Positions 1 through 64,000 of a stretch of DNA of 64,000 bases are shown here, one piece after another. The position numbers and the translations under genes are program-made. Below the pieces are notes generated by a model, which did no database searches, was not told the DNA's origin, and saw nothing but the letters and a program-made list of their open reading frames with translations. The number at the start of each line of letters is the position of its first letter. Positions within the stretch are counted from its first letter, which is position 1. This stretch comes from Opitutus sp. GAS368 (GTDB lineage Bacteria; Verrucomicrobiota; Verrucomicrobiia; Opitutales; Opitutaceae): positions 1-64,000 of the forward strand of contig CAMDOF010000017.1 in the NCBI GenBank assembly GCA_945903465.1, written 5' to 3'.

Positions 1-1
1 G

Positions 2-286
2 TTCGGTCCGGTCGCGGCCATCATCGCCGTCCGCGATGCCGCGGAAGCCCTGCGCGTGGCTAACGACTCACCCTACGGCCTCGCCGCCACCGTCTTCACT
101 TCCAATCCAGCGACGGCCCGTCACTTCGCCCAAGAGATCGCCGCGGGTAGTGTTTTCATCAACGAATTAGCCCGCTCGACCCCCGAACTTCCCTTCGGCG
201 GTATCAAAGCCAGCGGTTTCGGTCGGGAAATGGGCGCGTGGGGGGCACGCGCTTTCGTAAACGTAAAAACGATCTGGGAGGCATGA
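2..286 (+). CDS. Aldehyde dehydrogenase, C-terminal fragment (succinate-semialdehyde dehydrogenase-like)
   Basis: The gene enters from the left edge; its reading frame starts at base 2 and about 94 codons are visible. The family oxidises an aldehyde to a carboxylate with NAD(P)+ in the cytoplasm. Visible C-terminal hallmarks are a Phe-Gly-Pro-Val segment at the edge, ANDSPYGLAATVFT, the FINE-type segment and a GGIKASGFGRE block, followed by a short oligomerisation tail ending VNVKTIWEA. The tail resembles GabD-type enzymes. The catalytic Cys and Glu lie outside the window, so the substrate cannot be assigned. About 190 bases of apparently non-coding sequence follow before the next gene. Confidence 0.9.
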   Translation, partial: FGPVAAIIAVRDAAEALRVANDSPYGLAATVFTSNPATARHFAQEIAAGSVFINELARSTPELPFGGIKASGFGREMGAWGARAFVNVKTIWEA

Positions 287-478
287 GGCGTCTCGCTCTT
301 AGTGATCGCACCTGCTCTCCGCCGGACAAGGGAGGACCGAACCCGCGGACGACTTTATGGGCCAAGGTCTTTCCAGCCGCAGGCTCTTCTAATTAAAAAC
401 TGAGCGCAACGCTCTGAGCGGACCCGCCCTTGACGTCTCGCGCCACCGCGAAATTCTGACCAGCTTGAACTGTCACGC

Positions 479-1486
479 ATGAAAACCACGGGCCCCCGCT
501 CCGCCCACATCTACCGCGCCACCCCCCGGAACCTGGCTCGGCTCGCGGCAGCTTTACGCCGCGGCGAACTCGTCGCGGTGCCCACTGAAACTGTCTACGG
601 GCTCGCCGCCAACGCTCTTGATGAGGCCGCTTGTCGCCACATTTTCACGGCCAAGGGACGACCCGCGCAGGATCCCTTGATCGTCCACATCGGGCACCTG
701 CGGGAACTCGACGCGATCGCCGACTCGAACCCCGCAGCATTGATCCTCGCTCGAAAATTTTGGCCGGGCCCACTTACGATGGTCCTCCCGAAAAAATCCG
801 CCGTGCCCGGCATCGTCTCCGCCGGTTTGGCCACCGTGGCCGTTCGCCTCCCAAACCACCCTGTATTTCTTCGCTTGCAACGCCTCACCGGCCTCCCGCT
901 CGCCGCGCCGAGCGCCAACCCTTTCGGCTACGTGAGCCCCACAACCGCCCGCCACGTTCACGACGGCCTAGGCGCGCGGATCAAATACATTCTCGATGGG
1001 GGCCCCACCCCGATCGGGCTCGAATCCACGATCGTCGACCTGCGCAACCCGCGGCGCGTGCGCATTCTGCGCCCCGGCGCCGTCACGCGAGATCAGATCG
1101 CCCAAGCCCTCGGCTGCGCCGTCTCCGCGCCCCGCCAGCGAAAGCCCGCACCGCACGCGGCTCAACTCGCTCCCGGCATGCTCACCCGCCACTATAGCCC
1201 AAGAACGCCCGTCACCCTTCATCGCCACCTGCCTGATTCGCCGCATGACACGTTTGCGACAACCGATGCGTGGGTCTTCTTTACTCGGCCGTTGCATATC
1301 TCCGGGAAAAATATCTTCGCACTCACGTCAGACGGGAGCACCGCCGCCGCTGCCCATCGGCTCTTCAGCACGCTCCGCCGCCTCGACTACAAAGGCTACC
1401 GCACCATTCATATTGAGGAAGCGCCCAACGGCGGTCTCGGCGACGCCATCAACGATCGATTACGCCGCGCCGCCGCCCGCGAGTAG
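479..1486 (+). CDS. sua5: L-threonylcarbamoyladenylate synthase (Sua5/TsaC family)
   Basis: This cytoplasmic enzyme makes threonylcarbamoyl-AMP from threonine, bicarbonate and ATP, the first step of the t6A modification at position 37 of ANN-decoding tRNAs. The YrdC domain is clear: PTETVYGLAANA at about residues 35-46, the KGRPAQDPL nucleotide/RNA-binding block at 59-67, and the APSANPFGYVSPTT block near 142. The 335-residue length and the region after about residue 215 match the long Sua5 form with an extra C-terminal domain rather than the short TsaC form. The ATG at 479 is the only sensible start; no strong Shine-Dalgarno sequence is seen. It converges with the MFS gene, with a small inverted repeat between them. 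Confidence 0.93.
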   Translation: MKTTGPRSAHIYRATPRNLARLAAALRRGELVAVPTETVYGLAANALDEAACRHIFTAKGRPAQDPLIVHIGHLRELDAIADSNPAALILARKFWPGPLTMVLPKKSAVPGIVSAGLATVAVRLPNHPVFLRLQRLTGLPLAAPSANPFGYVSPTTARHVHDGLGARIKYILDGGPTPIGLESTIVDLRNPRRVRILRPGAVTRDQIAQALGCAVSAPRQRKPAPHAAQLAPGMLTRHYSPRTPVTLHRHLPDSPHDTFATTDAWVFFTRPLHISGKNIFALTSDGSTAAAAHRLFSTLRRLDYKGYRTIHIEEAPNGGLGDAINDRLRRAAARE

Positions 1487-1542
1487 CTGGCCGAGCAGAC
1501 CCACCCACACCTTTCTCTGACGGGGATCGCGCCAAGTTCCTT

Positions 1543-1565
1543 CCAGCTGGTCTTCACCAGACTGG
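1543..1565. terminator. Small inverted repeat between convergent genes
   Basis: CCAG-CTGGT, a four-base loop, then ACCAG and CTGG form a short imperfect stem-loop in the 97-base gap between the convergent sua5 and MFS genes. There is no following T-run, so assignment as a bidirectional terminator rests on position and symmetry only. Confidence 0.3.
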
Positions 1566-1583
1566 ACGATGCTTACTGGAGCC

Positions 1584-3134
1584 TTACTCCTTCAGGCCTT
1601 CCGCCGGCGGCTCCGGCAAGAACCGTGTCAGGATCGCCCCCACCAGCGCATACGCGCCAGCGACCCCCGCCCCGACCAGCGCCATCCGGGCTGGGTCCGG
1701 TTTATCAGAAGCGGATAGTGTCAGCGTGATCCAAGCGGCCGCCGTGCCGAGGACGCGTCCACCGATGTTTGCCGCGAAACTCTCGCCCGTGCCGCGTAGG
1801 TGTACCGGAAATACCAGCGGAATGTAGTTACCCCAAAAGCTGAATTGCGCCACGGTGAAAACCCCCGCGATAAAAATGCCCGCCTTAATGAGGCCCAAGC
1901 TGTCCGCATTACCCAGCTGCCCAGACATCCACCAGAAAAATGCCGGAACGAAAAAGAGCGAAGGAATCTGAAAAACTCGAAACAACGCGCGGCGGCTAAC
2001 GATAACCACGGCCAATACCGCCAGAAGGAAGCGCCCGAGCAAACCACCGACCTCCTGCCACAAGGTGACGCTGGCCACCGCTTGATCACTCGCATTGCCC
2101 GCCGCCTGCCGCATCGCGCGCTGAGCCACCGGGTCCGGTTGGTTCGCCGCCTTCGCCTTCGCCATGGCCGCGCCCCCTTTTTCCTTGGCAATCGCGATGA
2201 CCGCGACGTGCCCCGCTTCCGTGGGTGTACCCACGCGCTGGGCACCGATGATCTGGGGTAGTTGCTGGATCGCGCCAAACGCGATGCCATAGCTCGCTGC
2301 GAATATCAAGGTCGTCACGACCGTGGTCCGGCGCAACTCGGGGGCAAAGAGCGCGGCAATACTCGGCCGCTTCAGCGTCCCCGCCGCGCGTTTTTGCAGC
2401 CAAGCCGGCGACTCGGGTAGAAACGGGCGAATCAAAATAAGCGGCAACGCGGGTAGCACCCCCGAAATCAAGGTATACCTCCAAGCGTCGTGGCCCCCCG
2501 CAATGGCCGGCAGGCTCAGCGCCCACTTCGCCGCGAGGATGTTCGCCCCCGCCACCAAAAGGCCGCCGAGGGAGGAAAAGGCCTGCGTATAACCAAGAAT
2601 CTTTTCGCGCTGGGGGGGATTCGTAAAAATCTCCGCGAGCCAAGCCACCGCGGCCACGAACTCGACACAGACACCCACAAAAACTAAGCAGCGAAAAAAG
2701 AGGAGCTGAGAGAGCGACGTGGCAAAACCCGCCGCGCACGCCCCCGCCGCATAAAGCAAAATACTAAACGTCAAGACCCGCCGCCGGCCCAACAGATCCG
2801 TCAGATACCCACCCAGCAGACCGAAAACACCACCGAACAAGGCCGGTAAGAAAAAGAGTGTCCGCGCCCAGCGCACGTACTCATCGCCGCCGGGTGACCA
2901 AAGTGCCACCGCCTTGGCCCGCTCCATTCCGCCCGTGACCAACGCCTCCACGATCGGCGCACTCAACGCCGCAATCGCCGGTTTGAGAATGAGCGGCAGC
3001 ATCAGCAACTCGTAAATATCGAAGGCAAATCCAATCGCGGCGATGATACAGATCAGCCAAGCGGTTCGATTCATCGTTGATTCACTGGGGGCAGCGGGGG
3101 CCAGACTGGAGCTCATCGGAGAATCGTGCGTCAT
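1584..3134 (-). CDS. MFS transporter
   Basis: This is an inner-membrane major facilitator superfamily carrier of 516 residues with about twelve hydrophobic segments. The loop 2-3 signature is visible as GGYLTDLLGRRRV. A PESPAWL motif at the end of the first half is typical of the sugar/organic acid:H+ symporter branch. Two hydrophilic insertions are unusual: one of about 35 residues after the first membrane segment, and an Ala/Lys-rich stretch of about 60 residues between the seventh and eighth segments (roughly residues 300-365). The start at 3134 has an in-frame ATG a few codons downstream (MSSSL) that could be used instead. It diverges from the PQQ-propeller gene, with about 160 bases between. 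The substrate cannot be told from sequence. Confidence 0.88.
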   Translation of the reverse strand: MTHDSPMSSSLAPAAPSESTMNRTAWLICIIAAIGFAFDIYELLMLPLILKPAIAALSAPIVEALVTGGMERAKAVALWSPGGDEYVRWARTLFFLPALFGGVFGLLGGYLTDLLGRRRVLTFSILLYAAGACAAGFATSLSQLLFFRCLVFVGVCVEFVAAVAWLAEIFTNPPQREKILGYTQAFSSLGGLLVAGANILAAKWALSLPAIAGGHDAWRYTLISGVLPALPLILIRPFLPESPAWLQKRAAGTLKRPSIAALFAPELRRTTVVTTLIFAASYGIAFGAIQQLPQIIGAQRVGTPTEAGHVAVIAIAKEKGGAAMAKAKAANQPDPVAQRAMRQAAGNASDQAVASVTLWQEVGGLLGRFLLAVLAVVIVSRRALFRVFQIPSLFFVPAFFWWMSGQLGNADSLGLIKAGIFIAGVFTVAQFSFWGNYIPLVFPVHLRGTGESFAANIGGRVLGTAAAWITLTLSASDKPDPARMALVGAGVAGAYALVGAILTRFLPEPPAEGLKE

Positions 3135-3292
3135 CCTCTAGCCCCATTTCAAGCGGCGATTCGCTTTTTTTTAAAAGATTCGCTGCTTAGAGCCCCGTTG
3201 AGACAATCCGACTTAAGACGTAACCTCATGAAGTCGCGAACCGTCGGACGGCTTGAGCAAACACCGCGATCATCGATCCCTTCTTCAAAAAC

Positions 3293-4666
3293 ATGAACTG
3301 GCCTTCTCTTTACCTCTTCACCTGCGCATGCACTCTCGCCCCCACGTTGGTCGCGGCCGAACCGTCTTCGTGGCCCACGTGGCGCGGCCCTTCGGGCGCA
3401 GGCCTCGCGCCCGACGCGAAACCACCCACGACCTGGAGCGACCAGCAGAATATTCGCTGGAAGAGTGCCATCCCTGGGACCGGCTTCTCCACGCCAATCA
3501 TTTGGAAGGATCAGATCTTCCTGCTCACCGCCATCGAGACCAGCGAGACGCGCGGTGGCGGCGCGGCGACCGAGGCGGCGCCACCGAGTCCGCCCCGTGG
3601 CGGCGATCCTAGAGGGAAGGGTGGTAAGAAAGGCGGGGGCTTTGGCGGAGGCGGTATGAAACCCTCGAAGGTCCACGATTTCGCCGTCGTCGCCCTCGAT
3701 CGCAAAACCGGCAAAATTCTCTGGCAGAAATCCGCCCGCCGCGAGATCCCTCATGAGGGTCACCATCCCACCAACAGCTTTGCCTCCTACTCCCCCGTCA
3801 CCGACGGCGAACGCCTCTACGCTTCCTTCGGCTCACACGGTCTCTTTTGCTACACTCTTCAAGGCGTCTTACTTTGGGAGAAAGACCTGGGGGATATGCA
3901 AACCCGCAACGGTTTCGGCGAAGGCTCCTCCCCCGCCCTCGCGGGCGACCTCATCATTATTCCGTGGGATCAAGAGCAGGGTTCCTTTGTGGTCGCGCTC
4001 GACAAGAGAACCGGCGCGGAGATCTGGCGTAAATCCCGCAACGAGCGCTCCGGCTGGTCCACCCCACTCGTGGTCCAAGCCGCCGGTAAATCTCAAGTTA
4101 TTTTACCCGCGACCAATCGCACTCGCAGCTACGATGCCCTCAACGGGGACGTCATTTGGGAAGCGAGCGGCCTGACCACGAACGTCATCCCCGCCCCCGT
4201 CACCGGGCACGGGATGGTTTATGTCATGAGCGGTTTTCAAGGCTACTCCATCCAGGCGATCAAACTCTCCTCGCTCGGCGATGTGTCCGAGACCAACCAC
4301 ATCGTCTGGAACGTCCGTAAGAGCGCACCTTACGTCGCCTCCGCGGTCCTCTCCGGCAAGCGGCTTTACGTGAGCAAGAGCACAGATGCTTACCTTTCTT
4401 GCCTCAATGCCCTCACCGGCGAATTCTACTTTCAAGATCAAGTCCTGACCGGTCTGCGCGGTCTCTACGCTTCACCGATCGCGGCCAATGGCTACCTCTA
4501 CGTCGTCGGTCGGGAGGGCGCGGTGATGGTCCTGCGTGATGCCGAAAAATTCGAGATCGTGGCTACGAATCAGCTGAAAGATAAAATCGACGCCTCCCCC
4601 GTCGCCGTCGATCGGGAGCTTTTTCTCCGCGGCCACGACTTCCTGTATTGTATCGCGGAGGGCTGA
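3293..4666 (+). CDS. Exported PQQ-type beta-propeller repeat protein
   Basis: This is a 457-residue protein with an N-terminal signal peptide (hydrophobic core near residues 5-20, cleavage after LVAA). The body is a run of propeller blades with the PQQ_2 pattern: repeated 'V.ALD..TG...W' units such as VVALDRKTGKILW and VVALDKRTGAEIW, and GERLYASFGSHGLFCY. Such proteins act in the periplasm or on the outer surface as binding or scaffold domains. No quinoprotein catalytic residues could be identified, so enzyme activity is not claimed. A Gly/Pro/Lys-rich insertion of about 40 residues (roughly 84-122) interrupts the first blade. It stands alone, divergent from the MFS gene. Confidence 0.85.
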   Translation: MNWPSLYLFTCACTLAPTLVAAEPSSWPTWRGPSGAGLAPDAKPPTTWSDQQNIRWKSAIPGTGFSTPIIWKDQIFLLTAIETSETRGGGAATEAAPPSPPRGGDPRGKGGKKGGGFGGGGMKPSKVHDFAVVALDRKTGKILWQKSARREIPHEGHHPTNSFASYSPVTDGERLYASFGSHGLFCYTLQGVLLWEKDLGDMQTRNGFGEGSSPALAGDLIIIPWDQEQGSFVVALDKRTGAEIWRKSRNERSGWSTPLVVQAAGKSQVILPATNRTRSYDALNGDVIWEASGLTTNVIPAPVTGHGMVYVMSGFQGYSIQAIKLSSLGDVSETNHIVWNVRKSAPYVASAVLSGKRLYVSKSTDAYLSCLNALTGEFYFQDQVLTGLRGLYASPIAANGYLYVVGREGAVMVLRDAEKFEIVATNQLKDKIDASPVAVDRELFLRGHDFLYCIAEG

Positions 4667-4669
4667 CCT

Positions 4670-4987
4670 CCAAGCCGTCAAGAGCGGTCCGCGCCCTGCC
4701 TTGACCCGGGCCCTCGGTCCGACCAGCCCGCGGACTACAGTCCGGTCGGCTGAGGCCAAGGCGGCGACCGCGGTTACCACGAGAAGGACGGCAGACCGTG
4801 GCGGGGCGTCGACGCGATCATGCAGGCGAATCCGGCAGTCGCCCGGCCCCGACTTGGTCATTGCCGGTCGGTTTGACGAGGACGGGCGGATGGCGAAATG
4901 ACCATTTTGATTTTTGCGTGCGGGTGTGACCAACCCAGCCCTGAGCACGCATCCCCGTTACCGATTTCTAAACCGCAGGGGTGCGGC
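4670..4987. other. Intergenic stretch without a recognised feature
   Basis: About 320 bases separate the propeller gene and the convergent aldolase gene. Short open frames exist on both strands but none has a recognisable product or start signal. No tRNA, convincing terminator or repeat was seen. Confidence 0.5.
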
Positions 4988-5968
4988 TCACCGCGCCTCG
5001 TACCCTGTCGTGCCCGCGGACTTGCGGCCTTGGAAGAGCGTATAACCAGGGCGACCCTGCCAACTGGAGGGGCCCGACAAGACCTTGCCATGAGCCAGCA
5101 CGGAGTCGCGGACGAGTTTTTCGCGGGCATTGTAGCTTGGGGAACCGTCACGATCACCGGCTTGGATTCCGAAATCGTTGCTCGCTACCATGACGATGTC
5201 GATGCCCTCCACTTCATCGAGGATCGTATCCAAAATACCCACACCCGCTGGGTTCTCGATTTGGATCATAATCATAATATTGTTGTTCGCATTCGTGGGG
5301 TAGCCCCGGCCCCAGATGGCCGTCGCCCGGTTATTGCCGGAACTGCGATGGCCCCACGGCTTGGTGTTCGGGCTCTCGCGATCACCCACTGGGAATTTTG
5401 CGAACATGACCGCATTCCGCGCTTCTTCCACCGAGGAGACCATCGGAATGATAATCCCGAGGGCACCCGCATCCGTGGCTTTCTGGATATCACCGACGTT
5501 GGCCGATGGCACGCGCACAAAAGGAATGCACCCGGCTTTCGCGATCACCTCGATGAGGTTCTGGGTCTCGCGCCACGTCAGCGTGCTGTGCTGCATTTCA
5601 ATCCAGATAAAATCCTGACCCTCACAGGCTTTCTTGGCCGCCTCGAGGTCCGGCTCGACGAGAGTATTGCTGAATATTTGTTTCCCCGCCTTGAGCTTGG
5701 TGATGACGGTATTGAAGTTCAGCGTCCCTGGAGCGGGCAAAGGGGGCGAGTTGGCGGGCGCGGCCGTCGACGCCGGTTCCGCCTTTAGCGCCGGCTTCGC
5801 GGGCTGGGCGTGAGCGAGGGAGAGCGTCCCCAGAGAGGCCGCAGCGACCAGCACGGCGAGGCGCTGAGTGCAGGTTGGCAACCAGCGGTGAAGTAACCAG
5901 CGGCTTTCACGAGGAAGCGATGGCCTGGACGAGAGGAAACGGGGCAACGGGGTGCGGGGATAGCTCAT
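4988..5968 (-). CDS. HpcH/HpaI aldolase-citrate lyase family protein with export signal
   Basis: The protein has 326 residues. The HpaI-type TIM-barrel fold is indicated by FIWIEMQHS (equivalent of the EH/base segment), an AGCIPFVRVP strand, DAGALGIIIPMVSS, MIQIENPAG (metal-binding Glu) and MVASNDFG (metal-binding Asp). Family members are class II pyruvate aldolases that split 2-keto-3-deoxy acids. Two things are odd. A long N-terminal extension ends in a hydrophobic segment and AHA-Q, which looks like a cleavable signal peptide at about residues 33-55 and would place this enzyme in the periplasm. The last 15 residues after TLFQG do not resemble the usual C-terminal helix, suggesting a late frameshift or natural divergence. 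The role is unknown. Confidence 0.8.
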   Translation of the reverse strand: MSYPRTPLPRFLSSRPSLPRESRWLLHRWLPTCTQRLAVLVAAASLGTLSLAHAQPAKPALKAEPASTAAPANSPPLPAPGTLNFNTVITKLKAGKQIFSNTLVEPDLEAAKKACEGQDFIWIEMQHSTLTWRETQNLIEVIAKAGCIPFVRVPSANVGDIQKATDAGALGIIIPMVSSVEEARNAVMFAKFPVGDRESPNTKPWGHRSSGNNRATAIWGRGYPTNANNNIMIMIQIENPAGVGILDTILDEVEGIDIVMVASNDFGIQAGDRDGSPSYNAREKLVRDSVLAHGKVLSGPSSWQGRPGYTLFQGRKSAGTTGYEAR

Positions 5969-6281
5969 AGGAGTGCAGACGACTCTGGGTACCGATCACC
6001 CGCAGCGCCAGTCAGAACCGGTCCCACTTTCTCTGCGCTGAACGCCCCGCACCAGACCAGGAAAAAAACTTCGCGGGATCCGCTCGAGCTGCCCGCCACG
6101 AGAGCGGGAGCAATCCGCGAGCCCTCCGCCCTCTCCCCCTACCCCGCTAGCGGGTCCCGCAAACACTCACCAAGGAATCGCCCAGACGTGGCGCACGGAT
6201 CAGCGACACGCGGCCAAGGCCTCTCGCTCTCGGCCGCGCGTGCGCCTCGGGCCAACGGGGCCGCCATCCTCGAGCCCAGTT
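5969..6281. other. Intergenic stretch without a recognised feature
   Basis: About 310 GC-rich bases lie upstream of the aldolase gene and downstream of gcvH. No gene, riboswitch-like fold or repeat was recognised. It must hold the aldolase promoter and any gcvTH terminator, but no clear -10/-35 pair or T-tract hairpin was seen. Confidence 0.45.
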
Positions 6282-6665
6282 TCAGCCGATGTGCTGCGCG
6301 TATGCGGCCGCGTCAAAAAGAGCGCTTGCCGCCGCCGGATCAGCCGGCCGCAGTTTCATCATCCAACCGTCGACGTACGCTGAACGGTTCACGGTTTCCG
6401 GCGCGGCATCCAACGCCGTATTCACCGCCAGCACCGTCCCCGCCACCGGGGCGTAAAGATCACTCGCCGCCTTAACGGATTCCACCACGCCAAAGGTCTC
6501 ACCCATTCTGAGCACTGCACCCACCTTGGGTACCTGCACGTAAGTGATGTCGCCGAGTGAATTCTGCGCGTAATCGGTTATCCCGACAGTCACGGTGCCA
6601 TCACTTTCCAACTTCAGCCACTCGTGCGATTTGGTGTAACGAAGTTCCGCGGGTAAATTACTCAT
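6282..6665 (-). CDS. gcvH: Glycine cleavage system H protein
   Basis: H protein is the lipoyl carrier that shuttles the aminomethyl group between the P, T and L proteins of the glycine cleavage system. The 127-residue product has the full fold: LRYTKSHEWL at the N-terminus, VTVGITDYAQNSLGDI, and the lipoylation site ESVKAASD with the modified Lys at residue 65. The ATG at 6665 was chosen because it gives the normal H-protein N-terminus and overlaps the gcvT stop codon by four bases (ATGA), a sign of translational coupling. A longer in-frame upstream extension exists but only reads through gcvT sequence. No gcvP lies in the window. Confidence 0.95.
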   Translation of the reverse strand: MSNLPAELRYTKSHEWLKLESDGTVTVGITDYAQNSLGDITYVQVPKVGAVLRMGETFGVVESVKAASDLYAPVAGTVLAVNTALDAAPETVNRSAYVDGWMMKLRPADPAAASALFDAAAYAQHIG

Positions 6666-7789
6666 GTAGACGATTTTTTTAATTCCACGAACGGGGGTTT
6701 GACCAGTTGTAAATTCACTTTCTCCCCACGAATCATTACCGCCAAGGATCCCTCCGTCGACAAAACCGCCGCCCGCGCCGCCGCGGTCTCCACCCAAGCG
6801 GAACCGATCGCCTCATTTAAGATCGGTGAGAGCGTGCCTGAAACCACGCGCCCGACCACCCCTCCGGCGGCGCTTAATACCGGCGTTTCCGCCCGCACAA
6901 TGCGACGGTCGCCCGTCTTGAAAAAGACGATCTGATGCGCGCCGCCTTTCTCTTTTTCCATCGACAACGCCGCGCGGCCGACAAAATCCACCCCTTTTTC
7001 GAACTTAACCGTCCAACCCAAACCCGCCGTCAACGGCGAAATCTCCGCGGTGATTTCGTGTCCATAAAGTGGATACCCCGCCTCCAGTCGCAGGCTGTCG
7101 CGCGCCCCGAGTCCCGCCAATTCGAGACCGCGCGGCCGACCCGCCGCCCAGAGCGCGGTCGCCAGCGCCACCGCCTCACCGGCGGCATGATACAACTCAA
7201 ACCCATCCTCCCCAGTATACCCTGTCCGGCTCACGAGGCAGGGCACCCCCGCCACCGTCGCTTCCGTAAAATGATAATACTTTACCAGACCCAATTTCGC
7301 GCCCGTCAGCGACTGCACGATCTCCGCGGCTTTCGGCCCCTGCACCGCCAGCAGTGCGTAATCGGCACACCGGTCCGTGATCGTCACATTAAATCCGACT
7401 GCCTGGCCGCGAATCCACGCGAGGTCTTTCTCAATGTTGCCAGCATTGATGCAGAGAAAGAAATCCTCCGGCGCCCGCATGTAAACAAGCAGATCATCCA
7501 CCACGCCACCTTCCGGGTAACACATTGGTGAATACAACACGCGCCCGGGAAACAGCTTCGCCACGTCGTTCGTGACAAGATGATTCAGGAACTCCGCCGC
7601 CGCCGGACCGCGTACGTCCACCTCCCCCATGTGGCTTACATCAAAGAGCCCCGCCGTCCGCCGCACCGCTTTGTGCTCTTCGAGAATGCTGCGATATTGC
7701 ACCGGCATCTCCCAGCCCGCGAAATCGACCAGACGGCCGCCGTGGGCCGCATGAAAATCCCGCAAGGGTGTACGTTTGAGTTCGCTCAT
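6662..7789 (-). CDS. gcvT: Aminomethyltransferase (glycine cleavage system T protein)
   Basis: T protein transfers the methylene group from aminomethyl-H-protein to tetrahydrofolate and releases ammonia. The 375-residue length is normal. The N-terminal folate-binding domain shows ETA-like conserved blocks: PLRDFHAAHGGRLVDFAGWEMPVQY, FDVSHMGEVDVRG, LVTNDVAKL, and later SRTGYTGEDGFELY and ARDSLRLEAGYPLYGHE. The C-terminal beta-barrel domain follows. It forms a two-gene operon with gcvH. No glycine-riboswitch-like fold was recognised in the upstream gap toward lgt. Confidence 0.95.
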   Translation of the reverse strand: MSELKRTPLRDFHAAHGGRLVDFAGWEMPVQYRSILEEHKAVRRTAGLFDVSHMGEVDVRGPAAAEFLNHLVTNDVAKLFPGRVLYSPMCYPEGGVVDDLLVYMRAPEDFFLCINAGNIEKDLAWIRGQAVGFNVTITDRCADYALLAVQGPKAAEIVQSLTGAKLGLVKYYHFTEATVAGVPCLVSRTGYTGEDGFELYHAAGEAVALATALWAAGRPRGLELAGLGARDSLRLEAGYPLYGHEITAEISPLTAGLGWTVKFEKGVDFVGRAALSMEKEKGGAHQIVFFKTGDRRIVRAETPVLSAAGGVVGRVVSGTLSPILNEAIGSAWVETAAARAAVLSTEGSLAVMIRGEKVNLQLVKPPFVELKKSST

Positions 7790-7935
7790 CCGAGCAGCAT
7801 AGCGCGCGGGCCGGCATTATCAGCAAGGCTGTTTTTGCATAAACTACGTGGCGATTGAACGTTTCGGCCGCGGCCCTTTCTCGTGCTTATGAAAAAGCGT
7901 TGCAGGTCAGCCCGCGCTGCGCGCAAGAATCGCGC

Positions 7936-8775
7936 ATGCCGTTCGCTTATTGGGTCCATGACCTCAGCCCGTTCTTGGTGAGATTCTCCGACACCTTGGG
8001 AATCCGCTATTATGGGCTCGCCTACCTCGCCGGCTTCGCGGCCGCCGCTTGGCTTCTCCTCATCTACCAGCGTCGCCAACGTTCCCCTTTCGGTTTAAGC
8101 GAAATCAGTGATCTCATGACCTACGTCGTCTTCGGCGTACTTATCGGCGGCCGGCTCGGTTATTTTTTGCTCTACCAAACCAGCTCTCTGCGCGCGGATC
8201 CGTTCGCGCTTTTGCGCGTCTGGGAAGGCGGGATGGCCAGCCATGGCGGGTTTGTCGGCGTTCTCCTCGCACTTTTGGTGTGGTCCCGCCAAAAAAAAGT
8301 ACCCGTCTTCCAGGTCACCGACCTCATCGTTTCCTCCGCACCCCTTGGACTTTTTTTTGGCCGCATCGCGAATTTTATCAACGGCGAATTGGTTGGTAAG
8401 GCCACGTCGGTACCGTGGGCCGTGATCTTTCCCCAAAATGAGGCTGATCGGGGTTTGGCCGCACCGCTGCCGCGGCATCCTTCGCAACTTTACCAAGCGG
8501 GGCTGGAGGGCCTGCTGCTCTTTGCTTTTATTCAATGGCGTTTCTGGCGGCGCGGCGCCCCTCGGCCGGCTGGGGCGCTGAGCGGAGAGTTTCTCATCGC
8601 CTATGCGTTCGCGCGAATCCTCGGCGAGCGCTTCCGCGAGCCAGATGCTTCGCTCATTCTCGGGTTGAGTCGTGGCACCTTTTACTCCGGCTTTTTTATC
8701 GTCGCCGGAGCGGCCCTTATTGCCTCCGCGCACCGCACCCGCCCGTCGTCGCTCCACCCATCGGCCTCAAAGTAG
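7936..8775 (+). CDS. lgt: Phosphatidylglycerol-prolipoprotein diacylglyceryl transferase
   Basis: This inner-membrane enzyme moves diacylglycerol from phosphatidylglycerol onto the lipobox Cys of prolipoproteins, the first step of lipoprotein maturation. The product of 279 residues has about seven membrane segments and the family signature FGRIANFINGELVG. It also has the GGMASHGGFVG and GGRLGYFLLY segments and a C-terminal GERFREPD block. The ATG at 7936 (MPFAYWVHDL) is preferred over in-frame TTG/upstream codons because it places the family's normal N-terminus at the start. It diverges from gcvT. Confidence 0.95.
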   Translation: MPFAYWVHDLSPFLVRFSDTLGIRYYGLAYLAGFAAAAWLLLIYQRRQRSPFGLSEISDLMTYVVFGVLIGGRLGYFLLYQTSSLRADPFALLRVWEGGMASHGGFVGVLLALLVWSRQKKVPVFQVTDLIVSSAPLGLFFGRIANFINGELVGKATSVPWAVIFPQNEADRGLAAPLPRHPSQLYQAGLEGLLLFAFIQWRFWRRGAPRPAGALSGEFLIAYAFARILGERFREPDASLILGLSRGTFYSGFFIVAGAALIASAHRTRPSSLHPSASK

Positions 8776-8913
8776 GCTGATGCGGGCATGGATCAGAAAC
8801 GGAAGTTCCCGGGCCAATTTAACTGGCAACGCGAGCGCTGACGGCATTTCCCCCGAGGGAGGCGACCCGATCCGCGATGCCCGGTCTGCTGGGCCCTGAC
8901 TAAATAAAACACG

Positions 8914-9095
8914 ATGCCACCTTTTGATCAGGCGGGTTGGTTTACTGATGTGAGCGGCCGCACGAACCTGAACTGTGCGCGTTTCTCTCGCGGCGGTTTT
9001 CCCGCCTGCCCGACCACGACGATCTCGTGCGGGAGACCGCTGGGCGCCTGCTGCGCGTCTCCGATCCTCAAAAGCTGGTCCACGCGAGAAGTCAG
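8914..9095 (+). pseudogene. Frameshifted N-terminal fragment of an ECF RNA polymerase sigma factor
   Basis: The ATG at 8914 opens MPPFDQAGWFTDV. After what looks like a one-base loss near 8952 the adjacent frame continues ERPHEPELCAFLSRRF, then SRLPDHDDLVRETAGRLLRV, then SDPQKLVHAR. Stitched together this matches sigma region 2.1-2.2 of ECF sigma factors (W-F-x-x-E-V..PHEP.LRAYL.RRFP.LPDHDD.VQET...LL) of the kind that accompany TonB receptors in this bacterial group. Family assignment is from memory of the pattern. Homology stops soon after region 2, so regions 2.3-4 are missing. It cannot make a working sigma factor. Confidence 0.6.
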
Positions 9096-9203
9096 AAAAC
9101 GGGTCAGCCTTGGGGGTTTGGGGTGAGCGCCAATTTCTTGCTGAGCCAATACGTAACGATGCCGTGGGCAAAGTGAGCGCGATTTGGAAAGGATGGCGGG
9201 GCA

Positions 9204-9536
9204 ATGAAAAAACCGCCGATTCCTCCGGCGCAAGCCGGTCACCAAACGGTGCCCGAATTTATCTCCATGCCGACACTCGGCGCGGCGATCCCAAGCGGGT
9301 TCACTTACCAGAACGTTAGCGGTCACGCCGGCCTCGTGCCGTTTTGGGGATGCCTGCACTGGCAGCGCTTTCACGCGCTGCTCGCGGGCGTGCGGCCGCA
9401 CGTGCGCACGAGACCGAAGGCGATCCCACCGGCGGACCTGGCGCTGGGCTTTATCGCCCTCCGCCGCCGTGCACGGCTATCTCTCGCAGCGACCATTACA
9501 ATCAGCGGACTGACCCCATCGGATCGCGCCCCCTTC
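9204..9536 (+). pseudogene. Probable remnant of a transposase N-terminus (IS1380/IS4-like)
   Basis: An ATG at 9204 begins MKKPPIPPAQ. It continues with a stretch resembling the start of DDE transposases of the IS1380 type: SGHAGLVPFWGCLHW, RPHVRTRPK, then PPADLALGFIAL. After this the similarity seems to jump frame (AISRSDHYNQRTDP). The DDE catalytic part is absent. The open frame runs into the point where the neighbouring regulator pseudogene loses its 3' half, so an insertion plus deletion is a natural explanation. Assignment is tentative because only about 80 residues are informative. Confidence 0.35.
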
Positions 9537-10201
9537 TTTCCAGGAGATGAGTCAGCGCCTTGAGCGCACCGGAGCGAAAGTCAGCCCGGATGTTGCCAAA
9601 ACCGGGCAACGCGCAGGAGCGATCCAAGACCACGGCCGGTTGCAAACGGTACGCGTGCAGCCGCAGGGCCGCGTCGTCCCAGACATGATCGAGCACAAAG
9701 CCGCCGGCGGACGCGCCGTGACGATCGAGAACGGTTTCGAGGATGGTGCGTTGCTGGGCGACCGGGGCAAAGACCGGCGGATCGTGCGGTTCGGAATGGT
9801 TGACGAGCAGCTCGTCATGCCAGAGCGGCATAGTCCGTTGGAGGGCGCCGCAGCCTTGGCTGACGCCTGCGAGCAATTCGCGGGATTGCTCGCTGCCAAG
9901 TTCCAGGCGCCGGACGAGGCACGCCACGGGCTTGGGTCGGTCGAGGAGCGCGCGGGCCGCGGCGGGAAATAGCGGCCGCTGGTCGGGTGCTGCCAGATCC
10001 GGCCCGCCGGCGTCATCCGCTGCAAAACCCGGAACACGGTGGCATTGGCCACGCCGAATCGCCGGCCGAAATCCCGCGTCGTGGGCAGCGGCAGATCCGC
10101 CGGAGCATTCTCGAGGGCACGAAGCAGCCGGGACGATAGATCGAGATCTGGGGGAGTGCGCCGGGCGGCGACCGGGCGATCCAGACGGGCGGTTTGGCCA
10201 T
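9537..10201 (-). pseudogene. Truncated, frameshifted copy of the GntR/LacI-hybrid regulator
   Basis: Read on the - strand, an ATG at 10201 is followed by sequence that aligns, across at least two frame changes, with the intact regulator at 37998-39104. The winged-helix part LPTTRDFGRRFGVANATVFR is in one frame. After a one-base shift near 9966 the ligand domain continues in another (LLDRPKPVACLVRRLELGSE, later FGNIRADFRSGALKALTHLL). Similarity ends abruptly at about 9537, where roughly 150 C-terminal residues are missing and the transposase-like remnant begins. It sits divergent to the first TBDR, the same arrangement as the intact regulator and its TBDR. Confidence 0.85.
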
Positions 10202-10259
10202 GAAACCGAACAACCTGCCGCGGCCGGCTTGGCCAGCTTGAACGAAAACACACTATGTT

Positions 10260-10271
10260 TGTTGCAAAACA
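10260..10271. promoter_or_regulatory. Candidate operator TGTT-N4-AACA upstream of the first TBDR
   Basis: TGTTGCAAAACA lies within a larger imperfect dyad with ATGTTT and AAACAT arms, 91 bases before the TBDR start and between it and the regulator pseudogene. The identical 12-mer occurs at 45449 and close variants at 39165 and 39284, each beside genes of this island. The symmetry and placement fit a LacI/GntR-type operator; binding by the regulator at 37998-39104 is inferred. Confidence 0.6.
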
Positions 10272-10361
10272 TAACGCAGATGTTTTTCTTGGGACAACGA
10301 GACTGCACCCCGCCTGTTTCGATTCGACCAACCGCTGGTTTCCACGACGAGCCCCCGCCGC

Positions 10362-13349
10362 TTGAGCCCCTCCCATCGCCCACACTTTACCGCCGTGGTG
10401 ACTGGCTGGATGGCCTTGCTGACCTTCGCCACGCCGCACTCGGCGCAAACCATCGACCGTCCCCCTTCCGAAGGCCTCCGGCCAAACACCGGGACCGCCA
10501 CCGAAGCGAAGCCGGTGAAGATGTCAGTGTTCGAAGTCACGGGGGACAAAGATGTGGGTTATCAAGGCGGCAATAGCACCGCCGGCAGCCGCTTTAACAC
10601 CAGTCTCCAGGACACCGCCGCCGCCATCATGGTGGTGACGCCCGAGTTCATTTCCGATTTCGGCGGCAATTCCCTCGAGAGCCTCACGGCCTATGGAGCG
10701 AATCTTGAGGTCGACTTTTTGGAGAACCGGTCGAGCCCGAACCCGGGCTTCCTAGGCGGCAGCGATTACTCGAACCCCCGGATCCGCGTGCGCGGGCTTT
10801 CGGCCAGTCCGGCGATGGACTTCTTCGACACGACGGTGATCATCGACAATTACAACATCGAGCGTTTTGAAATCTCGAGCGGCCCCAATTCCATCCTCTT
10901 CGGCCTGGGTTCGCCCGGGGGCCTGCTGAATGCATCGACCAAGAAAGCGGACTTTCTGCGCCGCCGTACCGCGCTGCGCACGCAGTTTGGCGACTGGGAT
11001 TTCAGCCGCTACGAGTTGGATCACAACCAGGTGATCGTGCCCGGCCGGCTCGCGGTACGGTTGAACGCGCTGCACCAAAATTCTGGCGGCTGGCGCAAAT
11101 GGGATTTCAGCGACAGCAAACGCGCCGCGGTGTCGCTGCGGTACAGTCCGACGCAAAACACCGATTTCGTGGTCAACTACGAAAACGGCGACGTGAAATC
11201 GCACGTCAGCCGCCCCCTCAACGCGGACGACGCCCTGCTCCTGTGGCAGGCGAGCGGCGCGCGCACCATGAATGAAAGCGCGTGGACGACGGCGGACCGG
11301 GCGCTCGGGATCAACCGCAACACGACGGTGCGCAATCTCTACGTCACCGACGCGAACGGCTCGACCCCGTTCGTGCTCGCCACGAGTAATGTCGCCAATT
11401 TCCGGCTGCTCGACAGCGCCTTCGACAATCTCAATCTGCCGGCCGCCCAGCGCGCCGGGCGGACGCTCGTCCCCGCCGCGAAACTGCCCTTCGAATACAG
11501 CGCCTACGGACCCGGCGCCGGTCGCGACCTCCATTTCGACCGATACTACGTGACCGGTACCCAACGCTTCACCGAGAATGCGATGCTCGAAGTTTCTTAC
11601 AACAAGGAGAAGCCGATCATGGGGGTCATGGCGCCGCAAAATCAGCAACTGACGCTGGGCGGTGATCCGAATGCGACGATTCCGAATCCCAACGGGAACG
11701 GAACGTTGGTCGCCAATCCGAATGCCGGCCGGCTTTATCTCAATGCGTTGTGGGGAACCGACCGGGGCCTGCAGACCAACGAAGCATACCGGGCCGCCTT
11801 GTCATGGAAGATCGGACTGGGGAAGTTCGGCACCCATCATCTCGCCGCCATGGTGGAGCATGGCACGCAGCGGAAGTTTCGTTATGTGGGAAGAGAAATC
11901 CTCATCGACGACGACGGCGTGCCGATCAGCAACGCCGCGGTGCCGGAGAACGCCAACAACTTCGTGACGCGGCGGCACTACGTCGCGGCCGGAGACTTCA
12001 ACACCTACATCGGTGGCGACGCCACGCAACCGGTCACGGTCACGCGCAACGGGAAGCGCTATCACAGCGAATGGATCAACCAAAGTACCAACGGCCGCGA
12101 CATCAACCGCGCCACCGACACCGCGCTGGCGGTAACCCAAAGCCATTTTTTCGACTCCAAATTGGTCGTTACGGCAGGGCTGCGCTCGGATCAGGTCACG
12201 TATGATCAGCACGGCAGCGGGCGGGTCTCGCCGTCGGATCCCGCCGTGCTCGCCCACCGCGTGGTCGCGAACACCCTCACCTTCACGCCGGAGATAACCG
12301 ACTCATTTGTATATGAGCCGATCTCGTGGACGACGGGGGCGGTGTATCATGCCACGCGCTGGTTCTCGGCCTTCTATAATCACGCCAACAACACCGATCA
12401 ACCAAGCTACAACCAGAGCATCCTGCCCGATGAGATTCTGCCGCCGCCGGCCGAGGGCAAGACGCACGATTACGGATTCATGCTCCGGCTGCTCGATGGA
12501 AAATTTTTCCTGCGCGCGACGGCCTTCAAAACGTCCCAGATTCAAACCACGGGGGGCATTGGTCTCGCGGCGGCGGTCACCCAGCCGAGCACCCGCATCC
12601 TCGACACGTTGCTCGAAAACAACCATATCTCCGCGGCGGACTACCGGCAGCATCTCGTCGGCGACCAGGGAACGCTGATCGCCACCGAAGATCTGGTGAA
12701 CCAGGGTTACGAGGTGTCGGCATCGCTCAACCTGAGCCGGAATTTCACCGCGCTGCTGAACTTCTCCCACACCAAAACCGATCACGCCTCCATCGGGCGG
12801 GAATTCGAGAAATGGTATGAGCGGGAACTGGCCTACTGGAATCGCACCCCGGGGGCGGGTCGCTTGGTCAACGGGACGCTGGGCACATCGATCGATCAGG
12901 ATGCGGCGGAAATGCCGCGACTGATCCGGGAGTTGAGGGAATTCAACAGCTTCGGCTGGGGCGAACGGCCCGACAAGGCGAACGCCAGCGGGCGCACCAC
13001 TTTTTCCGAGGGCCGGCTGAAGGGAGTTTTTGCGGGCGGTGGTGTGCGGTGGCGAAGCACGTCTAAACTTGGCCGCCGGGTCGTCGGTATCGCGGCGAAT
13101 GGGAGCACCCTCTATGGCGAGACGTTCATCGGGCCGGAGGATTTCAAGGTGGACGCCTTCCTCGGCTACCGCCGGCAAATTGCCATCGCCCGAACCAAGC
13201 CGCAGCTTACGGTGCAGGTAAACGTCGCCAATCTCACCAACGAAGACTCGTTCATGCCCCTGCGCTACAACGCGGACTATTCCGGTTACTCAAACGTCTT
13301 GCTGCTTGATCCCCGCAGCATACGGCTGACCGTGGCCTTGGTTTTCTGA
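10362..13349 (+). CDS. TonB-dependent outer-membrane receptor
   Basis: This is a 995-residue active importer of the outer membrane, energised by TonB-ExbBD. A signal peptide (hydrophobic stretch about residues 10-25, ending near HSAQ) is followed by a short segment SVFEVTGDKDVGYQGGN and the plug domain (AGSRFNTSLQDTAAAIMVV). The plug ends with IERFEISSGPNSILFGLGSPGG, the typical 'VE..rGP.s.LyG.g..gG' block. The rest is a 22-strand barrel ending in an aromatic residue (LTVALVF). It lacks the N-terminal carboxypeptidase-like domain found in two later receptors. It is followed after 55 bases by a ceramidase-like gene. The upstream dyad suggests control by the regulator at 38 kb. Confidence 0.93.
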   Translation: MSPSHRPHFTAVVTGWMALLTFATPHSAQTIDRPPSEGLRPNTGTATEAKPVKMSVFEVTGDKDVGYQGGNSTAGSRFNTSLQDTAAAIMVVTPEFISDFGGNSLESLTAYGANLEVDFLENRSSPNPGFLGGSDYSNPRIRVRGLSASPAMDFFDTTVIIDNYNIERFEISSGPNSILFGLGSPGGLLNASTKKADFLRRRTALRTQFGDWDFSRYELDHNQVIVPGRLAVRLNALHQNSGGWRKWDFSDSKRAAVSLRYSPTQNTDFVVNYENGDVKSHVSRPLNADDALLLWQASGARTMNESAWTTADRALGINRNTTVRNLYVTDANGSTPFVLATSNVANFRLLDSAFDNLNLPAAQRAGRTLVPAAKLPFEYSAYGPGAGRDLHFDRYYVTGTQRFTENAMLEVSYNKEKPIMGVMAPQNQQLTLGGDPNATIPNPNGNGTLVANPNAGRLYLNALWGTDRGLQTNEAYRAALSWKIGLGKFGTHHLAAMVEHGTQRKFRYVGREILIDDDGVPISNAAVPENANNFVTRRHYVAAGDFNTYIGGDATQPVTVTRNGKRYHSEWINQSTNGRDINRATDTALAVTQSHFFDSKLVVTAGLRSDQVTYDQHGSGRVSPSDPAVLAHRVVANTLTFTPEITDSFVYEPISWTTGAVYHATRWFSAFYNHANNTDQPSYNQSILPDEILPPPAEGKTHDYGFMLRLLDGKFFLRATAFKTSQIQTTGGIGLAAAVTQPSTRILDTLLENNHISAADYRQHLVGDQGTLIATEDLVNQGYEVSASLNLSRNFTALLNFSHTKTDHASIGREFEKWYERELAYWNRTPGAGRLVNGTLGTSIDQDAAEMPRLIRELREFNSFGWGERPDKANASGRTTFSEGRLKGVFAGGGVRWRSTSKLGRRVVGIAANGSTLYGETFIGPEDFKVDAFLGYRRQIAIARTKPQLTVQVNVANLTNEDSFMPLRYNADYSGYSNVLLLDPRSIRLTVALVF

Positions 13350-13404
13350 TGTGGAGGCATCCGCACAACCTCTTTTCCGGCGCGACTGAAGCCCGGCTCG
13401 CGCG

Positions 13405-14913
13405 ATGAACCGCCACCCCCTTGTCCGTCTGTTGCTGCTGGTCGGATTATTTTCCGGACGCGTCTTCGCGGCAATTGAGGCCGGGTTTGCCGAACGCGAC
13501 ATCACGCCGGAAATTGGTCAGGAGCGTCCCGGCGGCTACGGCAAGGTGTTTCACCACAAGTTTCTCGATCCGTGCAAGGTTCGCGTCGCGGTCTTTGCCG
13601 ACGGCGCCCGCACGGTCGTACTGGTGGGGATCGACGCATTAACGATCTCGCGACGCGTCGTCCAGGAGGCGCGCGCAGAAATCACGCGACTCACGCAGAT
13701 CCCCGGGGACGCCGTGATGATTGCCGCCTCTCATTCCCACTCGTCCGGTCCGGTCGGCATGGTGCAACCCGGGGAATACGACGCCGCGCCGGAACTCGTC
13801 CGCAAGCTCGCGTATGAGCAGTCCTCGCTCGCGGACGCGGCCTATCTCGCGAAGGTGGTCCGGCAAATCGCCGATGGCGTCAAGGCCGCGGCCGACGCGC
13901 GCGTGCCGGCGAAAATCGGCTTCGGGGTCGGGCACGAGGACAAGGTGGGTTTCAATCGGCGCGTGCGCATGAAGAACGGGCAAACGTGGACGAATGCCGG
14001 CGTCGGAAATCCGGACGTCGTGGACTATGCCGGTCCGATCGATCCCGCCGTCGGCGTGATCGGCGCATGGAACATGCAGGGACGCCTGCTCGGCACGGTC
14101 GTGAACTACGCGCTCCACACGAATATCTCCCCCGACGGGATCTCCGCCAATTGGACGTATCATCTCGAGCAGACCATCCAGGGCGCGCTGAACGCCAAGG
14201 TGCCGGTCGTTTTCCTAGCAGGCGCCTGCGGCGATATTTCCAAGATCGACACGCTCACCCCTTTCGAACGTCCCACCGAGGAGCAATGGATGCAGATCGT
14301 CGGAGGGCGCGTCGGGGCGGAGGCGGTCAAGGTGCTGTTGACGATGCCGCGCGGGACCGACGTCGCCTTGAACAGCCGCGCGAAAGTCTGGCCGATCCGG
14401 CGTCGCCTCCCCTCGCCGGCCACGTTGCAACGCGCGCGCGCACTGGTCGCGGCCGGCAAGCCCGCGGGGAATCCCGCGCTGACCGAGTGGACGTTTGCGA
14501 AGGAGACGCTGATGGTCGAATACTTGGGGAACGTCTCCCCCGAGGTGGAGGTCGAGGTCCAGGTCATCCAGATTGGACCGGCGGTTTATGTCAGCAACCC
14601 GGCCGAATACTTCGTCGAATACGGCCTTGATATAAAGAAGCGCAGTCCGTTTCCGTTCACATTTCCCGTCGAGCTGGCGAATGGCGGTGTTGGCTACGTC
14701 CCGACCGAGGAGGCATTCGGGCCGGGAGGCGGCGGCTACGAAACGCGTCTGACCTCCTATAGTAACCTAGAGATCACCGCCGGACGCCAGATGGCCGATG
14801 CCGGCGTCGCGCTGGTGAAGGAACTGAAACCCGGCCCGGTTCCCGGCCGACCCCGTGTGAAACAGCCCGGCCTACCGTGGCTCTTCGGCAATGTCCCGGC
14901 CCAGGTGGATTGA
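13405..14913 (+). CDS. Exported neutral/alkaline ceramidase-like hydrolase (copy 1)
   Basis: The 502-residue protein has a signal peptide (LLLLVGLFSGRVFA) and the N-terminal domain of neutral/alkaline non-lysosomal ceramidases, zinc enzymes that cut amide bonds. Family landmarks are present: SHSHSSGP with His 110/112, the second zinc-type His in VNYALHTN (about 238), the GDIS block whose Ser (about 279) sits where the neutral ceramidase nucleophile lies, NPAEYFVEYG, and ANGGVGYVPTEEAFGPGGGGYE near the C-terminus for the Glu/Tyr ligands. The C-terminal immunoglobulin-like domain of true ceramidases is absent, so the substrate may be another amide or ester. It pairs with the upstream TBDR and is a close paralogue of the gene at 18319. 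Confidence 0.82.
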   Translation: MNRHPLVRLLLLVGLFSGRVFAAIEAGFAERDITPEIGQERPGGYGKVFHHKFLDPCKVRVAVFADGARTVVLVGIDALTISRRVVQEARAEITRLTQIPGDAVMIAASHSHSSGPVGMVQPGEYDAAPELVRKLAYEQSSLADAAYLAKVVRQIADGVKAAADARVPAKIGFGVGHEDKVGFNRRVRMKNGQTWTNAGVGNPDVVDYAGPIDPAVGVIGAWNMQGRLLGTVVNYALHTNISPDGISANWTYHLEQTIQGALNAKVPVVFLAGACGDISKIDTLTPFERPTEEQWMQIVGGRVGAEAVKVLLTMPRGTDVALNSRAKVWPIRRRLPSPATLQRARALVAAGKPAGNPALTEWTFAKETLMVEYLGNVSPEVEVEVQVIQIGPAVYVSNPAEYFVEYGLDIKKRSPFPFTFPVELANGGVGYVPTEEAFGPGGGGYETRLTSYSNLEITAGRQMADAGVALVKELKPGPVPGRPRVKQPGLPWLFGNVPAQVD

Positions 14914-14930
14914 CGCGCCCGGTTCACCCC

Positions 14931-17900
14931 ATGGTATCCAACGTCCCATCCAATTCATCACTGGCGAACCTCGGAGCAGCGCCGTCGACGCAGGGCGGAT
15001 CGGCGCCGGCGGCCGTGAAGTTCGCTCGACTTCGGCATGCGATAGGTTGGACACCAGGGACGCCCCGCCTTGGCCGGCACCCGGCCGGGGCGTCCCGCCC
15101 GCCTGGCAGCGCTTCACCTTTTCATTCACTTTTTCATTCTCATTTTCACATAGCCACACACCGACGCTCCCTTCTGGCGATTTCACTCGTGGCTTTGGCC
15201 AACGTGCCGACTGTTCCGGCGCTCGCGGCCGATGCGTCGGTCGCAACACCTGCCGCCCAGAGCGGGACCGTGAGCGGCCGAGTCAAGAACGCCGCCACGG
15301 GCCAGTATCTCAACAATGCCCGGGTGACGGTGCCGGGGAGCGACGTGGTGGCATTTTCCGATGCCACCGGCGAGTTCCAGCTGGCAAACCTGCCGGCGGG
15401 ATCCGTGGCGCTGGATATCTTCTTCACCGATCTGGATGCGCAACGCATCAACGTGAATGTAATCGCGGGGCAGACGGTGACCCAGGACGTGGCATTGACC
15501 AGTGTATCCCGCTACGGGGCCGATCCCAACGTCGTCCGTGCCAAACCGTACATTGTCGCGGCGGACAAGGAAACCAATGCGGCGGCCATCGCGGCCAACG
15601 AGCAGCGGTTTGCACCCAATCTGAAGAACGTGGTGGCAACCGATTCGCTCGGCGACGTTCTGGGCAGCAATGTGGGTGAGTTCCTGAAACTGCTGCCCGG
15701 CGTAACCGGAGAATACAGCGGCACGGAGATCATCGGAATTTCCATCCGGGGACTTGGGAGCGGCATGACGTCGTTCACGTCCAACGGCGCGCCGGTCGTC
15801 GGCGCCTTTTTCGTCGGCGGCGTGGCGGGAGGTGGACGGGATTTCAACATCAACACGATGGCGATGAACGATATTTCGCGCGTCGAGGTGACCAAGGTGC
15901 CGACGCCGGCCAATGCCGCGGACTCGCTGGCGGGATCGGTCAACCTGATCAGCAAGAGCGCGTTCGAGCGCAGCCGCGCCGAATTTCGCTACGGCCTCAC
16001 ACTGACGTCGAGCGACGAAAACCTCACCCTGCGCAAGACTCCGCATTCAAACGGCGATCATCTCACGCGGAAGACGCTGCCCAGTTACAATTTCGACTAT
16101 GCCCTGCCGGTCAACCAGCGCTTCGGTCTCATGGTCGCAGGGGCGCAGAGCAACAAATTCAACGAACAGCATCACTCGACGATGACGTTTTCCGGGGCCG
16201 GAACCGCCACCGGAGCCTCCTTCGCGCGACCCTATCTCCAGTCGTATGCCCTGATCGATTCACCGCGGTCCCAGATGCGCTCAAACCTCAGTCTCAAAGC
16301 CGACTGGCGGGTGACGCCCAAATCCGTGTTGTCCCTGTCGAGTCAGTGGAACCGTTACCGGAACTGGATTGGCGCACTCACGTGGACATTCAGTCCCGGG
16401 ACCATCGGAACGCCCACCCCCGCCACGGGAGTTCCGTTCAGTTCCGGAGACAACTTTGTCGTCGGTGCCACCGGACGCGGGTCGGTCACGACGAGCGGCG
16501 GCGGGCAGACGACCGGCGGCGAAGGGCTGGCGACGAGCCTGCAGTATCGCTACGACGATGGCACGTGGAAGATCGAAGGCGGGCTCAGTGATTCCGCCTC
16601 CGAAATTTTCCGGCGCAACCTCGCCGGCGGCCATTTCGGCCTGGTGACGGGCAATCTGATCGATCCGGTGCGCGTCTCCCTCACCGGCTTCGACGCGGTC
16701 AGGCCCGCTGAAATCCGGACCTTTGGGGCGACCAACCGGGAGGTCGATGTCTACGAACTCGCGAACTACCGCATCACGACGGCCAACGACACGCCGGTGG
16801 AAAATCGCGCCAGCGTGCGGTCAGGCAATCTCAACCTCCGGCGGAGCCTGCGGTGGTTCCCGTTTCCGGCGGCGCTGCAGATCGGCGGGGCCCACCGTAT
16901 CCAGACTCTGGACGCACGGCGGGGCAACATCAACTGGACCTTCAACGGTCCGGATGGCAACCCGGCCACGGTGGAAAATGCCGCGCCCTACCAGATGCGG
17001 GTGTATGTCAACGAGGACTCGCACTACGGCTTCCGGAACGTCCCGTGGATTTCCCCCACGGGAACCTGGACCGCGTTTCAGGCCAACCCGGTGCTGTTCT
17101 CCCAGACACCGGCACAGGTGGTGGCCGCCGAAACCTTTCGGATCACCAACTCGGAACGGATCGAAGAAAGCGTCTCGGCCTACTATCTTCAGGCCGAGGC
17201 CCGGCTGCTGCACAACCGCCTGCGGATCCTGACCGGGGTCCGACGGGAGCAGACCGTGGACGAGGGCGAGGGGATGCTGTTCGATCCGAATGCGGTTTTT
17301 GTGCGCAACGCGAACGGGAGCTTTGCCCGCACGGCGCAGGGCGCGCGCATCCGCCGCAGCGAGGCCGGAGCGGTTGGCTCGCTCGAGGAAATGCGACTGG
17401 TCCGAAAGGAACGCGCCTACCGGGCGAACCGATCCTACGACGGACTTTATCCCAGCCTGCACCTGACCTACGACATAAGGGAGAACTTCCTGGCGAGGGC
17501 CGCGTATGCGCGGACGTATGGCCGGCCCGATTTCACCGACATCATCCCCAGCGCCACGATCAACGAACTCGATCTGGGTGCCGAGACATCCGCCGATCCC
17601 ACCGTCGCGAAGGGCACCATCACGGTCCGCAACACCGGGTTGCGGCCCTGGACGGCGGACAATTTAGATCTGTCGCTGGAATACTACTCGGAGAAAGGCG
17701 GAATGATCAGCGGGGGCGTATTCCTAAAGGAAATCCGGGACTTCTTTGGCGACGACGTCCGGCTCGCGACGCTGGCGGATCTCGAACAGGTTGGCCTCGA
17801 CGCCCAATATGTCGGCTGGAATCTCGCGACGAAATTCAATTCCGGCGACGCGCGGATCCAAGGGGCGGAAATCAACCTCCGGCATTCGCTCCGCCATCTG

Positions 17901-18317
17901 GGCGGCTGGGGCCGATACCTTACGGTCTTTGCCAACGCCACACAGCTTAAACTGCAGGGCGATCAACAGGCGTCTTTCAGCAGTTTTATTCCCCGTTCCG
18001 CCAACTGGGGGTTTTCGTTCGGCCGGGAGCGGGTCACATGGGTGGCCAAATGGAACCATCGGGGCCAGGACAAGCGCGTGGCCCAGCCCCTCTTCGGTCC
18101 GGATGGATTCGAGTATTTCAAGGCGCGGACAACGCTCGACCTGAATCTGACGGTGCAGTTGAGCCGCCGGTTCTCGCTGGTGGCGAATGCCAACAACGTG
18201 TTCAACGTGCCGCAAACCGTCTTGCGCTATGGATCACAAACCCCCGCCTATGCCCGGCAGTGGCGCCGATCGGAATACGGCGTGGCGCTCGCGTTGGGCG
18301 TCCGCGGCAACCTTTGA
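14931..18317 (+). CDS. TonB-dependent receptor with N-terminal carboxypeptidase-regulatory-like domain
   Basis: This is an outer-membrane receptor of about 1055-1128 residues depending on start. After a signal peptide (LLAISLVALANVPTVPALAA) comes an Ig-like carboxypeptidase-regulatory domain (GTVSGRVKNAATGQYLNNAR). A plug with FLKLLPGVTGEYSGTEI and ISRVEVTKVPTPANAADSLA follows, then a long barrel ending GVRGNL. The start is uncertain. The paralogue at 25578 begins ATG at the codon aligned with ATA at 15150. The only in-frame ATG upstream here is at 14931 (or 14877, inside the previous gene), and it would add a peptide that reads through a strong hairpin at 15057-15096. The stop at 18317 is one base before the next ATG. 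Confidence 0.88.
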   Translation: MVSNVPSNSSLANLGAAPSTQGGSAPAAVKFARLRHAIGWTPGTPRLGRHPAGASRPPGSASPFHSLFHSHFHIATHRRSLLAISLVALANVPTVPALAADASVATPAAQSGTVSGRVKNAATGQYLNNARVTVPGSDVVAFSDATGEFQLANLPAGSVALDIFFTDLDAQRINVNVIAGQTVTQDVALTSVSRYGADPNVVRAKPYIVAADKETNAAAIAANEQRFAPNLKNVVATDSLGDVLGSNVGEFLKLLPGVTGEYSGTEIIGISIRGLGSGMTSFTSNGAPVVGAFFVGGVAGGGRDFNINTMAMNDISRVEVTKVPTPANAADSLAGSVNLISKSAFERSRAEFRYGLTLTSSDENLTLRKTPHSNGDHLTRKTLPSYNFDYALPVNQRFGLMVAGAQSNKFNEQHHSTMTFSGAGTATGASFARPYLQSYALIDSPRSQMRSNLSLKADWRVTPKSVLSLSSQWNRYRNWIGALTWTFSPGTIGTPTPATGVPFSSGDNFVVGATGRGSVTTSGGGQTTGGEGLATSLQYRYDDGTWKIEGGLSDSASEIFRRNLAGGHFGLVTGNLIDPVRVSLTGFDAVRPAEIRTFGATNREVDVYELANYRITTANDTPVENRASVRSGNLNLRRSLRWFPFPAALQIGGAHRIQTLDARRGNINWTFNGPDGNPATVENAAPYQMRVYVNEDSHYGFRNVPWISPTGTWTAFQANPVLFSQTPAQVVAAETFRITNSERIEESVSAYYLQAEARLLHNRLRILTGVRREQTVDEGEGMLFDPNAVFVRNANGSFARTAQGARIRRSEAGAVGSLEEMRLVRKERAYRANRSYDGLYPSLHLTYDIRENFLARAAYARTYGRPDFTDIIPSATINELDLGAETSADPTVAKGTITVRNTGLRPWTADNLDLSLEYYSEKGGMISGGVFLKEIRDFFGDDVRLATLADLEQVGLDAQYVGWNLATKFNSGDARIQGAEINLRHSLRHLGGWGRYLTVFANATQLKLQGDQQASFSSFIPRSANWGFSFGRERVTWVAKWNHRGQDKRVAQPLFGPDGFEYFKARTTLDLNLTVQLSRRFSLVANANNVFNVPQTVLRYGSQTPAYARQWRRSEYGVALALGVRGNL
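15057..15096. repeat. Strong GC-rich stem-loop in the TBDR leader
   Basis: GGGACGCCCC (15057-15066) pairs with GGGGCGTCCC (15087-15096), and an inner GGCCGG/CCGGCC pair (15072-15086) surrounds a CAC loop. It lies between the end of the ceramidase-like gene and the conserved part of the receptor, so it probably belongs to an untranslated leader or intercistronic element. It lacks a T-run. Possible roles are mRNA processing, attenuation or a REP-like element. Confidence 0.6.
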
Positions 18318-18318
18318 A

Positions 18319-19869
18319 ATGATGAACCCAATGCAACTCCGCCGAACGACGATCCCCGGTGGCAACGTACAACGCTGGTTGATACGGGCCGCACTTTTGT
18401 CGCTCTGGCTCCCGCCCGTTCAGGCTGCGATCGAAGCGGGCTTCGCCGAACGCGACATCACCCCGGAAATCGGCCAGGAACGGCCGGGCGGTTATGCGAA
18501 AGCCTTTCACAAGAAATTTCTCGATCCCTGCAAGGTCCGGGTCGCGCTTTTCGCCGATGGCACCCACACGGTCGTGCTCGTGGGGCTCGATGCCTTGAAG
18601 ATCTCGCGACACGTGGTCCAGGACGCGCGCGCCGAAATCACCCGCCTAACCCAGATCCCCGGGGACGCCGTGATGATTGCCGCCACGCATTCCCACTCGT
18701 CCGGCCCGGTCGGAAACGTGCAGCCGGGGGAATACGATGCCGCGCCGGAACTCCTTCGAAAACTCGCCTATGAGCACACCTCACTCGCGGATGCGGCCTA
18801 TCTCGCGAAGGTGGTCCGGCAAATCGCCGACGGCGTCAAGGCTGCGTCCGACGCGCGCGTGCCGGCGAAAATCGGCTTCGGGGTCGGGCACGAGGACAAG
18901 GTGGGATTCAATCGCCGGCTGCGCATGAAGAACGGACAAACGTGGACGAATCCTGGCGTTGGAAATCCGGACGTCCTGGACTATGCCGGTCCGATCGATC
19001 CCGCCGTCGGTGTGATTGGCGCATGGGACTTGCAGGGACGCCTGCTCGGCACGATCGTGAACTACGCGCTCCACACGAATATCTCCCCCGACGGGATCTC
19101 CGCCAATTGGCCGTATCATCTCGAGCAGACCATCCAGGGCGCGCTGAAGACCAATGCGCCCGTCGTCTTTTTGGCCGGAGCGTGTGGCGATATTTCCAAG
19201 ATCGATACGCTCTCCCCGTTCGAACGTCCCACCGAGGAGCAATGGATGCAAATCGTCGGAGGGCGCGTCGGAGCGGAGGCGGTCAAGGTCCTCCTGACGA
19301 TGCCACGCGGGACAGACATCGCGTTGAACAGCCGCGCAAAGGTCTGGCCGATTCGGCGGCGCCTCCCCTCGCCCGCCACCCTGCAGCGCGCCCGCACCGT
19401 GATCGCCGCCGCCAAGCCCGCCGGGAATCCCGAGCTGACCGAATGGATGTTCGCGAAGGAATCCTTGCTGCTCGAATATCGGGCGCGCATCACCCCGGAT
19501 GTGGAGGTCGAGGTCCAAGTCATCCAGATCGGCCCGGCAGTCTACGTCAGCAATCCGGCCGAATTATTCGTCGAATACGGGCTCGACATCAAGAAACGCA
19601 GTCCATTTCCGTTTACGTTTCCGGTCGAGTTGGCGAATGGCGGTGTTGGATACGTCCCCACCGAGGAGGCATTCGGGCCGGGCGGCGGCGGCTACGAGAC
19701 CCGGATCACCATTTCCAGCAACCTAGAGATCACCGCCGGACGCCAGATGGCCGATGCCGGCGTCGCGCTGGTGAAGGAACTGAAACCCGGCCCGGTTCCC
19801 GGCCGACCCCGTGTCAAACAGCCCGGCCTACCGTGGCTCTTCGGCAATGTCCCGGCCCAGGTGGATTGA
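18319..19869 (+). CDS. Exported neutral/alkaline ceramidase-like hydrolase (copy 2)
   Basis: This 516-residue paralogue of the gene at 13405 is very similar over nearly the whole length and differs mainly in the signal peptide (IRAALLSLWLPPVQA). The same landmarks are present: THSHSSGP, NYALHTN, GACGDIS with the putative nucleophile Ser near residue 293, NPAELFVEYG and YVPTEEAFGPGGGGYE. The ATG at 18319 follows the TBDR stop by one base; ATGs at 18322 and 18331 are alternatives. The last 155 bases, including the stop and a few bases after it, are almost identical to copy 1, unlike the 5' part, which suggests recent gene conversion. It forms the second TBDR/hydrolase pair. Confidence 0.82.
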   Translation: MMNPMQLRRTTIPGGNVQRWLIRAALLSLWLPPVQAAIEAGFAERDITPEIGQERPGGYAKAFHKKFLDPCKVRVALFADGTHTVVLVGLDALKISRHVVQDARAEITRLTQIPGDAVMIAATHSHSSGPVGNVQPGEYDAAPELLRKLAYEHTSLADAAYLAKVVRQIADGVKAASDARVPAKIGFGVGHEDKVGFNRRLRMKNGQTWTNPGVGNPDVLDYAGPIDPAVGVIGAWDLQGRLLGTIVNYALHTNISPDGISANWPYHLEQTIQGALKTNAPVVFLAGACGDISKIDTLSPFERPTEEQWMQIVGGRVGAEAVKVLLTMPRGTDIALNSRAKVWPIRRRLPSPATLQRARTVIAAAKPAGNPELTEWMFAKESLLLEYRARITPDVEVEVQVIQIGPAVYVSNPAELFVEYGLDIKKRSPFPFTFPVELANGGVGYVPTEEAFGPGGGGYETRITISSNLEITAGRQMADAGVALVKELKPGPVPGRPRVKQPGLPWLFGNVPAQVD

Positions 19870-20015
19870 CGCGCAAACGGCGAGTCAGAATCATTCCCAA
19901 TGAGACTTGGAACCCAAACCCCCTCTCGCCCCCCAACCCCGGCGTGTCATGGCGCGGAGCTGGCCCGATGCCGGGCCGTTGGCTGAAAATATCCGATGAA
20001 CCACTCCCCTGATAG

Positions 20016-20105
20016 GTCATTGCGAGCGCGGCTGGCCGAGCGCGGCAATCAATCGTCGGCTTCTCTGGTGGATTGCCGCAGTCGGCAAGGCTCCTTCGCA
20101 ATGAC
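20016..20105. repeat. Interspersed palindrome-bounded repeat (CATTGCGAG type)
   Basis: The segment is bounded by a perfect 10-bp inverted repeat, GTCATTGCGA at 20016-20025 and TCGCAATGAC at 20096-20105. Inside are 'gcggcaat' and 'ggattgccgc' segments. A second diverged copy follows at about 20129-20197 (GAGGCAATCCATCC ... CTCGCGATGACAA). This matches the general look of interspersed GCAATCC-type repeats seen in many bacterial genomes, usually between genes. The 536-base gap 19870-20405 holds this and the hairpin at 20283, and no gene. Confidence 0.6.
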
Positions 20106-20282
20106 AAGCCACCTGGGTTCATCGGCCGCAGCGTGGCGACGAGGCAATCCATCCAGCTGGAGCGCCACGCCCTCGTTCCTCGGGCTCGCGATGACAAACA
20201 AAAGTTCGCAAAGATCGGTTCGGATCGCCTCTTCGTGCGACGATTTCGGGCACGCCATCCTTGGGTCACAGAGGACAAGCAG

Positions 20283-20317
20283 GAGGACACCGGGAAAACG
20301 TCTTTCGCGGTGTCCTC
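20283..20317. repeat. Hairpin upstream of the acyltransferase gene
   Basis: GAGGACACCG (20283-20292) and CGGTGTCCTC (20308-20317) are perfect 10-bp arms around a 15-base loop, with further flanking symmetry (AGAGGAC / GACCTCT). It lies about 90 bases before the acyltransferase ATG. It could be part of the repeat cluster just upstream, a terminator for the preceding unit, or a leader structure. Confidence 0.5.
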
Positions 20318-20405
20318 GGATGGGACCTCTGTGCGCTCAGAATCCAAAATCGGCGCCTTTGATGGCGGCCGCCGGCCGCGGTGCGCAACATGCGGAGTTC
20401 GCCCG

Positions 20406-21623
20406 ATGATAGCCACCGCCCCGGCCACGCCGTCGCCAGCGACCATCGAAGCCGCGCCCTCTTTGCCGGTCGGAGCCGCGGCGCCACCGAAGTCGCCACG
20501 GTTGATGTCCCTCGATGCGTATCGCGGCTTCATCATGTTCATGCTGGCCGGGTCCGGTTTCGGCACGGTCCAGATGGCGCGGAAGTTTCCCGACAGCGCG
20601 TGGTCGTTTTGGGCCAATCAGTTTTCGCACACGCCCTGGCAATGGGGGGCGTTCTGGGATCTGATCATGCCGGCGTTCATGATGATGGTGGGCGTCGCGA
20701 TGCCCCTCTCCTATGCGCGGCGCCAAGAGGAGGGCGACACGTTTGCCCGGCAATTGCGCCACGCCATCATCCGCGCCCTGGTGCTGGTCCTGCTCGGCTC
20801 CGCGCTCATGACGCAGAATGCGCGCTTTGTAAACGTCCTCACCCAGATCGGCCTCGGCTACGTTTTTATTTTCCTGCTGCTGCGACGGAGCCCGCGTTTT
20901 CAGCTCGGGGCAATCGCGGTCATCCTGACGGGGCATTGGTTGCTGTTTGCGACCTATCCGACGCCGGGCCCGGGGTATGATTTCGCGGCCGCCGGGGCGA
21001 ACCCGGCCGACATACTGCCCGGTTTTTGGGCGCACTGGAGCAAGAACCTCAGCCTCTCAGCCGATTTTGATCGTTGGTTGCTCAACCTGTTTCCCAACGA
21101 CAAACTGTTTGTCAATCAGGTGGGGAGCACGACGACGCTGAATTTCATCCCGGCGATGGCGAACATGATCCTCGGGGTGATGAGCGGACAGGTGCTGATG
21201 AGCGCCCGGCCGCCCGGCGCCAAATTCGCGTGGCTCGTGCGCACCGGCGCAGTTTGCCTGGTGCTGGGAATCGTGGCGGGCCTCACGATTTGCCCCGTGA
21301 TCAAACGCATCTGGACGCCCTCGTTCGCGCTCTACAGCAGTGGTTGGACACTGTGGATGCTCGCGGCGTTTTATTGGGTCATCGACGTCCGCGGTTACAA
21401 GCGCTGGGCGTTTCCTCTGCTCGTCTTTGGCGCGAATTCCCTGGCGATTTACGTGATGACCTTGCTCTGGCCCGCCTGGATCAAGCACACGCTGGCGCAG
21501 CAATGGGGCGCCGGGATTTTTTCCGGCCCCCACGGCCCGGTTTGGGAACGGTTCGCCATACTCCTCGTGTTGTGGTTCTTCTGCTGGTGGCTGTATCGTC
21601 GAAAGCTTTTTTTCCGGATATGA
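20406..21623 (+). CDS. Membrane acyltransferase of the DUF5009/HGSNAT-like family
   Basis: This is an integral membrane protein of 405 residues with about ten hydrophobic segments and the family opening SPRLMSLDAYRGFIMFML. Later blocks include WDLIMPAFMMMVGVAMPLSY and PLLVFGANSLAIYV. Relatives include heparan-alpha-glucosaminide N-acetyltransferase, which passes acetyl from cytoplasmic acetyl-CoA to an amino sugar across the membrane. Bacterial members are common in sulfated-glycan gene clusters but are mostly uncharacterised. The ATG at 20406 was chosen because upstream codons read through repeat DNA. Its stop overlaps the sulfatase start (ATGA at 21620-21623), so the two are coupled. Confidence 0.82.
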   Translation: MIATAPATPSPATIEAAPSLPVGAAAPPKSPRLMSLDAYRGFIMFMLAGSGFGTVQMARKFPDSAWSFWANQFSHTPWQWGAFWDLIMPAFMMMVGVAMPLSYARRQEEGDTFARQLRHAIIRALVLVLLGSALMTQNARFVNVLTQIGLGYVFIFLLLRRSPRFQLGAIAVILTGHWLLFATYPTPGPGYDFAAAGANPADILPGFWAHWSKNLSLSADFDRWLLNLFPNDKLFVNQVGSTTTLNFIPAMANMILGVMSGQVLMSARPPGAKFAWLVRTGAVCLVLGIVAGLTICPVIKRIWTPSFALYSSGWTLWMLAAFYWVIDVRGYKRWAFPLLVFGANSLAIYVMTLLWPAWIKHTLAQQWGAGIFSGPHGPVWERFAILLVLWFFCWWLYRRKLFFRI

Positions 21624-23110
21624 ACCATCCCTTCCCGCCCCTCCCCATTGCCCGTAGCCAGGTCGTTCGTATCTGGATTCCATTGATGCTGCTCACGCTG
21701 GCGGCGGCGATGGCCCGGGCGGAGTCGCGGCCCAACATCCTGCTGCTGATCGGCGACAACTGGCTCTACGATCACGCCGGCGCCCACGGCTACCCGATGG
21801 TGAAGACTCCGGTGTTCGACCGCATGGTGCGGGAGGGCACGCGCTTCACGAACGCGTTCTGCCCGGTGCCGTCGTGCGGCCCCACGCGATCCAGTTTCGT
21901 CACCGGGCGGGCGGCGCATCAGCTGGAGGAAATCGCCAATCACGGCGGACGGTTCCCCGGGAAATTCCGCGTCTTCGTCGATGCGCTGACCGTGAGCGGT
22001 TATCATGCGGGTTACAGCGGCAAAGGCTGGGCGCCGGGTATCTACGAGGGATTTGGGCGCACCGAATCGCCCGCCGGAAAACTCTACAAAAACTTTCCCG
22101 AGTTCATGCAGAAGCGCGGTGAACAGCAGCCGTTTTTTTTCTGGTTTGGATCCACGCACACCGCCCTCCGCTACTGGAAAAAGGGCCTGGGCGCCCAGCA
22201 CGGCATCGATCCGGCGCGCGTGAAGGTTCCCGGCTACCTGCCGGACGCACCTGAGGTCCGCGAGGAGATCGCCGACTATCTCGCGACGGTGGAGGAGATG
22301 GACGCGGCGTTTGGCGAAGCGGTCGCCTTGCTGGAAAAGAACGGCGAACTCGACAACACGATCGTCATTCAAACGAGCGACAATGGCTGGCAGATGCCGC
22401 GAGGCTTGGGCGCGGTCTACGAAGCCGGCACGCACGTTCCGCTCGCCATCCGCTGGCCGGGCCGGATTCCGGCGGGGCGCGTGCTGAACGAATTTGTGTC
22501 CGTGACCGACTATGCGCCCACGATTCTGGAAATGGCCGGGCTCGTGCCATGGCCGGAGATGACCGGCCGCAGTTTTCTCGACATCCTCACCGGCAAGCCG
22601 GGCGCGGTCGTGCGCGATCACGTTTTCGTGGAACGTGAACGCCACGCCAATGTCCGGCGCGGCGATCAGAGTTATCCTGTGCGCGGCGTGCGCACGAAGG
22701 ACTTTCTGTATGTGCGAAACTTGCGCCCGAACCGGCAGCCGTCGGGTGATCCGATCGTGTATTATGCCGTCGGGCCCTACGGAGACGTCGATCCGAGCCG
22801 CACCAAGGGCTACATGATCGCGCACCAGGCCGAGCCAACGATGCAGCGGCTTTTCGCCCTGAGTTTCAAGAAACGGCCGGCGGAGGAGCTCTACGATTTG
22901 CGCAACGATCCCGAACAGCTCGTCAACGTCGCCGCGCAACCGGCGTTGGCCGCGGCGAAAAAACAAATGAGCGACCGCGTCGACGCCTGGATGAAGGAGA
23001 CCGCCGACCCGCGCCTCGATCCCCAATTCGACGACTTCGACAAATACCCGTATTATGGCGGCGGCATGGCGCCGGAATTGCGTGCCTGGGAAGCGGAGAA
23101 ACCGCAGTGA
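21620..23110 (+). CDS. Exported sulfatase (family S1)
   Basis: Type I sulfatases hydrolyse sulfate esters using a formylglycine made from Cys. The 496-residue product has a signal peptide (IPLMLLTLAAAMARA). The modification site is Cys 86 in CGPTRSSFVTGR (CxPxR). Other features are a GYHAGYSGKGW block, IQTSDNGW near the middle and a GxxVPLAIRWPGRIPAG segment. The first metal-binding pair normally written DD is G-D-N here (LLIGDNW), so one acidic ligand differs. The modifying enzyme is not in the window. It overlaps the acyltransferase gene by four bases and is followed after 13 bases by a FAD oxidoreductase. Confidence 0.9.
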   Translation: MNHPFPPLPIARSQVVRIWIPLMLLTLAAAMARAESRPNILLLIGDNWLYDHAGAHGYPMVKTPVFDRMVREGTRFTNAFCPVPSCGPTRSSFVTGRAAHQLEEIANHGGRFPGKFRVFVDALTVSGYHAGYSGKGWAPGIYEGFGRTESPAGKLYKNFPEFMQKRGEQQPFFFWFGSTHTALRYWKKGLGAQHGIDPARVKVPGYLPDAPEVREEIADYLATVEEMDAAFGEAVALLEKNGELDNTIVIQTSDNGWQMPRGLGAVYEAGTHVPLAIRWPGRIPAGRVLNEFVSVTDYAPTILEMAGLVPWPEMTGRSFLDILTGKPGAVVRDHVFVERERHANVRRGDQSYPVRGVRTKDFLYVRNLRPNRQPSGDPIVYYAVGPYGDVDPSRTKGYMIAHQAEPTMQRLFALSFKKRPAEELYDLRNDPEQLVNVAAQPALAAAKKQMSDRVDAWMKETADPRLDPQFDDFDKYPYYGGGMAPELRAWEAEKPQ

Positions 23111-23123
23111 GCCTTTGCGTCGC

Positions 23124-24626
23124 ATGAGCACCTCTCAGCCCCAGCTGTTCCCACCCCGCGCCGTTCCCGTCCTGACCCGACGGAAAGCGTTGCAGACGGG
23201 CGCAACCCTCCTGGCCGGCTTGGCGGTTTCCGCCTCTGGCGCCGCGACCGGCCGCGTCAAGAAAGTGATCGTCGCCGGTGGCGGCCTCGCCGGGTTGAGC
23301 TGCGCGTTCGAGCTGATGAACCAAGGACACGACGTCACGCTGCTCGAGGCCTCGCGCCGCACCGGCGGCCACGTGAAGACCATCCGCGATCCGCTGCCGG
23401 CCGGGCTCTATGCCGACGTCGGCGCGGAGCAGTTTCCCGCCCGGCCGGCCTACGCGCTCGTCTGGGATTACGTGGAAAAATTCGGCCTCACGGCGATGCG
23501 TTGGGATCGGCACGAAAACATGCAGCGGAAATTGGGCGACCGTTGGGTGAGCGAAACTCGATTTAGCGAGCCGGCGTTTTTGCGAAGCCTCGGCTTCACC
23601 CCGCGCGAGGCTGATTACATTGCGGAGCACGGCATGTCGGAACTGCCGCTCCTCTATTTCGAAAAACAAATCGCGAAATTCCGCGACGAATACCAACCGT
23701 TGGGCATCGGGCTGGACGGGCTGGATGACGTGCTGGCCGCCGACCTGATGGCACAGGCAGGCGCGTCGGAGGCGGCGATCCGTTTCTCCCGCCTCGGCCG
23801 GCGGGCCACGCAGGGCAAGCCGCCGGCGCGCGGCGATGCCTCCGCGCTTTATCGGATCTGGATGATGGCGATCTTGCAAAAACGCGGCCTACGCCTGCAA
23901 CCGAAGGAAGTTTTTCACCTCAAGGGCGGCAACCAACAATTACCCGATGCCCTCGCCGCGCGACTCGACGCGCGCGTGCGCAAAAACTGCCCGGTCACGG
24001 CGATCCGCCACACCGGCACCTCTGTCACGGTCAACTACGATGAAGCCGGCGTGAAACGGGAGCTGAGCGCGGACTATCTGGTGATGAGCATGTCACCGGC
24101 GGCCGTGGTCGGAATCAACGTCTCGCCCGCGTGGTCGGAGGCCAAGGCCCACGCGCTCACTCACACCGTGCTGGGCATGCAATCGCGTGTCCTGCTCGTC
24201 GCCAAAACCGCGTTTTGGAAAGGCGACATTCCAAGCATCAATTTCCTCAGCGGCGACTCCAGCATGGGTTCGGTGTGCGAAACGGCCACGGAAGTTCCCG
24301 GAGAGCGTCGCTTGCTCTTCGGCTCCGGGCAACCGGTGCAAACTCCGGAACAGACGATCGAGGCCTTTAAGAAATTTTATCCGGGCAAGGTGACGCCGGA
24401 GTTCGAGCAATGCATCGTGCATCAATGGTGGAAGGAAGAACCGACCTGCGTCGGCTGCGAGCGGGATCCCTTTCCGCCGGGTCAACTCGCGAAATTCTGG
24501 CCGCACCTCATCGAGCCGGTGGGCCGGATCCATTTTGCCGGCGCGTCCTACGACAACATGTGGCGCGGCCTGGAGGCCGCCACGCGTTCCGCCCATCGGG
24601 CCGCCAAGAAAATCAACGAGGCCTGA
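23124..24626 (+). CDS. FAD-dependent amine-oxidase-like oxidoreductase, probably Tat-exported
   Basis: This is a 500-residue flavoprotein. An N-terminal twin-arginine-type signal (TRRKALQTGATLLAGLAVSASGA) precedes a classical FAD-binding Rossmann motif (VIVAGGGLAGLSCAFELMNQ) and TGGHVKTI. The second half has an amine-oxidase-type C-terminus (GRIHFAGASYDNMWRGLEAA). Such enzymes oxidise amines, sugars or carotenoid-like substrates; nothing here fixes the substrate. Its likely periplasmic location fits the surrounding exported enzymes. The ATG at 23124 places the Tat motif near the N-terminus. One base separates it from the next gene. Confidence 0.82.
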   Translation: MSTSQPQLFPPRAVPVLTRRKALQTGATLLAGLAVSASGAATGRVKKVIVAGGGLAGLSCAFELMNQGHDVTLLEASRRTGGHVKTIRDPLPAGLYADVGAEQFPARPAYALVWDYVEKFGLTAMRWDRHENMQRKLGDRWVSETRFSEPAFLRSLGFTPREADYIAEHGMSELPLLYFEKQIAKFRDEYQPLGIGLDGLDDVLAADLMAQAGASEAAIRFSRLGRRATQGKPPARGDASALYRIWMMAILQKRGLRLQPKEVFHLKGGNQQLPDALAARLDARVRKNCPVTAIRHTGTSVTVNYDEAGVKRELSADYLVMSMSPAAVVGINVSPAWSEAKAHALTHTVLGMQSRVLLVAKTAFWKGDIPSINFLSGDSSMGSVCETATEVPGERRLLFGSGQPVQTPEQTIEAFKKFYPGKVTPEFEQCIVHQWWKEEPTCVGCERDPFPPGQLAKFWPHLIEPVGRIHFAGASYDNMWRGLEAATRSAHRAAKKINEA

Positions 24627-24627
24627 A

Positions 24628-25524
24628 ATGAACCGCCGCACCTTCATCCACTGTTCCGCGTGCACCGTCGCGCTCTCGACCGTCACCCGGTCGGCCGCCG
24701 CCGCGGCAAAATCCCTTTCACTCGCGGGCGAGGTGGGCATCACCACCGGTTCGTTCATGCGGCATTACACGGTGGAAGCGCGCGCCGGAAAACTGCGGCT
24801 CCTTGATCTGCCAAAGCGGATGCACGACGAACTCGGCATGAAGGTGATCGACCTGATGACGGCAACATTGGCGTCAACGGAACCCGCCTATCTCGACCAG
24901 CTGCGCGCCGCCGCAGATCGCGCGGGCTGCGTGCTCACGAATCTAAAGATGAACAATCCCGGCCTCGATCTCGCGAGCGAAGACGAGTCGGTGCTTCGCC
25001 ACGCGATCAACGAATATAAGCGCACGATGGACGTCGCCGCGCGCCTCGGCGTGCGCTGGGTGCGCCCGCTACCGGGACCGAAGCGGCCAAATTTTAAGCG
25101 CGTGACGTCGGTCTACCGCGAATTGATGGACTACGGCGCGTCGCGGGGACTTACCCTGCTCGTGGAGAACTACGGCTGGATGCAGGATGACCCCGACGCG
25201 ATTCCGGCGCTCATCAAGGCAGTCGGGCCGGGGCTGCGTTCGCAACCGGACACGAGAAACTGGACGGACGCGGTGCGTTACGAAGGGCTGACCAAGGCAT
25301 TTCCCTACGCGGTCTCGTGTGACTTCAAGCCGTTTGCCCTCGAGGCCGACGGCTCACATCCGCGCTTCGATCTGAGGCGTTGTTTCCAAATTGGCTGGGA
25401 TGCCGGGTTCCGCGGGCCATGGTGTCTGGAGCATTTTCACGATGATCTCCGGGAGCAGTTCCGCGAGATGGGCCTTTTGCGCGACCGCTTGCAACAATGG
25501 ACCCGCGAGCAGAAGAATTCCTGA
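24628..25524 (+). CDS. TIM-barrel protein of the sugar-phosphate isomerase/epimerase type
   Basis: The product has 298 residues and begins MNRRTFIHCSACTVALSTVTRSAAAAA, a Tat-like export signal. The rest has the alternating strand pattern of AP-endonuclease-2/xylose-isomerase-like barrels: LGMKVIDLMTA, AGCVLTNLKMNNP, LGVRWVRPLPG, GLTLLVENYGWM, VSCDFKPF, FRGPWCLEHFHDD. The acidic residues in LLVENY and CDFK are in positions usual for metal binding. Members isomerise or epimerise free sugars, keto-sugars or phosphates. Being exported here argues against a phosphorylated substrate. It lies one base after the FAD oxidoreductase, so probably the same transcript. Confidence 0.8.
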   Translation: MNRRTFIHCSACTVALSTVTRSAAAAAKSLSLAGEVGITTGSFMRHYTVEARAGKLRLLDLPKRMHDELGMKVIDLMTATLASTEPAYLDQLRAAADRAGCVLTNLKMNNPGLDLASEDESVLRHAINEYKRTMDVAARLGVRWVRPLPGPKRPNFKRVTSVYRELMDYGASRGLTLLVENYGWMQDDPDAIPALIKAVGPGLRSQPDTRNWTDAVRYEGLTKAFPYAVSCDFKPFALEADGSHPRFDLRRCFQIGWDAGFRGPWCLEHFHDDLREQFREMGLLRDRLQQWTREQKNS

Positions 25525-25577
25525 GCTTGGCTTCCCCAGTTTCTACCGGAGAGACCGGTTCTATCACCCTATCCCTC

Positions 25578-28500
25578 ATGACCACCCTAAGACGATTCGC
25601 TCTGCTCGCATGCGCACTCGCGACCACCATCCCTCGCACCTTTGTCAGCGCAGCCGAGCCGACACCCGCCAACGGCAGTGTCTCTGGCCGCGTGCAAAAC
25701 GTCGCCACCGGCCAGTATCTCAACCGGGCGCGCGTCGCGATGAAAGGCACCGACATCGTCGTGTTCACCGACGAATATGGCACCTACAAACTCGCCGGCA
25801 TTCCGAGCGGGCCGACGGTGCTCGAATTTTTTTATACCGACCTCGACGCGCAGGAGGTAGCCGTCGACATCCCGGCAGGACGGCCCATCGAGCGCGATGT
25901 CAGTCTCACGAGTGTCGCCCGCTACGGGCAGAGCTCCGGCGTGGTGAAACTCGATCCCTTCAAGGTCGCGTCGAACAAGGAGACCGATGCCCAGGCGATT
26001 GCGACCAACGAGCAGCGGTTCGCTGCCAACCTCAAGACCGTGATCGCCACCGACTCGCTCGGGGAGGTTTTCGGCAGCAGCGCGGGTGACTTCCTGAAAT
26101 TTCTGCCAGGACTTTCCGCCGACTACGACAACGCCGAGGTCAGCACCATCTCCGTGCGCGGCATGGGGGGCGACAAGACGACGGTCATGTTCGACGGCGC
26201 GCCAATCGTCACGGGCGCCAACACCGGCCCGACCCGCGCGGTGGAGATGCGGACCCAGTCGCTCAACAACGTCACCCGCGTCGACGTGACCAAAGTGCCC
26301 ACGCCCGCGAGCCCCGCCGACACGCTGGCCGGTTCGATCAACCTGGTCAGCAAGAATGCCTTTGAGCGCAGCCACGCCGAGTTCCGCTACGGCCTCAACC
26401 TCGCTGCGACCAGCAACACGCTGAGCCTCGCGAAGAGCCCCACGTCCTACAAGGATCAGGAAGTCTCCAAAGTGAAACCGGGGTTCGATTTCGACTACAC
26501 GCTGCCGATTGGAAAAAACTTCGGCGTGGTGCTGACGGGCGTCTATGCGCAGAAATTCAATGAGCAAAACATCTCCCGCAAGACCTGGAGCAACGCCGGC
26601 ACCGACACCGGGGCCGCGGTCGCCAATCCGTTCCTCCAGCAGTTCTTGATTCAGGACTCCCCCCGCTACACCAACCGCAGCATCTACAGTGCGAAGGCCG
26701 ACTGGCGCGTGACGCCCAATTCGGTTCTGACCGTTGGCAGCCGCTATGGCAAAAATGTGCGCGCCAGCACCGGTCACACCACGATGACGCCGAGCGCCGG
26801 CACGGTCGGCACGCCCACCCCGGCCACCGGCACGCGGCTCAGCTATGGGCCGGACTTTACGATCGGGGCGACCGGCCGCGGCGCGCTCACCGTCACGGGT
26901 GGCTGGCAATATAGCGCCGACTACACTTCCGGCACCAACCTCGGTTACCGGTACGACGACGGCAAATGGCGGATCGAAGCGAACGCCAACTATTCCCAGT
27001 CCGAGACTATTCTGCCCAGCACCACGCGGGGACATTTCAACAACGTCACCGCCATAAACCGCAATCCGGTGCGCGTGACGTTCCGGAATATCGGCGAGGA
27101 ACGGCCGGAGAGCATCGAGGTCTTCGACAACGCCAACCAGCCGGTGGCGCTGCTCAACCCCGCGAACTACCGGGTTTCCGCCGCCACGCTCGATGATCGC
27201 CGGCACGTGCTCAGCTCGAAGTTTGCCAACCTCGACGTCCGGCGCCGGCTGGATGTGTTCACGTTTCCCTTCGCGCTGCAGGGTGGTGGCCAGCGGCGTA
27301 TCCAGAATGTCGATGCGCGCCGCGAAGCGGGGACGTTCACCTACACCGGCGCGAATGCCGACGTGGAGCCGTACCTTTACGACGTCTACAAGAACCAGGA
27401 GCTCTTCCTGGGGTTCCGCGACCCGATCGGCATCAATCCGGGCAAAGCGTGGCAGGCGTATCAGACCAACCAGTCGTTGTTCACCATGACTCCCGCGCAA
27501 ATCGTGGCGGCGGAAAACACCCGGCTGAGCACCTCGCAGTTTGCCGAAGAGACGGTCACCGCCGGATATCTGCAGGCGGAGGCCCGCCTGTTCAAGGGTC
27601 GCCTGAATATCCTCACGGGCGTCCGCTACGAAACGACCGACGTCACCGGCCAGGGGCTCCTGTTTGATCCAAACGCCGCTTTCGCCCGCAACGCGGACGG
27701 ATCGTTCGCCCGCAATGCGCAGGGGGCGCGGGTGCGCCGGCCGGACGCAGGGGCCGCCGGTTCGCTCGAGGAGACGCGGCTCACGCGCAAGGAGCGCGCA
27801 TTCACCGCCCAGCGCACCTACGACGGCTATTATCCGAGCCTTCACCTCACCTACAACCTCAAGGAGAACTTCCAGGTCCGGCTCGCCTGGGCGCAAACCT
27901 ATGGGCGGCCGAATTTTCCGGACATCATCCCCAGCGCCACCGTGCAGGAAGCCGACCTGACCACCGGCGAATTGAGCGATCCATCGATCGCGCGCGGCAA
28001 CATCACCGTTACCAACACCGGCCTGAAACCGTGGACCGCGAACAACTATGATCTCTCGCTGGAATACTACACGCCACAGGGCGGTGTCATCAGCGCCGGG
28101 GTATTTCTCAAGGAGATCAAGGACTTCTTCGGCAACGCCGTGAAGATCGCCACGGCGGCGGATTTGGCGGCCCTCGATCTCGATCCCAGATATCTCGGGT
28201 GGAATCTCTCGACGACCTTCAACTCCGGCCGCGCCACGATTCAAGGCGTCGAGTTCAACGTCCGCCAGTCGCTCCGGCCGTTCGGCGGAATCGGCCGATA
28301 CTTCACGGTTTTCGCCAACGCGACCAAACTTCATCTGGACGGGAACCCGAACGCCTCTTTCACCAGCTTCGTGCCCGAGACTGCGAATTGGGGCATCCAA
28401 TTCAACTGGAGGCGCCTGACGTTCATGCCGCGATGGAATTATCGCGGTCTCAACAAACTCCTGCCGCAGCCGGCGTGGGGACCGGATGGTTATCAATATA

Positions 28501-28700
28501 TCAAGAAGCGGCTCATCCTCGATTTGAGCGTCGCGTATCAGCTGTCGCGGCGTTTCTCGCTGGTGGGCGCGATCGGCAATGCCACGAACGATGAATTGAC
28601 CCAACTGCACTACGGCTCGGCCACGCCGGGTTATGCCCGCCGTTCCCTGAACAGCGAATACGGCGCGTCGGTTTCGGTGGGAATCAAGGGTACGTATTAA
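25578..28700 (+). CDS. TonB-dependent receptor with N-terminal carboxypeptidase-regulatory-like domain
   Basis: This 1040-residue outer-membrane receptor is a paralogue of the one at 14931. The ATG at 25578 gives a normal signal peptide (FALLACALATTIPRTFVSAA). It is followed by the Ig-like domain GSVSGRVQNVATGQYLNRAR, a plug (FLKFLPGLSADYDNAEVST, then VTRVDVTKVPTPASPADTLA) and a barrel ending EYGASVSVGIKGTY. The two proteins align almost end to end, including a conserved 'FNSGRATIQGVEFNVRQSLR' strand, so they arose by duplication, but are diverged enough that substrates may differ. A long open frame on the opposite strand over this gene is a GC-bias shadow. Confidence 0.93.
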   Translation: MTTLRRFALLACALATTIPRTFVSAAEPTPANGSVSGRVQNVATGQYLNRARVAMKGTDIVVFTDEYGTYKLAGIPSGPTVLEFFYTDLDAQEVAVDIPAGRPIERDVSLTSVARYGQSSGVVKLDPFKVASNKETDAQAIATNEQRFAANLKTVIATDSLGEVFGSSAGDFLKFLPGLSADYDNAEVSTISVRGMGGDKTTVMFDGAPIVTGANTGPTRAVEMRTQSLNNVTRVDVTKVPTPASPADTLAGSINLVSKNAFERSHAEFRYGLNLAATSNTLSLAKSPTSYKDQEVSKVKPGFDFDYTLPIGKNFGVVLTGVYAQKFNEQNISRKTWSNAGTDTGAAVANPFLQQFLIQDSPRYTNRSIYSAKADWRVTPNSVLTVGSRYGKNVRASTGHTTMTPSAGTVGTPTPATGTRLSYGPDFTIGATGRGALTVTGGWQYSADYTSGTNLGYRYDDGKWRIEANANYSQSETILPSTTRGHFNNVTAINRNPVRVTFRNIGEERPESIEVFDNANQPVALLNPANYRVSAATLDDRRHVLSSKFANLDVRRRLDVFTFPFALQGGGQRRIQNVDARREAGTFTYTGANADVEPYLYDVYKNQELFLGFRDPIGINPGKAWQAYQTNQSLFTMTPAQIVAAENTRLSTSQFAEETVTAGYLQAEARLFKGRLNILTGVRYETTDVTGQGLLFDPNAAFARNADGSFARNAQGARVRRPDAGAAGSLEETRLTRKERAFTAQRTYDGYYPSLHLTYNLKENFQVRLAWAQTYGRPNFPDIIPSATVQEADLTTGELSDPSIARGNITVTNTGLKPWTANNYDLSLEYYTPQGGVISAGVFLKEIKDFFGNAVKIATAADLAALDLDPRYLGWNLSTTFNSGRATIQGVEFNVRQSLRPFGGIGRYFTVFANATKLHLDGNPNASFTSFVPETANWGIQFNWRRLTFMPRWNYRGLNKLLPQPAWGPDGYQYIKKRLILDLSVAYQLSRRFSLVGAIGNATNDELTQLHYGSATPGYARRSLNSEYGASVSVGIKGTY

Positions 28701-28707
28701 ATTGATC

Positions 28708-30156
28708 ATGAAAACCAACGCTCTCGACAAGACTTACCTCCGGGCCTTCCTTCCGCTGCTGTTGCTCGCCGCCCTGCCGGTCGCAGCGCACGCCGCGCCG
28801 GTGCGACCACCCAATTTCCTGATTTTTTTCTGCGACAACCTAGGCTACGGCGACATCGGACCCTATGGCTCCAAATTGCACCGCACGCCCAACCTCGATC
28901 GGCTGGCGCGAGAGTCCCGGAAGTTCACCCACTTCTATACGGCGGCCAACGTCTGCACGCCGTCGCGGGCGGGGCTGATGACGGGAACTTACCCGCGCCG
29001 GATCAACCTGCACAAAAACGCCCGCAAAGGCGCCGTCCTGCAACCGGGCGAGCCCCTCGGACTCAATCCCAGCGAAATTACGATCGCCGAGACGCTGAAG
29101 ACCGTCGGCTACGCCACCATGCTGATCGGCAAGTGGCACCTCGGCGATCAGCCGACCTTCCTGCCCACCCGGCAGGGCTTCGATCGGTATTGGGGAATCC
29201 CCTACAGCGACGACATGACCCCGCGCGAAGGCGAAAAATGGCCGCCGCTGCCACTAATGCGCAACGAAACCGTGATCGAGGCGGGCGTCGATCGGAACGA
29301 GCTGACCCAACGCGAAACCGGCGAGGCGATACGCTTCATCACGGAAAATCGCGAGAAACCGTTCTTTCTGATCATCTCGCACGCGATGCCGGGCAGCACC
29401 CGCGCGCCTTTTTCGAGCGCAGCGTTTCGCGGCAAGTCCCGCAACGGTCCGTATGGGGATTCGGTCGAGGAACTGGACTGGTCCGCCGGCGAAGTGCTGG
29501 GCGCCGTGCGGCGGCTCGGACTCGACGACCACACCCTCGTGATTTGGACATCCGACAATTCCGCCACCCGCCGCGATCCCGAACAGGGCAGCAACGCGCC
29601 TTTGTCGGGCTACATGAATTCGCCCGCCGAGGGTGGCATGCGCGTCCCCTGCCTCGTGCGTTGGCCGGGAAAAATTCCCGCGGGCACGGTCTGCGAGGAA
29701 CTCGGGACGATGATGGATCTGCTGCCGACGTTTGCCGGTCTGGCCGGCGCGAAACCACCGGGACCGGACGTGATCAATGGCAAGGATATCTGGCCCCTTT
29801 TCTCTGGCGCGTCCGGCGCGCGCACGCCCCACGAGGCTTTCTATTACTATCATTACGATCAGTTGCAGGCGGTGCGGTCGGGACCCTGGAAACTATTCCT
29901 CGCCTTGGATCGGCCGCAAGGCGCTCCAGGCGCGGCACCAAAGTCGATCCCCTCCCCGGCCCGGCTTTTTAACGTGGTCGAGGATCTGGGTGAAAAACGC
30001 GACCTCGCCGCCGCGCATCCCGAAATCGTCACGCGGCTCAAGGGACTCGCGCAAGTGGCCAGCCAGGAGATTGGCGACCAGGATCGGCTCGGCACCAAAG
30101 AGCGTCCCGCCGGGTGGGTGTTCAATCCCCAGTATCAGACGTTGCCCGCAAAGTAG
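28708..30156 (+). CDS. Exported sulfatase (family S1)
   Basis: The product has 482 residues, with a signal peptide (LPLLLLAALPVAAHA). The formylglycine site is Cys 83 in CTPSRAGLMTGTYPRR; metal-site blocks FFCDNLGYGD and VIWTSDNSA and the GKWHLGDQPTF segment are intact. Like the sulfatase at 32035 it has Asp-Asn in place of the usual Asp-Asp pair. The ATG at 28708 is preferred over a TTG two codons earlier because it follows the receptor stop by seven bases and starts a standard signal peptide. It pairs with the upstream TBDR. Confidence 0.92.
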   Translation: MKTNALDKTYLRAFLPLLLLAALPVAAHAAPVRPPNFLIFFCDNLGYGDIGPYGSKLHRTPNLDRLARESRKFTHFYTAANVCTPSRAGLMTGTYPRRINLHKNARKGAVLQPGEPLGLNPSEITIAETLKTVGYATMLIGKWHLGDQPTFLPTRQGFDRYWGIPYSDDMTPREGEKWPPLPLMRNETVIEAGVDRNELTQRETGEAIRFITENREKPFFLIISHAMPGSTRAPFSSAAFRGKSRNGPYGDSVEELDWSAGEVLGAVRRLGLDDHTLVIWTSDNSATRRDPEQGSNAPLSGYMNSPAEGGMRVPCLVRWPGKIPAGTVCEELGTMMDLLPTFAGLAGAKPPGPDVINGKDIWPLFSGASGARTPHEAFYYYHYDQLQAVRSGPWKLFLALDRPQGAPGAAPKSIPSPARLFNVVEDLGEKRDLAAAHPEIVTRLKGLAQVASQEIGDQDRLGTKERPAGWVFNPQYQTLPAK

Positions 30157-30519
30157 AAATCTCCGGGGCAAGCCCAAGGGCATCGGGCAAACCGCACCTA
30201 ACTCCGCCATGAGTCTCCCAACTAAATCTGCTGCGCCTCCAAGGTGGTCCGTGCGCTCCGCGCGCGGCTGGATCGGTCGGGGCTCCCCGCGCGCGGCCGG
30301 AACGGTCGTCAACGCGGCGCTCGAAAAACTCACCGACGCTGTGCGCTCCGCGCGCGGCTGGATCGGTCGGTCCTTCCTGCGCGCGGCCGGAACGGTCGGT
30401 CCTTCCCGCGCGCGGCTGGCTCGGTCGGGGCTTCCTGCCTGCCGAAGCCGCGGGCGGAGCGCACGAACCACCTTTCGACCCGACCAAGCGGGGGCAAGCT
30501 TCGGGGTATCGGAGCCAAC
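30157..30519. repeat. Long intergenic repeat element, copy 1
   Basis: This 363-bp element starts directly after the sulfatase stop codon and ends four bases before the next ATG. Landmarks shared with the copy at 51454: 'catcgggcaaaccgcacct', 'atgagtctccc', a 25-bp arm at 30243-30267 (GGTGGTCCGTGCGCTCCGCG...), internal 'ggatcggtcgg' units, the inverted arm at 30448-30472, and a tail 'cttcggggtatcggagccaac'. Copy 1 has an extra internal unit. No product is expected from it, although open frames run through it by base bias. Confidence 0.8.
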
Positions 30520-30523
30520 GGGC

Positions 30524-32038
30524 ATGAATTTTTGCCGGCAGCTGAAGACGTTCGCGGGATTCGTCGTGGTGGCGCTGACGCTGGGGCGATCCGCCAGCGG
30601 AGAAATCCGCGCCGGATTCGCGGAGCAGGACATCACGCCGGACATCGGCATGCGGGAGGCCCACGCGGTCGCACGCCATGTTTTCACAAAACTGCACGAT
30701 CCGTGCAAAGTCCGCGCGGCAGTGTTCGACGACGGCACTCGGAAAATCGCCCTGATCGGAATCGACACCCTGATGGTGCCGCGCGCCGTGGTGCTGCAGG
30801 CTCGCGCTGAAATCGAACGCGCCGGCGGCATCAAGGCCGACGCCGTCATGATCGGCGCGTCGCACTCGCACTCTTCCGGTCCGGTCGGGATCGTGATGCC
30901 CGGACAATTCGACCACGCCGCGCCGGAAATCCAGCGCCTCGCCTACCAGGAATCCTCGCTGGCGGATCCCGTTTACCTGAAGCGCCTGACCGATGGAATC
31001 GTCGAGGCCGCCCGAATCGCGACGACGCGCCTCGTGCCGGCCAGTCTGGGCTTCGGCGTCGGCCACGAAGATCAGGTTGCCTTCAATCGCCGTCAGAAAA
31101 TGAAGAACGGGCAGAGTTGGAGCCACGCTGGCGCGATGAATCCGGATATCGTCGGCTATGCCGCCCCGACCGATCCGCAGGTCGGTGTGGTCGGCGCCTG
31201 GGATGCCGACGGCCGCCTCCTCGGAGCCATCGTGAATTTCGCGTGCCACGCGACGACGAACCCGGGCGGCATTTCCGCCAACTGGCCCGGCGCGATGGAA
31301 AAGACCATCCAGGGTGCGCTGCACACCGACGTACCCGTGGTCTTCCTGGCCGGCGCCTCTGGCGACGTGACCCAGGTCGACAACCTGAATCCGTTCGTCC
31401 GGCCCGATCCTGAAACGTGGATGCAGCAGGTTGGCGGACGGATCGGCGCGGAGGCCGTGAAGGTGCTGTTGAGCATGCCGCGCGGATCAGAGGCGATCTT
31501 GGATGTTCGGCAAAAAATCTGGAAAATTTCCCGCCGCGCGCCGGCGCCCGAGCGCGTCGCCCGCGCCCGTGAGCTCGTCGCCAACGGCAAACCCGCTCGC
31601 GATCTGACGGAGTGGACCTTTGCGCGGGAGACACTGCTGCTCGACGCCATCATCGGCCGGGAGCCGGCGGTGGAGGTCGAGGTCCAGGCGCTGCAGGTCG
31701 GCCCGGCGGTGTTCGTGAGCAATCCGGCCGAATATTTCGTCGAATACGGTTTGGAGATCAAGCGGCGCAGCCCGTTTCCCTTCACGTTTCCCGTCCAGCT
31801 GGCGAATGGCTGCGTTGGATACGTGCCGACCGCGGAGGCCTTCGGGCCGGGCGGCGGCGGATATGAAACGCGGCTGACATTTTACAGCAATCTCGAGATC
31901 ACAGCGGGCCGGCAGTTCGCCGACGCCGGCCTTGGACTCGCGCAACAAATGAGTCCCGGCCGCGCACCAGAATTTCGCCGGCTCGCCACGCCCGGGCTGC
32001 CCTGGCCACACGGCAAAGTGGAGCCACAGATCCGATGA
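30524..32038 (+). CDS. Exported neutral/alkaline ceramidase-like hydrolase (copy 3, Thr variant)
   Basis: This 504-residue paralogue is more distant from copies 1 and 2. A signal peptide (FVVVALTLGRSASG) is followed by SHSHSSGP with His 114/116, VNFACHATTN, NPAEYFVEYG and YVPTAEAFGPGGGGYE. At the putative nucleophile position the block reads GDVT instead of GDIS, so Ser is replaced by Thr near residue 283. Either Thr serves as nucleophile, or catalysis differs. The ATG at 30524 lies four bases after the repeat element; a longer in-frame reading upstream only translates repeat DNA. Its stop overlaps the next sulfatase start (ATGA). Confidence 0.8.
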   Translation: MNFCRQLKTFAGFVVVALTLGRSASGEIRAGFAEQDITPDIGMREAHAVARHVFTKLHDPCKVRAAVFDDGTRKIALIGIDTLMVPRAVVLQARAEIERAGGIKADAVMIGASHSHSSGPVGIVMPGQFDHAAPEIQRLAYQESSLADPVYLKRLTDGIVEAARIATTRLVPASLGFGVGHEDQVAFNRRQKMKNGQSWSHAGAMNPDIVGYAAPTDPQVGVVGAWDADGRLLGAIVNFACHATTNPGGISANWPGAMEKTIQGALHTDVPVVFLAGASGDVTQVDNLNPFVRPDPETWMQQVGGRIGAEAVKVLLSMPRGSEAILDVRQKIWKISRRAPAPERVARARELVANGKPARDLTEWTFARETLLLDAIIGREPAVEVEVQALQVGPAVFVSNPAEYFVEYGLEIKRRSPFPFTFPVQLANGCVGYVPTAEAFGPGGGGYETRLTFYSNLEITAGRQFADAGLGLAQQMSPGRAPEFRRLATPGLPWPHGKVEPQIR

Positions 32039-33474
32039 CATCAACCAGCCCGGTCCAATTCATTCGCAGGCTTTACATCCCGTTGGCCGCCGCACTCTTT
32101 TCCGTGGGACTCACCGCCGCCCCGGCGCGGCCCGCCAATGTGGTTTTCATCCTCACTGACAACCAGGGTGCGTGGTCGCTCGGCTGCTACGGGAATCCCG
32201 ATATCCGCACGCCCCACATCGATCGCCTCGCGGCCGAAGGAATCCGGTTCAATCGGGCCCTGAGCAGCAACCCGGTCTGCTCGCCGACCCGGGCGACGTT
32301 TCTCACCGGCCTCATTCCGTCCCAGCACGGCATTCACACGCCGGTCAGTCCCACCTACATGATGGGACCGAAGGCCTACAACACGCTCGCCGAATTCACG
32401 TCACTCGGCGAAGTGTTGCGCGACGCCGGCTACGTCTGCGGCCTGAGCGGCAAGTGGCATCTCGGCGACAATCTCACGCCGTCCGAGGGATTTTCGTTTT
32501 GGAGCACCAAGCCGGACGGATCGACGAACGAGTTCTACGATCAAAAGGTCATCGAGGACGGCAAGGTCCGGAATGAAGCGGGCTACACGACGGATCTCTG
32601 GACGCGCAAGGGGATCGAGTTCATCGAGCAGAACAAGGAGCGGCCGTTCTTCCTCTATCTGGCCTACAACGGGCCGTATTCCCTCGGCGGTTTGATGCTC
32701 AATCGCGCACGCAACCGGCATGCCGCGTATTATCGCGACCGGCATTTCACGAGTTTTCCGGTGGACGCGATGCACCCGTGGCAGGACGCCAACAAATCCT
32801 TCCACAACCAGCAGGTGGCGATGGAGCGGGTGGCCGCGGAGACGAGCGGCGTCGACGACGGCGTCGGCGAAATCATGGCCACGTTGCGGCGCCTCGGCCT
32901 CGACGCAAACACCCTGGTCGTCTACGCGGCGGACCAGGGCTGGATGGGCGGGCAAAACGGCCTCTGGGGGATGGGGGATCACACGAAGCCGTTTGGCGCC
33001 CACGAATTGATGATGCAGATTCCCCTGCTCTTCCGGCATCCCGGGAAAATCCCGGCGGGCCGCACGAGCGATCTGTTGGTCAGCAATTACGATTTTCTGC
33101 CCACCGTTCTCCATCAGCTGAATCTCGGCGAACGGATGCCCGCGGCACCGAAATCGCCGGGGCGCGATTTTTCCCCGGAACTGCGCGGAGTCCCGGAGGC
33201 CTGGGACAACACGGTCTTCTATGAGATGGAAAACACCCGCGCCATCCGGACCGACGACTGGAAATACGTGGCGCGTCACCCGGACGGGCCGTTCGAGTTA
33301 TACGACATGCGGAAGGATCCGCGGGAGCGCTTTAATCTTTTCGGCCAGCCCGGCATCGAGGCGAAACGCGACGAACTGTCGCGCCGACTCGCCACATTTT
33401 TCGCCACGTACGCCGATCCCCAATACGACCGCTGGAAGGGCGGCCGGACAAAATCAAAACCAGAAACACGATGA
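32035..33474 (+). CDS. Exported sulfatase (family S1)
   Basis: The 479-residue product has a signal peptide (IPLAAALFSVGLTAAPA). The formylglycine site is Cys 82 in CSPTRATFLTGLIPSQHG. Metal-site blocks are ILTDNQGAW and VYAADQGW, with GKWHLGDN between them. The C-terminus has the usual LYDMRKDPRERFNL block. Its start overlaps the stop of the ceramidase-like gene by four bases and its stop overlaps the heme-protein start by four bases, so these genes are almost certainly cotranscribed and translationally coupled. Confidence 0.93.
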   Translation: MTSTSPVQFIRRLYIPLAAALFSVGLTAAPARPANVVFILTDNQGAWSLGCYGNPDIRTPHIDRLAAEGIRFNRALSSNPVCSPTRATFLTGLIPSQHGIHTPVSPTYMMGPKAYNTLAEFTSLGEVLRDAGYVCGLSGKWHLGDNLTPSEGFSFWSTKPDGSTNEFYDQKVIEDGKVRNEAGYTTDLWTRKGIEFIEQNKERPFFLYLAYNGPYSLGGLMLNRARNRHAAYYRDRHFTSFPVDAMHPWQDANKSFHNQQVAMERVAAETSGVDDGVGEIMATLRRLGLDANTLVVYAADQGWMGGQNGLWGMGDHTKPFGAHELMMQIPLLFRHPGKIPAGRTSDLLVSNYDFLPTVLHQLNLGERMPAAPKSPGRDFSPELRGVPEAWDNTVFYEMENTRAIRTDDWKYVARHPDGPFELYDMRKDPRERFNLFGQPGIEAKRDELSRRLATFFATYADPQYDRWKGGRTKSKPETR

Positions 33475-36410
33475 ACGGATCTTCTTTGATCAAAACTCTC
33501 CTCGTCGCCGGCCTGCTTGCGCTGGGGCCGACGGCGCTGCCCGCGGCGCGCTTTACGGGCGAGCCGGAGATTCAGGCGAAGCCGCTGTCACCGGCCGAAG
33601 CGCTCAAGTCCTTCCGCCTCGATCCCGGGCTCCGCCTCGAGCTCGTCGCGTCCGAGCCGTTGATCGCCGATCCGGTCGACATCGCGTTCGACGAGGCCGG
33701 CCGGATGTATGTGGTTGAAAACAACGGCTACAACCGGGAGACGGCAAAACCCCGCTCCCGCATCCGCCGACTGGAAGACACCGACGGTGACGGGAAGATG
33801 GATCGAGGAATGATTGTCGCCGAAGATTTGGATTACGCCCAGGGCGTGCTGTGCGTCAAAGGCGGGCTCATCGTCACGACCAACACCGGCATCCTGTTTC
33901 TCCGCGACCTCGATGGCGACGGACACACGGATCGGATCGACGTACTCTTCAAGTGCGCGCCGTCAATCCACATCGACCGGCAGATGTCCGCGCCGCGCCG
34001 CGGCATCGACAACTGGATCTACATCAACCTCGGGCTCTTCAAACAGGAATTGGTTCCCAGCGCGGCACCGGACCGGCCGCTGACGCTCACCAGAAATTTT
34101 CGCTTTCACCCCGGCACCGGCGCGTTCGAAGCCTCCGCCGGGGCCGGGCAGTTTGGCAAAGCGTTCGACGACTGGGGGCGGCAGTTCTTCAGCACGAACC
34201 GCAATCCCGGGCTTTTCGCGGTGCTGCCGCTCGCCTATCTGGGCAGAAATCCCGCCGCGTTTCTCACCCGGAGCGAGGACGAAGTCGTCCGCGGAGGGAA
34301 CGAGGGGAAAGTGTATCCGCTGAAAAATTTCCGCACCACCTCGAGTGCCCACGCCGGAACCTTCACCGCGGCTTGCGGCACGGGCGTCTACCGGGGCGAC
34401 TGGCTCGATCGCGAATACGCCGGCAACCTCTTCGTCTGCGAGCCGACCGGGGCGCTGATCTCGCGTTGGGTGCTCGAACCCTCCGGCCCGAGTTTCACCA
34501 CCCGGCGCGCCACCCCGGGACGGGAGTTTCTCGCCAGCGACGACGAGTGGTTCCGGCCGGTGAACACAGCGACCGGGCCCGACGGAGCCTTCTATGTAGT
34601 CGATATGTATCGACGATTCTTGGACGGCTCGCGGTTCTTCCCTGACGATTTCGTCGCCACCAACGACATGGGCTCCGGTTCGGACCGCGGCCGGATTTAC
34701 CGCATCGTGCCGGCGTCATCGGGCCCCCGCGCGAAATTTGCGGGGATCCCGGCCGAAACGGCGAAACGCGTCGCCCTCCTCGCGCATGCCAACGGCTGGC
34801 AGCGCGACACCGCCCAGCGTCTTCTCGTCGAGTCCGGCGACGCCACCGCGATTCCCGCGCTGGAAAGTCTGCTGCGCACGAGCCGGTCCGCACCGGCGCG
34901 GCTGCACGCACTGTGGACCATCGATGGGCTCAACGGTCTGAACGCCCGCCACGTGGAAACCGCGCTCGACGATACGGAGCCGGGCGTGGTCGAAAACGCC
35001 CTCTGGCTGGCGCCACGCTTTCTCGCGACGGCCGAGCCCATCCGGCGTCTCGTCTACGTCCTGACCGGGGACAACCGCCCGCGGCTGCGGTTTGCCGCGC
35101 TGCTGGCCGTCGGCGGGTTGGAGGGCGGCGAAGCCGAGAGCGCCCTGGTGCAGGCCGGCGTCCGCGATGCGGGCGACGCCTGGATGCGCACCGCCATTCT
35201 CAGTTCGCCGCTGACCCGATCGGGGCGCGTGCTTACTTCACTGCTGCAGGAGCCCACCTTTCGTTCCCGCGGCTCCCGCGGCGACATCGAACTCGTGAGC
35301 AATCTCGCGCTCGTCCTCGCCGCCGGCGGAAACCCGGCCGGGCTGAAGCCGGCCCTCGTGGCATTAAGCGCGGCCGGCAACGAGGGCGGCGCTTGGTGGA
35401 AGATGGCGGTGCTCGGCGGAATTTCCGAAGGCCTGCGGCGCCAGACCGGCGGCGGGCTGCCCAAGAGCGTCTCCGCGCTGCTCGCGAATCCGCCACTCGA
35501 ACTGGCCGATGCGCTGATCGGCGTCCGACGGGCGGCCGGTTCGGCCGGCGACGTATTGAAAGATCGGACACGGCCAATCAGCGAACGGCTCGCGGCCGTC
35601 GCGTTGCTCGAACACCTCCCGAAAGACGAGGCCGTCGCGTTTGTCGCGCCGTTGATGAACCGGCGGGAACCCGCGGCAATTCAGCAGGCGATGGTCGACA
35701 TCCTCCGGCACCTGAATCGCGGCGCCGTTTCCCCCGTGCTCTACGCGAATCTCGCGGAGATGGGCAGCGTGGCGAGGACCGGGGCGATTCAGTATCTGCA
35801 ACAAAGCCCGGCCGAACTGCTGAAAAACATCCAGGCGGGCCGGCTGAGTCCGGCGTTGGTGGATGCCAACGGACGCTGGGGCATCCTGAACTCGAAGGAC
35901 GACAACGTGCGCGCGCTTGGACAGGAAATTTTCGGCCGCACCGAAGGGGACCGCAAGCAACTCGTCCGCCGCTACACCGCCGCGCTCAAGGAACTCACCG
36001 GCTCGGCCGCGCGGGGAAAAACAATTTTCCAGCAGACGTGCGTGGTGTGCCATCGCTTTCGCGGCGAGGGCAACGACGTTGGGCCAGACATCACCGACGT
36101 GAGAATCAAAACTCCCGAGATGCTGCTGTCGGACATCCTTGATCCCAACCACTCGATCGAGCCGCGTTGGGAAGCGCACACGATGCAGGTCGAGGGCGGC
36201 CGAACCCTGGTGGGCATCATCGTCACCGAGACGAACGATGCGCTGGTGGTGCGGGGTGTCACGGGCACCGAGACGCTGGCCCGCGCCAGCATTCATTCCA
36301 GCACCTCGCTCGGCGTGTCCTTGATGCCCGAGGGTTTGGAAGGAACCTTGAACGAACCGCGCATGGCCGACTTGGTGGCCTATCTGCGCAGTGACTCCGA
36401 TCAGAAATGA
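33471..36410 (+). CDS. PVC-type membrane-bound dehydrogenase with C-terminal CxxCH heme domain
   Basis: The product has 979 residues with a signal peptide (LLVAGLLALGPTALPA). The N-terminal half is a six-bladed propeller of the Planctomycetes/Verrucomicrobia 'membrane-bound dehydrogenase' type (LRLELVASEPLIADPVDIAF, then EDTDGDGKMDRG). HEAT-like repeats span about 420-840. The C-terminus has a c-type heme site CVVCH at 857-861, VGPDIT, and a likely distal Met in SLMPEGL. Such proteins are thought to oxidise periplasmic sugars or alcohols and pass electrons to heme, but this is mostly inferred. Its four-base overlaps with sulfatase genes on both sides tie it to sulfated-substrate breakdown. 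Confidence 0.88.
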   Translation: MNGSSLIKTLLVAGLLALGPTALPAARFTGEPEIQAKPLSPAEALKSFRLDPGLRLELVASEPLIADPVDIAFDEAGRMYVVENNGYNRETAKPRSRIRRLEDTDGDGKMDRGMIVAEDLDYAQGVLCVKGGLIVTTNTGILFLRDLDGDGHTDRIDVLFKCAPSIHIDRQMSAPRRGIDNWIYINLGLFKQELVPSAAPDRPLTLTRNFRFHPGTGAFEASAGAGQFGKAFDDWGRQFFSTNRNPGLFAVLPLAYLGRNPAAFLTRSEDEVVRGGNEGKVYPLKNFRTTSSAHAGTFTAACGTGVYRGDWLDREYAGNLFVCEPTGALISRWVLEPSGPSFTTRRATPGREFLASDDEWFRPVNTATGPDGAFYVVDMYRRFLDGSRFFPDDFVATNDMGSGSDRGRIYRIVPASSGPRAKFAGIPAETAKRVALLAHANGWQRDTAQRLLVESGDATAIPALESLLRTSRSAPARLHALWTIDGLNGLNARHVETALDDTEPGVVENALWLAPRFLATAEPIRRLVYVLTGDNRPRLRFAALLAVGGLEGGEAESALVQAGVRDAGDAWMRTAILSSPLTRSGRVLTSLLQEPTFRSRGSRGDIELVSNLALVLAAGGNPAGLKPALVALSAAGNEGGAWWKMAVLGGISEGLRRQTGGGLPKSVSALLANPPLELADALIGVRRAAGSAGDVLKDRTRPISERLAAVALLEHLPKDEAVAFVAPLMNRREPAAIQQAMVDILRHLNRGAVSPVLYANLAEMGSVARTGAIQYLQQSPAELLKNIQAGRLSPALVDANGRWGILNSKDDNVRALGQEIFGRTEGDRKQLVRRYTAALKELTGSAARGKTIFQQTCVVCHRFRGEGNDVGPDITDVRIKTPEMLLSDILDPNHSIEPRWEAHTMQVEGGRTLVGIIVTETNDALVVRGVTGTETLARASIHSSTSLGVSLMPEGLEGTLNEPRMADLVAYLRSDSDQK

Positions 36411-37924
36411 AAAAAACGACCCGCCTCAAAACCACCGGGATGACGCCCCACCGGATTCTTGCCGTGAGCGCGCTGCTGCTTGCGCTCACCGTCATCGCCC
36501 CCGCCGGGAGCGCACCAGCGCCCCGGCCGAACATCGTATTCATCCTGGCCGACGACCTTGGCTCCGGCGACCTCGCCTGCTTCGGGCACCGCGAAATGCA
36601 AACCCCGCATCTCGACGCCCTCGCCGCCGGCGGCCTGAAACTCACCCAGTGCTATTCCGCCGCCGCGGTCTGCTCGCCGGCGCGGGCCGGTATCATGACC
36701 GGACGTACGCCGTATCGGGTGGGCGTATACAACGCGATTCCGTTCATGAGCCCGGCGCATCTGCCGCCGACCGAGATCACCATCGCGACGCTGCTGAAAA
36801 AAGCCGGCTACGCCACCGCGCAGGTCGGAAAATGGCATCTCAACGGTTACTTCAATCTCCCCGGCCAGCCGCAGCCCGACGACCACGGCTTTGAGCATTG
36901 GTTCGCGGTGCAGAACAACGCACTGCCGAACCACCACAAACCCTTCAATTTCGTCCGCAACGGCATCCCGCAGGGCCCGATCGAGGGTTACTCGGGCGGC
37001 ATCGTGGCCGCCGAGGCGCTCCGCTGGCTCGCCACCGGACGCGACAAGTCCAAACCGTTTTTCCTCTACGTGGCGCTGAACGAACCGCACGAGCCCATCG
37101 CGACCGACCCGCAGTTCAGCACCCGCTACGCGAAGAACTACCCCGACGACCCAAGCCGCGTCGCGTATTATGGTAACGTCACGCAAATGGACGATGCGGT
37201 GGGCAAGGTCCTCGCCGCGCTCGAGGCGCAGGGCCTCGCCGAGAACACCCTCGTCTGGTTCACCTCGGACAACGGCCCCGCCCGCACGAAATATCACAAC
37301 GTGGGTTCGGCCGGCAGCCTCCGCGGCTACAAGGGCCTGATGTATGAGGGTGGCCTCCGCGTGCCCGGCATCGTGCGCTGGCCGGCGCGGATCAAAGCCG
37401 GCACGACGAGTGCAACGCCGGTGAGCGGCGTGGATGTTTTGCCGACCCTCTGTGAGATCGCCGGCATCGCCGCTCCCGCCGATCGCAAACTCGATGGGAC
37501 CAGTGTCGCGCCCGTATTTTCGGGCGGTGCCGTGCGCCGGAACAAGCCGCTGTATTGGCAATACGCCTGGGCGCACGCCGGGCCGCAGACCGCGTTGCGC
37601 GACGGACCATGGAAAGTGCTGGCGCGGCTTGATGGCCCGCGTCCGAAAGGGGGCGAGTTCAACGAGGCGCAGATGCAATTTCTGAAAACGGCCGATCTGA
37701 CCGATTTCGAACTCTACCACCTCGATCGCGACCCGGCGGAAAAACAGGACTTGAGCCGGACGGAACCGGCCAAACTGGCCGAGCTCACGTCCGCCCTGGT
37801 CGCCATGCAACAGGATGTACGCAGCGACGGCCCGGTCTGGCCGACGTTCAAGGATCCTGGATACGAGCAACGCGTAATCGTGTGGCCCAAATACGTGGCG
37901 AAACCCCTACCGCAGGAAAAATAA
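36407..37924 (+). CDS. Exported sulfatase (family S1)
   Basis: The 505-residue product has a signal peptide (ILAVSALLLALTVIAPAGSA). It is the most canonical sulfatase of the window: metal pair Asp-Asp in ILADDLGSGD, formylglycine site Cys 89 in CSPARAGIMTGRTPYR, GKWHLNG, WFTSDNGPA and an intact C-terminal subdomain (FELYHLDRDPAEKQDLS). It overlaps the heme-protein gene by four bases and ends the rightward run that starts at 30524. It converges with the regulator gene 73 bases downstream, where no T-tract hairpin is evident. Confidence 0.94.
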   Translation: MKKTTRLKTTGMTPHRILAVSALLLALTVIAPAGSAPAPRPNIVFILADDLGSGDLACFGHREMQTPHLDALAAGGLKLTQCYSAAAVCSPARAGIMTGRTPYRVGVYNAIPFMSPAHLPPTEITIATLLKKAGYATAQVGKWHLNGYFNLPGQPQPDDHGFEHWFAVQNNALPNHHKPFNFVRNGIPQGPIEGYSGGIVAAEALRWLATGRDKSKPFFLYVALNEPHEPIATDPQFSTRYAKNYPDDPSRVAYYGNVTQMDDAVGKVLAALEAQGLAENTLVWFTSDNGPARTKYHNVGSAGSLRGYKGLMYEGGLRVPGIVRWPARIKAGTTSATPVSGVDVLPTLCEIAGIAAPADRKLDGTSVAPVFSGGAVRRNKPLYWQYAWAHAGPQTALRDGPWKVLARLDGPRPKGGEFNEAQMQFLKTADLTDFELYHLDRDPAEKQDLSRTEPAKLAELTSALVAMQQDVRSDGPVWPTFKDPGYEQRVIVWPKYVAKPLPQEK

Positions 37925-37997
37925 ATTCAATCGTCGGCGGGCAGACCCAGCTGGCTCGCGCCACGTCGCGCCGACCCAGGCTTGGCGCCGGCACCGC

Positions 37998-39104
37998 TCA
38001 GGTCGTTGCGCGACTGAAAAGCTCGGGCTCCAGCCACTGGCTCACCGGGCTGGTGGCCCCGAGCGCCTCCACGGCGAGACGGCCCATCGCGCGATAGTCG
38101 TAGCGCAGGCAGGAAATCCCGGCATTGGTTGCGTAGTCAGTACCCATGACGGAAAGCAGGCCAATCCGTTCCGGACAGGCCAGTCCCGCCTCGCGCGCGG
38201 CCGCCGCGAGCAGCAACACCACGTTGTCCTCGGGGCACACTAACGCCGTGCGGGCCGTCCCCCGACGCACGCGTTCAATCAAAGCCGCCCGTTCCCGGTC
38301 GGTTGACGCGAGCACGGCGTTGCCCAGCCGGGACCGACAGGCGGTTTCGTCGGCCGCCTTTTCGAGCGCGGCAAAAAACTCGGCCACCGCGGGATCACCG
38401 GCAAAGGGGCGAACCGGCAGAATCTGATCATAACCCTTCCCCAAGAGATGCGTCAGCGCCTTGAACGCGCCGGAACGGAAATCGGCCCTGACGTTGCCAA
38501 ACCCCTCCACGGCGCAAGATCGATACAACACCACGGCCGGTTTCAACTGGTCGGCGTGCGGCCGCAGAGCCTCATCATCCCAGACATGATCGAGGACGAA
38601 GCCGCCGGCCGCCGCGCTATGGCGGTCGAGAAAATTTTCGAGGATGGCGCGCTGTTGGGCGACCGAGGCGAAGACTGGTGGCTCATGGGGATTGGAGTGG
38701 TTGACGAGCAATTCGTCGTGCCAGAGCAACATGGTCCGTTGCAGGGCGCCGCATCCGTTGCTCACGCCCTCGAGCAACTCGCGATATTGCTCGCTGCCCA
38801 GTTCCAACCGCCGGATCAGGCAGGCCACCGGTTTGGGACGTTCCAACAGCGCGCGGGCCGTGGCGGGAAAATAACGCCCGCTGACAGGATGCTGCCAGAT
38901 CTCCCCGTCCCTCGCCAGGCGCTGGAGCACCCGAAACACCGTGGTGTTCGCCACGCCCAACCGCCGGCCAAAATCCCGCGTCGTCGGGAGCGGCTGGTCG
39001 GTCGGCGCGGTTGGCAATGACCGCCGGATTTGCTCCGCGAAATCACCCTCATCCGGATCCGGTCGGGCCGTTGCGCCGGAAACCCGCTTCGACAATTTGG
39101 TCAT
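37998..39104 (-). CDS. AraR-like transcriptional regulator (GntR winged helix plus LacI-type sensor)
   Basis: The product has 368 residues. A GntR-type winged helix-turn-helix occupies about residues 25-85 (QPLPTTRDFGRRLGVANTTV, then GEIWQHPVSGRYFP). A LacI/GalR-like ligand-binding domain follows (ELLEGVSNGCGALQRTMLL, GGFVLDHVWDD, GNVRADFRSGAFKALTHLL, CPERIGLLSVMGTDY). The combination resembles AraR of Bacillus, a sugar-responsive repressor. The ATG at 39104 was chosen as it gives a short N-terminus before the DNA-binding domain; a longer frame runs into the operator region. It is divergent to a TBDR, and candidate operators at 39165 and 39284 lie between them, suggesting autoregulation. A broken copy is at 9537-10201. 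Confidence 0.88.
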   Translation of the reverse strand: MTKLSKRVSGATARPDPDEGDFAEQIRRSLPTAPTDQPLPTTRDFGRRLGVANTTVFRVLQRLARDGEIWQHPVSGRYFPATARALLERPKPVACLIRRLELGSEQYRELLEGVSNGCGALQRTMLLWHDELLVNHSNPHEPPVFASVAQQRAILENFLDRHSAAAGGFVLDHVWDDEALRPHADQLKPAVVLYRSCAVEGFGNVRADFRSGAFKALTHLLGKGYDQILPVRPFAGDPAVAEFFAALEKAADETACRSRLGNAVLASTDRERAALIERVRRGTARTALVCPEDNVVLLLAAAAREAGLACPERIGLLSVMGTDYATNAGISCLRYDYRAMGRLAVEALGATSPVSQWLEPELFSRATT

Positions 39105-39164
39105 GGCAACCAGAAAACCCGCATCAGATGCAACGCAAGCGAGATTGCAACAACACCTTTGTTT

Positions 39165-39176
39165 TGTTTTGAAACA
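39165..39176. promoter_or_regulatory. Candidate operator TGTT-N4-AACA before the regulator gene
   Basis: TGTTTTGAAACA, preceded by a T-rich stretch, lies 61 bases upstream of the regulator ATG (read leftward). It shares the TGTT...AACA arms and centre spacing of the sites at 10260, 39284 and 45449. Its position suits autoregulation. Confidence 0.55.
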
Positions 39177-39283
39177 TAATTTTAATAATTTCTCGTTCTC
39201 CGCACCGACAATGCGCGGATTCCGCCGGCCAGCAGTGAAAACCATGGTGCAAGTGTACACCTATGTTAATAACATAATTTGTT

Positions 39284-39295
39284 TGTTGCGAAACA
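39284..39295. promoter_or_regulatory. Candidate operator TGTT-N4-AACA before the TBDR at 39338
   Basis: TGTTGCGAAACA has TGTT/AACA arms around a CG centre, as expected for a LacI/GalR-like operator. It overlaps a possible -35 (TTGTTG) followed 17 bases later by TATTCC, and lies 43 bases before the receptor ATG, so binding would block transcription. The surrounding 150 bases are unusually AT-rich for this region, as expected for a promoter. Confidence 0.6.
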
Positions 39296-39337
39296 CGCAA
39301 CTAAATATTCCTCTGCCGAAACATCCTATCCACCACA

Positions 39338-42013
39338 ATGCATACCCCCGCCCATACCCCCGCCCTAGGCTCCCCCGTGTTTCGGTTTCTGATCACCGCC
39401 GCGGCGATTGTTTCGCTGGTTTTGCCCGGATTCGGGCAGAGCCAGCCGAAGCTGCCCGGGGGTTCGGAGCCGGCCGCACCGAGCGAAAAAACGGACATCG
39501 TCGCGCTCTCAATTTTTCAGGTCACCGATCAAAAAGATGACGGCTACCGTTCGACCCAGACGCTCTCAGGTTCGCGCACGCTGGAAAATCTGCGCGACAC
39601 ACCGAACTCGATTTCTGTCATCAACCGCGAACTGATCAACGATCTCAATGCGACGACGGTGGCGGAGCTCTCGATGTTCAGCATCACCGGCGAAGTAGGC
39701 ACCAGCGGCGAGACCACGATCGATGCGGGCGGCTATGTGTTTCGCGGCATCACGGCAAACATCCAACTGCGCAACGGCATCTATTGGACCCAGCCGATGG
39801 ACACCTACAACATCGACCGGGTCGAACTGCTCCGCGGACCCACGGCCTTTCTTTACGGCGAAGGCAGCGCGGGCGGGTTGATGAACCAGCTGACCAAAGT
39901 CGCCGAGCAGCGCGATTCCCAGAAGGTAAACCTCATCTCCGGTTCGTACCATTTGCGCCGGGCGGAATTCGACCTCAACCGCCGGGTGAACGATAAGGTG
40001 GCGGTGCGGATGGCCGTTGTGAAACACGTCTCCGACGGATTCCAGAACCACATCGACCGGGATTTCTTCGCCGCCTACTTCACGGCGAACTACCATCCGT
40101 TCAAGAATACCGTGCTCAATGTGAATTTTGAGTACGGGAACAACAACACGACCATGGGCTATAATATGCTTGGCGAGAACTTCTCGACCACGGAGCGAAC
40201 CGGCGCGACCAGCGCGTACACCAACACAGTCGGTGGCTACACGCTGATCCCGAAGACCGGGGCCATTCTGAATACGGTCAATCTGCGGTATTCCACCGGC
40301 AATAATATTGTGCTCAGCGACGATACTATTTTACCCCGGAAACTCAATTTCACCGGCCCGGACGCCTTTCAACATCAGTACTATCGAGCGCTAAACGCCA
40401 AGGTCGACCAGAAGATATTCGCCAACCTGAACATCCAGGCGAGCGCCACTCTCCAGTCGGCCAACCGTGAAGTACGCACGAAGGGCGGCTCGTTTCAGGC
40501 TCAGGCTCGGGTCGATACCAACCGGACGCTACCGGACGGTTCGACGAATCCCTACTTCAACCAATACTATACCGAGTTCTACCATCGGAGGTTTGTCCAT
40601 GATGAACCGATGCAGAACATGCGCGTGACCGCCGTCTACGATCTGAAACTCAAGCTCACCACCCAACGCATTCTGGCGAGCGGCGTGTATCACCAGAGCA
40701 TTCCGAACCAAAAAACCTACTCTGAGTTTGTGGATTCCGCCACGAGTGCGTTCACCGGTTCGCTCGTCAATGCCAACACCCTTGCCGCGTATCAGACCAA
40801 CAACACGACGATGAGCCGCAACTATTTCTACCGGCGGTTCTACTTCAAGGACGGCGACGGCACCGATTTGACCAAGGGTGGCGTCGTGCCAGGACGTTCC
40901 GTTTTCATCCGCGATGCGGTGGCGGACGGAGCGACCGGCCGTTTGACCGCGCGAAAATACTGGACCCCGGGTTACGGCTTCGGTTCATCCGGCTCTTATC
41001 TCGATGGGCGCATCCACACGATGGTGGGCTGGCGTCGCGACTCGTTTGACCAGAACCCGGACCGCGATTTCTATAACATCGTAAACGGAGAAACGTATAC
41101 GCTTGCGAGCACGGTGCCGGTGGTCACACGCATCAGCCAGAATTCGATCAACTACGGCGGCGTGGTCCGTTTCTTCGATTTTGTTTCGGGCTATTACAAT
41201 TTCGCCGATGCGGTGGCGCTCTCCTCTGGCATCGGCGCCAACGGCCTGATTCCAGGAACAGTCCGGGGGCCATCCATCGGCGATGGCGTCGAATATGGCT
41301 TGCGTTGGGTCTTTCTGGGCGGCCGGTTGGAATCAAACTGGACCGGCTACGTGACGAACGCCAAGCGGGTGGCCGCCAATCCCGCCGTGACCGCCGCGGT
41401 GTTACAGACGGAACTGGGCGCGCTGTTCACGGACATCAACCCCGCTGGCGCGGACACGCAGGCGACCAAGGCGTCCGGATACGAGTTCGAAACCGTGGCG
41501 AATCTGACGCCCGCCTGGCGTCTGACCTGGAACTACGCCACCAACAAGCTGGCCACCGCCAATCGCTACCCGGCGTTGAAGACCTTTCAAGCGCGCGCCA
41601 AAACGTCGAACCAGCCAACGCCGCTGACCGACGCGTTTCTCTCCGCGGTACCCGACGGAACACCGCTGCCGGGATTCACCAAAGTGCGCTCCAATCTGGT
41701 GACAAATTACCGTTTTGATCGAGGGCCGCTGAAAGGCTGCTCCATCGGGGGCGGTGGCCAATACCGCGAGCAATCGTACCAGGGCAACTTTGATTTAAAT
41801 CGAGACGGCGTGGCCGAACAACTCTGGACGCCCGGCTACGTCTTGTGGAATGTCATGCTCGGTTATCGGACCAAACTGATGAATCGAAAAGTCGATTTCA
41901 GCGCCAACATCAACAATGTCGGGGACAAAAATTATTTTCGATCATACAGCCTGTCGACGGGCGGTTGGGGCGAAGGCCGCAATTTCCGACTCTCGGCCCG
42001 GGTTGATCTGTGA
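39338..42013 (+). CDS. TonB-dependent outer-membrane receptor
   Basis: The product has 891 residues. A signal peptide (FLITAAAIVSLVLPGFGQS) precedes SIFQVTDQKDDGYRSTQTLS and the plug (GSRTLENLRDTPNSISV; later IDRVELLRGPTAFLYGEGSA). A barrel follows, ending with an aromatic-poor LSARVDL. It is a paralogue of the receptor at 52245: the barrel segment ADGATGRLTARKYWTPGYGF and the 'GWRRDSFDQNPDRDFYN' loop are shared. It is divergent from the regulator and followed after about 55 bases by the SGNH hydrolase and heme-protein genes, so it likely heads a regulated operon. Confidence 0.93.
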   Translation: MHTPAHTPALGSPVFRFLITAAAIVSLVLPGFGQSQPKLPGGSEPAAPSEKTDIVALSIFQVTDQKDDGYRSTQTLSGSRTLENLRDTPNSISVINRELINDLNATTVAELSMFSITGEVGTSGETTIDAGGYVFRGITANIQLRNGIYWTQPMDTYNIDRVELLRGPTAFLYGEGSAGGLMNQLTKVAEQRDSQKVNLISGSYHLRRAEFDLNRRVNDKVAVRMAVVKHVSDGFQNHIDRDFFAAYFTANYHPFKNTVLNVNFEYGNNNTTMGYNMLGENFSTTERTGATSAYTNTVGGYTLIPKTGAILNTVNLRYSTGNNIVLSDDTILPRKLNFTGPDAFQHQYYRALNAKVDQKIFANLNIQASATLQSANREVRTKGGSFQAQARVDTNRTLPDGSTNPYFNQYYTEFYHRRFVHDEPMQNMRVTAVYDLKLKLTTQRILASGVYHQSIPNQKTYSEFVDSATSAFTGSLVNANTLAAYQTNNTTMSRNYFYRRFYFKDGDGTDLTKGGVVPGRSVFIRDAVADGATGRLTARKYWTPGYGFGSSGSYLDGRIHTMVGWRRDSFDQNPDRDFYNIVNGETYTLASTVPVVTRISQNSINYGGVVRFFDFVSGYYNFADAVALSSGIGANGLIPGTVRGPSIGDGVEYGLRWVFLGGRLESNWTGYVTNAKRVAANPAVTAAVLQTELGALFTDINPAGADTQATKASGYEFETVANLTPAWRLTWNYATNKLATANRYPALKTFQARAKTSNQPTPLTDAFLSAVPDGTPLPGFTKVRSNLVTNYRFDRGPLKGCSIGGGGQYREQSYQGNFDLNRDGVAEQLWTPGYVLWNVMLGYRTKLMNRKVDFSANINNVGDKNYFRSYSLSTGGWGEGRNFRLSARVDL

Positions 42014-42068
42014 GCGGATCCGTCCGGTTCGCTCGGAGCCCGGTATCGCGTACCGCTCAATTCTTCTC

Positions 42069-42974
42069 GTGAGGTCGCTTAGATTGCTCTGGGGCGCCGT
42101 GAGCCTCTCCGTCACTCTCGCATCGGCATCGTCATCCGGAACGCCTTTCAAGCCGGACGACGTGATCGTCTTGGTGGGCGGAGAGGACGTCGCGGCGTCG
42201 GCGGAAAATGGTCGTCTTGAGCTGCTGCTGACAAAAGCCCTGCCAGACTATCGGCTCAAATTCCGCCATCTGGCGCGGGAAGGGGATACGGTATTTCAAC
42301 AGCCGCGCGATCTGAATTACCCACCGCTGCCGCAGCAACTCGATCAGTGCGGCGCCACGGTGATCCTCGTCCAATTCGGGCAAATGGAAAGCCTGGCCGG
42401 CGAAAGCGGGTTGTCTGATTTCGTCGCCGCGTATGAGCGGTTGCTCGACTGGATGGGCGGCGCTGGCAAGCGGCGGCTGGTGGTGCTGGGGCCCACGCCG
42501 GTCTCGCGAGATTTGCCCGCGCGCGACCGTTTCAAAACGCTTCCGGCATATGCCGCGGCGGTTCGGGGGATCGCGGGGCGGCGGGAGATTCCCGGCATCT
42601 TCATGGAAGACGCGGCCGAGCCCGCCCCGGACCATTTCCGCGACGGCATCCACCTCAACGAAAACGGCCTGCTGGCCCTCGCCCGGCTAACGGCGCAAGT
42701 ACTGGGCGTGGGCCCGCGCGCCGCGGCCACGAACCAAATCGACGAGCACCGCCTGGCCGGCTTGATTCGAACCAAGAATCTCCTCTGGTTCAACTACGCG
42801 CGACCGCAGAACTGGGCCTTCCTCGATGGCGATCGCACGGTGCAGCCGAGCAGCCGCGACCATCTCGATCCGTCGATCCGGTGGTTTCCCGAGGAAATGA
42901 AACGATGGCTTCCGCTCCTCGAGGCGCGCGAACGGGAAATCTGGCAACTCGCCGGCCAGTCAGTCGCACGGTGA
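42069..42974 (+). CDS. SGNH/GDSL-like hydrolase of the PVC heme-protein-associated type
   Basis: The product has 301 residues counted from a GTG at 42069, which gives a proper signal peptide (LLWGAVSLSVTLASASSSG). Earlier in-frame codons would overlap the receptor gene by about 100 bases. The catalytic Asp-His pair is visible in DGIHLNENG (Asp 192, His 195). The first SGNH block is atypical: VLVGGEDVA where GDS is expected, so the nucleophile Ser is not evident, and block III is FGQMES. The C-terminal part (KNLLWFNYARPQNWAFLDGD) resembles the tail of SGNH modules fused to heme dehydrogenases in planctomycetes and verrucomicrobia (remembered pattern). Here it is a separate gene just before such a dehydrogenase. 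Confidence 0.72.
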   Translation: MRSLRLLWGAVSLSVTLASASSSGTPFKPDDVIVLVGGEDVAASAENGRLELLLTKALPDYRLKFRHLAREGDTVFQQPRDLNYPPLPQQLDQCGATVILVQFGQMESLAGESGLSDFVAAYERLLDWMGGAGKRRLVVLGPTPVSRDLPARDRFKTLPAYAAAVRGIAGRREIPGIFMEDAAEPAPDHFRDGIHLNENGLLALARLTAQVLGVGPRAAATNQIDEHRLAGLIRTKNLLWFNYARPQNWAFLDGDRTVQPSSRDHLDPSIRWFPEEMKRWLPLLEAREREIWQLAGQSVAR

Positions 42975-43004
42975 TCCGCAGCGGACGCTCAAGAAACGCC
43001 AGCC

Positions 43005-45338
43005 ATGCCCCCTCTTCCAAGCACCGGCGGTTTTCGCGCCGCCCTCCCCTACGCCATGGCGCTGATCGCCGGCGCGGCGCCGATTCTCGCGCAAATGGGA
43101 AACGCTCCCGATGATGAATTCTCGCGTTTCAAAGTTGCCCCGGGATTCGAGGTCAATCTTTTCGCCAGCGAGGCCGAAGGCGTGGTGAAGCCCATTCAGA
43201 TGCGCTGGGACGAACGTGGCCGGCTTTGGGTCATTGGATCGAAAACCTATCCGCAACTGAAGCCCGGCGAGGAGCCGAATGATCAGGTGATCATTCTGGA
43301 AGATACCAATCACGACGGACGGGCGGATAAAACCACGGTATTTGCCGACGGGCTGATGATTCCGACGGGGCTGGAGATCGCACCGAGCGCCGGGAAAGGG
43401 GCCGCCTGTTATGTCGGTGAAGGCACCCGGCTTTGGCTCATGACCGATACCGACGGCGACGGCCGGGCCGATCGGCGCGAAGTCGTCCTGCGCGGATTTG
43501 GCACCGGCGACAATCACCAGAACATAAATTCGTTTCGTTGGACTCCCGCCGGCGAACTCGTGTTTTGTCAAGGGCTGCACGGATATGCGCGCGTCGAAAC
43601 CCCGTGGGGTGTCACCACGCTGAATCAGGCTGGGCTCTGGCGGTTCCGCCCGAGGGAACAGCGACTCGATGTCTTTTACGGCGGTCCGGCCGATCCCCAG
43701 AATCCGTGGGGCTGGGTGTTCACGCGTTGGGCGCAACCCATTGTCGTCGCAGGCAACAGTGGCACGATGTATTTCCCCACGCCGGAAATGATCCGGGGAT
43801 GGGAAGGCGGACGCCGCGATCCCATCTGGGCGGAGGGTCGTGGACGGAAAACGAGCAACCCGGAGATCATTGAAAGCGCGCACTTTCCTCCCGAGTGGCA
43901 GGGTCTGCTGGTGGCGGGCGGCTACATCAACAATTCCGTCTGGACGCTGACCATCGCCAGCGACGGCTCGGGACTGAAGATCGCCGATCATCCCACGCTG
44001 CCCCCGCTGATCCAAAGCAACCACGGGAGTTTCCGACCGATCGATGTGAAACTCGGTCCCGACGGGGCACTCTATGTCGCGGACTGGTACAACCCAATCA
44101 TCGGCCACTATCAGGTGAGTTTTCGTCATCCGGATCGCGACAAATCGCATGGCCGTATCTGGCGCATCACCGCCAAAGGCCGCCCGCTGCTGACTCCGCC
44201 AACGATGGCGGGCGCCGGATGGCCCGAACTGTTCGAGTTGCTGCGCGCCCCGGATCGCTGGCCGCGGGAACAGGCCAAACGGGTTCTCTTCGGCGCCGAC
44301 ACCGCAGGGGTTACGGCGGCGCTGCGGCGTTGGTGCGAACGGCTTGATCCGACGGCGCCCGATCTGGATTTTGCGCGAATGCAGGCGCTCGGATTATTCG
44401 AGGCCCATGAGACCGTGGACGTGACCCTGCTCCGGCACGTGATCGACGCAAAGACCCCCGAGGTCCGCGCCTACGCTGCTGGCACGATCGCGCGCTGGGC
44501 CGATCGGCTACCCTCCGCCATGTCCGCGATTCCGGAACTCACCCGGCTCGCGCAGGACCCCGCTGCAGGCGTGCGGCTGGCGGCCATCGTGGCCGCCGGC
44601 AACATCCCGCTCGCCGAGTCGATGACCGTGGTCCTGACCGCCGCGGACCAACCTCGGGATCGCTTCATCGATACCGCGCTGCGTGCCGCCACCGCCGTAC
44701 TCAGACCGCTTTGGGCGCCGTTCCTCGCGGACAACGCTCCGCATTGGAAATCCACGTGGCCCGAATTGGCGAAATCCCTCGACCGGCCCAGGCCGCCGGC
44801 ACCCCTCACGAAACGCGCCACCCAAAAATCCGGGATTCCCATCGTCCCGGTTTATGGCCGGCTGCGCGCCTCGCCGTATGTGACCGGCAGCATCGCCGCC
44901 GAGGTTCTCACCCGCGGAAACGCCGAGCGCGGCGCGGAGGTTTTTCGCCGTCCGGATCTTGCCTGCCTCGCCTGCCATCGGGTGGGCCGGGAGGGCGGCA
45001 ACGTGGGCCCGGCACTGGACGCAATCGGCAGCGCCCAACCCCTCGAACTCATCATTGGCATGGTCATCGAGCCCCAAAAGGAAATCAAGGAGGGGTTCGA
45101 GACTTACAAAGTGACAACGAAGAAAGGCGATGCGGTCGTCGGCGTCGTCGTCGGCGGAAACGCCGCAGAATTGATCCTGCGCGATCCCGCCGGCGCAGAG
45201 CACACGGTCGCCGAAGCCGACATCGTGACCCGGGAGATGATTGGTTCCCTCATGCCCGCCGGTCTCACCGATCGCCTCAGCCCGGAGGAATTACGCGATC
45301 TTTTCGCTTATTTGACCCAACTGGGGAAAGCACGTTAG
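43005..45338 (+). CDS. PVC-type membrane-bound dehydrogenase with C-terminal CxxCH heme domain
   Basis: The product has 777 residues with a signal peptide (YAMALIAGAAPILA). The propeller starts FKVAPGFEVNLFASEAEGV and shows EDTNHDGRADKTTVFADGL and TDTDGDGRADRREVVLRGF calcium-loop-like repeats, then GPDGALYVADWYNPI. A short HEAT-like region precedes the heme site CLACH at 654-658, GNVGPALD and a probable Met ligand in SLMPAGL. It sits 30 bases after the SGNH hydrolase gene, a pairing that in relatives occurs as one fused protein. The likely role is periplasmic oxidation of the compound imported by the TBDR at 39338. Confidence 0.88.
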   Translation: MPPLPSTGGFRAALPYAMALIAGAAPILAQMGNAPDDEFSRFKVAPGFEVNLFASEAEGVVKPIQMRWDERGRLWVIGSKTYPQLKPGEEPNDQVIILEDTNHDGRADKTTVFADGLMIPTGLEIAPSAGKGAACYVGEGTRLWLMTDTDGDGRADRREVVLRGFGTGDNHQNINSFRWTPAGELVFCQGLHGYARVETPWGVTTLNQAGLWRFRPREQRLDVFYGGPADPQNPWGWVFTRWAQPIVVAGNSGTMYFPTPEMIRGWEGGRRDPIWAEGRGRKTSNPEIIESAHFPPEWQGLLVAGGYINNSVWTLTIASDGSGLKIADHPTLPPLIQSNHGSFRPIDVKLGPDGALYVADWYNPIIGHYQVSFRHPDRDKSHGRIWRITAKGRPLLTPPTMAGAGWPELFELLRAPDRWPREQAKRVLFGADTAGVTAALRRWCERLDPTAPDLDFARMQALGLFEAHETVDVTLLRHVIDAKTPEVRAYAAGTIARWADRLPSAMSAIPELTRLAQDPAAGVRLAAIVAAGNIPLAESMTVVLTAADQPRDRFIDTALRAATAVLRPLWAPFLADNAPHWKSTWPELAKSLDRPRPPAPLTKRATQKSGIPIVPVYGRLRASPYVTGSIAAEVLTRGNAERGAEVFRRPDLACLACHRVGREGGNVGPALDAIGSAQPLELIIGMVIEPQKEIKEGFETYKVTTKKGDAVVGVVVGGNAAELILRDPAGAEHTVAEADIVTREMIGSLMPAGLTDRLSPEELRDLFAYLTQLGKAR

Positions 45339-45448
45339 CCGAACTTACCACGGGTCCACCGGACGGCCCATTTCGTCCGCCAATGGACCACGACAACACA
45401 ACGTCACCGCAACTTGATCGTAAATTTCTCACGACAACAAAGTCTTCC

Positions 45449-45460
45449 TGTTGCAAAACA
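45449..45460. promoter_or_regulatory. Candidate operator TGTT-N4-AACA before the large heme protein
   Basis: TGTTGCAAAACA, identical to the site at 10260, lies 35 bases before the ATG at 45495 in the 156-base gap after the previous heme-protein gene. This suggests the downstream gene has its own promoter under the same regulator rather than relying only on read-through. Confidence 0.55.
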
Positions 45461-45494
45461 CTCATCGCAGAGAGTTCATCCTACTCACCCTAAC

Positions 45495-48400
45495 ATGAAG
45501 AAGCCTGCCTTGCCGTTTCTCGCCGCGCTTTTCATGCCCGTCGCACTGTGGTCCGCCGACTGGCAGACGGCGGCCGTTCCCGGAGCGTGGGAGGTAAAAG
45601 GTCCACCGGCCGCGAAGGCTTACGATGGCGTCGCCTGGTATCGGACGTGGGTGAAGCCCGCCGCCCTCTTCTTCACCGTCCACGAGCGGAACCTGTTTGA
45701 GGAATCGGTCACGGTAAATTTGGGCGAAGTTGCGGACGCCCACGAAGTGTTTGTCAACGGCGTGCGCATCGGCACGGGCGGCCAGTTTCCGCCTGACTTC
45801 AAAAGCGGTCGCAGCGAGATGCACCGCCACAAGGTGCCGGTCGGCACATTGCGGAAAAACGAGTGGAACGAGATCGCGATCCGCATCTACAACCGCTCGG
45901 GCCCCGGTGGTTTTCTCGGCGAAGCACCGTTCATCATGACGTATAACCTCGAGTGCGTGTTCGAGGGCAAATGGGACTTCCTGACCGGCGACGGCTACCA
46001 ACCTGGGAAAGCGCTCGTCACCCAACCCACCACGTCGTCGTTCGAGGAGTTTCGCACTTCGAGCCGCGTGCTGGGCCGCTCCGCCGAATTGACCACCGGG
46101 CCGAAGCTTTCGCCGGCGGCGTCGTTCGCGAAAATCAGCGCGGCCGACGATTTGCAGGTGGACCTTCTGCTAGCGGAGCCGCTGGTCGCGCAGGGCACGC
46201 ACATCAGTTTCGACGAACGCGGCCGCACGTGGATCACCCAATACCGCCAGTATCCGTATCCCGCCGGAATCAAGATGCTGAGCCGGGACAGTTTTTACCG
46301 GTCCAAATACGACCGCGTGCCGCTGCCACCGCCGAATCACGATCGCGGGGCGGACATCATCTCGATCCACGAGGACACCAATGGCGACGGGGTCTTCGAC
46401 AAGCACAAGGTTTTTCAAGACGGCCTCAACATGGCGAATGCGGCCGTCCGGGGGCGCGGTGGCATTTGGGTGATGAATCCGCCTTATCTGCTTTTTTATC
46501 CCGACAAGAATTTCGACGACATCCCGGATGGCCCGCCCGTCGTGCACTTGCAGGGCTTCGGCATGGAGGACACGCACTCCGTATCGAACGGTCTCATCTG
46601 GGGCGCGGACGGCTGGCTCTACGGCGGAAACGGCAGCACGACCTCGAGCCGGGTGACGCGGCCGGGATTGGATCCGGAAGGTGCGGCGGGCGTTTATTTT
46701 GAGGGCTGCATGATCTGGCGCTATCATCCGGAGACGCGCGAATACGATATCTTCAGCGAGGGCTCCGGCAATCCGTTCGGCCTGGAGGTCGACGCCGAGG
46801 GCCGGCTCTACTCCGGCCTGAACGGCGGCGCGTCACGGGGATGGCACTACGTGCAGGGAGGCATGTATCTCATGCAGGGCGTGAGCCCGGGAAAATTCGG
46901 ACCGCCCCGGAATCCCTACGCGTTTGGCGACCTGCCCAAGATGAACACGCTCACGCCCGTGAGGCGGTTTTCCCATTACGGCGCGTTTGTCGACGGCACG
47001 GCGATGCCGGCCAAATACCAAGGACATCTTTTCGCCCTCGATCCGCTGCACAATGAGATCATCGATGTCGAGCGCCTGCCGCAGGGAGCGTCGTTCGAAA
47101 CGAAGGATCTCGGCGTGGCCGTTTCGAGCAAAGACGTCGCCTTTCGCCCCATCTATATCGCGAACGCCCCGGACGGTTCGCTCTTCGTGTCGGACATGTA
47201 TGAATATTACATCGCGCACGGGCAGCATTACCAGAGCCAGATCGATCCCAGCACCGGACGCATCTACCGTGTGCGCGGCAAGAATGCGCCGCTTGAACGC
47301 GACACCAATCTGTTCGTGAAAACCTCGGTGCAATTGGTGGCACTCCTCGCCCATCCGAACAAATGGCACCGGCTCACCGCGGCGCGCCTGCTGGGGGAAC
47401 GCAGGGACGCCGCCGTGATTCCGCAGGTTTTGCAAATGCTCTCGAACGACAAAGGCCTGGGCGCGCTGGCGGCAATCTGGGCGCTGCAGCAGATGGGCGC
47501 GCTCACCGACGCGACGGCGCAGTCCGCCTTCCAGCACGCCAATCCCGCGGTGCGGTTGTGGGCGGTGCGCTTCGTGGGCGACAACTATGGCGTCAACCGC
47601 GGACTCGGCGCTCCCGGCGTTGGCGTCAAAGGGGCGCGCGACCTGCCGCGGGCGGTGCTGACCGCGTTGTCGGATCTCACGCAGCGCGAACTGAACGCCG
47701 AAGTGCGCTCACAAATCGCGTCCACCGCCCGCCGCCTGACGACCGCGCAGGCCCTGCAACTCGTTTCGCTCCTGTGCACCAACAGCGGCAAGGGAACCGA
47801 CCAACCGGTCGCCGGAACGACCACGCTGAACGCCATCACGACCACCTCTGGCGCGCACGACGCCGACGTCAGCGATCCCTATATACCGCTGCTCACCTGG
47901 TGGGTGCTGGAGGCGCACGTGAACCTGGATCGCGAGGCGGTGATCAACCTTTTTCAGCCGGCGGCGCTCTGGAACCAGCCGATGGTGCAACAACACCTGC
48001 TGCCGCGGGTGATGAAGCGGTTTGCGATGGAAGGGCGCCGCCAGGATCTGCTCGCGTGCGCGAAGTTGCTGCAGATGGCGCCGACGCCCGCTCACACCGC
48101 GTTTTTGATGAAAGGTTTCGAGGAGGCCTACCGTGGAAGGGAAACGGTCGGACTACCCGACGAATTGATGCAGGCGTTGGTCGCCTCCGGGCAGACGCCG
48201 CTCGTCCTGCGCGTGCGACAAGGCGAGCAAGCCGCGATCGACGAGGCGCTCGCGATCATCAAAGACGCCAAGGCCAAGGTGCCCGACCGCGTTTTCTATG
48301 CGCGGGTTTTTGGCGAAGTGCCCGTCGACGCCGCCGTTCCGGTGCTGCGCGCGATTGCGGCGGGCAACCATCCCGCGCCGCTTCGCAAGACGTCGCTGGT

Positions 48401-49139
48401 CTCCCTGATGATTTACGATCGGCCGGACACGGGAGCGTGGGCCGCCGGATTCCTGCCGCAGACCAAGGGCGAGGTCCAAACCGCCGCGCAGGCCCTCCTG
48501 GCGAGCCGTGCAACCTGGAGTCTCGATCTGCTGCGCGCCGTGCAGGCGGGAAAAATCCCCGCGAGCGACATCCCGGCAGACATCGTTGCGCGGGTGCGCG
48601 CCCATCGCGACGCGTCGGTCGCGGAACTCGTGGGCAAAGTATTTCCCGAGCAACCGCAGGCGCCCGCGGTGAACTGGAATCCACGCATTGCCGAGATCGA
48701 AAAGATCCTGCTGGCCGGACCTGGCAACCCCTACACCGGCGAAGCCACGTTTACCCAGCGCTGCGCGAGTTGTCACAAACTCTTCTTCAAGGGTGGAAAG
48801 ACCGGCCCCGAGCTGACGAACTACCAGCGGGACAACCTGGGTACGATGCTGATCAGCATCATCAATCCGAATGCGGAGATTCGCGAAGGCTTCGAATACT
48901 ACCTTCTGGAAACCAAGGACGGCCGCAGCCTGAGCGGTTTCCTCGTCGAGCGGGATGCGCAGATCGTCGTGCTGCGCGGTCTCGAGGGCGAAGACATCGC
49001 GCTGCGCCAGACCGACGTGAAGGAACTTCGCCCTGTGGGCCGCAGCCTCATGCCCGAGGGGCTCCTCGAAGGGCTCGAACCCCAGCAATTGCGCGATTTT
49101 TTCGCCTACCTCCGCATCTCGCAGCCGATTTCGCGGTAA
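45495..49139 (+). CDS. Large PVC-type heme dehydrogenase with N-terminal carbohydrate-binding-like jelly roll
   Basis: The product has 1214 residues; the ATG at 45495 starts a clean signal peptide (ALPFLAALFMPVALWSAD). Residues about 20-150 resemble the sugar-binding jelly roll of glycoside hydrolase family 2 (VPGAWEVKGP, VAWYRTWV, ESVTVNLGEVADAHEVFVNG, EIAIRIYN) but no GH2 catalytic domain follows. Then come the dehydrogenase propeller (DLLLAEPLVAQGTHISFDE, HEDTNGDGVFDKHKVFQDGL), HEAT repeats (about 650-1060) and the heme site CASCH at 1090-1094, with Met in SLMPEGL. The jelly roll could position a glycan for oxidation. A candidate operator lies 35 bases upstream. A long overlapping frame inside the gene is a shadow. 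Confidence 0.87.
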   Translation: MKKPALPFLAALFMPVALWSADWQTAAVPGAWEVKGPPAAKAYDGVAWYRTWVKPAALFFTVHERNLFEESVTVNLGEVADAHEVFVNGVRIGTGGQFPPDFKSGRSEMHRHKVPVGTLRKNEWNEIAIRIYNRSGPGGFLGEAPFIMTYNLECVFEGKWDFLTGDGYQPGKALVTQPTTSSFEEFRTSSRVLGRSAELTTGPKLSPAASFAKISAADDLQVDLLLAEPLVAQGTHISFDERGRTWITQYRQYPYPAGIKMLSRDSFYRSKYDRVPLPPPNHDRGADIISIHEDTNGDGVFDKHKVFQDGLNMANAAVRGRGGIWVMNPPYLLFYPDKNFDDIPDGPPVVHLQGFGMEDTHSVSNGLIWGADGWLYGGNGSTTSSRVTRPGLDPEGAAGVYFEGCMIWRYHPETREYDIFSEGSGNPFGLEVDAEGRLYSGLNGGASRGWHYVQGGMYLMQGVSPGKFGPPRNPYAFGDLPKMNTLTPVRRFSHYGAFVDGTAMPAKYQGHLFALDPLHNEIIDVERLPQGASFETKDLGVAVSSKDVAFRPIYIANAPDGSLFVSDMYEYYIAHGQHYQSQIDPSTGRIYRVRGKNAPLERDTNLFVKTSVQLVALLAHPNKWHRLTAARLLGERRDAAVIPQVLQMLSNDKGLGALAAIWALQQMGALTDATAQSAFQHANPAVRLWAVRFVGDNYGVNRGLGAPGVGVKGARDLPRAVLTALSDLTQRELNAEVRSQIASTARRLTTAQALQLVSLLCTNSGKGTDQPVAGTTTLNAITTTSGAHDADVSDPYIPLLTWWVLEAHVNLDREAVINLFQPAALWNQPMVQQHLLPRVMKRFAMEGRRQDLLACAKLLQMAPTPAHTAFLMKGFEEAYRGRETVGLPDELMQALVASGQTPLVLRVRQGEQAAIDEALAIIKDAKAKVPDRVFYARVFGEVPVDAAVPVLRAIAAGNHPAPLRKTSLVSLMIYDRPDTGAWAAGFLPQTKGEVQTAAQALLASRATWSLDLLRAVQAGKIPASDIPADIVARVRAHRDASVAELVGKVFPEQPQAPAVNWNPRIAEIEKILLAGPGNPYTGEATFTQRCASCHKLFFKGGKTGPELTNYQRDNLGTMLISIINPNAEIREGFEYYLLETKDGRSLSGFLVERDAQIVVLRGLEGEDIALRQTDVKELRPVGRSLMPEGLLEGLEPQQLRDFFAYLRISQPISR

Positions 49140-49281
49140 TGCAAATGCACTTTCTAGATGAGCCAAATTACGACGCGCGGCCTCAGGTTTGCGGCCGGGA
49201 TCCAGCTCGTCTTAAAAGCCAATTGAATGACGGCTCGGTCCCCGGTTTCCGCCTCCCCATTTTTCACTCAGGATATCAAAC

Positions 49282-50280
49282 ATGAAAAAAATCAAATACG
49301 GTGTCATCGGTCTTGGCTGGTTCGGGGAAAAACACTGCGAAGCCCTCGCGGGCCAGCCCAACGTGGAGCTCCACTCATTTTGCACGCGCAATCCTGCGCG
49401 ACTCGCGGAGGTCGGGAAAACGTTCGGAGTGACGCGGCTCCACACCAACTACGACGCGATGCTGGCGGATCCGGAATTGGACGCCGTCAGCGTCGTCACG
49501 ATGTGGGACCAGCACACCGCGCCGACGCTGGCGGCGCTGCGCGCGGGCAAACACGTCTTTCTCGAAAAACCGATGGCCTCCAGCGTAGCCGATTGCGATG
49601 CGATCGTCGCCGCAGCCAGACAAGCGCAGGGATTTTTGATGGTCGGCCACATCTGCCGCTTCAATCCGCGCTACGCCGCCGCCAAGCAGGAAATCGCCGC
49701 CGGCAAGATCGGGAAAATCGTTTCGCTCTATGCGCGGCGCAATCTGCCGGCAGCGGTGGGCGCACAGGTGCTGCCGAAAATCGGCCCGATCATCGGCGAC
49801 GGCGTCCACGACACCGACCTCATGCTATGGTATACCGGCGCAAAGATTGTCAGCGCCTACGCCCAGACCGTGAACATCCGCAACTTCAAGAATCCGGATC
49901 TCGGCTGGACCATGTATCGCTTCGACAGCGGGGCTGTCGGCGTGCTCGAGGATAATTGGTGCCTGCCGGACAGCACCGCGTTTCAGATCGACGAGCGCAT
50001 GGAGATCAACGGCACCGAGGGATCCATCTACATCCACGACACGCACCCGAATTTCTCGATCGTTGACAAGACGGGCTGGCATTCGCCGGATACGACCTAT
50101 TGGCCGCTGCTCCACGGCGTGCGCTCGGGGGCGTTGCGCGAGGAACTGGCGTATTTCGTCAATTGCGTCGCGCAGGGTACCCGGCCGACCGTGATCACCG
50201 CAGAGGAATCGCGCGAAGCGGTCCGCGCCTGTCTCGCCGCCGAAGAATCCGCCGCCACGGGGAAAGTCGTGTACGTGTGA
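49282..50280 (+). CDS. Gfo/Idh/MocA family NAD(P)-dependent oxidoreductase
   Basis: The 332-residue protein has no signal peptide, so it is cytoplasmic. The N-terminal Rossmann motif GLGWFG (10-15) and the family signature EKPMAS (Glu95-Lys96-Pro97) are intact. The C-terminal sheet domain includes GDGVHDTDLMLWYTG with the His/Asp typical of catalysis. Members oxidise a ring hydroxyl of sugars or inositols, often at C3, or reduce keto-sugars. A good ribosome-binding site (CAGGA) lies about ten bases before the ATG. It follows the heme-protein gene by about 140 bases, so a role in taking up the product of periplasmic oxidation is plausible. Confidence 0.9.
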   Translation: MKKIKYGVIGLGWFGEKHCEALAGQPNVELHSFCTRNPARLAEVGKTFGVTRLHTNYDAMLADPELDAVSVVTMWDQHTAPTLAALRAGKHVFLEKPMASSVADCDAIVAAARQAQGFLMVGHICRFNPRYAAAKQEIAAGKIGKIVSLYARRNLPAAVGAQVLPKIGPIIGDGVHDTDLMLWYTGAKIVSAYAQTVNIRNFKNPDLGWTMYRFDSGAVGVLEDNWCLPDSTAFQIDERMEINGTEGSIYIHDTHPNFSIVDKTGWHSPDTTYWPLLHGVRSGALREELAYFVNCVAQGTRPTVITAEESREAVRACLAAEESAATGKVVYV

Positions 50281-50347
50281 GTTCGTTCCATCGATGAGAA
50301 AATTCCGGTCAATGGATTGGCGCGCTGCCCGGGGCATTCAGTCCGAA

Positions 50348-50421
50348 GGTGGGCCGGGCGCTCCGCGCGCGGACAGTTCGAATGACGCCACGAAAGCCGC
50401 GCGCGGAGCGCACGGACCACC
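50348..50421. repeat. Short form of the intergenic repeat element (arms only)
   Basis: Two 25-bp arms, 50348-50372 and 50397-50421, are inverted copies of each other with about two mismatches and match the arms of the elements at 30157 and 51454 (GGTGG.CCG.GCGCTCCGCG.../...CGCGGAGCGCACGGACCACC). The 24-base centre differs from the long copies. It lies in the 225-base gap between the Gfo/Idh gene and the epimerase gene and could fold into a stable hairpin. Confidence 0.75.
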
Positions 50422-50505
50422 TTTTAGGCTCCAGTCCGGAGCAGAAGCGCGGGTTCGACTGAATTTTGACTCAGCTCCGAGTACCCACCGGTCCGCTCAA
50501 CCCGC

Positions 50506-51453
50506 ATGACCACCGCAGCAGTATTCGGCGCCGGGGGAAAATTGGGCCGGCACGTCATCGGCGTGCTGGACGGCCTCGGAATCTCCACCCGCGTGCTCGT
50601 CCATCGGACACCGATCGTTGGAAAAAACCTCGCCACCGTCGCCGGCAGTATCAGCGATCCCGCGGCGGTCGAGGCCGTCGTGCGCGGAGCCGACATCGTC
50701 GTGCACCTTGCCACGGCCAAGGAGGACGCCGCCACCTTCTTCGACGTCAGTCTGCGCGGCACGTTCAACGTGCTCGAGGCGTGCCGGAGGCAGCAGGTCC
50801 GGCAGTTCATCCTCTTTGGCGGCGATGCCGCACTCGGGATTTGGTTTTATCCGCAGCCCATCCCGCTCGATGAACATCATCCGCGAACCGCCTACCCCGG
50901 CCACTACGCCTTCTCGAAGGTGATGGAGGAAGTCATGGCGGAACAGTATGCGATCCAATATGGCGTGCCCGTAACCGTGCTCCGTTCCTCCTGGGTTTTC
51001 GAGGGCGCCGATTTGCTGCGCCATTTCTCGCTGCTGCAAAATGTCAGTCCGACCGAACCGGGCCATGGCTTCGGCGAAATTTCCCCGGAGGTTCTTGAAC
51101 AGGTTCGCACCCGCCAAGAACGCATCCCCGTACTGACCGACGCCGGCGGCGCGCCGCTACGCCGTCACATCGTGCACATCGACGATGTCATGCAGGCGTT
51201 CGGACGCATGGTCGACAACCCGGCCGCCATCGGGCAGACCTTCAACATCGCGAGCCCCGCGCCCTTCGACTACGCCGCCGCCGCGGATTACCTGTCGCGC
51301 CAACTCCACATCCCAACCGTCACGCTCCGTTGTCCGTCCTATCATTCGTTCGAGATCAACATCAACCACGCTCGCGCCGTCCTTGGCTATGCGCCGGAAA
51401 ACGATTTCTTCCGCATGGCGGAGCGAGCCATCGCGGCGAAAGCTCTCCCGTAA
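50506..51453 (+). CDS. NAD-dependent epimerase/dehydratase family protein
   Basis: This is a 315-residue extended short-chain dehydrogenase. The N-terminal nucleotide-binding motif is AVFGAGGKLGRHV. HLATAK and RGTFNVLEACRRQQV follow, and the active-site Tyr-Lys pair lies in HYAFSKVMEE. The C-terminal half contains the usual HIVHIDDVMQAFGRM segment. Members act on nucleotide-sugars or free sugar acids; the substrate is not evident. No export signal is seen, so it is cytoplasmic. It is flanked by the short repeat element upstream and a long copy immediately after its stop codon. Confidence 0.88.
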   Translation: MTTAAVFGAGGKLGRHVIGVLDGLGISTRVLVHRTPIVGKNLATVAGSISDPAAVEAVVRGADIVVHLATAKEDAATFFDVSLRGTFNVLEACRRQQVRQFILFGGDAALGIWFYPQPIPLDEHHPRTAYPGHYAFSKVMEEVMAEQYAIQYGVPVTVLRSSWVFEGADLLRHFSLLQNVSPTEPGHGFGEISPEVLEQVRTRQERIPVLTDAGGAPLRRHIVHIDDVMQAFGRMVDNPAAIGQTFNIASPAPFDYAAAADYLSRQLHIPTVTLRCPSYHSFEININHARAVLGYAPENDFFRMAERAIAAKALP

Positions 51454-51787
51454 AAATCCCCGGAACAAGCCCCGGGCCATCGGGCAAACCGCACCTGCCG
51501 CCGTCATGAGTCTCCCCACTAATTCTGCTGCGCCTCCAAGGTCGTCCGCGCGCTCCGCGCGCGGCGGGATCGGTCGGTGCTTCCTGCTCGCGGCGGGAAC
51601 CATCGGGGCTTCCCGCGCGCGGCGGGATCGGTCGGCAACGCGGCACTCGAAAGACTCACCGACGCCACGCGCTCCGCGCGCCGCGGGATCGGTCGGGGCT
51701 TCCTGCTGGCCGAAGCCGCGCGCGGAGCGCACGGACCCCCTTTCGACCCAACCACGCCGAAGCAAGCTTCGGGGTATCGGAGCCAAC
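51454..51787. repeat. Long intergenic repeat element, copy 2
   Basis: This 334-bp element begins directly after the epimerase stop codon, exactly as copy 1 begins after a sulfatase stop. It has the same order of parts: 'catcgggcaaaccgcacct', 'atgagtctcccc', left arm 51540-51564, internal 'gggatcggtcgg' units, right arm 51716-51740, and tail 'cttcggggtatcggagccaac'. A second short direct repeat of the tail ('cggggcattggagccaac') follows at about 51804, just before the next gene. Confidence 0.8.
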
Positions 51788-51825
51788 ACGAATAAAAATG
51801 CCCCGGGGCATTGGAGCCAACGCCA

Positions 51826-52179
51826 ATGAACAAAGCCATGACACGCCACTTCCATCATATCGGACTGCCCACCGACCTCAGCCAGCCCGGCGAGGTCTAC
51901 GTCGCGGACACCAAGGTGTGGGTCACCGATCCGCGCAATCATCCCTATAAAGTGGAGTATCTCCGCTTCGAAAAAGACAGCCCGGTTTCCGGACCCGTGC
52001 GCGACCTGCCGCATATCGCGTTTCGCGTTTCCGACATGGCGGAGGCGCTGCGCGGCGAAAACGTCATCCTCGCGCCCTTCAGTCCGTCGCCGGGATTCAC
52101 CGTCGCGTTCACCCTTAAGGACGGCGCCGTCTTCGAGTTCATGACGTTCGAGAAAGATGCGGATCTTCCCTGGAAGTGA
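51826..52179 (+). CDS. Small VOC/glyoxalase-like protein
   Basis: The product has 117 residues from the ATG at 51826 (a second ATG at 51838 is equally possible). It begins HFHHIGLPTD and continues VEYLRFEKDSP, LPHIAFRVSDMAEAL and DGAVFEFMTFEK, the beta-alpha-beta pattern of vicinal-oxygen-chelate proteins with metal-type His and Glu near the strand ends. The protein is a single VOC module, and these usually dimerise. The function is unknown; relatives include isomerases and lyases of small keto compounds. A following in-frame GTG overlaps its stop, but the next receptor more likely starts at 52245. Confidence 0.7.
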   Translation: MNKAMTRHFHHIGLPTDLSQPGEVYVADTKVWVTDPRNHPYKVEYLRFEKDSPVSGPVRDLPHIAFRVSDMAEALRGENVILAPFSPSPGFTVAFTLKDGAVFEFMTFEKDADLPWK

Positions 52180-52244
52180 GTCGCCGCCATTTACTCTTTT
52201 CCGCTCCTCTATTTCCGCTCCCCAATCCCCAGCCCCGACAACCC

Positions 52245-54881
52245 ATGGGTCCCACCCACCCCGCCCTTCCCCGGCTCTTCGCGGCATTTGCCCTTGCGGT
52301 CACCCCAGTGTTTGCCGCCCAGTCCGCACTCGAATCCGCCCAGAAGTCGGAGCCCGTCCTGCTTTCGATTTTTCAAGTGAGTTCCGACAAGGACGAAGGC
52401 TACCGCTCCACCCAGACTATCTCCGGTTCGCGCACCCTGGCGGAGCTGCGCGACACGCCTAATTCCATCTCCGTCCTGAATCGCGAATTCCTCGATGACC
52501 TGATCGCGACGAAAATTTCCGATGCCATGAACTTCAGCGTCACCGGGGAGATCGACACCAACAAGGAGAACTCAAATGAGTCCTTCGTCTTCCGCGGGAT
52601 CACCGCCAACCTGCGGCTGCGGAACGGCGTCACCTGGTATGGCGGCACCACCGACAGCTATGCGATCGAACGGGTCGAACTCCTCCGCGGACCGCAGGCC
52701 TTCCTCTATGGCGAAGGTACGGCGGGCGGATTGATTAATCAGCTCACAAAGCAGGCGGGGTACCGCAACTTTGAGCGCGGCAACCTCATCATCGGTTCCA
52801 ACCATCTCTATCGCGCGGAGTTCGACCTCAACCGGAAGGTCTCCCCATCCTTCGCGGTGCGCGCGGCGGTCGTCTACTCGCGAGAGGACAGCTTCCAGCA
52901 TCATACGGGGCGCGAATTTCAAGCCGCCTACCTCACCGCCAACTGGCGCCCTTTCCGGAACACAAACATCAACGCCGACATCGAATATCGCGTTCAGGAC
53001 GGCGTCATGGGCAGCAACATGCTCTCAGATCAGTTCTCCACTTCAGCGCGCACCGGAGTGACGACAGCGTTGGCCGCTACCACCGGCGGGCGCACGTTCA
53101 TCCCGGCCCTGGGCATCAGCTATGACACCGTCGCCGGAGTCGCGCGCCGCCGCACCACGGGCACCGGCATCGTGATCAGTAACGAGTCAATCATGTCCCG
53201 GAAACTGAACTTCCTCGGTCCCGACTCCGTGCAGGACAGCAACGAAATCGCCTACGGCATCAACCTCAACCAGAAGGTCACCGACGCGCTGAACGTCCAG
53301 GCCAGCTACACCTATTTCGACATCGAGAAATGGACGACCGAGCGCGTGGGCAGCTCCGCCGCCGCCGTCTACCGGGACACCAACGCCACCCTGCCCAACG
53401 GGACGCCCAATCCGTATTTCAACGAGCTGTATACTGAATACTACAACCGACGAAACAACAGCCGCCAGCCCGTGCACAACGCCCGCGTCACCGCCGTCTA
53501 CGAATTAAAGCTGCCGTTCAACGTGCAGAGAATTGTCGCCAGCGGCGTATATCACGACGCCATGCCGGGCGACTTCCGCTACAGCGAGTTTGTCGATCCC
53601 GCGAGCGGCAACACCAAGGGCGCGCTCAATCCCGCCAACACGCTCGCAGCGTATACCGCCAACAGCACCACCATCAGCCAGAATTTTTTCTACCGCCGGT
53701 TATATCTCAAGGACGGCGACCGCGCCCAGCTCACCCAGGGCGGCGTGATTCCCGGCCAGTCGATCAACACGCGCGACCTGCAAGCCGATGGCGCCACGGG
53801 CCGCCTATCGAGCCGGCTGTATCGCACCCCCGCCTACGGCATCGGCTCCGACGGCTCTTACTTTGGCGGACGCATCCACACGCTCCTCGGGTGGCGCCGC
53901 AGCTCGTTCGACCAGGATCCGAGCCGTGATTTTTACAACGCCGTCACCCGCGAGACGTTCAAACTGGACACTCCGCTCAGCGTCGTCCGCACCCGTATCA
54001 CGGAGGATTCCTACAACTACGGCGCGGTCGTCCACTTCGCCAAATTTGTGGGCGCATACTATAACTACGCCGAAAGCGTCTCCCTCTCGTCCGGCGTCGG
54101 TGGTGCCCAGCTCACGCCCGGTCTGCTGCGCGGCCCGTTGAAGGGCGACGGCCATGAGTTCGGCCTGCGCTGGGTTTTTCTCGGCGACAAGCTCGAGTCG
54201 AACTGGACCTACTTCATCACCAACGCGACCAAGAACGCCGCCAACCCGGCCATTCCAGTCAACGTGCGCCAGACCGAGCTCGGCACAATCTTCGGCGCCG
54301 AAATCGACACGACCGGCGGCGATCTTCAGACGACACGCTCAACCGGGCTGGAGTTCGAGACCGTGGCCAACCTGACCAAGAACTGGCGTCTGACCTGGAA
54401 TTTTTCCAAGAACGATCTCGTCACTTCCGATCGCTACCCTCAACTGAAAGGTTATCAGGCGCGGGCCACGGAGAAGAACGTCCGCACGCCCGAGACGGAT
54501 GCCTTCCTCTCGACCGTGCCCGAAGGCACTCCCCTGCCCGGCTTCACCAAACTACGGTCTAATCTGGTCACGATCTATCGCATCGAACGCGGCCCGCTCA
54601 AGGCTCTCTCCGTCGGCGGCGGCGTGCAGTTTCGCGACAAGTCCTACCAGGGAAATTTTGATCTTAATCTGGACGGAGTCGCCGAAGAGCTTTGGACGTC
54701 CGGCTACACGCTGTGGAGCCTGATGCTTGGCTACCGCGTCAAGATTCGGGAACGTCAGGTCGACCTCAGTCTGAATATCAACAACGTCTTCGATAAAGAT
54801 TACTTCCGGTCCTATGCCCTCGCCACCGGGTCGTGGGGCGAGGGACGCAACTGGCGTTGCGCCGCGCGGGTGGCCTTCTAA
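52245..54881 (+). CDS. TonB-dependent outer-membrane receptor
   Basis: The product has 878 residues. The ATG at 52245 gives a short N-terminus and signal peptide (LPRLFAAFALAVTPVFAAQS); a GTG at 52176 is possible but would delay the signal sequence. SIFQVSSDKDEGYRSTQTIS precedes the plug (GSRTLAELRDTPNSISV; later IERVELLRGPQAFLYGEGTA). The barrel closely parallels the receptor at 39338, including ADGATGRLSSRLYRTPAYGI and GWRRSSFDQDPSRDFYN, and ends RCAARVAF. The two are clear paralogues. No TGTT-N4-AACA site is seen just upstream, so regulation may differ. Confidence 0.93.
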   Translation: MGPTHPALPRLFAAFALAVTPVFAAQSALESAQKSEPVLLSIFQVSSDKDEGYRSTQTISGSRTLAELRDTPNSISVLNREFLDDLIATKISDAMNFSVTGEIDTNKENSNESFVFRGITANLRLRNGVTWYGGTTDSYAIERVELLRGPQAFLYGEGTAGGLINQLTKQAGYRNFERGNLIIGSNHLYRAEFDLNRKVSPSFAVRAAVVYSREDSFQHHTGREFQAAYLTANWRPFRNTNINADIEYRVQDGVMGSNMLSDQFSTSARTGVTTALAATTGGRTFIPALGISYDTVAGVARRRTTGTGIVISNESIMSRKLNFLGPDSVQDSNEIAYGINLNQKVTDALNVQASYTYFDIEKWTTERVGSSAAAVYRDTNATLPNGTPNPYFNELYTEYYNRRNNSRQPVHNARVTAVYELKLPFNVQRIVASGVYHDAMPGDFRYSEFVDPASGNTKGALNPANTLAAYTANSTTISQNFFYRRLYLKDGDRAQLTQGGVIPGQSINTRDLQADGATGRLSSRLYRTPAYGIGSDGSYFGGRIHTLLGWRRSSFDQDPSRDFYNAVTRETFKLDTPLSVVRTRITEDSYNYGAVVHFAKFVGAYYNYAESVSLSSGVGGAQLTPGLLRGPLKGDGHEFGLRWVFLGDKLESNWTYFITNATKNAANPAIPVNVRQTELGTIFGAEIDTTGGDLQTTRSTGLEFETVANLTKNWRLTWNFSKNDLVTSDRYPQLKGYQARATEKNVRTPETDAFLSTVPEGTPLPGFTKLRSNLVTIYRIERGPLKALSVGGGVQFRDKSYQGNFDLNLDGVAEELWTSGYTLWSLMLGYRVKIRERQVDLSLNINNVFDKDYFRSYALATGSWGEGRNWRCAARVAF

Positions 54882-54888
54882 AAACCAC

Positions 54889-55953
54889 ATGCCTTCGACT
54901 CATACAACCCGCCACCTCGTGGGTTTTCTCGCATTGGCTTCAATCACGCCCGCGGCTCAGGTCGCAGACCTCCGTCTCGGTATGATCGGTCTGGATACAG
55001 GCCACGTGATCGAGTGCCCCAATATCCTCCACGTTCCCGCCGCGAAGGGCCACGTGGCTGGGGCGAAGGTCTTGGCGGCCTACCAGGCGGCCAGCCCCGA
55101 CATCGAAAGCTCATGGACGAAGGTCGGTGGTTACGCCGAAAAGCTGCCGCAGGAGTATGGTGGGAAGCTCGACACCTCCAGCGAGGAACTGGTCAAAAAC
55201 GTGGATGGCGGGCTGATCGAAAGCGTCGACGCGCGTCCGCATCTGGCGCGGGCCAGCGCAGTGATTCGGGCGGGAAAACCGCTCGTCATCGAGAAACCGC
55301 TCGGGGGATCGCTCAAGGAGGCCTTGGAAATATTCGCGCTCACAAAGCAACCTCACGTTCCGGTGTTCAGCTCCTCCGCGCTGCGGTTCGGGGCCGATAC
55401 GCTCGCGGTTCGTGCCGGCAGCATCGGTCGCGTCCTGCGGGCGGAGACGAACAGACAGGCGCCGGTGGAGCCGCACCCCATCGATCTCTTCAGGGATGGC
55501 ATCCACGGTGGGGAGTCTCTCTTCACCGTGATGGGCCCCGGCATCGAAAGCGTGGCGCGCCCGACCGATCCTTCCGGATTGATCGTGGCGGTGGGCCCAT
55601 GGTCGGGCGGACGAACGGGCCCGTTTCGTGAAGTGCCCCGGGGCTCGCTGGACCGGACCTATGGTGGCCGCGCCGCGGGCGAAAAGGGCGAGGCCGCGGT
55701 GGGTAAATTCGACGGCGACGCGCCGCTCGTCGCCGCCATCGTGAAATTTTCCCAAACCGGCACGTCTCCGATCCCGCCCCGCGAAACCCTCGAGATCCTG
55801 GCGTTCAGGGAAGCGGCTGCGTTGAGCAAAGAGCGCGGTGGAAAGCCGGTGGCGATCGGAGAAATCCTCGCGCGGGCGGGCTGGAACGGCGCCTGGCCCG
55901 GCGCGTTTGGACGGCCCATGGTTTCCGCCGATTCAGATATTTCACGCGCGTGA
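54889..55953 (+). CDS. Gfo/Idh/MocA-like oxidoreductase with probable signal peptide
   Basis: The product has 354 residues. It starts with a hydrophobic segment that looks like a cleavable signal (HLVGFLALASITPAAQVA), then RLGMIGLDTGHVIECPNIL, ESVDARPHLARA and VIEKPLGGS. The EKP signature is intact, but the dinucleotide-binding loop is Gly-Leu-Asp-Thr-Gly-His rather than Gly-x-Gly-x-x-Gly, as in a branch common in verrucomicrobia. If exported, it would need a tightly bound cofactor, as glucose-fructose oxidoreductase has. It starts seven bases after the TBDR stop and is likely cotranscribed. Confidence 0.8.
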   Translation: MPSTHTTRHLVGFLALASITPAAQVADLRLGMIGLDTGHVIECPNILHVPAAKGHVAGAKVLAAYQAASPDIESSWTKVGGYAEKLPQEYGGKLDTSSEELVKNVDGGLIESVDARPHLARASAVIRAGKPLVIEKPLGGSLKEALEIFALTKQPHVPVFSSSALRFGADTLAVRAGSIGRVLRAETNRQAPVEPHPIDLFRDGIHGGESLFTVMGPGIESVARPTDPSGLIVAVGPWSGGRTGPFREVPRGSLDRTYGGRAAGEKGEAAVGKFDGDAPLVAAIVKFSQTGTSPIPPRETLEILAFREAAALSKERGGKPVAIGEILARAGWNGAWPGAFGRPMVSADSDISRA

Positions 55954-56288
55954 AAATTGGTTTCAGTGCAAAACGCCTCCGCCTCAGGGCGAGAGCGGCT
56001 GGGTGGAAAGCTTGTCCACAAGGGTCGGGGGTCGCTCCGACGCGTAGTGGCGACATCCAATCCGCAGAATTCCTGACCGCAGCTCGCGCTGATGAGGCGG
56101 ATAAAGGCAGGGGAATCCCCGACTCTCCCGTTCGGCTTCGCTCAGGGCCTGAGCCCGTCGAATGGCCACACCGTCTGCGTTATCCGCAGTTAAATGCCTT
56201 GGCCGTATTTTTAGCTTGGCCGCACTCCTTGGGCGGCGGCGCCAATCTCTGTGCGAACCGTTCAGATTAACCCTACGATCCTCCAACC
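55954..56288. other. Intergenic region with a probable interspersed repeat
   Basis: This 335-base gap has no recognisable gene. At 56121-56166 it carries a sequence reading 'cccgttcggcttcgctcagg...cctgagcccgtcgaatgg', an imperfect palindrome that resembles widespread interspersed repeats built on TTCGGCTTCGCTCAGG / CCTGAGC...GAA. The promoter for the following SDR gene must lie here but no clear elements were found. Confidence 0.45.
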
Positions 56289-57059
56289 ATGTCACTCAAA
56301 GATAAAGTCATCATCGTCACCGGCGGCACCTCGGGCATCGGGGAGGGCTGCAGCCGCCACTTTGCCGAAATCGGCGCGCGCGTGGTCGTCGCGTCCAACC
56401 AGGAGGAAGCCGGTCAAAAGCTGGAGCAGGAGCTGCGTGCCGCCGGCAAGGACGTGCGCTTCGTATTCACCGACGTCGCGAACGAGGCGAGCGTGCACGC
56501 GCTCGTGCAGCGCGTTGTGGAACTTCACGGGCGAATCGACGGCGTCCATTGCAACGCGGGAGTTTGGGCTGCCGGCAAAGTGACCGAGTTCGACGACGCC
56601 GTTTGGAACAAGGTCATGAATGTGAATGTGAAGAGCGTGTTCTGGACCGCGAAGCATGTCGTGCCGGTGATGGCGCGCCAGAACGGCGGTGTGATCGTGA
56701 TCACGACTTCGGTCGCGGCCTTCGTGGGCTTCCCCTCCCACGCGCTCTATTGCGCCTCCAAGGCGGCGTTGGAGGCACTCATCCGGTGTCTCGCGGTCGA
56801 CCACGCGGGCCAGGTGCGCGTCGTCGGAGTCTGTCCTGGAACCATTGATACACCGATGCTGGCCGCGACGTGTGCTGGTTGGAACAAACCGGTAAACGAA
56901 CTCTATGCCGACGTGGCCCGTCGCATCCCGGTGCGCCGGCTCGGGCAGCCGCTCGACGTCGCCCAGGCCGCCGCGTTTTTGCTGAGCGACGACGCCGGTT
57001 ATATCAACGGCACCTCGCTCGTCCTCGATGGCGGCACGATGGCGCTGCCGCCGTGGTAG
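56289..57059 (+). CDS. SDR family oxidoreductase
   Basis: This 256-residue classical short-chain dehydrogenase has the cofactor motif TGGTSGIGEG, the NAG strand (VHCNAGVWAAG), catalytic Ser in TTSVAAFVG and Tyr-x-x-x-Lys in YCASKAAL. It also has the C-terminal YINGTSLVLDGG block seen in sugar and polyol dehydrogenases. It is cytoplasmic. Such enzymes oxidise or reduce sugar hydroxyl/keto groups with NAD(P). It stands after an intergenic repeat and before a perfect 16-bp inverted repeat, so may be monocistronic. Its neighbours suggest a step in degrading the imported sugar. Confidence 0.93.
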   Translation: MSLKDKVIIVTGGTSGIGEGCSRHFAEIGARVVVASNQEEAGQKLEQELRAAGKDVRFVFTDVANEASVHALVQRVVELHGRIDGVHCNAGVWAAGKVTEFDDAVWNKVMNVNVKSVFWTAKHVVPVMARQNGGVIVITTSVAAFVGFPSHALYCASKAALEALIRCLAVDHAGQVRVVGVCPGTIDTPMLAATCAGWNKPVNELYADVARRIPVRRLGQPLDVAQAAAFLLSDDAGYINGTSLVLDGGTMALPPW

Positions 57060-57122
57060 TCCGCGCGGTTTCAAGATGAGCCAAACCCTTGCGCCTGAAA
57101 TCAGGGTTGGTGTCGGGACGCA

Positions 57123-57174
57123 GACGGGCTGCGCCCTCCGGCGGGATCGAAGGAGCATGAGGGCGCAGCCCGTC
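57123..57174. terminator. Perfect 16-bp inverted repeat after the SDR gene
   Basis: GACGGGCTGCGCCCTC (57123-57138) and its exact reverse complement (57159-57174) flank a 20-base loop; outer bases (GGGACGCA / GCGCCCC) extend the symmetry imperfectly. It lies 64 bases after the SDR stop and 59 before the DUF4432 start. It could terminate the SDR transcript or be a copy of an interspersed palindromic element; there is no T-run. Confidence 0.5.
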
Positions 57175-57232
57175 CGCGCCCCGACGCGATTCGGCCCATC
57201 TCAATAGCGAATCTGAATCGACCACTTCCTCC

Positions 57233-58378
57233 ATGCCCGACTCTCCACCGACCTCCCCGCCGATCCGGCAATTCGATCCCGACAAATTCGAAAACATCCA
57301 CCAACTCGGCGGCATCCGCACGGGCACGCTCGACGCTCCCGGCGCGGGTGGCGCCAGCGGAGTGCGCGTCGCGTTGGTCGACACCGGCGCCGGCCTGCGT
57401 TTCACCGTGGCGCTGGATCGCGGTGGCGACATCGTGGACGCGAGTTTCAACGAGTTCGGCCTTGCCTACCTTTCGCCCAACGGCTTGCGCCCGCCCAACG
57501 CGGCGTATCACGTGGACAACGAGTGGTTGCGCAATTGGGCAGGCGGCCTCGTCACGACCTGCGGCCCGGAGTATATGGGCGGCTCGCGCGTCGAGTCCGG
57601 CGTGAAGACACCGTTGCACGGTCGTTTTTCCAACACGCCCGCCGTCGTCGAGCGTTTGATTAACCCTGATCCGCGCCGCGGCGTCCTCGACATGGAACTT
57701 GGCCTCGTCATCCGCGATACGCGGATGTTCGGACCAAATTTCGAAATCCGCCGGACGCTGCGTTGCCGACTCGGCGAGGCCGAGGTCACGATCGACGACG
57801 AAGTGATTAATTGTGGCGATACGCCCGCGGCGCATCACTGGCTCTATCACTGCAACCTCGGGTATCCGCTGCTCGATGAGGGGTCGCGTTTCATCTACCG
57901 CGGCCCGGCAGAATACTGGATCGCGCCGCCGCCACCCGGACAGGACATCGTGCAGCCGTTGTCAGCTGCCGCGATGAACGAGCTCAAACGCGTGCCCGTC
58001 GCCATGGCTGAACACGCCGGGAGCGGCGAGCGCGGGCTCATCGTAACCGCCGAACCGGAATCCGACGGCGTGTGCCGCGTCGGCATCCTCAACGAACGCC
58101 GCCGCCTCGGACTGGAGTTCATCTACCCGGCGGCGGCGCTGCCGCGTCTCGCCCATTGGCAGCACTACGGACCGCGGGGTTGTTACGCGAGCGCGCTCGA
58201 GCCGTTTTATGGATCGTTGCTCGGAAGCGCCCGCGACCGGCATCCGCTGGCGAGCGCAGCCCTCGCCCCGCGCGAGTCCCGTCATTATCAGCTTCGAATC
58301 CGCGTGCTCCGGAACCGCGCCGAACTAGACGAATTGAAGGCGCGCGATGGGCCCCTTGCACCCGTGGCACGCTGCTAA
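57233..58378 (+). CDS. DUF4432 family protein (aldose-1-epimerase-like fold)
   Basis: The product has 381 residues and no export signal. It shows the beta-rich pattern of the galactose-mutarotase-like superfamily: LRFTVALDRGGDIVDASFNE, GGLVTTCGPEYMGG, LHGRFSNTPA with His, YHCNLGYPLLDEG and a late LEFIYPAAALPRLAHWQHYG. DUF4432 proteins are found in sugar-catabolic clusters and are thought to act on sugar isomers; their chemistry is not settled. The gene ends inside the first copy of a 36-bp direct repeat, and the last residues (PLAPVARC) may therefore be affected by the repeat insertion. Confidence 0.82.
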   Translation: MPDSPPTSPPIRQFDPDKFENIHQLGGIRTGTLDAPGAGGASGVRVALVDTGAGLRFTVALDRGGDIVDASFNEFGLAYLSPNGLRPPNAAYHVDNEWLRNWAGGLVTTCGPEYMGGSRVESGVKTPLHGRFSNTPAVVERLINPDPRRGVLDMELGLVIRDTRMFGPNFEIRRTLRCRLGEAEVTIDDEVINCGDTPAAHHWLYHCNLGYPLLDEGSRFIYRGPAEYWIAPPPPGQDIVQPLSAAAMNELKRVPVAMAEHAGSGERGLIVTAEPESDGVCRVGILNERRRLGLEFIYPAAALPRLAHWQHYGPRGCYASALEPFYGSLLGSARDRHPLASAALAPRESRHYQLRIRVLRNRAELDELKARDGPLAPVARC

Positions 58379-58445
58379 TAAACAGCTTCTGTAAGTCATT
58401 GGTGGACATGCTAATAAACAGCTTCTGCAAGTCGTTGGTGGGCAT
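58374..58445. repeat. Tandem pair of 36-bp direct repeats
   Basis: Two adjacent 36-bp units (58374-58409 and 58410-58445) begin 'gctaataaacagcttctg' and end 'ttggtgg.cat', with three differences. The first overlaps the stop codon of the DUF4432 gene. A third diverged copy is at 58609-58644. Confidence 0.85.
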
Positions 58446-58695
58446 GGAAATCAGTTTCTTCCCGTCGGGGCCAAAACTTGTTTTGGTGGGTGGGCTCTCA
58501 GGCAGCAGGGGCGACAAGAGTGTCGCCCATCCGACGGACCGGCGACACTCCTGTCGCCGATGGTGGCCACGAAGGCGTGCTTCGCTCCCCCGCCACCCAC
58601 CCTCTCGCGCTAAGAAACAGCCCCTGCAAGTCGTTGGTGGGAAAATAAAGCTGTTTCTTCCCGTCGGTGCAAAAACTTGTTTTGGTGGTTGGGCT
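58410..58695. repeat. Two copies of an ~87-bp unit around paired palindromes
   Basis: The unit 58410-58496 (36-bp repeat, then 'agtttcttcccgtcgg.g', 'caaaacttgttttggtgg' and 'tgggct') recurs at 58609-58695. Between them lie two hairpins with the same arms, GGCGACA/TGTCGCC, at 58510-58527 (loop AGAG) and 58541-58558 (loop CTCC). The arrangement looks like a small non-coding repeat cluster. The rest of the gap to 58958 shows no gene, and it separates the + strand island from the - strand cluster. Confidence 0.75.
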
Positions 58696-58958
58696 GCTAG
58701 GAAACTGGATTTGCGGTGGGGGAGGGGTTTGCTCGCCGACTCCGAAACCATACAGAGCAATCACCTCTTTGAAGCCATTCAATATCGCAGCCTGGACCGC
58801 GCGGTGTTCTCTAAACCGAGCAAAAAAAATCCGCGGCGCCGACGGTTTTAGCCGAGACTATCTACCTTTGATCAGCAAACGGGCGGACCAAGCAACGAAA
58901 GTAAGCGACCGGCTGGGATCCTCCTGAAGGCGCTCATGGTGACCGATCTGGCCAGAGT

Positions 58959-59231
58959 CTATGGGGCGACGAAAGGCTGTTTGTCATCGTCGGCTTGTGC
59001 CGGCATGAACAGGTCGAGTAGCGTGACTTGAAGGTCGCCCATAAAACCGTGGCTTCGGAGATACCGGGAAGCTGAATAGGCCACCCAACCCCCCAGCACT
59101 GTGAGCGCGACATGCTCTCGCGCCTTCCGCGCGGCTTGCTCCTTTCCCCATTTTTGAAAAAGCGCCGCAGCGTGCGCGCTCTCCCGCGCGATCAAGGGCA
59201 ATTGTGTTTCAGGAATTGCGGCGGACTCCAC
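58959..59231 (-). CDS. Small hypothetical protein downstream of the sulfatase
   Basis: This is a 90-residue frame starting with GTG at 59231, overlapping the sulfatase stop codon by one base (TAGTG), which would couple its translation. The sequence is helix-prone in the middle (RESAHAAALFQKWGKEQAAR) followed by a moderately hydrophobic stretch (HVALTVLGGWVAYSASRYL) and an acidic tail. I do not recognise the family. The tight junction with the upstream gene argues it is real; the lack of any recognised domain and the GC-rich context mean it could be chance. Confidence 0.45.
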   Translation of the reverse strand: MESAAIPETQLPLIARESAHAAALFQKWGKEQAARKAREHVALTVLGGWVAYSASRYLRSHGFMGDLQVTLLDLFMPAQADDDKQPFVAP

Positions 59232-60664
59232 TAGCGGGGAGTTCCGCCTGTGGCCTTGAGTTGGCGCGCCAGCTCGTCTTTCAGCTTCTGCAATTCCGCG
59301 GCCGCGCCCGGACTGCGGATCAGGTTGCGCATCTCGTAGGGATCGCGGTTGAGATCATACAGCTCATCGCTGTCGGGCAAATCGACGTAGTGAATGTATT
59401 TCCAAGCTTCGGTGCGCACCGCCTGGTAGCCCATGCGCGTGGTGCGCGGAAACACGTTTTCGGAAAAGTGCTCGATGAGAAACGCCGGGCGTAGCTCGTG
59501 GTTTGCATCTGCCAGCACCGGCATGAACGACTTGCCGTGCAGCCCCGCCGGGATGGGCGCGCCCGCCAGCTCGAGCAGCGTCGGCGCGAGGTCGAGCGTG
59601 AGCACCATGGGATTGCGCTTGGTCGCCGCTTTGATCTTCGGCGGGTAGCGGAGCAGCAGCGGAATGCGGATGCCTTCTTCGTAGGCGAGGCGACGTTCGA
59701 TGCTCAGACCATGTTCGCCATACCAATACCCATGATCGCTCGTGAAGACGATGACCGTGCGATCGAGCTGCCCGCTCGCTGCGAGCGTTTTGAAAATTTC
59801 GCCGATGCTTTCATCCACGGCGGCGATCATGCGCAGGCGGTTGAGAATGGCTTCATCGCTCGAACCCGTCGCGGGGCCGAGCGGTGGCAGCCCGGGGATT
59901 TCGCGTTGCAACGCGGGCTGGCCCTCGGGTGCGCGCAGCGCGTTCGGGCGGCGGGGGATTTTGGCGCCGGTGTAGAGCGACTTGTGTCGGTCCGCGGGAA
60001 TGAAATTCGAGAGCGTGGGATCGGACAGAGAGCCGTCGGCGCGTTGGACGGACTCGGGGTGCACAGCCTTGGTGGAATAGTAGAGCAGGAAAGGTTTCGC
60101 ATGAGGCTGTCGCAGGAAGGCAATCGCGTGTTCGTTGAGCACATCGGAGACGTAGCCTTTCGCCTGCACTTCCTTTCCATCGACGTTCAATTCCGGATCG
60201 TGGCTCGAGCCCTGGCCCTTGAGCGAAATCCACCGGTCAAAGCCGGGCCGCTTCGTCGCGTCGTTGCCCATGTGCCATTTGCCGACGAATGCCGTCTCGT
60301 AGCCCGCGCGCTGGAGGTGCTGGGGAAACGTCATGAGCTTGTGGCTCGCCGGGCTCCGGTCGGTGTTGTCGACGATGCCGTGACTGTGCGTGTGCAGCCC
60401 GGTGAGGATGCTGGCGCGACTTGGCGAGCAAATCACGGTCGTCGCAAAAGCATTCCGAAACATCACGCCCTCCCGCGCGATCCGGTCGATGTTCGGCGTC
60501 TTGCTGAAAGGATGTCCGGTGCAGCCCAGATCGTCCCAACGAACATCGTCCATCAGGATGAAGACAATGTTCGGATGGTCCGCCGCGGCGGCGAGCAGAG
60601 CGCTCGGGCCGATGAACGCGGCGGCGAGCAGCAGAGTAGTGAAGAATCGGTTGCGAATGGACAT
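59231..60664 (-). CDS. Exported sulfatase (family S1)
   Basis: The 477-residue product has a signal peptide (FTTLLLAAAFIGPSALLAAA). The metal pair is Asp-Asp in ILMDDVRWDD, the formylglycine site is Cys 79 in CSPSRASILTGLHTHSHG, and GKWHMGND, FTSDHGYWYGEHG and a C-terminal DELYDLNRDPYEMRNL block are all present. It is the third gene of the leftward cluster, 12 bases after the SGNH-DUF1080 gene, and is probably cotranscribed with it and the ceramidase-like gene. Confidence 0.93.
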   Translation of the reverse strand: MSIRNRFFTTLLLAAAFIGPSALLAAAADHPNIVFILMDDVRWDDLGCTGHPFSKTPNIDRIAREGVMFRNAFATTVICSPSRASILTGLHTHSHGIVDNTDRSPASHKLMTFPQHLQRAGYETAFVGKWHMGNDATKRPGFDRWISLKGQGSSHDPELNVDGKEVQAKGYVSDVLNEHAIAFLRQPHAKPFLLYYSTKAVHPESVQRADGSLSDPTLSNFIPADRHKSLYTGAKIPRRPNALRAPEGQPALQREIPGLPPLGPATGSSDEAILNRLRMIAAVDESIGEIFKTLAASGQLDRTVIVFTSDHGYWYGEHGLSIERRLAYEEGIRIPLLLRYPPKIKAATKRNPMVLTLDLAPTLLELAGAPIPAGLHGKSFMPVLADANHELRPAFLIEHFSENVFPRTTRMGYQAVRTEAWKYIHYVDLPDSDELYDLNRDPYEMRNLIRSPGAAAELQKLKDELARQLKATGGTPR

Positions 60665-60676
60665 GAGCGGGACTGG

Positions 60677-62419
60677 TCAGGGAAGCTGCTTGAGGCGAAT
60701 ATTACGAAAGCGGACGACCGCGCCCGGTTTCCACGTCGTTAGCCCGGCGACATCGGGATGCACCTGCAGGGCGATGCCGCCTTGCGTAGGAATGCCCTCG
60801 GTGGTCTTCGTCGTGTGCTGAAAATCGGTGAGGAGGCGGCCGTTCATCCACACGCGGATGCGCGCGGGTTCGCCTTCCATGCGCACGGTGAGGTCGTTCC
60901 ACGCGTCGGGCCGCACGAGCCGCGCGCCTTCCGCGTTACGCTGCACATAGGCGTGGCCGATGAAGGGAATGAAAATCGCGCCGACGTCGGAGCCGGGCCG
61001 GTAGTCGAGGCACACCTGATGACTGCGGCCATCCGGGCCCACGCGCAGAAAAATCCCGCTGTCCATCGGATAAGTGAGCCACACGTCGAGTTTGAGAATG
61101 AAGTTCGCATACGGCCCCTCGACCCAGAGCAGCCCGCCTTTGCCCGGCGGGTCCTGCGTGCCGCGCAGCTCGCCCTCCTCGGCCCACCATTTTCCAAAGA
61201 GGTGGAGGGGCGGCATGCCTTCGTGTTTCGACCAGGCACCGAGCGTCTTGCCGTCGAACAGCGACCTGAAACCGACCTGCCGCTCCGCCTCGGCGCTCGT
61301 GGCACCCAGCGCCTCACGCACGGTGGGCGTGATACCTTCGGCCATGCGCATGAAACCCAGATCGGTCGGATGCGTGCCGTCGACGGTGTCCTCGCCATCG
61401 CCGCCGAGAAGAAACGCCGCTGAAACATAACGGAGGTTTTTATCTCCAGCCTTCACCAGGCGATCGTAGAGCTGGCGCAGCAGCGAGTTCGCTTCGGCGA
61501 CTTTGCTTCGGCGGCTTTCGATGAAGCCGGCGTCGGCGTAGGAAACATTTTCCACAAGGATGATGGGCGTGGTCGGACGTGCGGCGCGCAGCGTTTTCAG
61601 AAACGGCTCCACGCGTTCCTTCACCTGCGCGACGTCGAGATTCGGCAGACTGTCGAGGACGAAGGCGGCGGGATCCAACTCGGCGAGCAGCGCCGCCACC
61701 TCGGGCTCGGTCTTCCCGTTGCCGCTGAAGCCGAGGTTGATCGTCGGCCGGTCGAGCATGCGGCCGACAATCGCGGGATAGGCCATGCCGGGTCGCGACG
61801 CGCAGCCGCCCTGCAGGATGGACGTCCCGTAGAAGACGATGGGCTTGCGACTCGCGTCGTACTCCGGTGCGCGTTCGAAGACGGCGCCGGCGGGGACGGC
61901 GAGGTCCACGCTCTCCACGCCGTTGTAGAGCGGCAGATAGAGCGCGAACTCGCGTTTCCTCCCCGCGGCCAGGCCCTTCACGAGGACCGCTTCGTTCGTA
62001 TCCGGTTTAACCGGACGCCCGGCGCCGACCCAGCGCCACTCGCCTTCGTCCCGCACGTAGAGGTCGAGTCCGCTGACGCCGGTCGCCGGCATGTGCGGCA
62101 TCGCGAGGCGGTCCGGCTTGCGTACCTTCCATCGGGCTTTGATTTCGGTCGCGTCGGTGACGAAGCGCATCCGCATTCCGGCCGAGTCGAGCGCAAGATT
62201 CCACACGGGCGCGCGCACGATCTTCTCGGCTTTCGCCGGCAGGCGGTCGTAGCGCGATTTCGTGGTCTCCCAACCTTTACCCTCCAGCGGCCATTGGTTG
62301 AGCTCGTGCCAGGTGGTGGCCGCGGCGGCTGCGCTCTCCGCTGCGTTCAGCGCGTGACCGCCGCAGGCGAGGAGGAGAACGGCGAAAATCCAAACGGGAC
62401 GAAAACGATCGGCGATCAT
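60677..62419 (-). CDS. SGNH esterase fused to DUF1080 (3-keto-disaccharide hydrolase-type) domain
   Basis: The product has 580 residues from the ATG at 62419; a GTG at 62437 that overlaps the upstream stop (GTGA) is an alternative. A signal peptide (IFAVLLLACGGHALNAAES) is followed by a jelly-roll-like region, then an SGNH hydrolase with FYGTSILQGG (Ser ~200), LGFSGNG, LDSLPN and DGTHPTD (Asp/His ~347-350). The C-terminal ~195 residues are a DUF1080 concanavalin-like domain (FRSLFDGKTLGAW, WWAEEGELRG, SGIFLRVGPDG, AWNDLTVRMEG). DUF1080 members cleave 3-keto-glycosides. The fusion suggests de-esterification and keto-glycoside cleavage by one periplasmic protein. Confidence 0.85.
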   Translation of the reverse strand: MIADRFRPVWIFAVLLLACGGHALNAAESAAAAATTWHELNQWPLEGKGWETTKSRYDRLPAKAEKIVRAPVWNLALDSAGMRMRFVTDATEIKARWKVRKPDRLAMPHMPATGVSGLDLYVRDEGEWRWVGAGRPVKPDTNEAVLVKGLAAGRKREFALYLPLYNGVESVDLAVPAGAVFERAPEYDASRKPIVFYGTSILQGGCASRPGMAYPAIVGRMLDRPTINLGFSGNGKTEPEVAALLAELDPAAFVLDSLPNLDVAQVKERVEPFLKTLRAARPTTPIILVENVSYADAGFIESRRSKVAEANSLLRQLYDRLVKAGDKNLRYVSAAFLLGGDGEDTVDGTHPTDLGFMRMAEGITPTVREALGATSAEAERQVGFRSLFDGKTLGAWSKHEGMPPLHLFGKWWAEEGELRGTQDPPGKGGLLWVEGPYANFILKLDVWLTYPMDSGIFLRVGPDGRSHQVCLDYRPGSDVGAIFIPFIGHAYVQRNAEGARLVRPDAWNDLTVRMEGEPARIRVWMNGRLLTDFQHTTKTTEGIPTQGGIALQVHPDVAGLTTWKPGAVVRFRNIRLKQLP

Positions 62420-62433
62420 AGGTTGAGATGCTT

Positions 62434-63843
62434 TCACCGCAGCGTCGACACTATCGCCCGATGGGCGATCAGTTGCCGGATGGCCGAGTCGACGAGCGCC
62501 TCGCCCGAGCCGGGCTCACAACGAGTGCTTTGGACCGAGGCGCCATACGCGCCTTCGGCCTGCGCTTTGCGGTTCGGAATGTAACCGATCGCGCCGTTCG
62601 CCAGCTCGTCGATGAAGGTGTATTGATAAGGCGATCCCTGTTTGATCGTGTTGCCGAGCTCGACGAAGAGCTCGCCGGGAATGCCCACGAACGCCACTTC
62701 GTCGCCGAGCGAGATCACCATGACCTCGGCCTCGAACTGATACTGGCCGTTGACGAGTCGTTCGGTGACTTCGCCATCGAAGAACGAGGGACGGGCACCA
62801 TCGTCGGCGATGAACTTGTCGGATTTTACCCTCAGCATCTTCAACGTCACGACTTCGCGCGAAACCTTCAACGGAGCGGTCGCGAGCGGGCGCAGCCGCT
62901 CATACGTGCGCACCACTTCGGCGGCCAGCAACGTCCCGATGCGCGCCGCTTCTTCGTAGCCTTTGACGCGGCGCGGCCGCTTCGGGTCGAGAAGATAGTA
63001 GTGGTTGATGTTGCCGCAGGCGCCCGTGGTGAAATGCGTCAGCATCCCCGGACCTTTCACGTCGGCGAGAATACGCGCGATGACGTGCGGATAATCGGCC
63101 GAATAACGCATTCCGCCGGTCGTATCCAAGTGCATCGAGAAATTGATCATGCTGGCGAGCGGCTCGCCTTTCGGCGTGTCGAAGTAAACGAGCGGCAGCG
63201 CGGGGTCGGTGGGGCCGGCGGCGCGGACGACGTTGACCAGGAGCTCATCCTGACCCTTGGCGGGATTGGAAATTACCACGCCTTCCTTCATCAGAAATCG
63301 CCGGTTGAAGGCCACGCCATGCACTTCGCCCTGCGCCGCTTGCAATCTCGCCTCGGTCAACTTCGCGTCGGCTTGCTTCACGCTGTCCGCAATCAAGCGC
63401 GGCAGCCGTTCCAAATAATCCAGCGCGAGCTTCATCTGCTCCGGTTTGGCATTTTTGAAAAAGCGCGGCCGGATGTTCGGCACGGTGTGCGTGTGCGTCG
63501 CGGAAATCATCACGTTCTCCGGCGGCACACTGCAGATCGTGCCGACGTGCTGGCGCGCCGCGGTGATGATCTCGAGGGGAATGCTCGTGAGATCGCACGC
63601 CACGATGGCGGCTTTGATGCCGCCGCTTTCTAAGACGACGGCCTTCGCATACAACGGATCATGCGTGCCCTCGGCCGCGACCACCGGGTAAGGCGGCACC
63701 TGCGGCACTTGAAACGGCATCCCGGGCGGAGGCGTGATGTCAACGTGTGCGGCGCCGATGCGCAGCGGGGAATCGGCCCCGAGAGCAGACGCGGCCAGAA
63801 AAGAAATAATCGCAGAAACGCGGAGGGTGCGGACGAGAATCAT
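62434..63843 (-). CDS. Exported neutral/alkaline ceramidase-like hydrolase (copy 4, lacks the usual Ser)
   Basis: The product has 469 residues with a signal peptide (VSAIISFLAASALGA). It is a distant relative of the other three. Landmarks are SATHTHTVPN with His 117/119, INFSMHLDTTGG, VGIPGELFVELG and ANGAIGYIPNRKAQAEGAYG. At the nucleophile block it reads GACGNIN, so neither Ser nor Thr is present at the aligned position (Asn 280). Zinc ligands appear kept, so another type of hydrolysis or a binding role is possible. It follows a TBDR (63884 leftward), repeating the TBDR/ceramidase-like pairing of the + strand island. Confidence 0.78.
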   Translation of the reverse strand: MILVRTLRVSAIISFLAASALGADSPLRIGAAHVDITPPPGMPFQVPQVPPYPVVAAEGTHDPLYAKAVVLESGGIKAAIVACDLTSIPLEIITAARQHVGTICSVPPENVMISATHTHTVPNIRPRFFKNAKPEQMKLALDYLERLPRLIADSVKQADAKLTEARLQAAQGEVHGVAFNRRFLMKEGVVISNPAKGQDELLVNVVRAAGPTDPALPLVYFDTPKGEPLASMINFSMHLDTTGGMRYSADYPHVIARILADVKGPGMLTHFTTGACGNINHYYLLDPKRPRRVKGYEEAARIGTLLAAEVVRTYERLRPLATAPLKVSREVVTLKMLRVKSDKFIADDGARPSFFDGEVTERLVNGQYQFEAEVMVISLGDEVAFVGIPGELFVELGNTIKQGSPYQYTFIDELANGAIGYIPNRKAQAEGAYGASVQSTRCEPGSGEALVDSAIRQLIAHRAIVSTLR

Positions 63844-63883
63844 GATGATACTGGGTGAGCCGATATCTTAGGTGATGATCTGT

Positions 63884-64000
63884 TTAGAACGTCCCGCGAA
63901 TACCGAGCGAGTAGAGCGCGCCGTATTCCTGCTCGCGGAAACGTCGGGCGTATTCCGGTGTGCTCGAGCCGCGGCGGTCGGCGCTGGGCTTGTCGTTCAA
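63884..64000 (-). CDS. TonB-dependent receptor, C-terminal fragment
   Basis: Read on the - strand from the window edge, 38 codons end at a TAA (63886-63884) with STPEYARRFREQEYGALYSL and a final GIRGTF. This matches the last strands of the receptors at 14931 and 25578 (TPGYARRSLNSEYGA...GIKGTY), including the terminal aromatic residue needed for outer-membrane assembly. The rest lies outside the window. It is probably the first gene of the leftward cluster, 40 bases upstream of the ceramidase-like gene. Confidence 0.85.
   Translation of the reverse strand: MNDKPSADRRGSSTPEYARRFREQEYGALYSLGIRGTF

Follow-up and report, generated by a model that had tools for sequence, protein, structure and literature searches.

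The locus analysed here brings sulfatases, ceramidase-like hydrolases and heme dehydrogenases together over more than 50 kb, and it raises the question of whether these genes serve one pathway and, if they do, which compound that pathway would break down. Positions 10362..63843 of the window (the whole 64,000-nucleotide stretch of Opitutus sp. GAS368 DNA) had previously been read from sequence alone as a single island, free of classical glycoside hydrolases (GHs) and lyases, in which a sulfated, acylated glycoside or glycolipid might be oxidised and then cleaved by a DUF1080 protein.

Gene content and layout

Selected ORFs, 30 of them between positions 10362 and 63843, were searched with Pfam and NCBIfam profiles. 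The region consists of three parts: a 19-gene core from cer2 to the DUF4432 gene (about 18.3-58.4 kb), extra genes present here, and the minus-strand unit C (cer4, an SGNH+DUF1080 fusion and sulf5) (Table 1). TBDR1, cer1 and TBDR2 precede the core, and the regulator, TBDR4, an SGNH hydrolase and heme2 form a segment inserted at 38.0-45.3 kb.

Table 1. Features of the locus, with positions in the window.
Feature	Coordinates	Strand	Placement	Basis or remark
TBDR1	10362..13349	+	extra, before core	Plug domain
cer1, ceramidase-fold Zn hydrolase	13405..14913	+	extra	fold match 2zws
TBDR2	14877..18317	+	extra	profile match; whole ORF, true start internal
cer2	18322..19869	+	core, gene 1	88% identical to cer1; start picked by eye
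nagX, HGSNAT/NagX-like transmembrane N-acetyltransferase	20406..21623	+	core, N-trio	NCBIfam NagX
sulf1, nearest S1_8A and human SGSH	21620..23110	+	core, N-trio	
fad, flavin amine-oxidase family	23124..24626	+	core, N-trio	twin-arginine leader by eye
tim, AP_endonuc_2 TIM barrel	24628..25524	+	core	export leader by eye
TBDR3	25578..28700	+	core	profile match; relatives
sulf2, nearest steryl-sulfatase/GALNS/ARSA	28708..30156	+	core	
cer3	30524..32038	+	core	Pfam Ceramidase_alk, 34.2 bits against cut-off 32.1
sulf3	32035..33474	+	core	best PDB match GlcNAc-6-sulfatase 5g2v, by narrow margin
heme1, DUF7133/TIGR02604 + HEAT + CxxCH	33471..36410	+	core	
sulf4, nearest arylsulfatase 3ed4	36407..37924	+	core	
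regulator, LacI-type sensor domain (Peripla_BP_3)	37998..39104	-	inserted segment	GntR-type N-terminus by eye
predicted operator CAACAA-N4-TTTGTT	39148..39163	.	between regulator and TBDR4	
TBDR4	39338..42013	+	inserted segment	profile match; relatives
SGNH hydrolase	41916..42974	+	inserted segment	profile match
heme2	43005..45338	+	inserted segment	profile match
heme3, N-terminal stretch + DUF7133 + HEAT + CxxCH	45414..49139	+	core	
gfo1, Gfo/Idh	49282..50280	+	core	profile match
NAD-dependent epimerase-like	50506..51453	+	core	profile match
small VOC-like protein	51811..52179	+	core	named by eye, without relevant Pfam match
TBDR5	52176..54881	+	core	profile match; relatives
gfo2, Gfo/Idh-like	54814..55953	+	core	signal peptide by eye
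SDR	56289..57059	+	core	profile match
DUF4432 protein	57233..58378	+	core, last gene	profile match
sulf5	59231..60664	-	unit C	profile match; relatives
SGNH + DUF1080 fusion	60677..62437	-	unit C	profile match; relatives
cer4	62434..63843	-	unit C	profile match

The profiles identified five sulfatases (Pfam/NCBIfam), all five with C-x-P-x-R, three DUF7133/TIGR02604 proteins with one CxxCH each, four ceramidase-like proteins, two SGNH hydrolases, one of them fused to the single DUF1080 domain, and two Gfo/Idh proteins, the second of which (gfo2) is a weak match (E 3.5e-4, below cut-off); the FAD, TIM-barrel, DUF4432 and SDR proteins were recovered as well. The nearest NCBIfam models of gfo1 are UDP-GlcNAc 3-dehydrogenase and inositol 2-dehydrogenase, neither of which reaches its cut-off, and a BetaGal_ABD2 match in heme3 (E 0.01) likewise falls short. 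The inventory of the sequence-only reading was confirmed in part: it gave six TonB receptors (TBDRs) where five lie within 10362..63843, the sixth starting at 63884 and running off the window end, and it had passed over the NagX/HGSNAT-like protein, the regulator and its broken copy (near 9.5-10.2 kb), the NAD epimerase and the small protein. No GH or lyase family matched among the 30 ORFs scanned (10362-63843), and the core contains no cytoplasmic-membrane sugar transporter or depolymerase.

The families concerned are abundant in this genome, which alone gave 42 DUF1080, 69 DUF7133, 37 ceramidase-like and at least 150 sulfatase matches (counted as rows, some proteins giving two; the sulfatases are the best 150 of 277 candidates and include just two of the five in the window); the last three families are of unassigned substrate, and related phyla are similar. 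A rough Poisson estimate from these counts gives 0.24 ceramidase-like proteins expected in the window (4 found), 0.45 DUF7133 proteins (3 found), 1.0-1.8 sulfatases (5 found; best 150 of 277 candidates) and 0.28 DUF1080 proteins (1 found), the last not enriched. On contigs C8 and C19, too, all four families come together, in stretches of 29 and 26 kb; these contigs were picked by eye together with C2, which lacks DUF1080.

The core and its regulator in relatives

The search for the same gene set in relatives, which the sequence-only reading had suggested, found the core in three Opitutae genomes. Its order is kept for 19/19 genes in the MAG contigs G160/G201 C21 and G203 C274, and for 16/19 in a third Opitutae MAG (G200 C9), where the nagX-sulf1-fad trio is missing. 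Core identities are 61-90% (heme3, 90, 76 and 74% in the three relatives; the small VOC-like protein, 85-88%), and genes other than the core and the regulator reach at most 43%. Both tim and gfo1 occur in the window and all three relatives, and the cores of G160 and G203 carry two further genes, gfoX (a third Gfo/Idh) and timX (a second TIM barrel, matched neither in the window nor in 55 kb of G200 C9); between the labelled core genes of the three relatives there is space for these two only. In G200 the GcvT-Lgt region, which flanks the window's cluster, lies on a different contig than the core, and the 20 kb viewed there held no core gene except one TBDR paralogue. A relative of TBDR2 stands before cer-nagX in locus L024. 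Only four genomes are known to carry the core; tim as a class-level marker matched 1/384 genomes, its own (best six or fewer candidates scored per genome), a figure that says little on distribution, since G160 carries tim yet gave no marker match, having evidently been outside the sample or overlooked. Further searches for relatives scored the best seven, three and eight or fewer candidates per genome.

A relative of the regulator (59-65% identity) stands at the left edge of the core in 3/3 relatives, with the palindrome CAACAAA-N5-TTTGTTG in its gap in each; the palindrome recurs in the regulator gap of a detached trio in G200 (see below), and a fifth copy comes from a Daejeonella record (L049) that is unrelated. 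This strict pattern has no match in the window, where the relaxed CAACAA-N4-TTTGTT, set after the regulator gap had been viewed, has its sole match at the predicted operator (0.01 expected). The exact operator half-site TTTGTTGCAAA is found at 10258, ahead of TBDR1; half-site matches in the window number three against 0.71 expected (6/100 shuffles reach three), and one of them (35795) falls within heme1. Matches to a longer palindrome pattern were at chance level, and in unit C neither the half-site nor the strict or relaxed pattern matched.

The ordered conservation, together with a regulator gene and palindrome that occupy matching positions in the relatives, argues for reading the core as one locus. 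That a large sulfatase/ceramidase-like/heme locus exists here is borne out, as real, conserved, apparently co-regulated and without GH or lyase in its core. The single island of more than 50 kb is rejected: relatives of unit C lie in 20-kb stretches without the core in three genomes (G007, G105 and G122). A chance pile-up of abundant families, which the very high family counts and the meetings on C8 and C19 would favour, is highly improbable, given that three relatives keep the gene order and have the regulator and palindrome in common; it is rejected for the core on order conservation, but could apply to where unit C lies.

Enzymes of the core

The trio missing from the G200 core was found on G200 C128 (fad 68%, sulf1 80%, nagX 62%), adjoining a paralogous regulator (59%). 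As the G200 core lacks it, the trio may be dispensable for the core's function. For seven of the eight fad genes examined, a NagX-type gene is no more than two genes away (part of them from the best seven or fewer candidates per genome), and NagX-type proteins are numerous, with six matches in G200. The window's nagX matched NCBIfam NagX at E 6.3e-39 and 134 bits, below the equivalog cut-off of 480, and gave no Pfam match up to E 1; down to E 0.01 its PDB matches are exclusively HGSNAT, and its catalytic His, aligned with HGSNAT His297, is invariant in 4/4. Sulf1 is nearest to S1_8/SGSH and has the FGly motif; the His that follows the GK motif in SGSH is absent (by eye), as it is in 9bb9. An extract of PMC12549532 reports S1_8 activities at position 2, N-sulfoglucosamine included, and places Gal-2- and Xyl-2-O-sulfatases in the family as well. 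Fitness data of five bacteria led to the proposal that NagX acetylates glucosamine in the periplasm (PMC9007349, in extract).

Against the Pfam Ceramidase_alk cut-off, cer3 scored above and cer4 (25.9) and cer1 (16.4) below; cer2, with a ceramidase match at E 0.04 only, is counted as ceramidase-like because of its identity to cer1. As modelled, cer1 adopts the fold of neutral ceramidase (2zws, E 3.4e-24, TM-score 0.54 by target length). In an alignment of three window proteins, cer4 excluded, with 37 of 80 loci, the positions H110, H238, E401 and Y431, corresponding to the His/His/Glu/Tyr Zn ligands of ceramidase, are kept in 40/40 rows. With this intact Zn site, and with arylsulfatase A and steryl-sulfatase among the nearest solved structures of sulf2, catabolism of a sulfated sphingolipid or glycolipid by a true ceramidase could be envisaged, the nearest-PDB match not discriminating for sulf2-sulf4. 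We consider it very unlikely, and true ceramidase activity is weakened: the C-terminal ceramidase domain is absent in cer1, since it has 502 residues against 646 and 688; the nucleophile position is Thr in 34/40 rows (including cer3) and Ser in 6/40, though Ser in cer1 and cer2; and the core has no recognised fatty-acid or sphingoid gene. The glycolipid part of the sequence-only reading, which rests on the ceramidase resemblance, is not supported, as these proteins lack the C-terminal domain.

The catalytic E/HxH base (a His two positions beyond the metal ligand of beta-5), a feature of known 3-keto-glycoside eliminases (reference residues from extracts of PMC10628242 and PMC8563793), is absent in tim and timX, which have VEN[Y/F/I] in 4/4 and VENV in 2/2, respectively (positions matched by eye), weakening elimination of the OGE/CGE type. 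Of the metal ligands E-D-H-K-E, placed by eye, timX keeps all five and tim has Asp for His; the AlphaFold model of tim is poor (pLDDT 61.5). A PqqC search gave no match and its control was equally empty, hence it is uninformative.

Proposed route, rival readings and known systems

We tentatively favour, at a little short of an even chance, a reading of the core as a single catabolic locus under shared regulation, acting on a compound with N- and O-sulfates that is most likely an oligosaccharide or glycoside containing an amino sugar. Besides its conservation and regulator, this is based on the trio staying together when it stands elsewhere and on the intact Zn site of the ceramidase-fold proteins. 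TonB receptors would import the compound into the periplasm, where sulfatases would strip O-sulfates and sulf1 would take off the C2 sulfate, perhaps an N-sulfate. The freed amine could be acetylated by NagX with cytosolic acetyl-CoA or acted on by the flavin oxidase, and the ceramidase-fold amidases may remove other N-acyl groups. The heme dehydrogenases would then oxidise the sugar, and the Gfo/Idh, TIM-barrel, epimerase, SDR and DUF4432 proteins would isomerise or reduce the oxidised product. An unlikely, more specific version is a hydrolase-free route for an N-sulfated amino-sugar glycan, in which loss of the N-sulfate leaves an amine for re-acetylation across the membrane or for oxidation by the exported flavin oxidase, PVC heme dehydrogenases yield a periplasmic keto-sugar, and the exported TIM barrel with its altered metal site breaks the glycosidic bond; if true, it would give a function to the DUF7133/TIGR02604 heme proteins and the PVC ceramidase-like proteins.

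It is possible, if somewhat unlikely, that the core only desulfates and tailors, trimming small sulfated oligo- or monosaccharides released by GHs or lyases encoded elsewhere and itself cutting no glycosidic bond. This agrees with the absence of GH or lyase matches from the window's core and with relatives' gaps that fit gfoX and timX only. In G200, moreover, the regulator's operon by the detached trio has a DUF1080 protein and a GH123 N-terminal match (GH123_N), and next to the core an esterase and a weak BNR/glycosylhydrolase match come after the regulator, so the G200 regulon may include hydrolases outside the core. The sequence-only statement that hydrolases are missing stands for the ORFs scanned in the window and is qualified by this one relative, in which hydrolases of matching regulation, named beforehand as counter-evidence, partly appeared. 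The heme, FAD and Gfo/Idh set is, however, bigger than simple trimming needs. The original scheme, with unit C and the core acting jointly, the heme and FAD proteins oxidising a sulfated glycoside at C3 and SGNH-DUF1080 cleaving the 3-keto product, appears quite unlikely. Unit C and core are adjacent here, DUF1080 proteins are linked to 3-keto-glycosides in published cases (PMC9007349, in extract), one stands by the regulator and trio on G200 C128, and G122 has NagX-type (31%) and heme1-type (36%) paralogues near its unit C genes. Against this, DUF1080 is common in the genome, cer4 has no match in the mapped 55 kb of G200 C9 or 49.6 kb of G203 C274, and its best match in G160 is 41% and on another contig (best eight or fewer candidates per genome). 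DUF1080 in the window is confined to unit C, which is carried apart from the core elsewhere and has no palindrome match, so that "oxidase then DUF1080" misdescribes the core as found here and DUF1080 is weakened as its cleaver. What survives of oxidise-then-cleave is that the Gfo/Idh and TIM-barrel kinds are those of published routes, with more of both in two relatives. For the favoured catabolic locus, the conserved cluster with its regulator and N-sulfate/N-acetyl trio narrows the substrate guess and gives a small, directly testable protein set.

Literature searches for this combination of genes brought up nothing specific among the papers covered. Lysosomal heparan sulfate degradation uses SGSH and then HGSNAT. 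As there, an S1_8/SGSH-like sulfatase here directly adjoins an HGSNAT-like acetyltransferase; in contrast, the core has no NAGLU-type or uronidase partner, and the third member is a flavin amine oxidase. The gut 3-keto-glycan pathway reportedly described by Nasseri et al. 2024 shares the oxidise-then-cleave idea. Unlike a Bacteroidetes-type PUL, the locus gave no Pfam match to a SusD partner, GH or PL among the 30 ORFs scanned, and unlike the DUF1080/LacABC 3-keto route, its DUF1080 and its dehydrogenases do not share a conserved locus, although one DUF1080 is in the G200 trio locus. Levoglucosan, AtOGE and C-glycoside deglycosidase operons, which proceed by oxidation, elimination, hydration and reduction (extracts of PMC7676230, PMC10628242 and PMC8563793), likewise combine Gfo/Idh and sugar-isomerase-like TIM barrels in one operon, whereas the locus has one TIM barrel with an export leader and no catalytic E/HxH, and adds sulfatases, N-acetyl chemistry and heme proteins. 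With NagX glucosamine utilisation, as far as the extract of PMC9007349 goes, it shares a NagX-type protein with a conserved catalytic His, in contrast below the NCBIfam cut-off, in a sulfatase context and with no NagA, NagK or NagP among the matches. In freshwater Verrucomicrobia, sulfatase genes stand beside PVC-type cytochrome c genes, said to mirror GH genes (PMC5615132, in extract); sulfatases adjoin PVC-type heme genes here too, but the families there are PSCyt, whereas those here are DUF7133/TIGR02604 and belong to a single ordered cluster that includes a regulator.

Conserved order of the core genes

A search of genome contigs from 84,980 species with cer1, a ceramidase-like gene of the window, returned 146 relatives, of which 80 were kept; the closest belonged to records named Opitutae, Opitutus or Opitutaceae MAGs. 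In three of the 80 (L022, L023 and L025), the cer relative is followed by further window genes in the order of the window, and locus L024 reads TBDR2-cer-nagX (TBDR, TonB-type receptor) before the record ends. Extended records of two Opitutae loci, contig C21 of G160/G201 and contig C274 of G203, hold 19 of 19 core genes in identical order (cer-nagX-sulf1-fad-tim-TBDR3-sulf2-cer3-sulf3-heme1-sulf4-heme3-gfo1-epim-voc-TBDR5-gfo2-sdr-duf4432), with a divergent regulator at the left edge of the core in both, and contig C9 of a further Opitutae MAG, G200, carries 16 of the 19 plus the regulator. All 19 are present in the window together with two extra gene groups, TBDR1-cer1-TBDR2 5′ of the core and regulator-TBDR4-SGNH-heme2 between sulf4 and heme3. 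The search in other genomes suggested by the sequence-only reading thus recovered a recurring order in Opitutae relatives, and the locus is real and conserved, an unusual combination of known families.

Profile searches of the window ORFs confirmed nearly all genes named in that reading, and the claimed absence of classical glycoside hydrolases and lyases held, as 30 scanned ORFs gave no GH or lyase family match. Of six TBDRs assigned to one island at 10362-63843, five lie inside and the sixth starts at 63884. An epimerase, a small VOC-like protein and three further features had been overlooked.

Features of the window overlooked by the sequence-only reading
Feature	Position	Strand	Remark
NagX/HGSNAT-like acetyltransferase	20406-21623		
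Regulator	37998-39104	minus	
Truncated copy of the regulator, in two frames	~9535-10154		~100 bases from operator half-site

The window covers bases 1-64000 of contig C17, which comprises 78,982 bases and belongs to an 8.16-Mb genome (343 contigs, 93% complete). Its first 9 kb are occupied by housekeeping genes, among them GcvT, GcvH and Lgt, which were identified by eye and for which relatives were found. GcvT is 89% and 83% identical to the window's in G200 and G201, with no match found in G203; these values are comparable in size to the identities within the cluster and thus give no clear indication that it was transferred recently. In G200, though, C36 carries the GcvT-Lgt region while the cluster is on C9, and the 20 kb of C36 viewed gave only one core-gene match, a TBDR paralogue.

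An element of ~360 nt occupies two core gaps (30157-30519 and 51454-51787; 75% identity between copies); the first copy has inverted arms of 29 nt and contains direct repeats, and the element may be a miniature element. The N-terminal stretch of heme3 (45498-46187) resembles a beta-galactosidase all-beta domain weakly, with a score below the threshold.

Unit C and the family background

Unit C (cer4, an SGNH-DUF1080 fusion and sulf5, minus strand) runs past the window into a TBDR (63884-67015), an MFS transporter and an amidohydrolase. In genomes G007 and G105 its relatives follow a TBDR one after another; in G122 the sulf5 relative is on the opposite strand, with NagX-type (31%) and heme1-type (36%) paralogues near. 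The core genes as a set are absent from all three 20-kb stretches, which places the DUF1080 protein outside the conserved core and not at the pivot of an oxidise-then-cleave island. The single island therefore stands as to its conserved core but was drawn too large, unit C being apart. With E up to 1e-50 as the limit, cer4 has relatives in 9 of the 200 family genomes, its own counted.

A repeat between core and unit C (58379-58700) recurs in loci L014 and L017 of the same genome at up to 94% identity. About 10 kb past the window, beside a TBDR, a minus-strand protein (L021 9848-11482) resembles by eye a five-bladed-propeller glycosidase; neither Pfam (up to E 1) nor NCBIfam gave a match for it.

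Pfam searches of the genome gave 42 DUF1080 matches, 69 DUF7133 rows (some proteins contributing two) and 37 ceramidase-like rows (E up to 0.1), and there are at least 150 sulfatase matches (the best 150 of 277 candidates), two of the five window sulfatases being among the matches listed. Among three contigs selected by eye, C8 and C19 have all four families together, in 29 kb and 26 kb respectively, and C2 lacks DUF1080. Given these counts and co-occurrences, the family combination is not special by itself; the gene order is the special feature of the locus.

Regulator, palindrome and the nagX-sulf1-fad trio

The palindrome CAACAAA-N5-TTTGTTG lies in the gap between regulator and target on G200 C9, G160 C21 and G203 C274 and at a detached trio on G200 C128; the 190 loci examined gave 8 matches at five places, the fifth (L049, a Daejeonella record, other spacing) being perhaps due to chance. 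The window has no strict match and one relaxed match, at 39148-39163 in the regulator gap. An 11-base half-site matches exactly 5′ of TBDR1 (10258); two further matches, at 39282 and, inside heme1, at 35795, each differ by one base. The chance figures (0.01 relaxed matches expected; three half-site matches in 6 of 100 shuffles of the window; a longer pattern at chance level) are a guide only, the patterns having been derived after the gaps were viewed. In relatives the half-site occurs once each in L155, L025 and L188, always in the regulator gap, and has no match in L168, L169, L156 or L171. Scans of unit C and the contig tail gave no match. The locus is apparently co-regulated.

Behind the core regulator of G200 C9 (L168 1286-3711, minus strand) lies an esterase (BD-FAE), together with a second protein that matches BNR and glycosylhydrolase profiles weakly, in both cases under the cut-off.

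The three genes missing from G200 C9 stand together on C128 (fad 68%, sulf1 80%, nagX 62%), divergent from a regulator that shares 59% identity with that of the window. On its other side, the regulator's operon continues with a TBDR and then, at L188 16283-19502, two more genes, one for a DUF1080 protein and one whose product matches the GH123 N-terminal domain (E 1.4e-9, above cut-off, partial profile coverage only) with no NCBIfam match. Seven of the eight fad genes examined (six listed matches plus G200 and G203) have a NagX-type gene no more than two genes away, although on G000 C42 this NagX-type gene is only distantly related (30%, DUF5009); G120 C64 is the lone exception. At E up to 1e-40, 4 of the 200 genomes in the family-level sample have fad matches, its own counted. 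Another genome of the genus has the run fad, esterase-like, nagX, fad, acetyl xylan esterase (G054 C121, L157 9559-16403).

Predicted functions and known systems

In PDB comparison, sulf1 is nearest to S1_8A (9bb9) and human SGSH (4mhx); activities at position 2 reported for S1_8 include N-sulfoglucosamine, Xyl2S and Gal2S (PMC12549532). For nagX, all PDB matches at E up to 0.01 are HGSNAT, and His297 is aligned. NagX proteins are proposed periplasmic glucosamine acetylators (PMC9007349), and DUF5009 proteins intermix with HGSNAT and had no tested function as of 2025 (PMC12423673). Among known enzymes, fad is nearest to L-amino acid and monoamine oxidases. Proteins of the cer family share the fold of neutral ceramidase (2zws, E 3.4e-24, TM 0.67 by query) without the C-terminal ceramidase domain, keep four Zn-ligand positions in 40 of 40 aligned rows and have Thr at the nucleophile position in 34. 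By inference we propose an amino-sugar substrate, mainly because one locus combines sulf1, which may remove an N-sulfate, with the N-acetyltransferase nagX, the amine oxidase fad and the cer amidases.

A literature search, with most subscription journals outside its reach, turned up no paper that describes this gene set; neighbourhoods of sulfatase and cytochrome genes in PVC bacteria are already described and are reported to mirror GH genes (PMC5615132). In G160 and G203, a third Gfo/Idh gene (gfoX) and a leaderless TIM barrel (timX) lie between heme3 and gfo1. The catalytic His of OGE and C-glycoside eliminases is missing from tim (4 of 4) and timX (2 of 2), and membership in those routes is therefore not claimed; the likeness of gfoX and timX to the levoglucosan, OGE and C-glycoside routes is one of gene kinds (PMC7676230, PMC10628242, PMC8563793).
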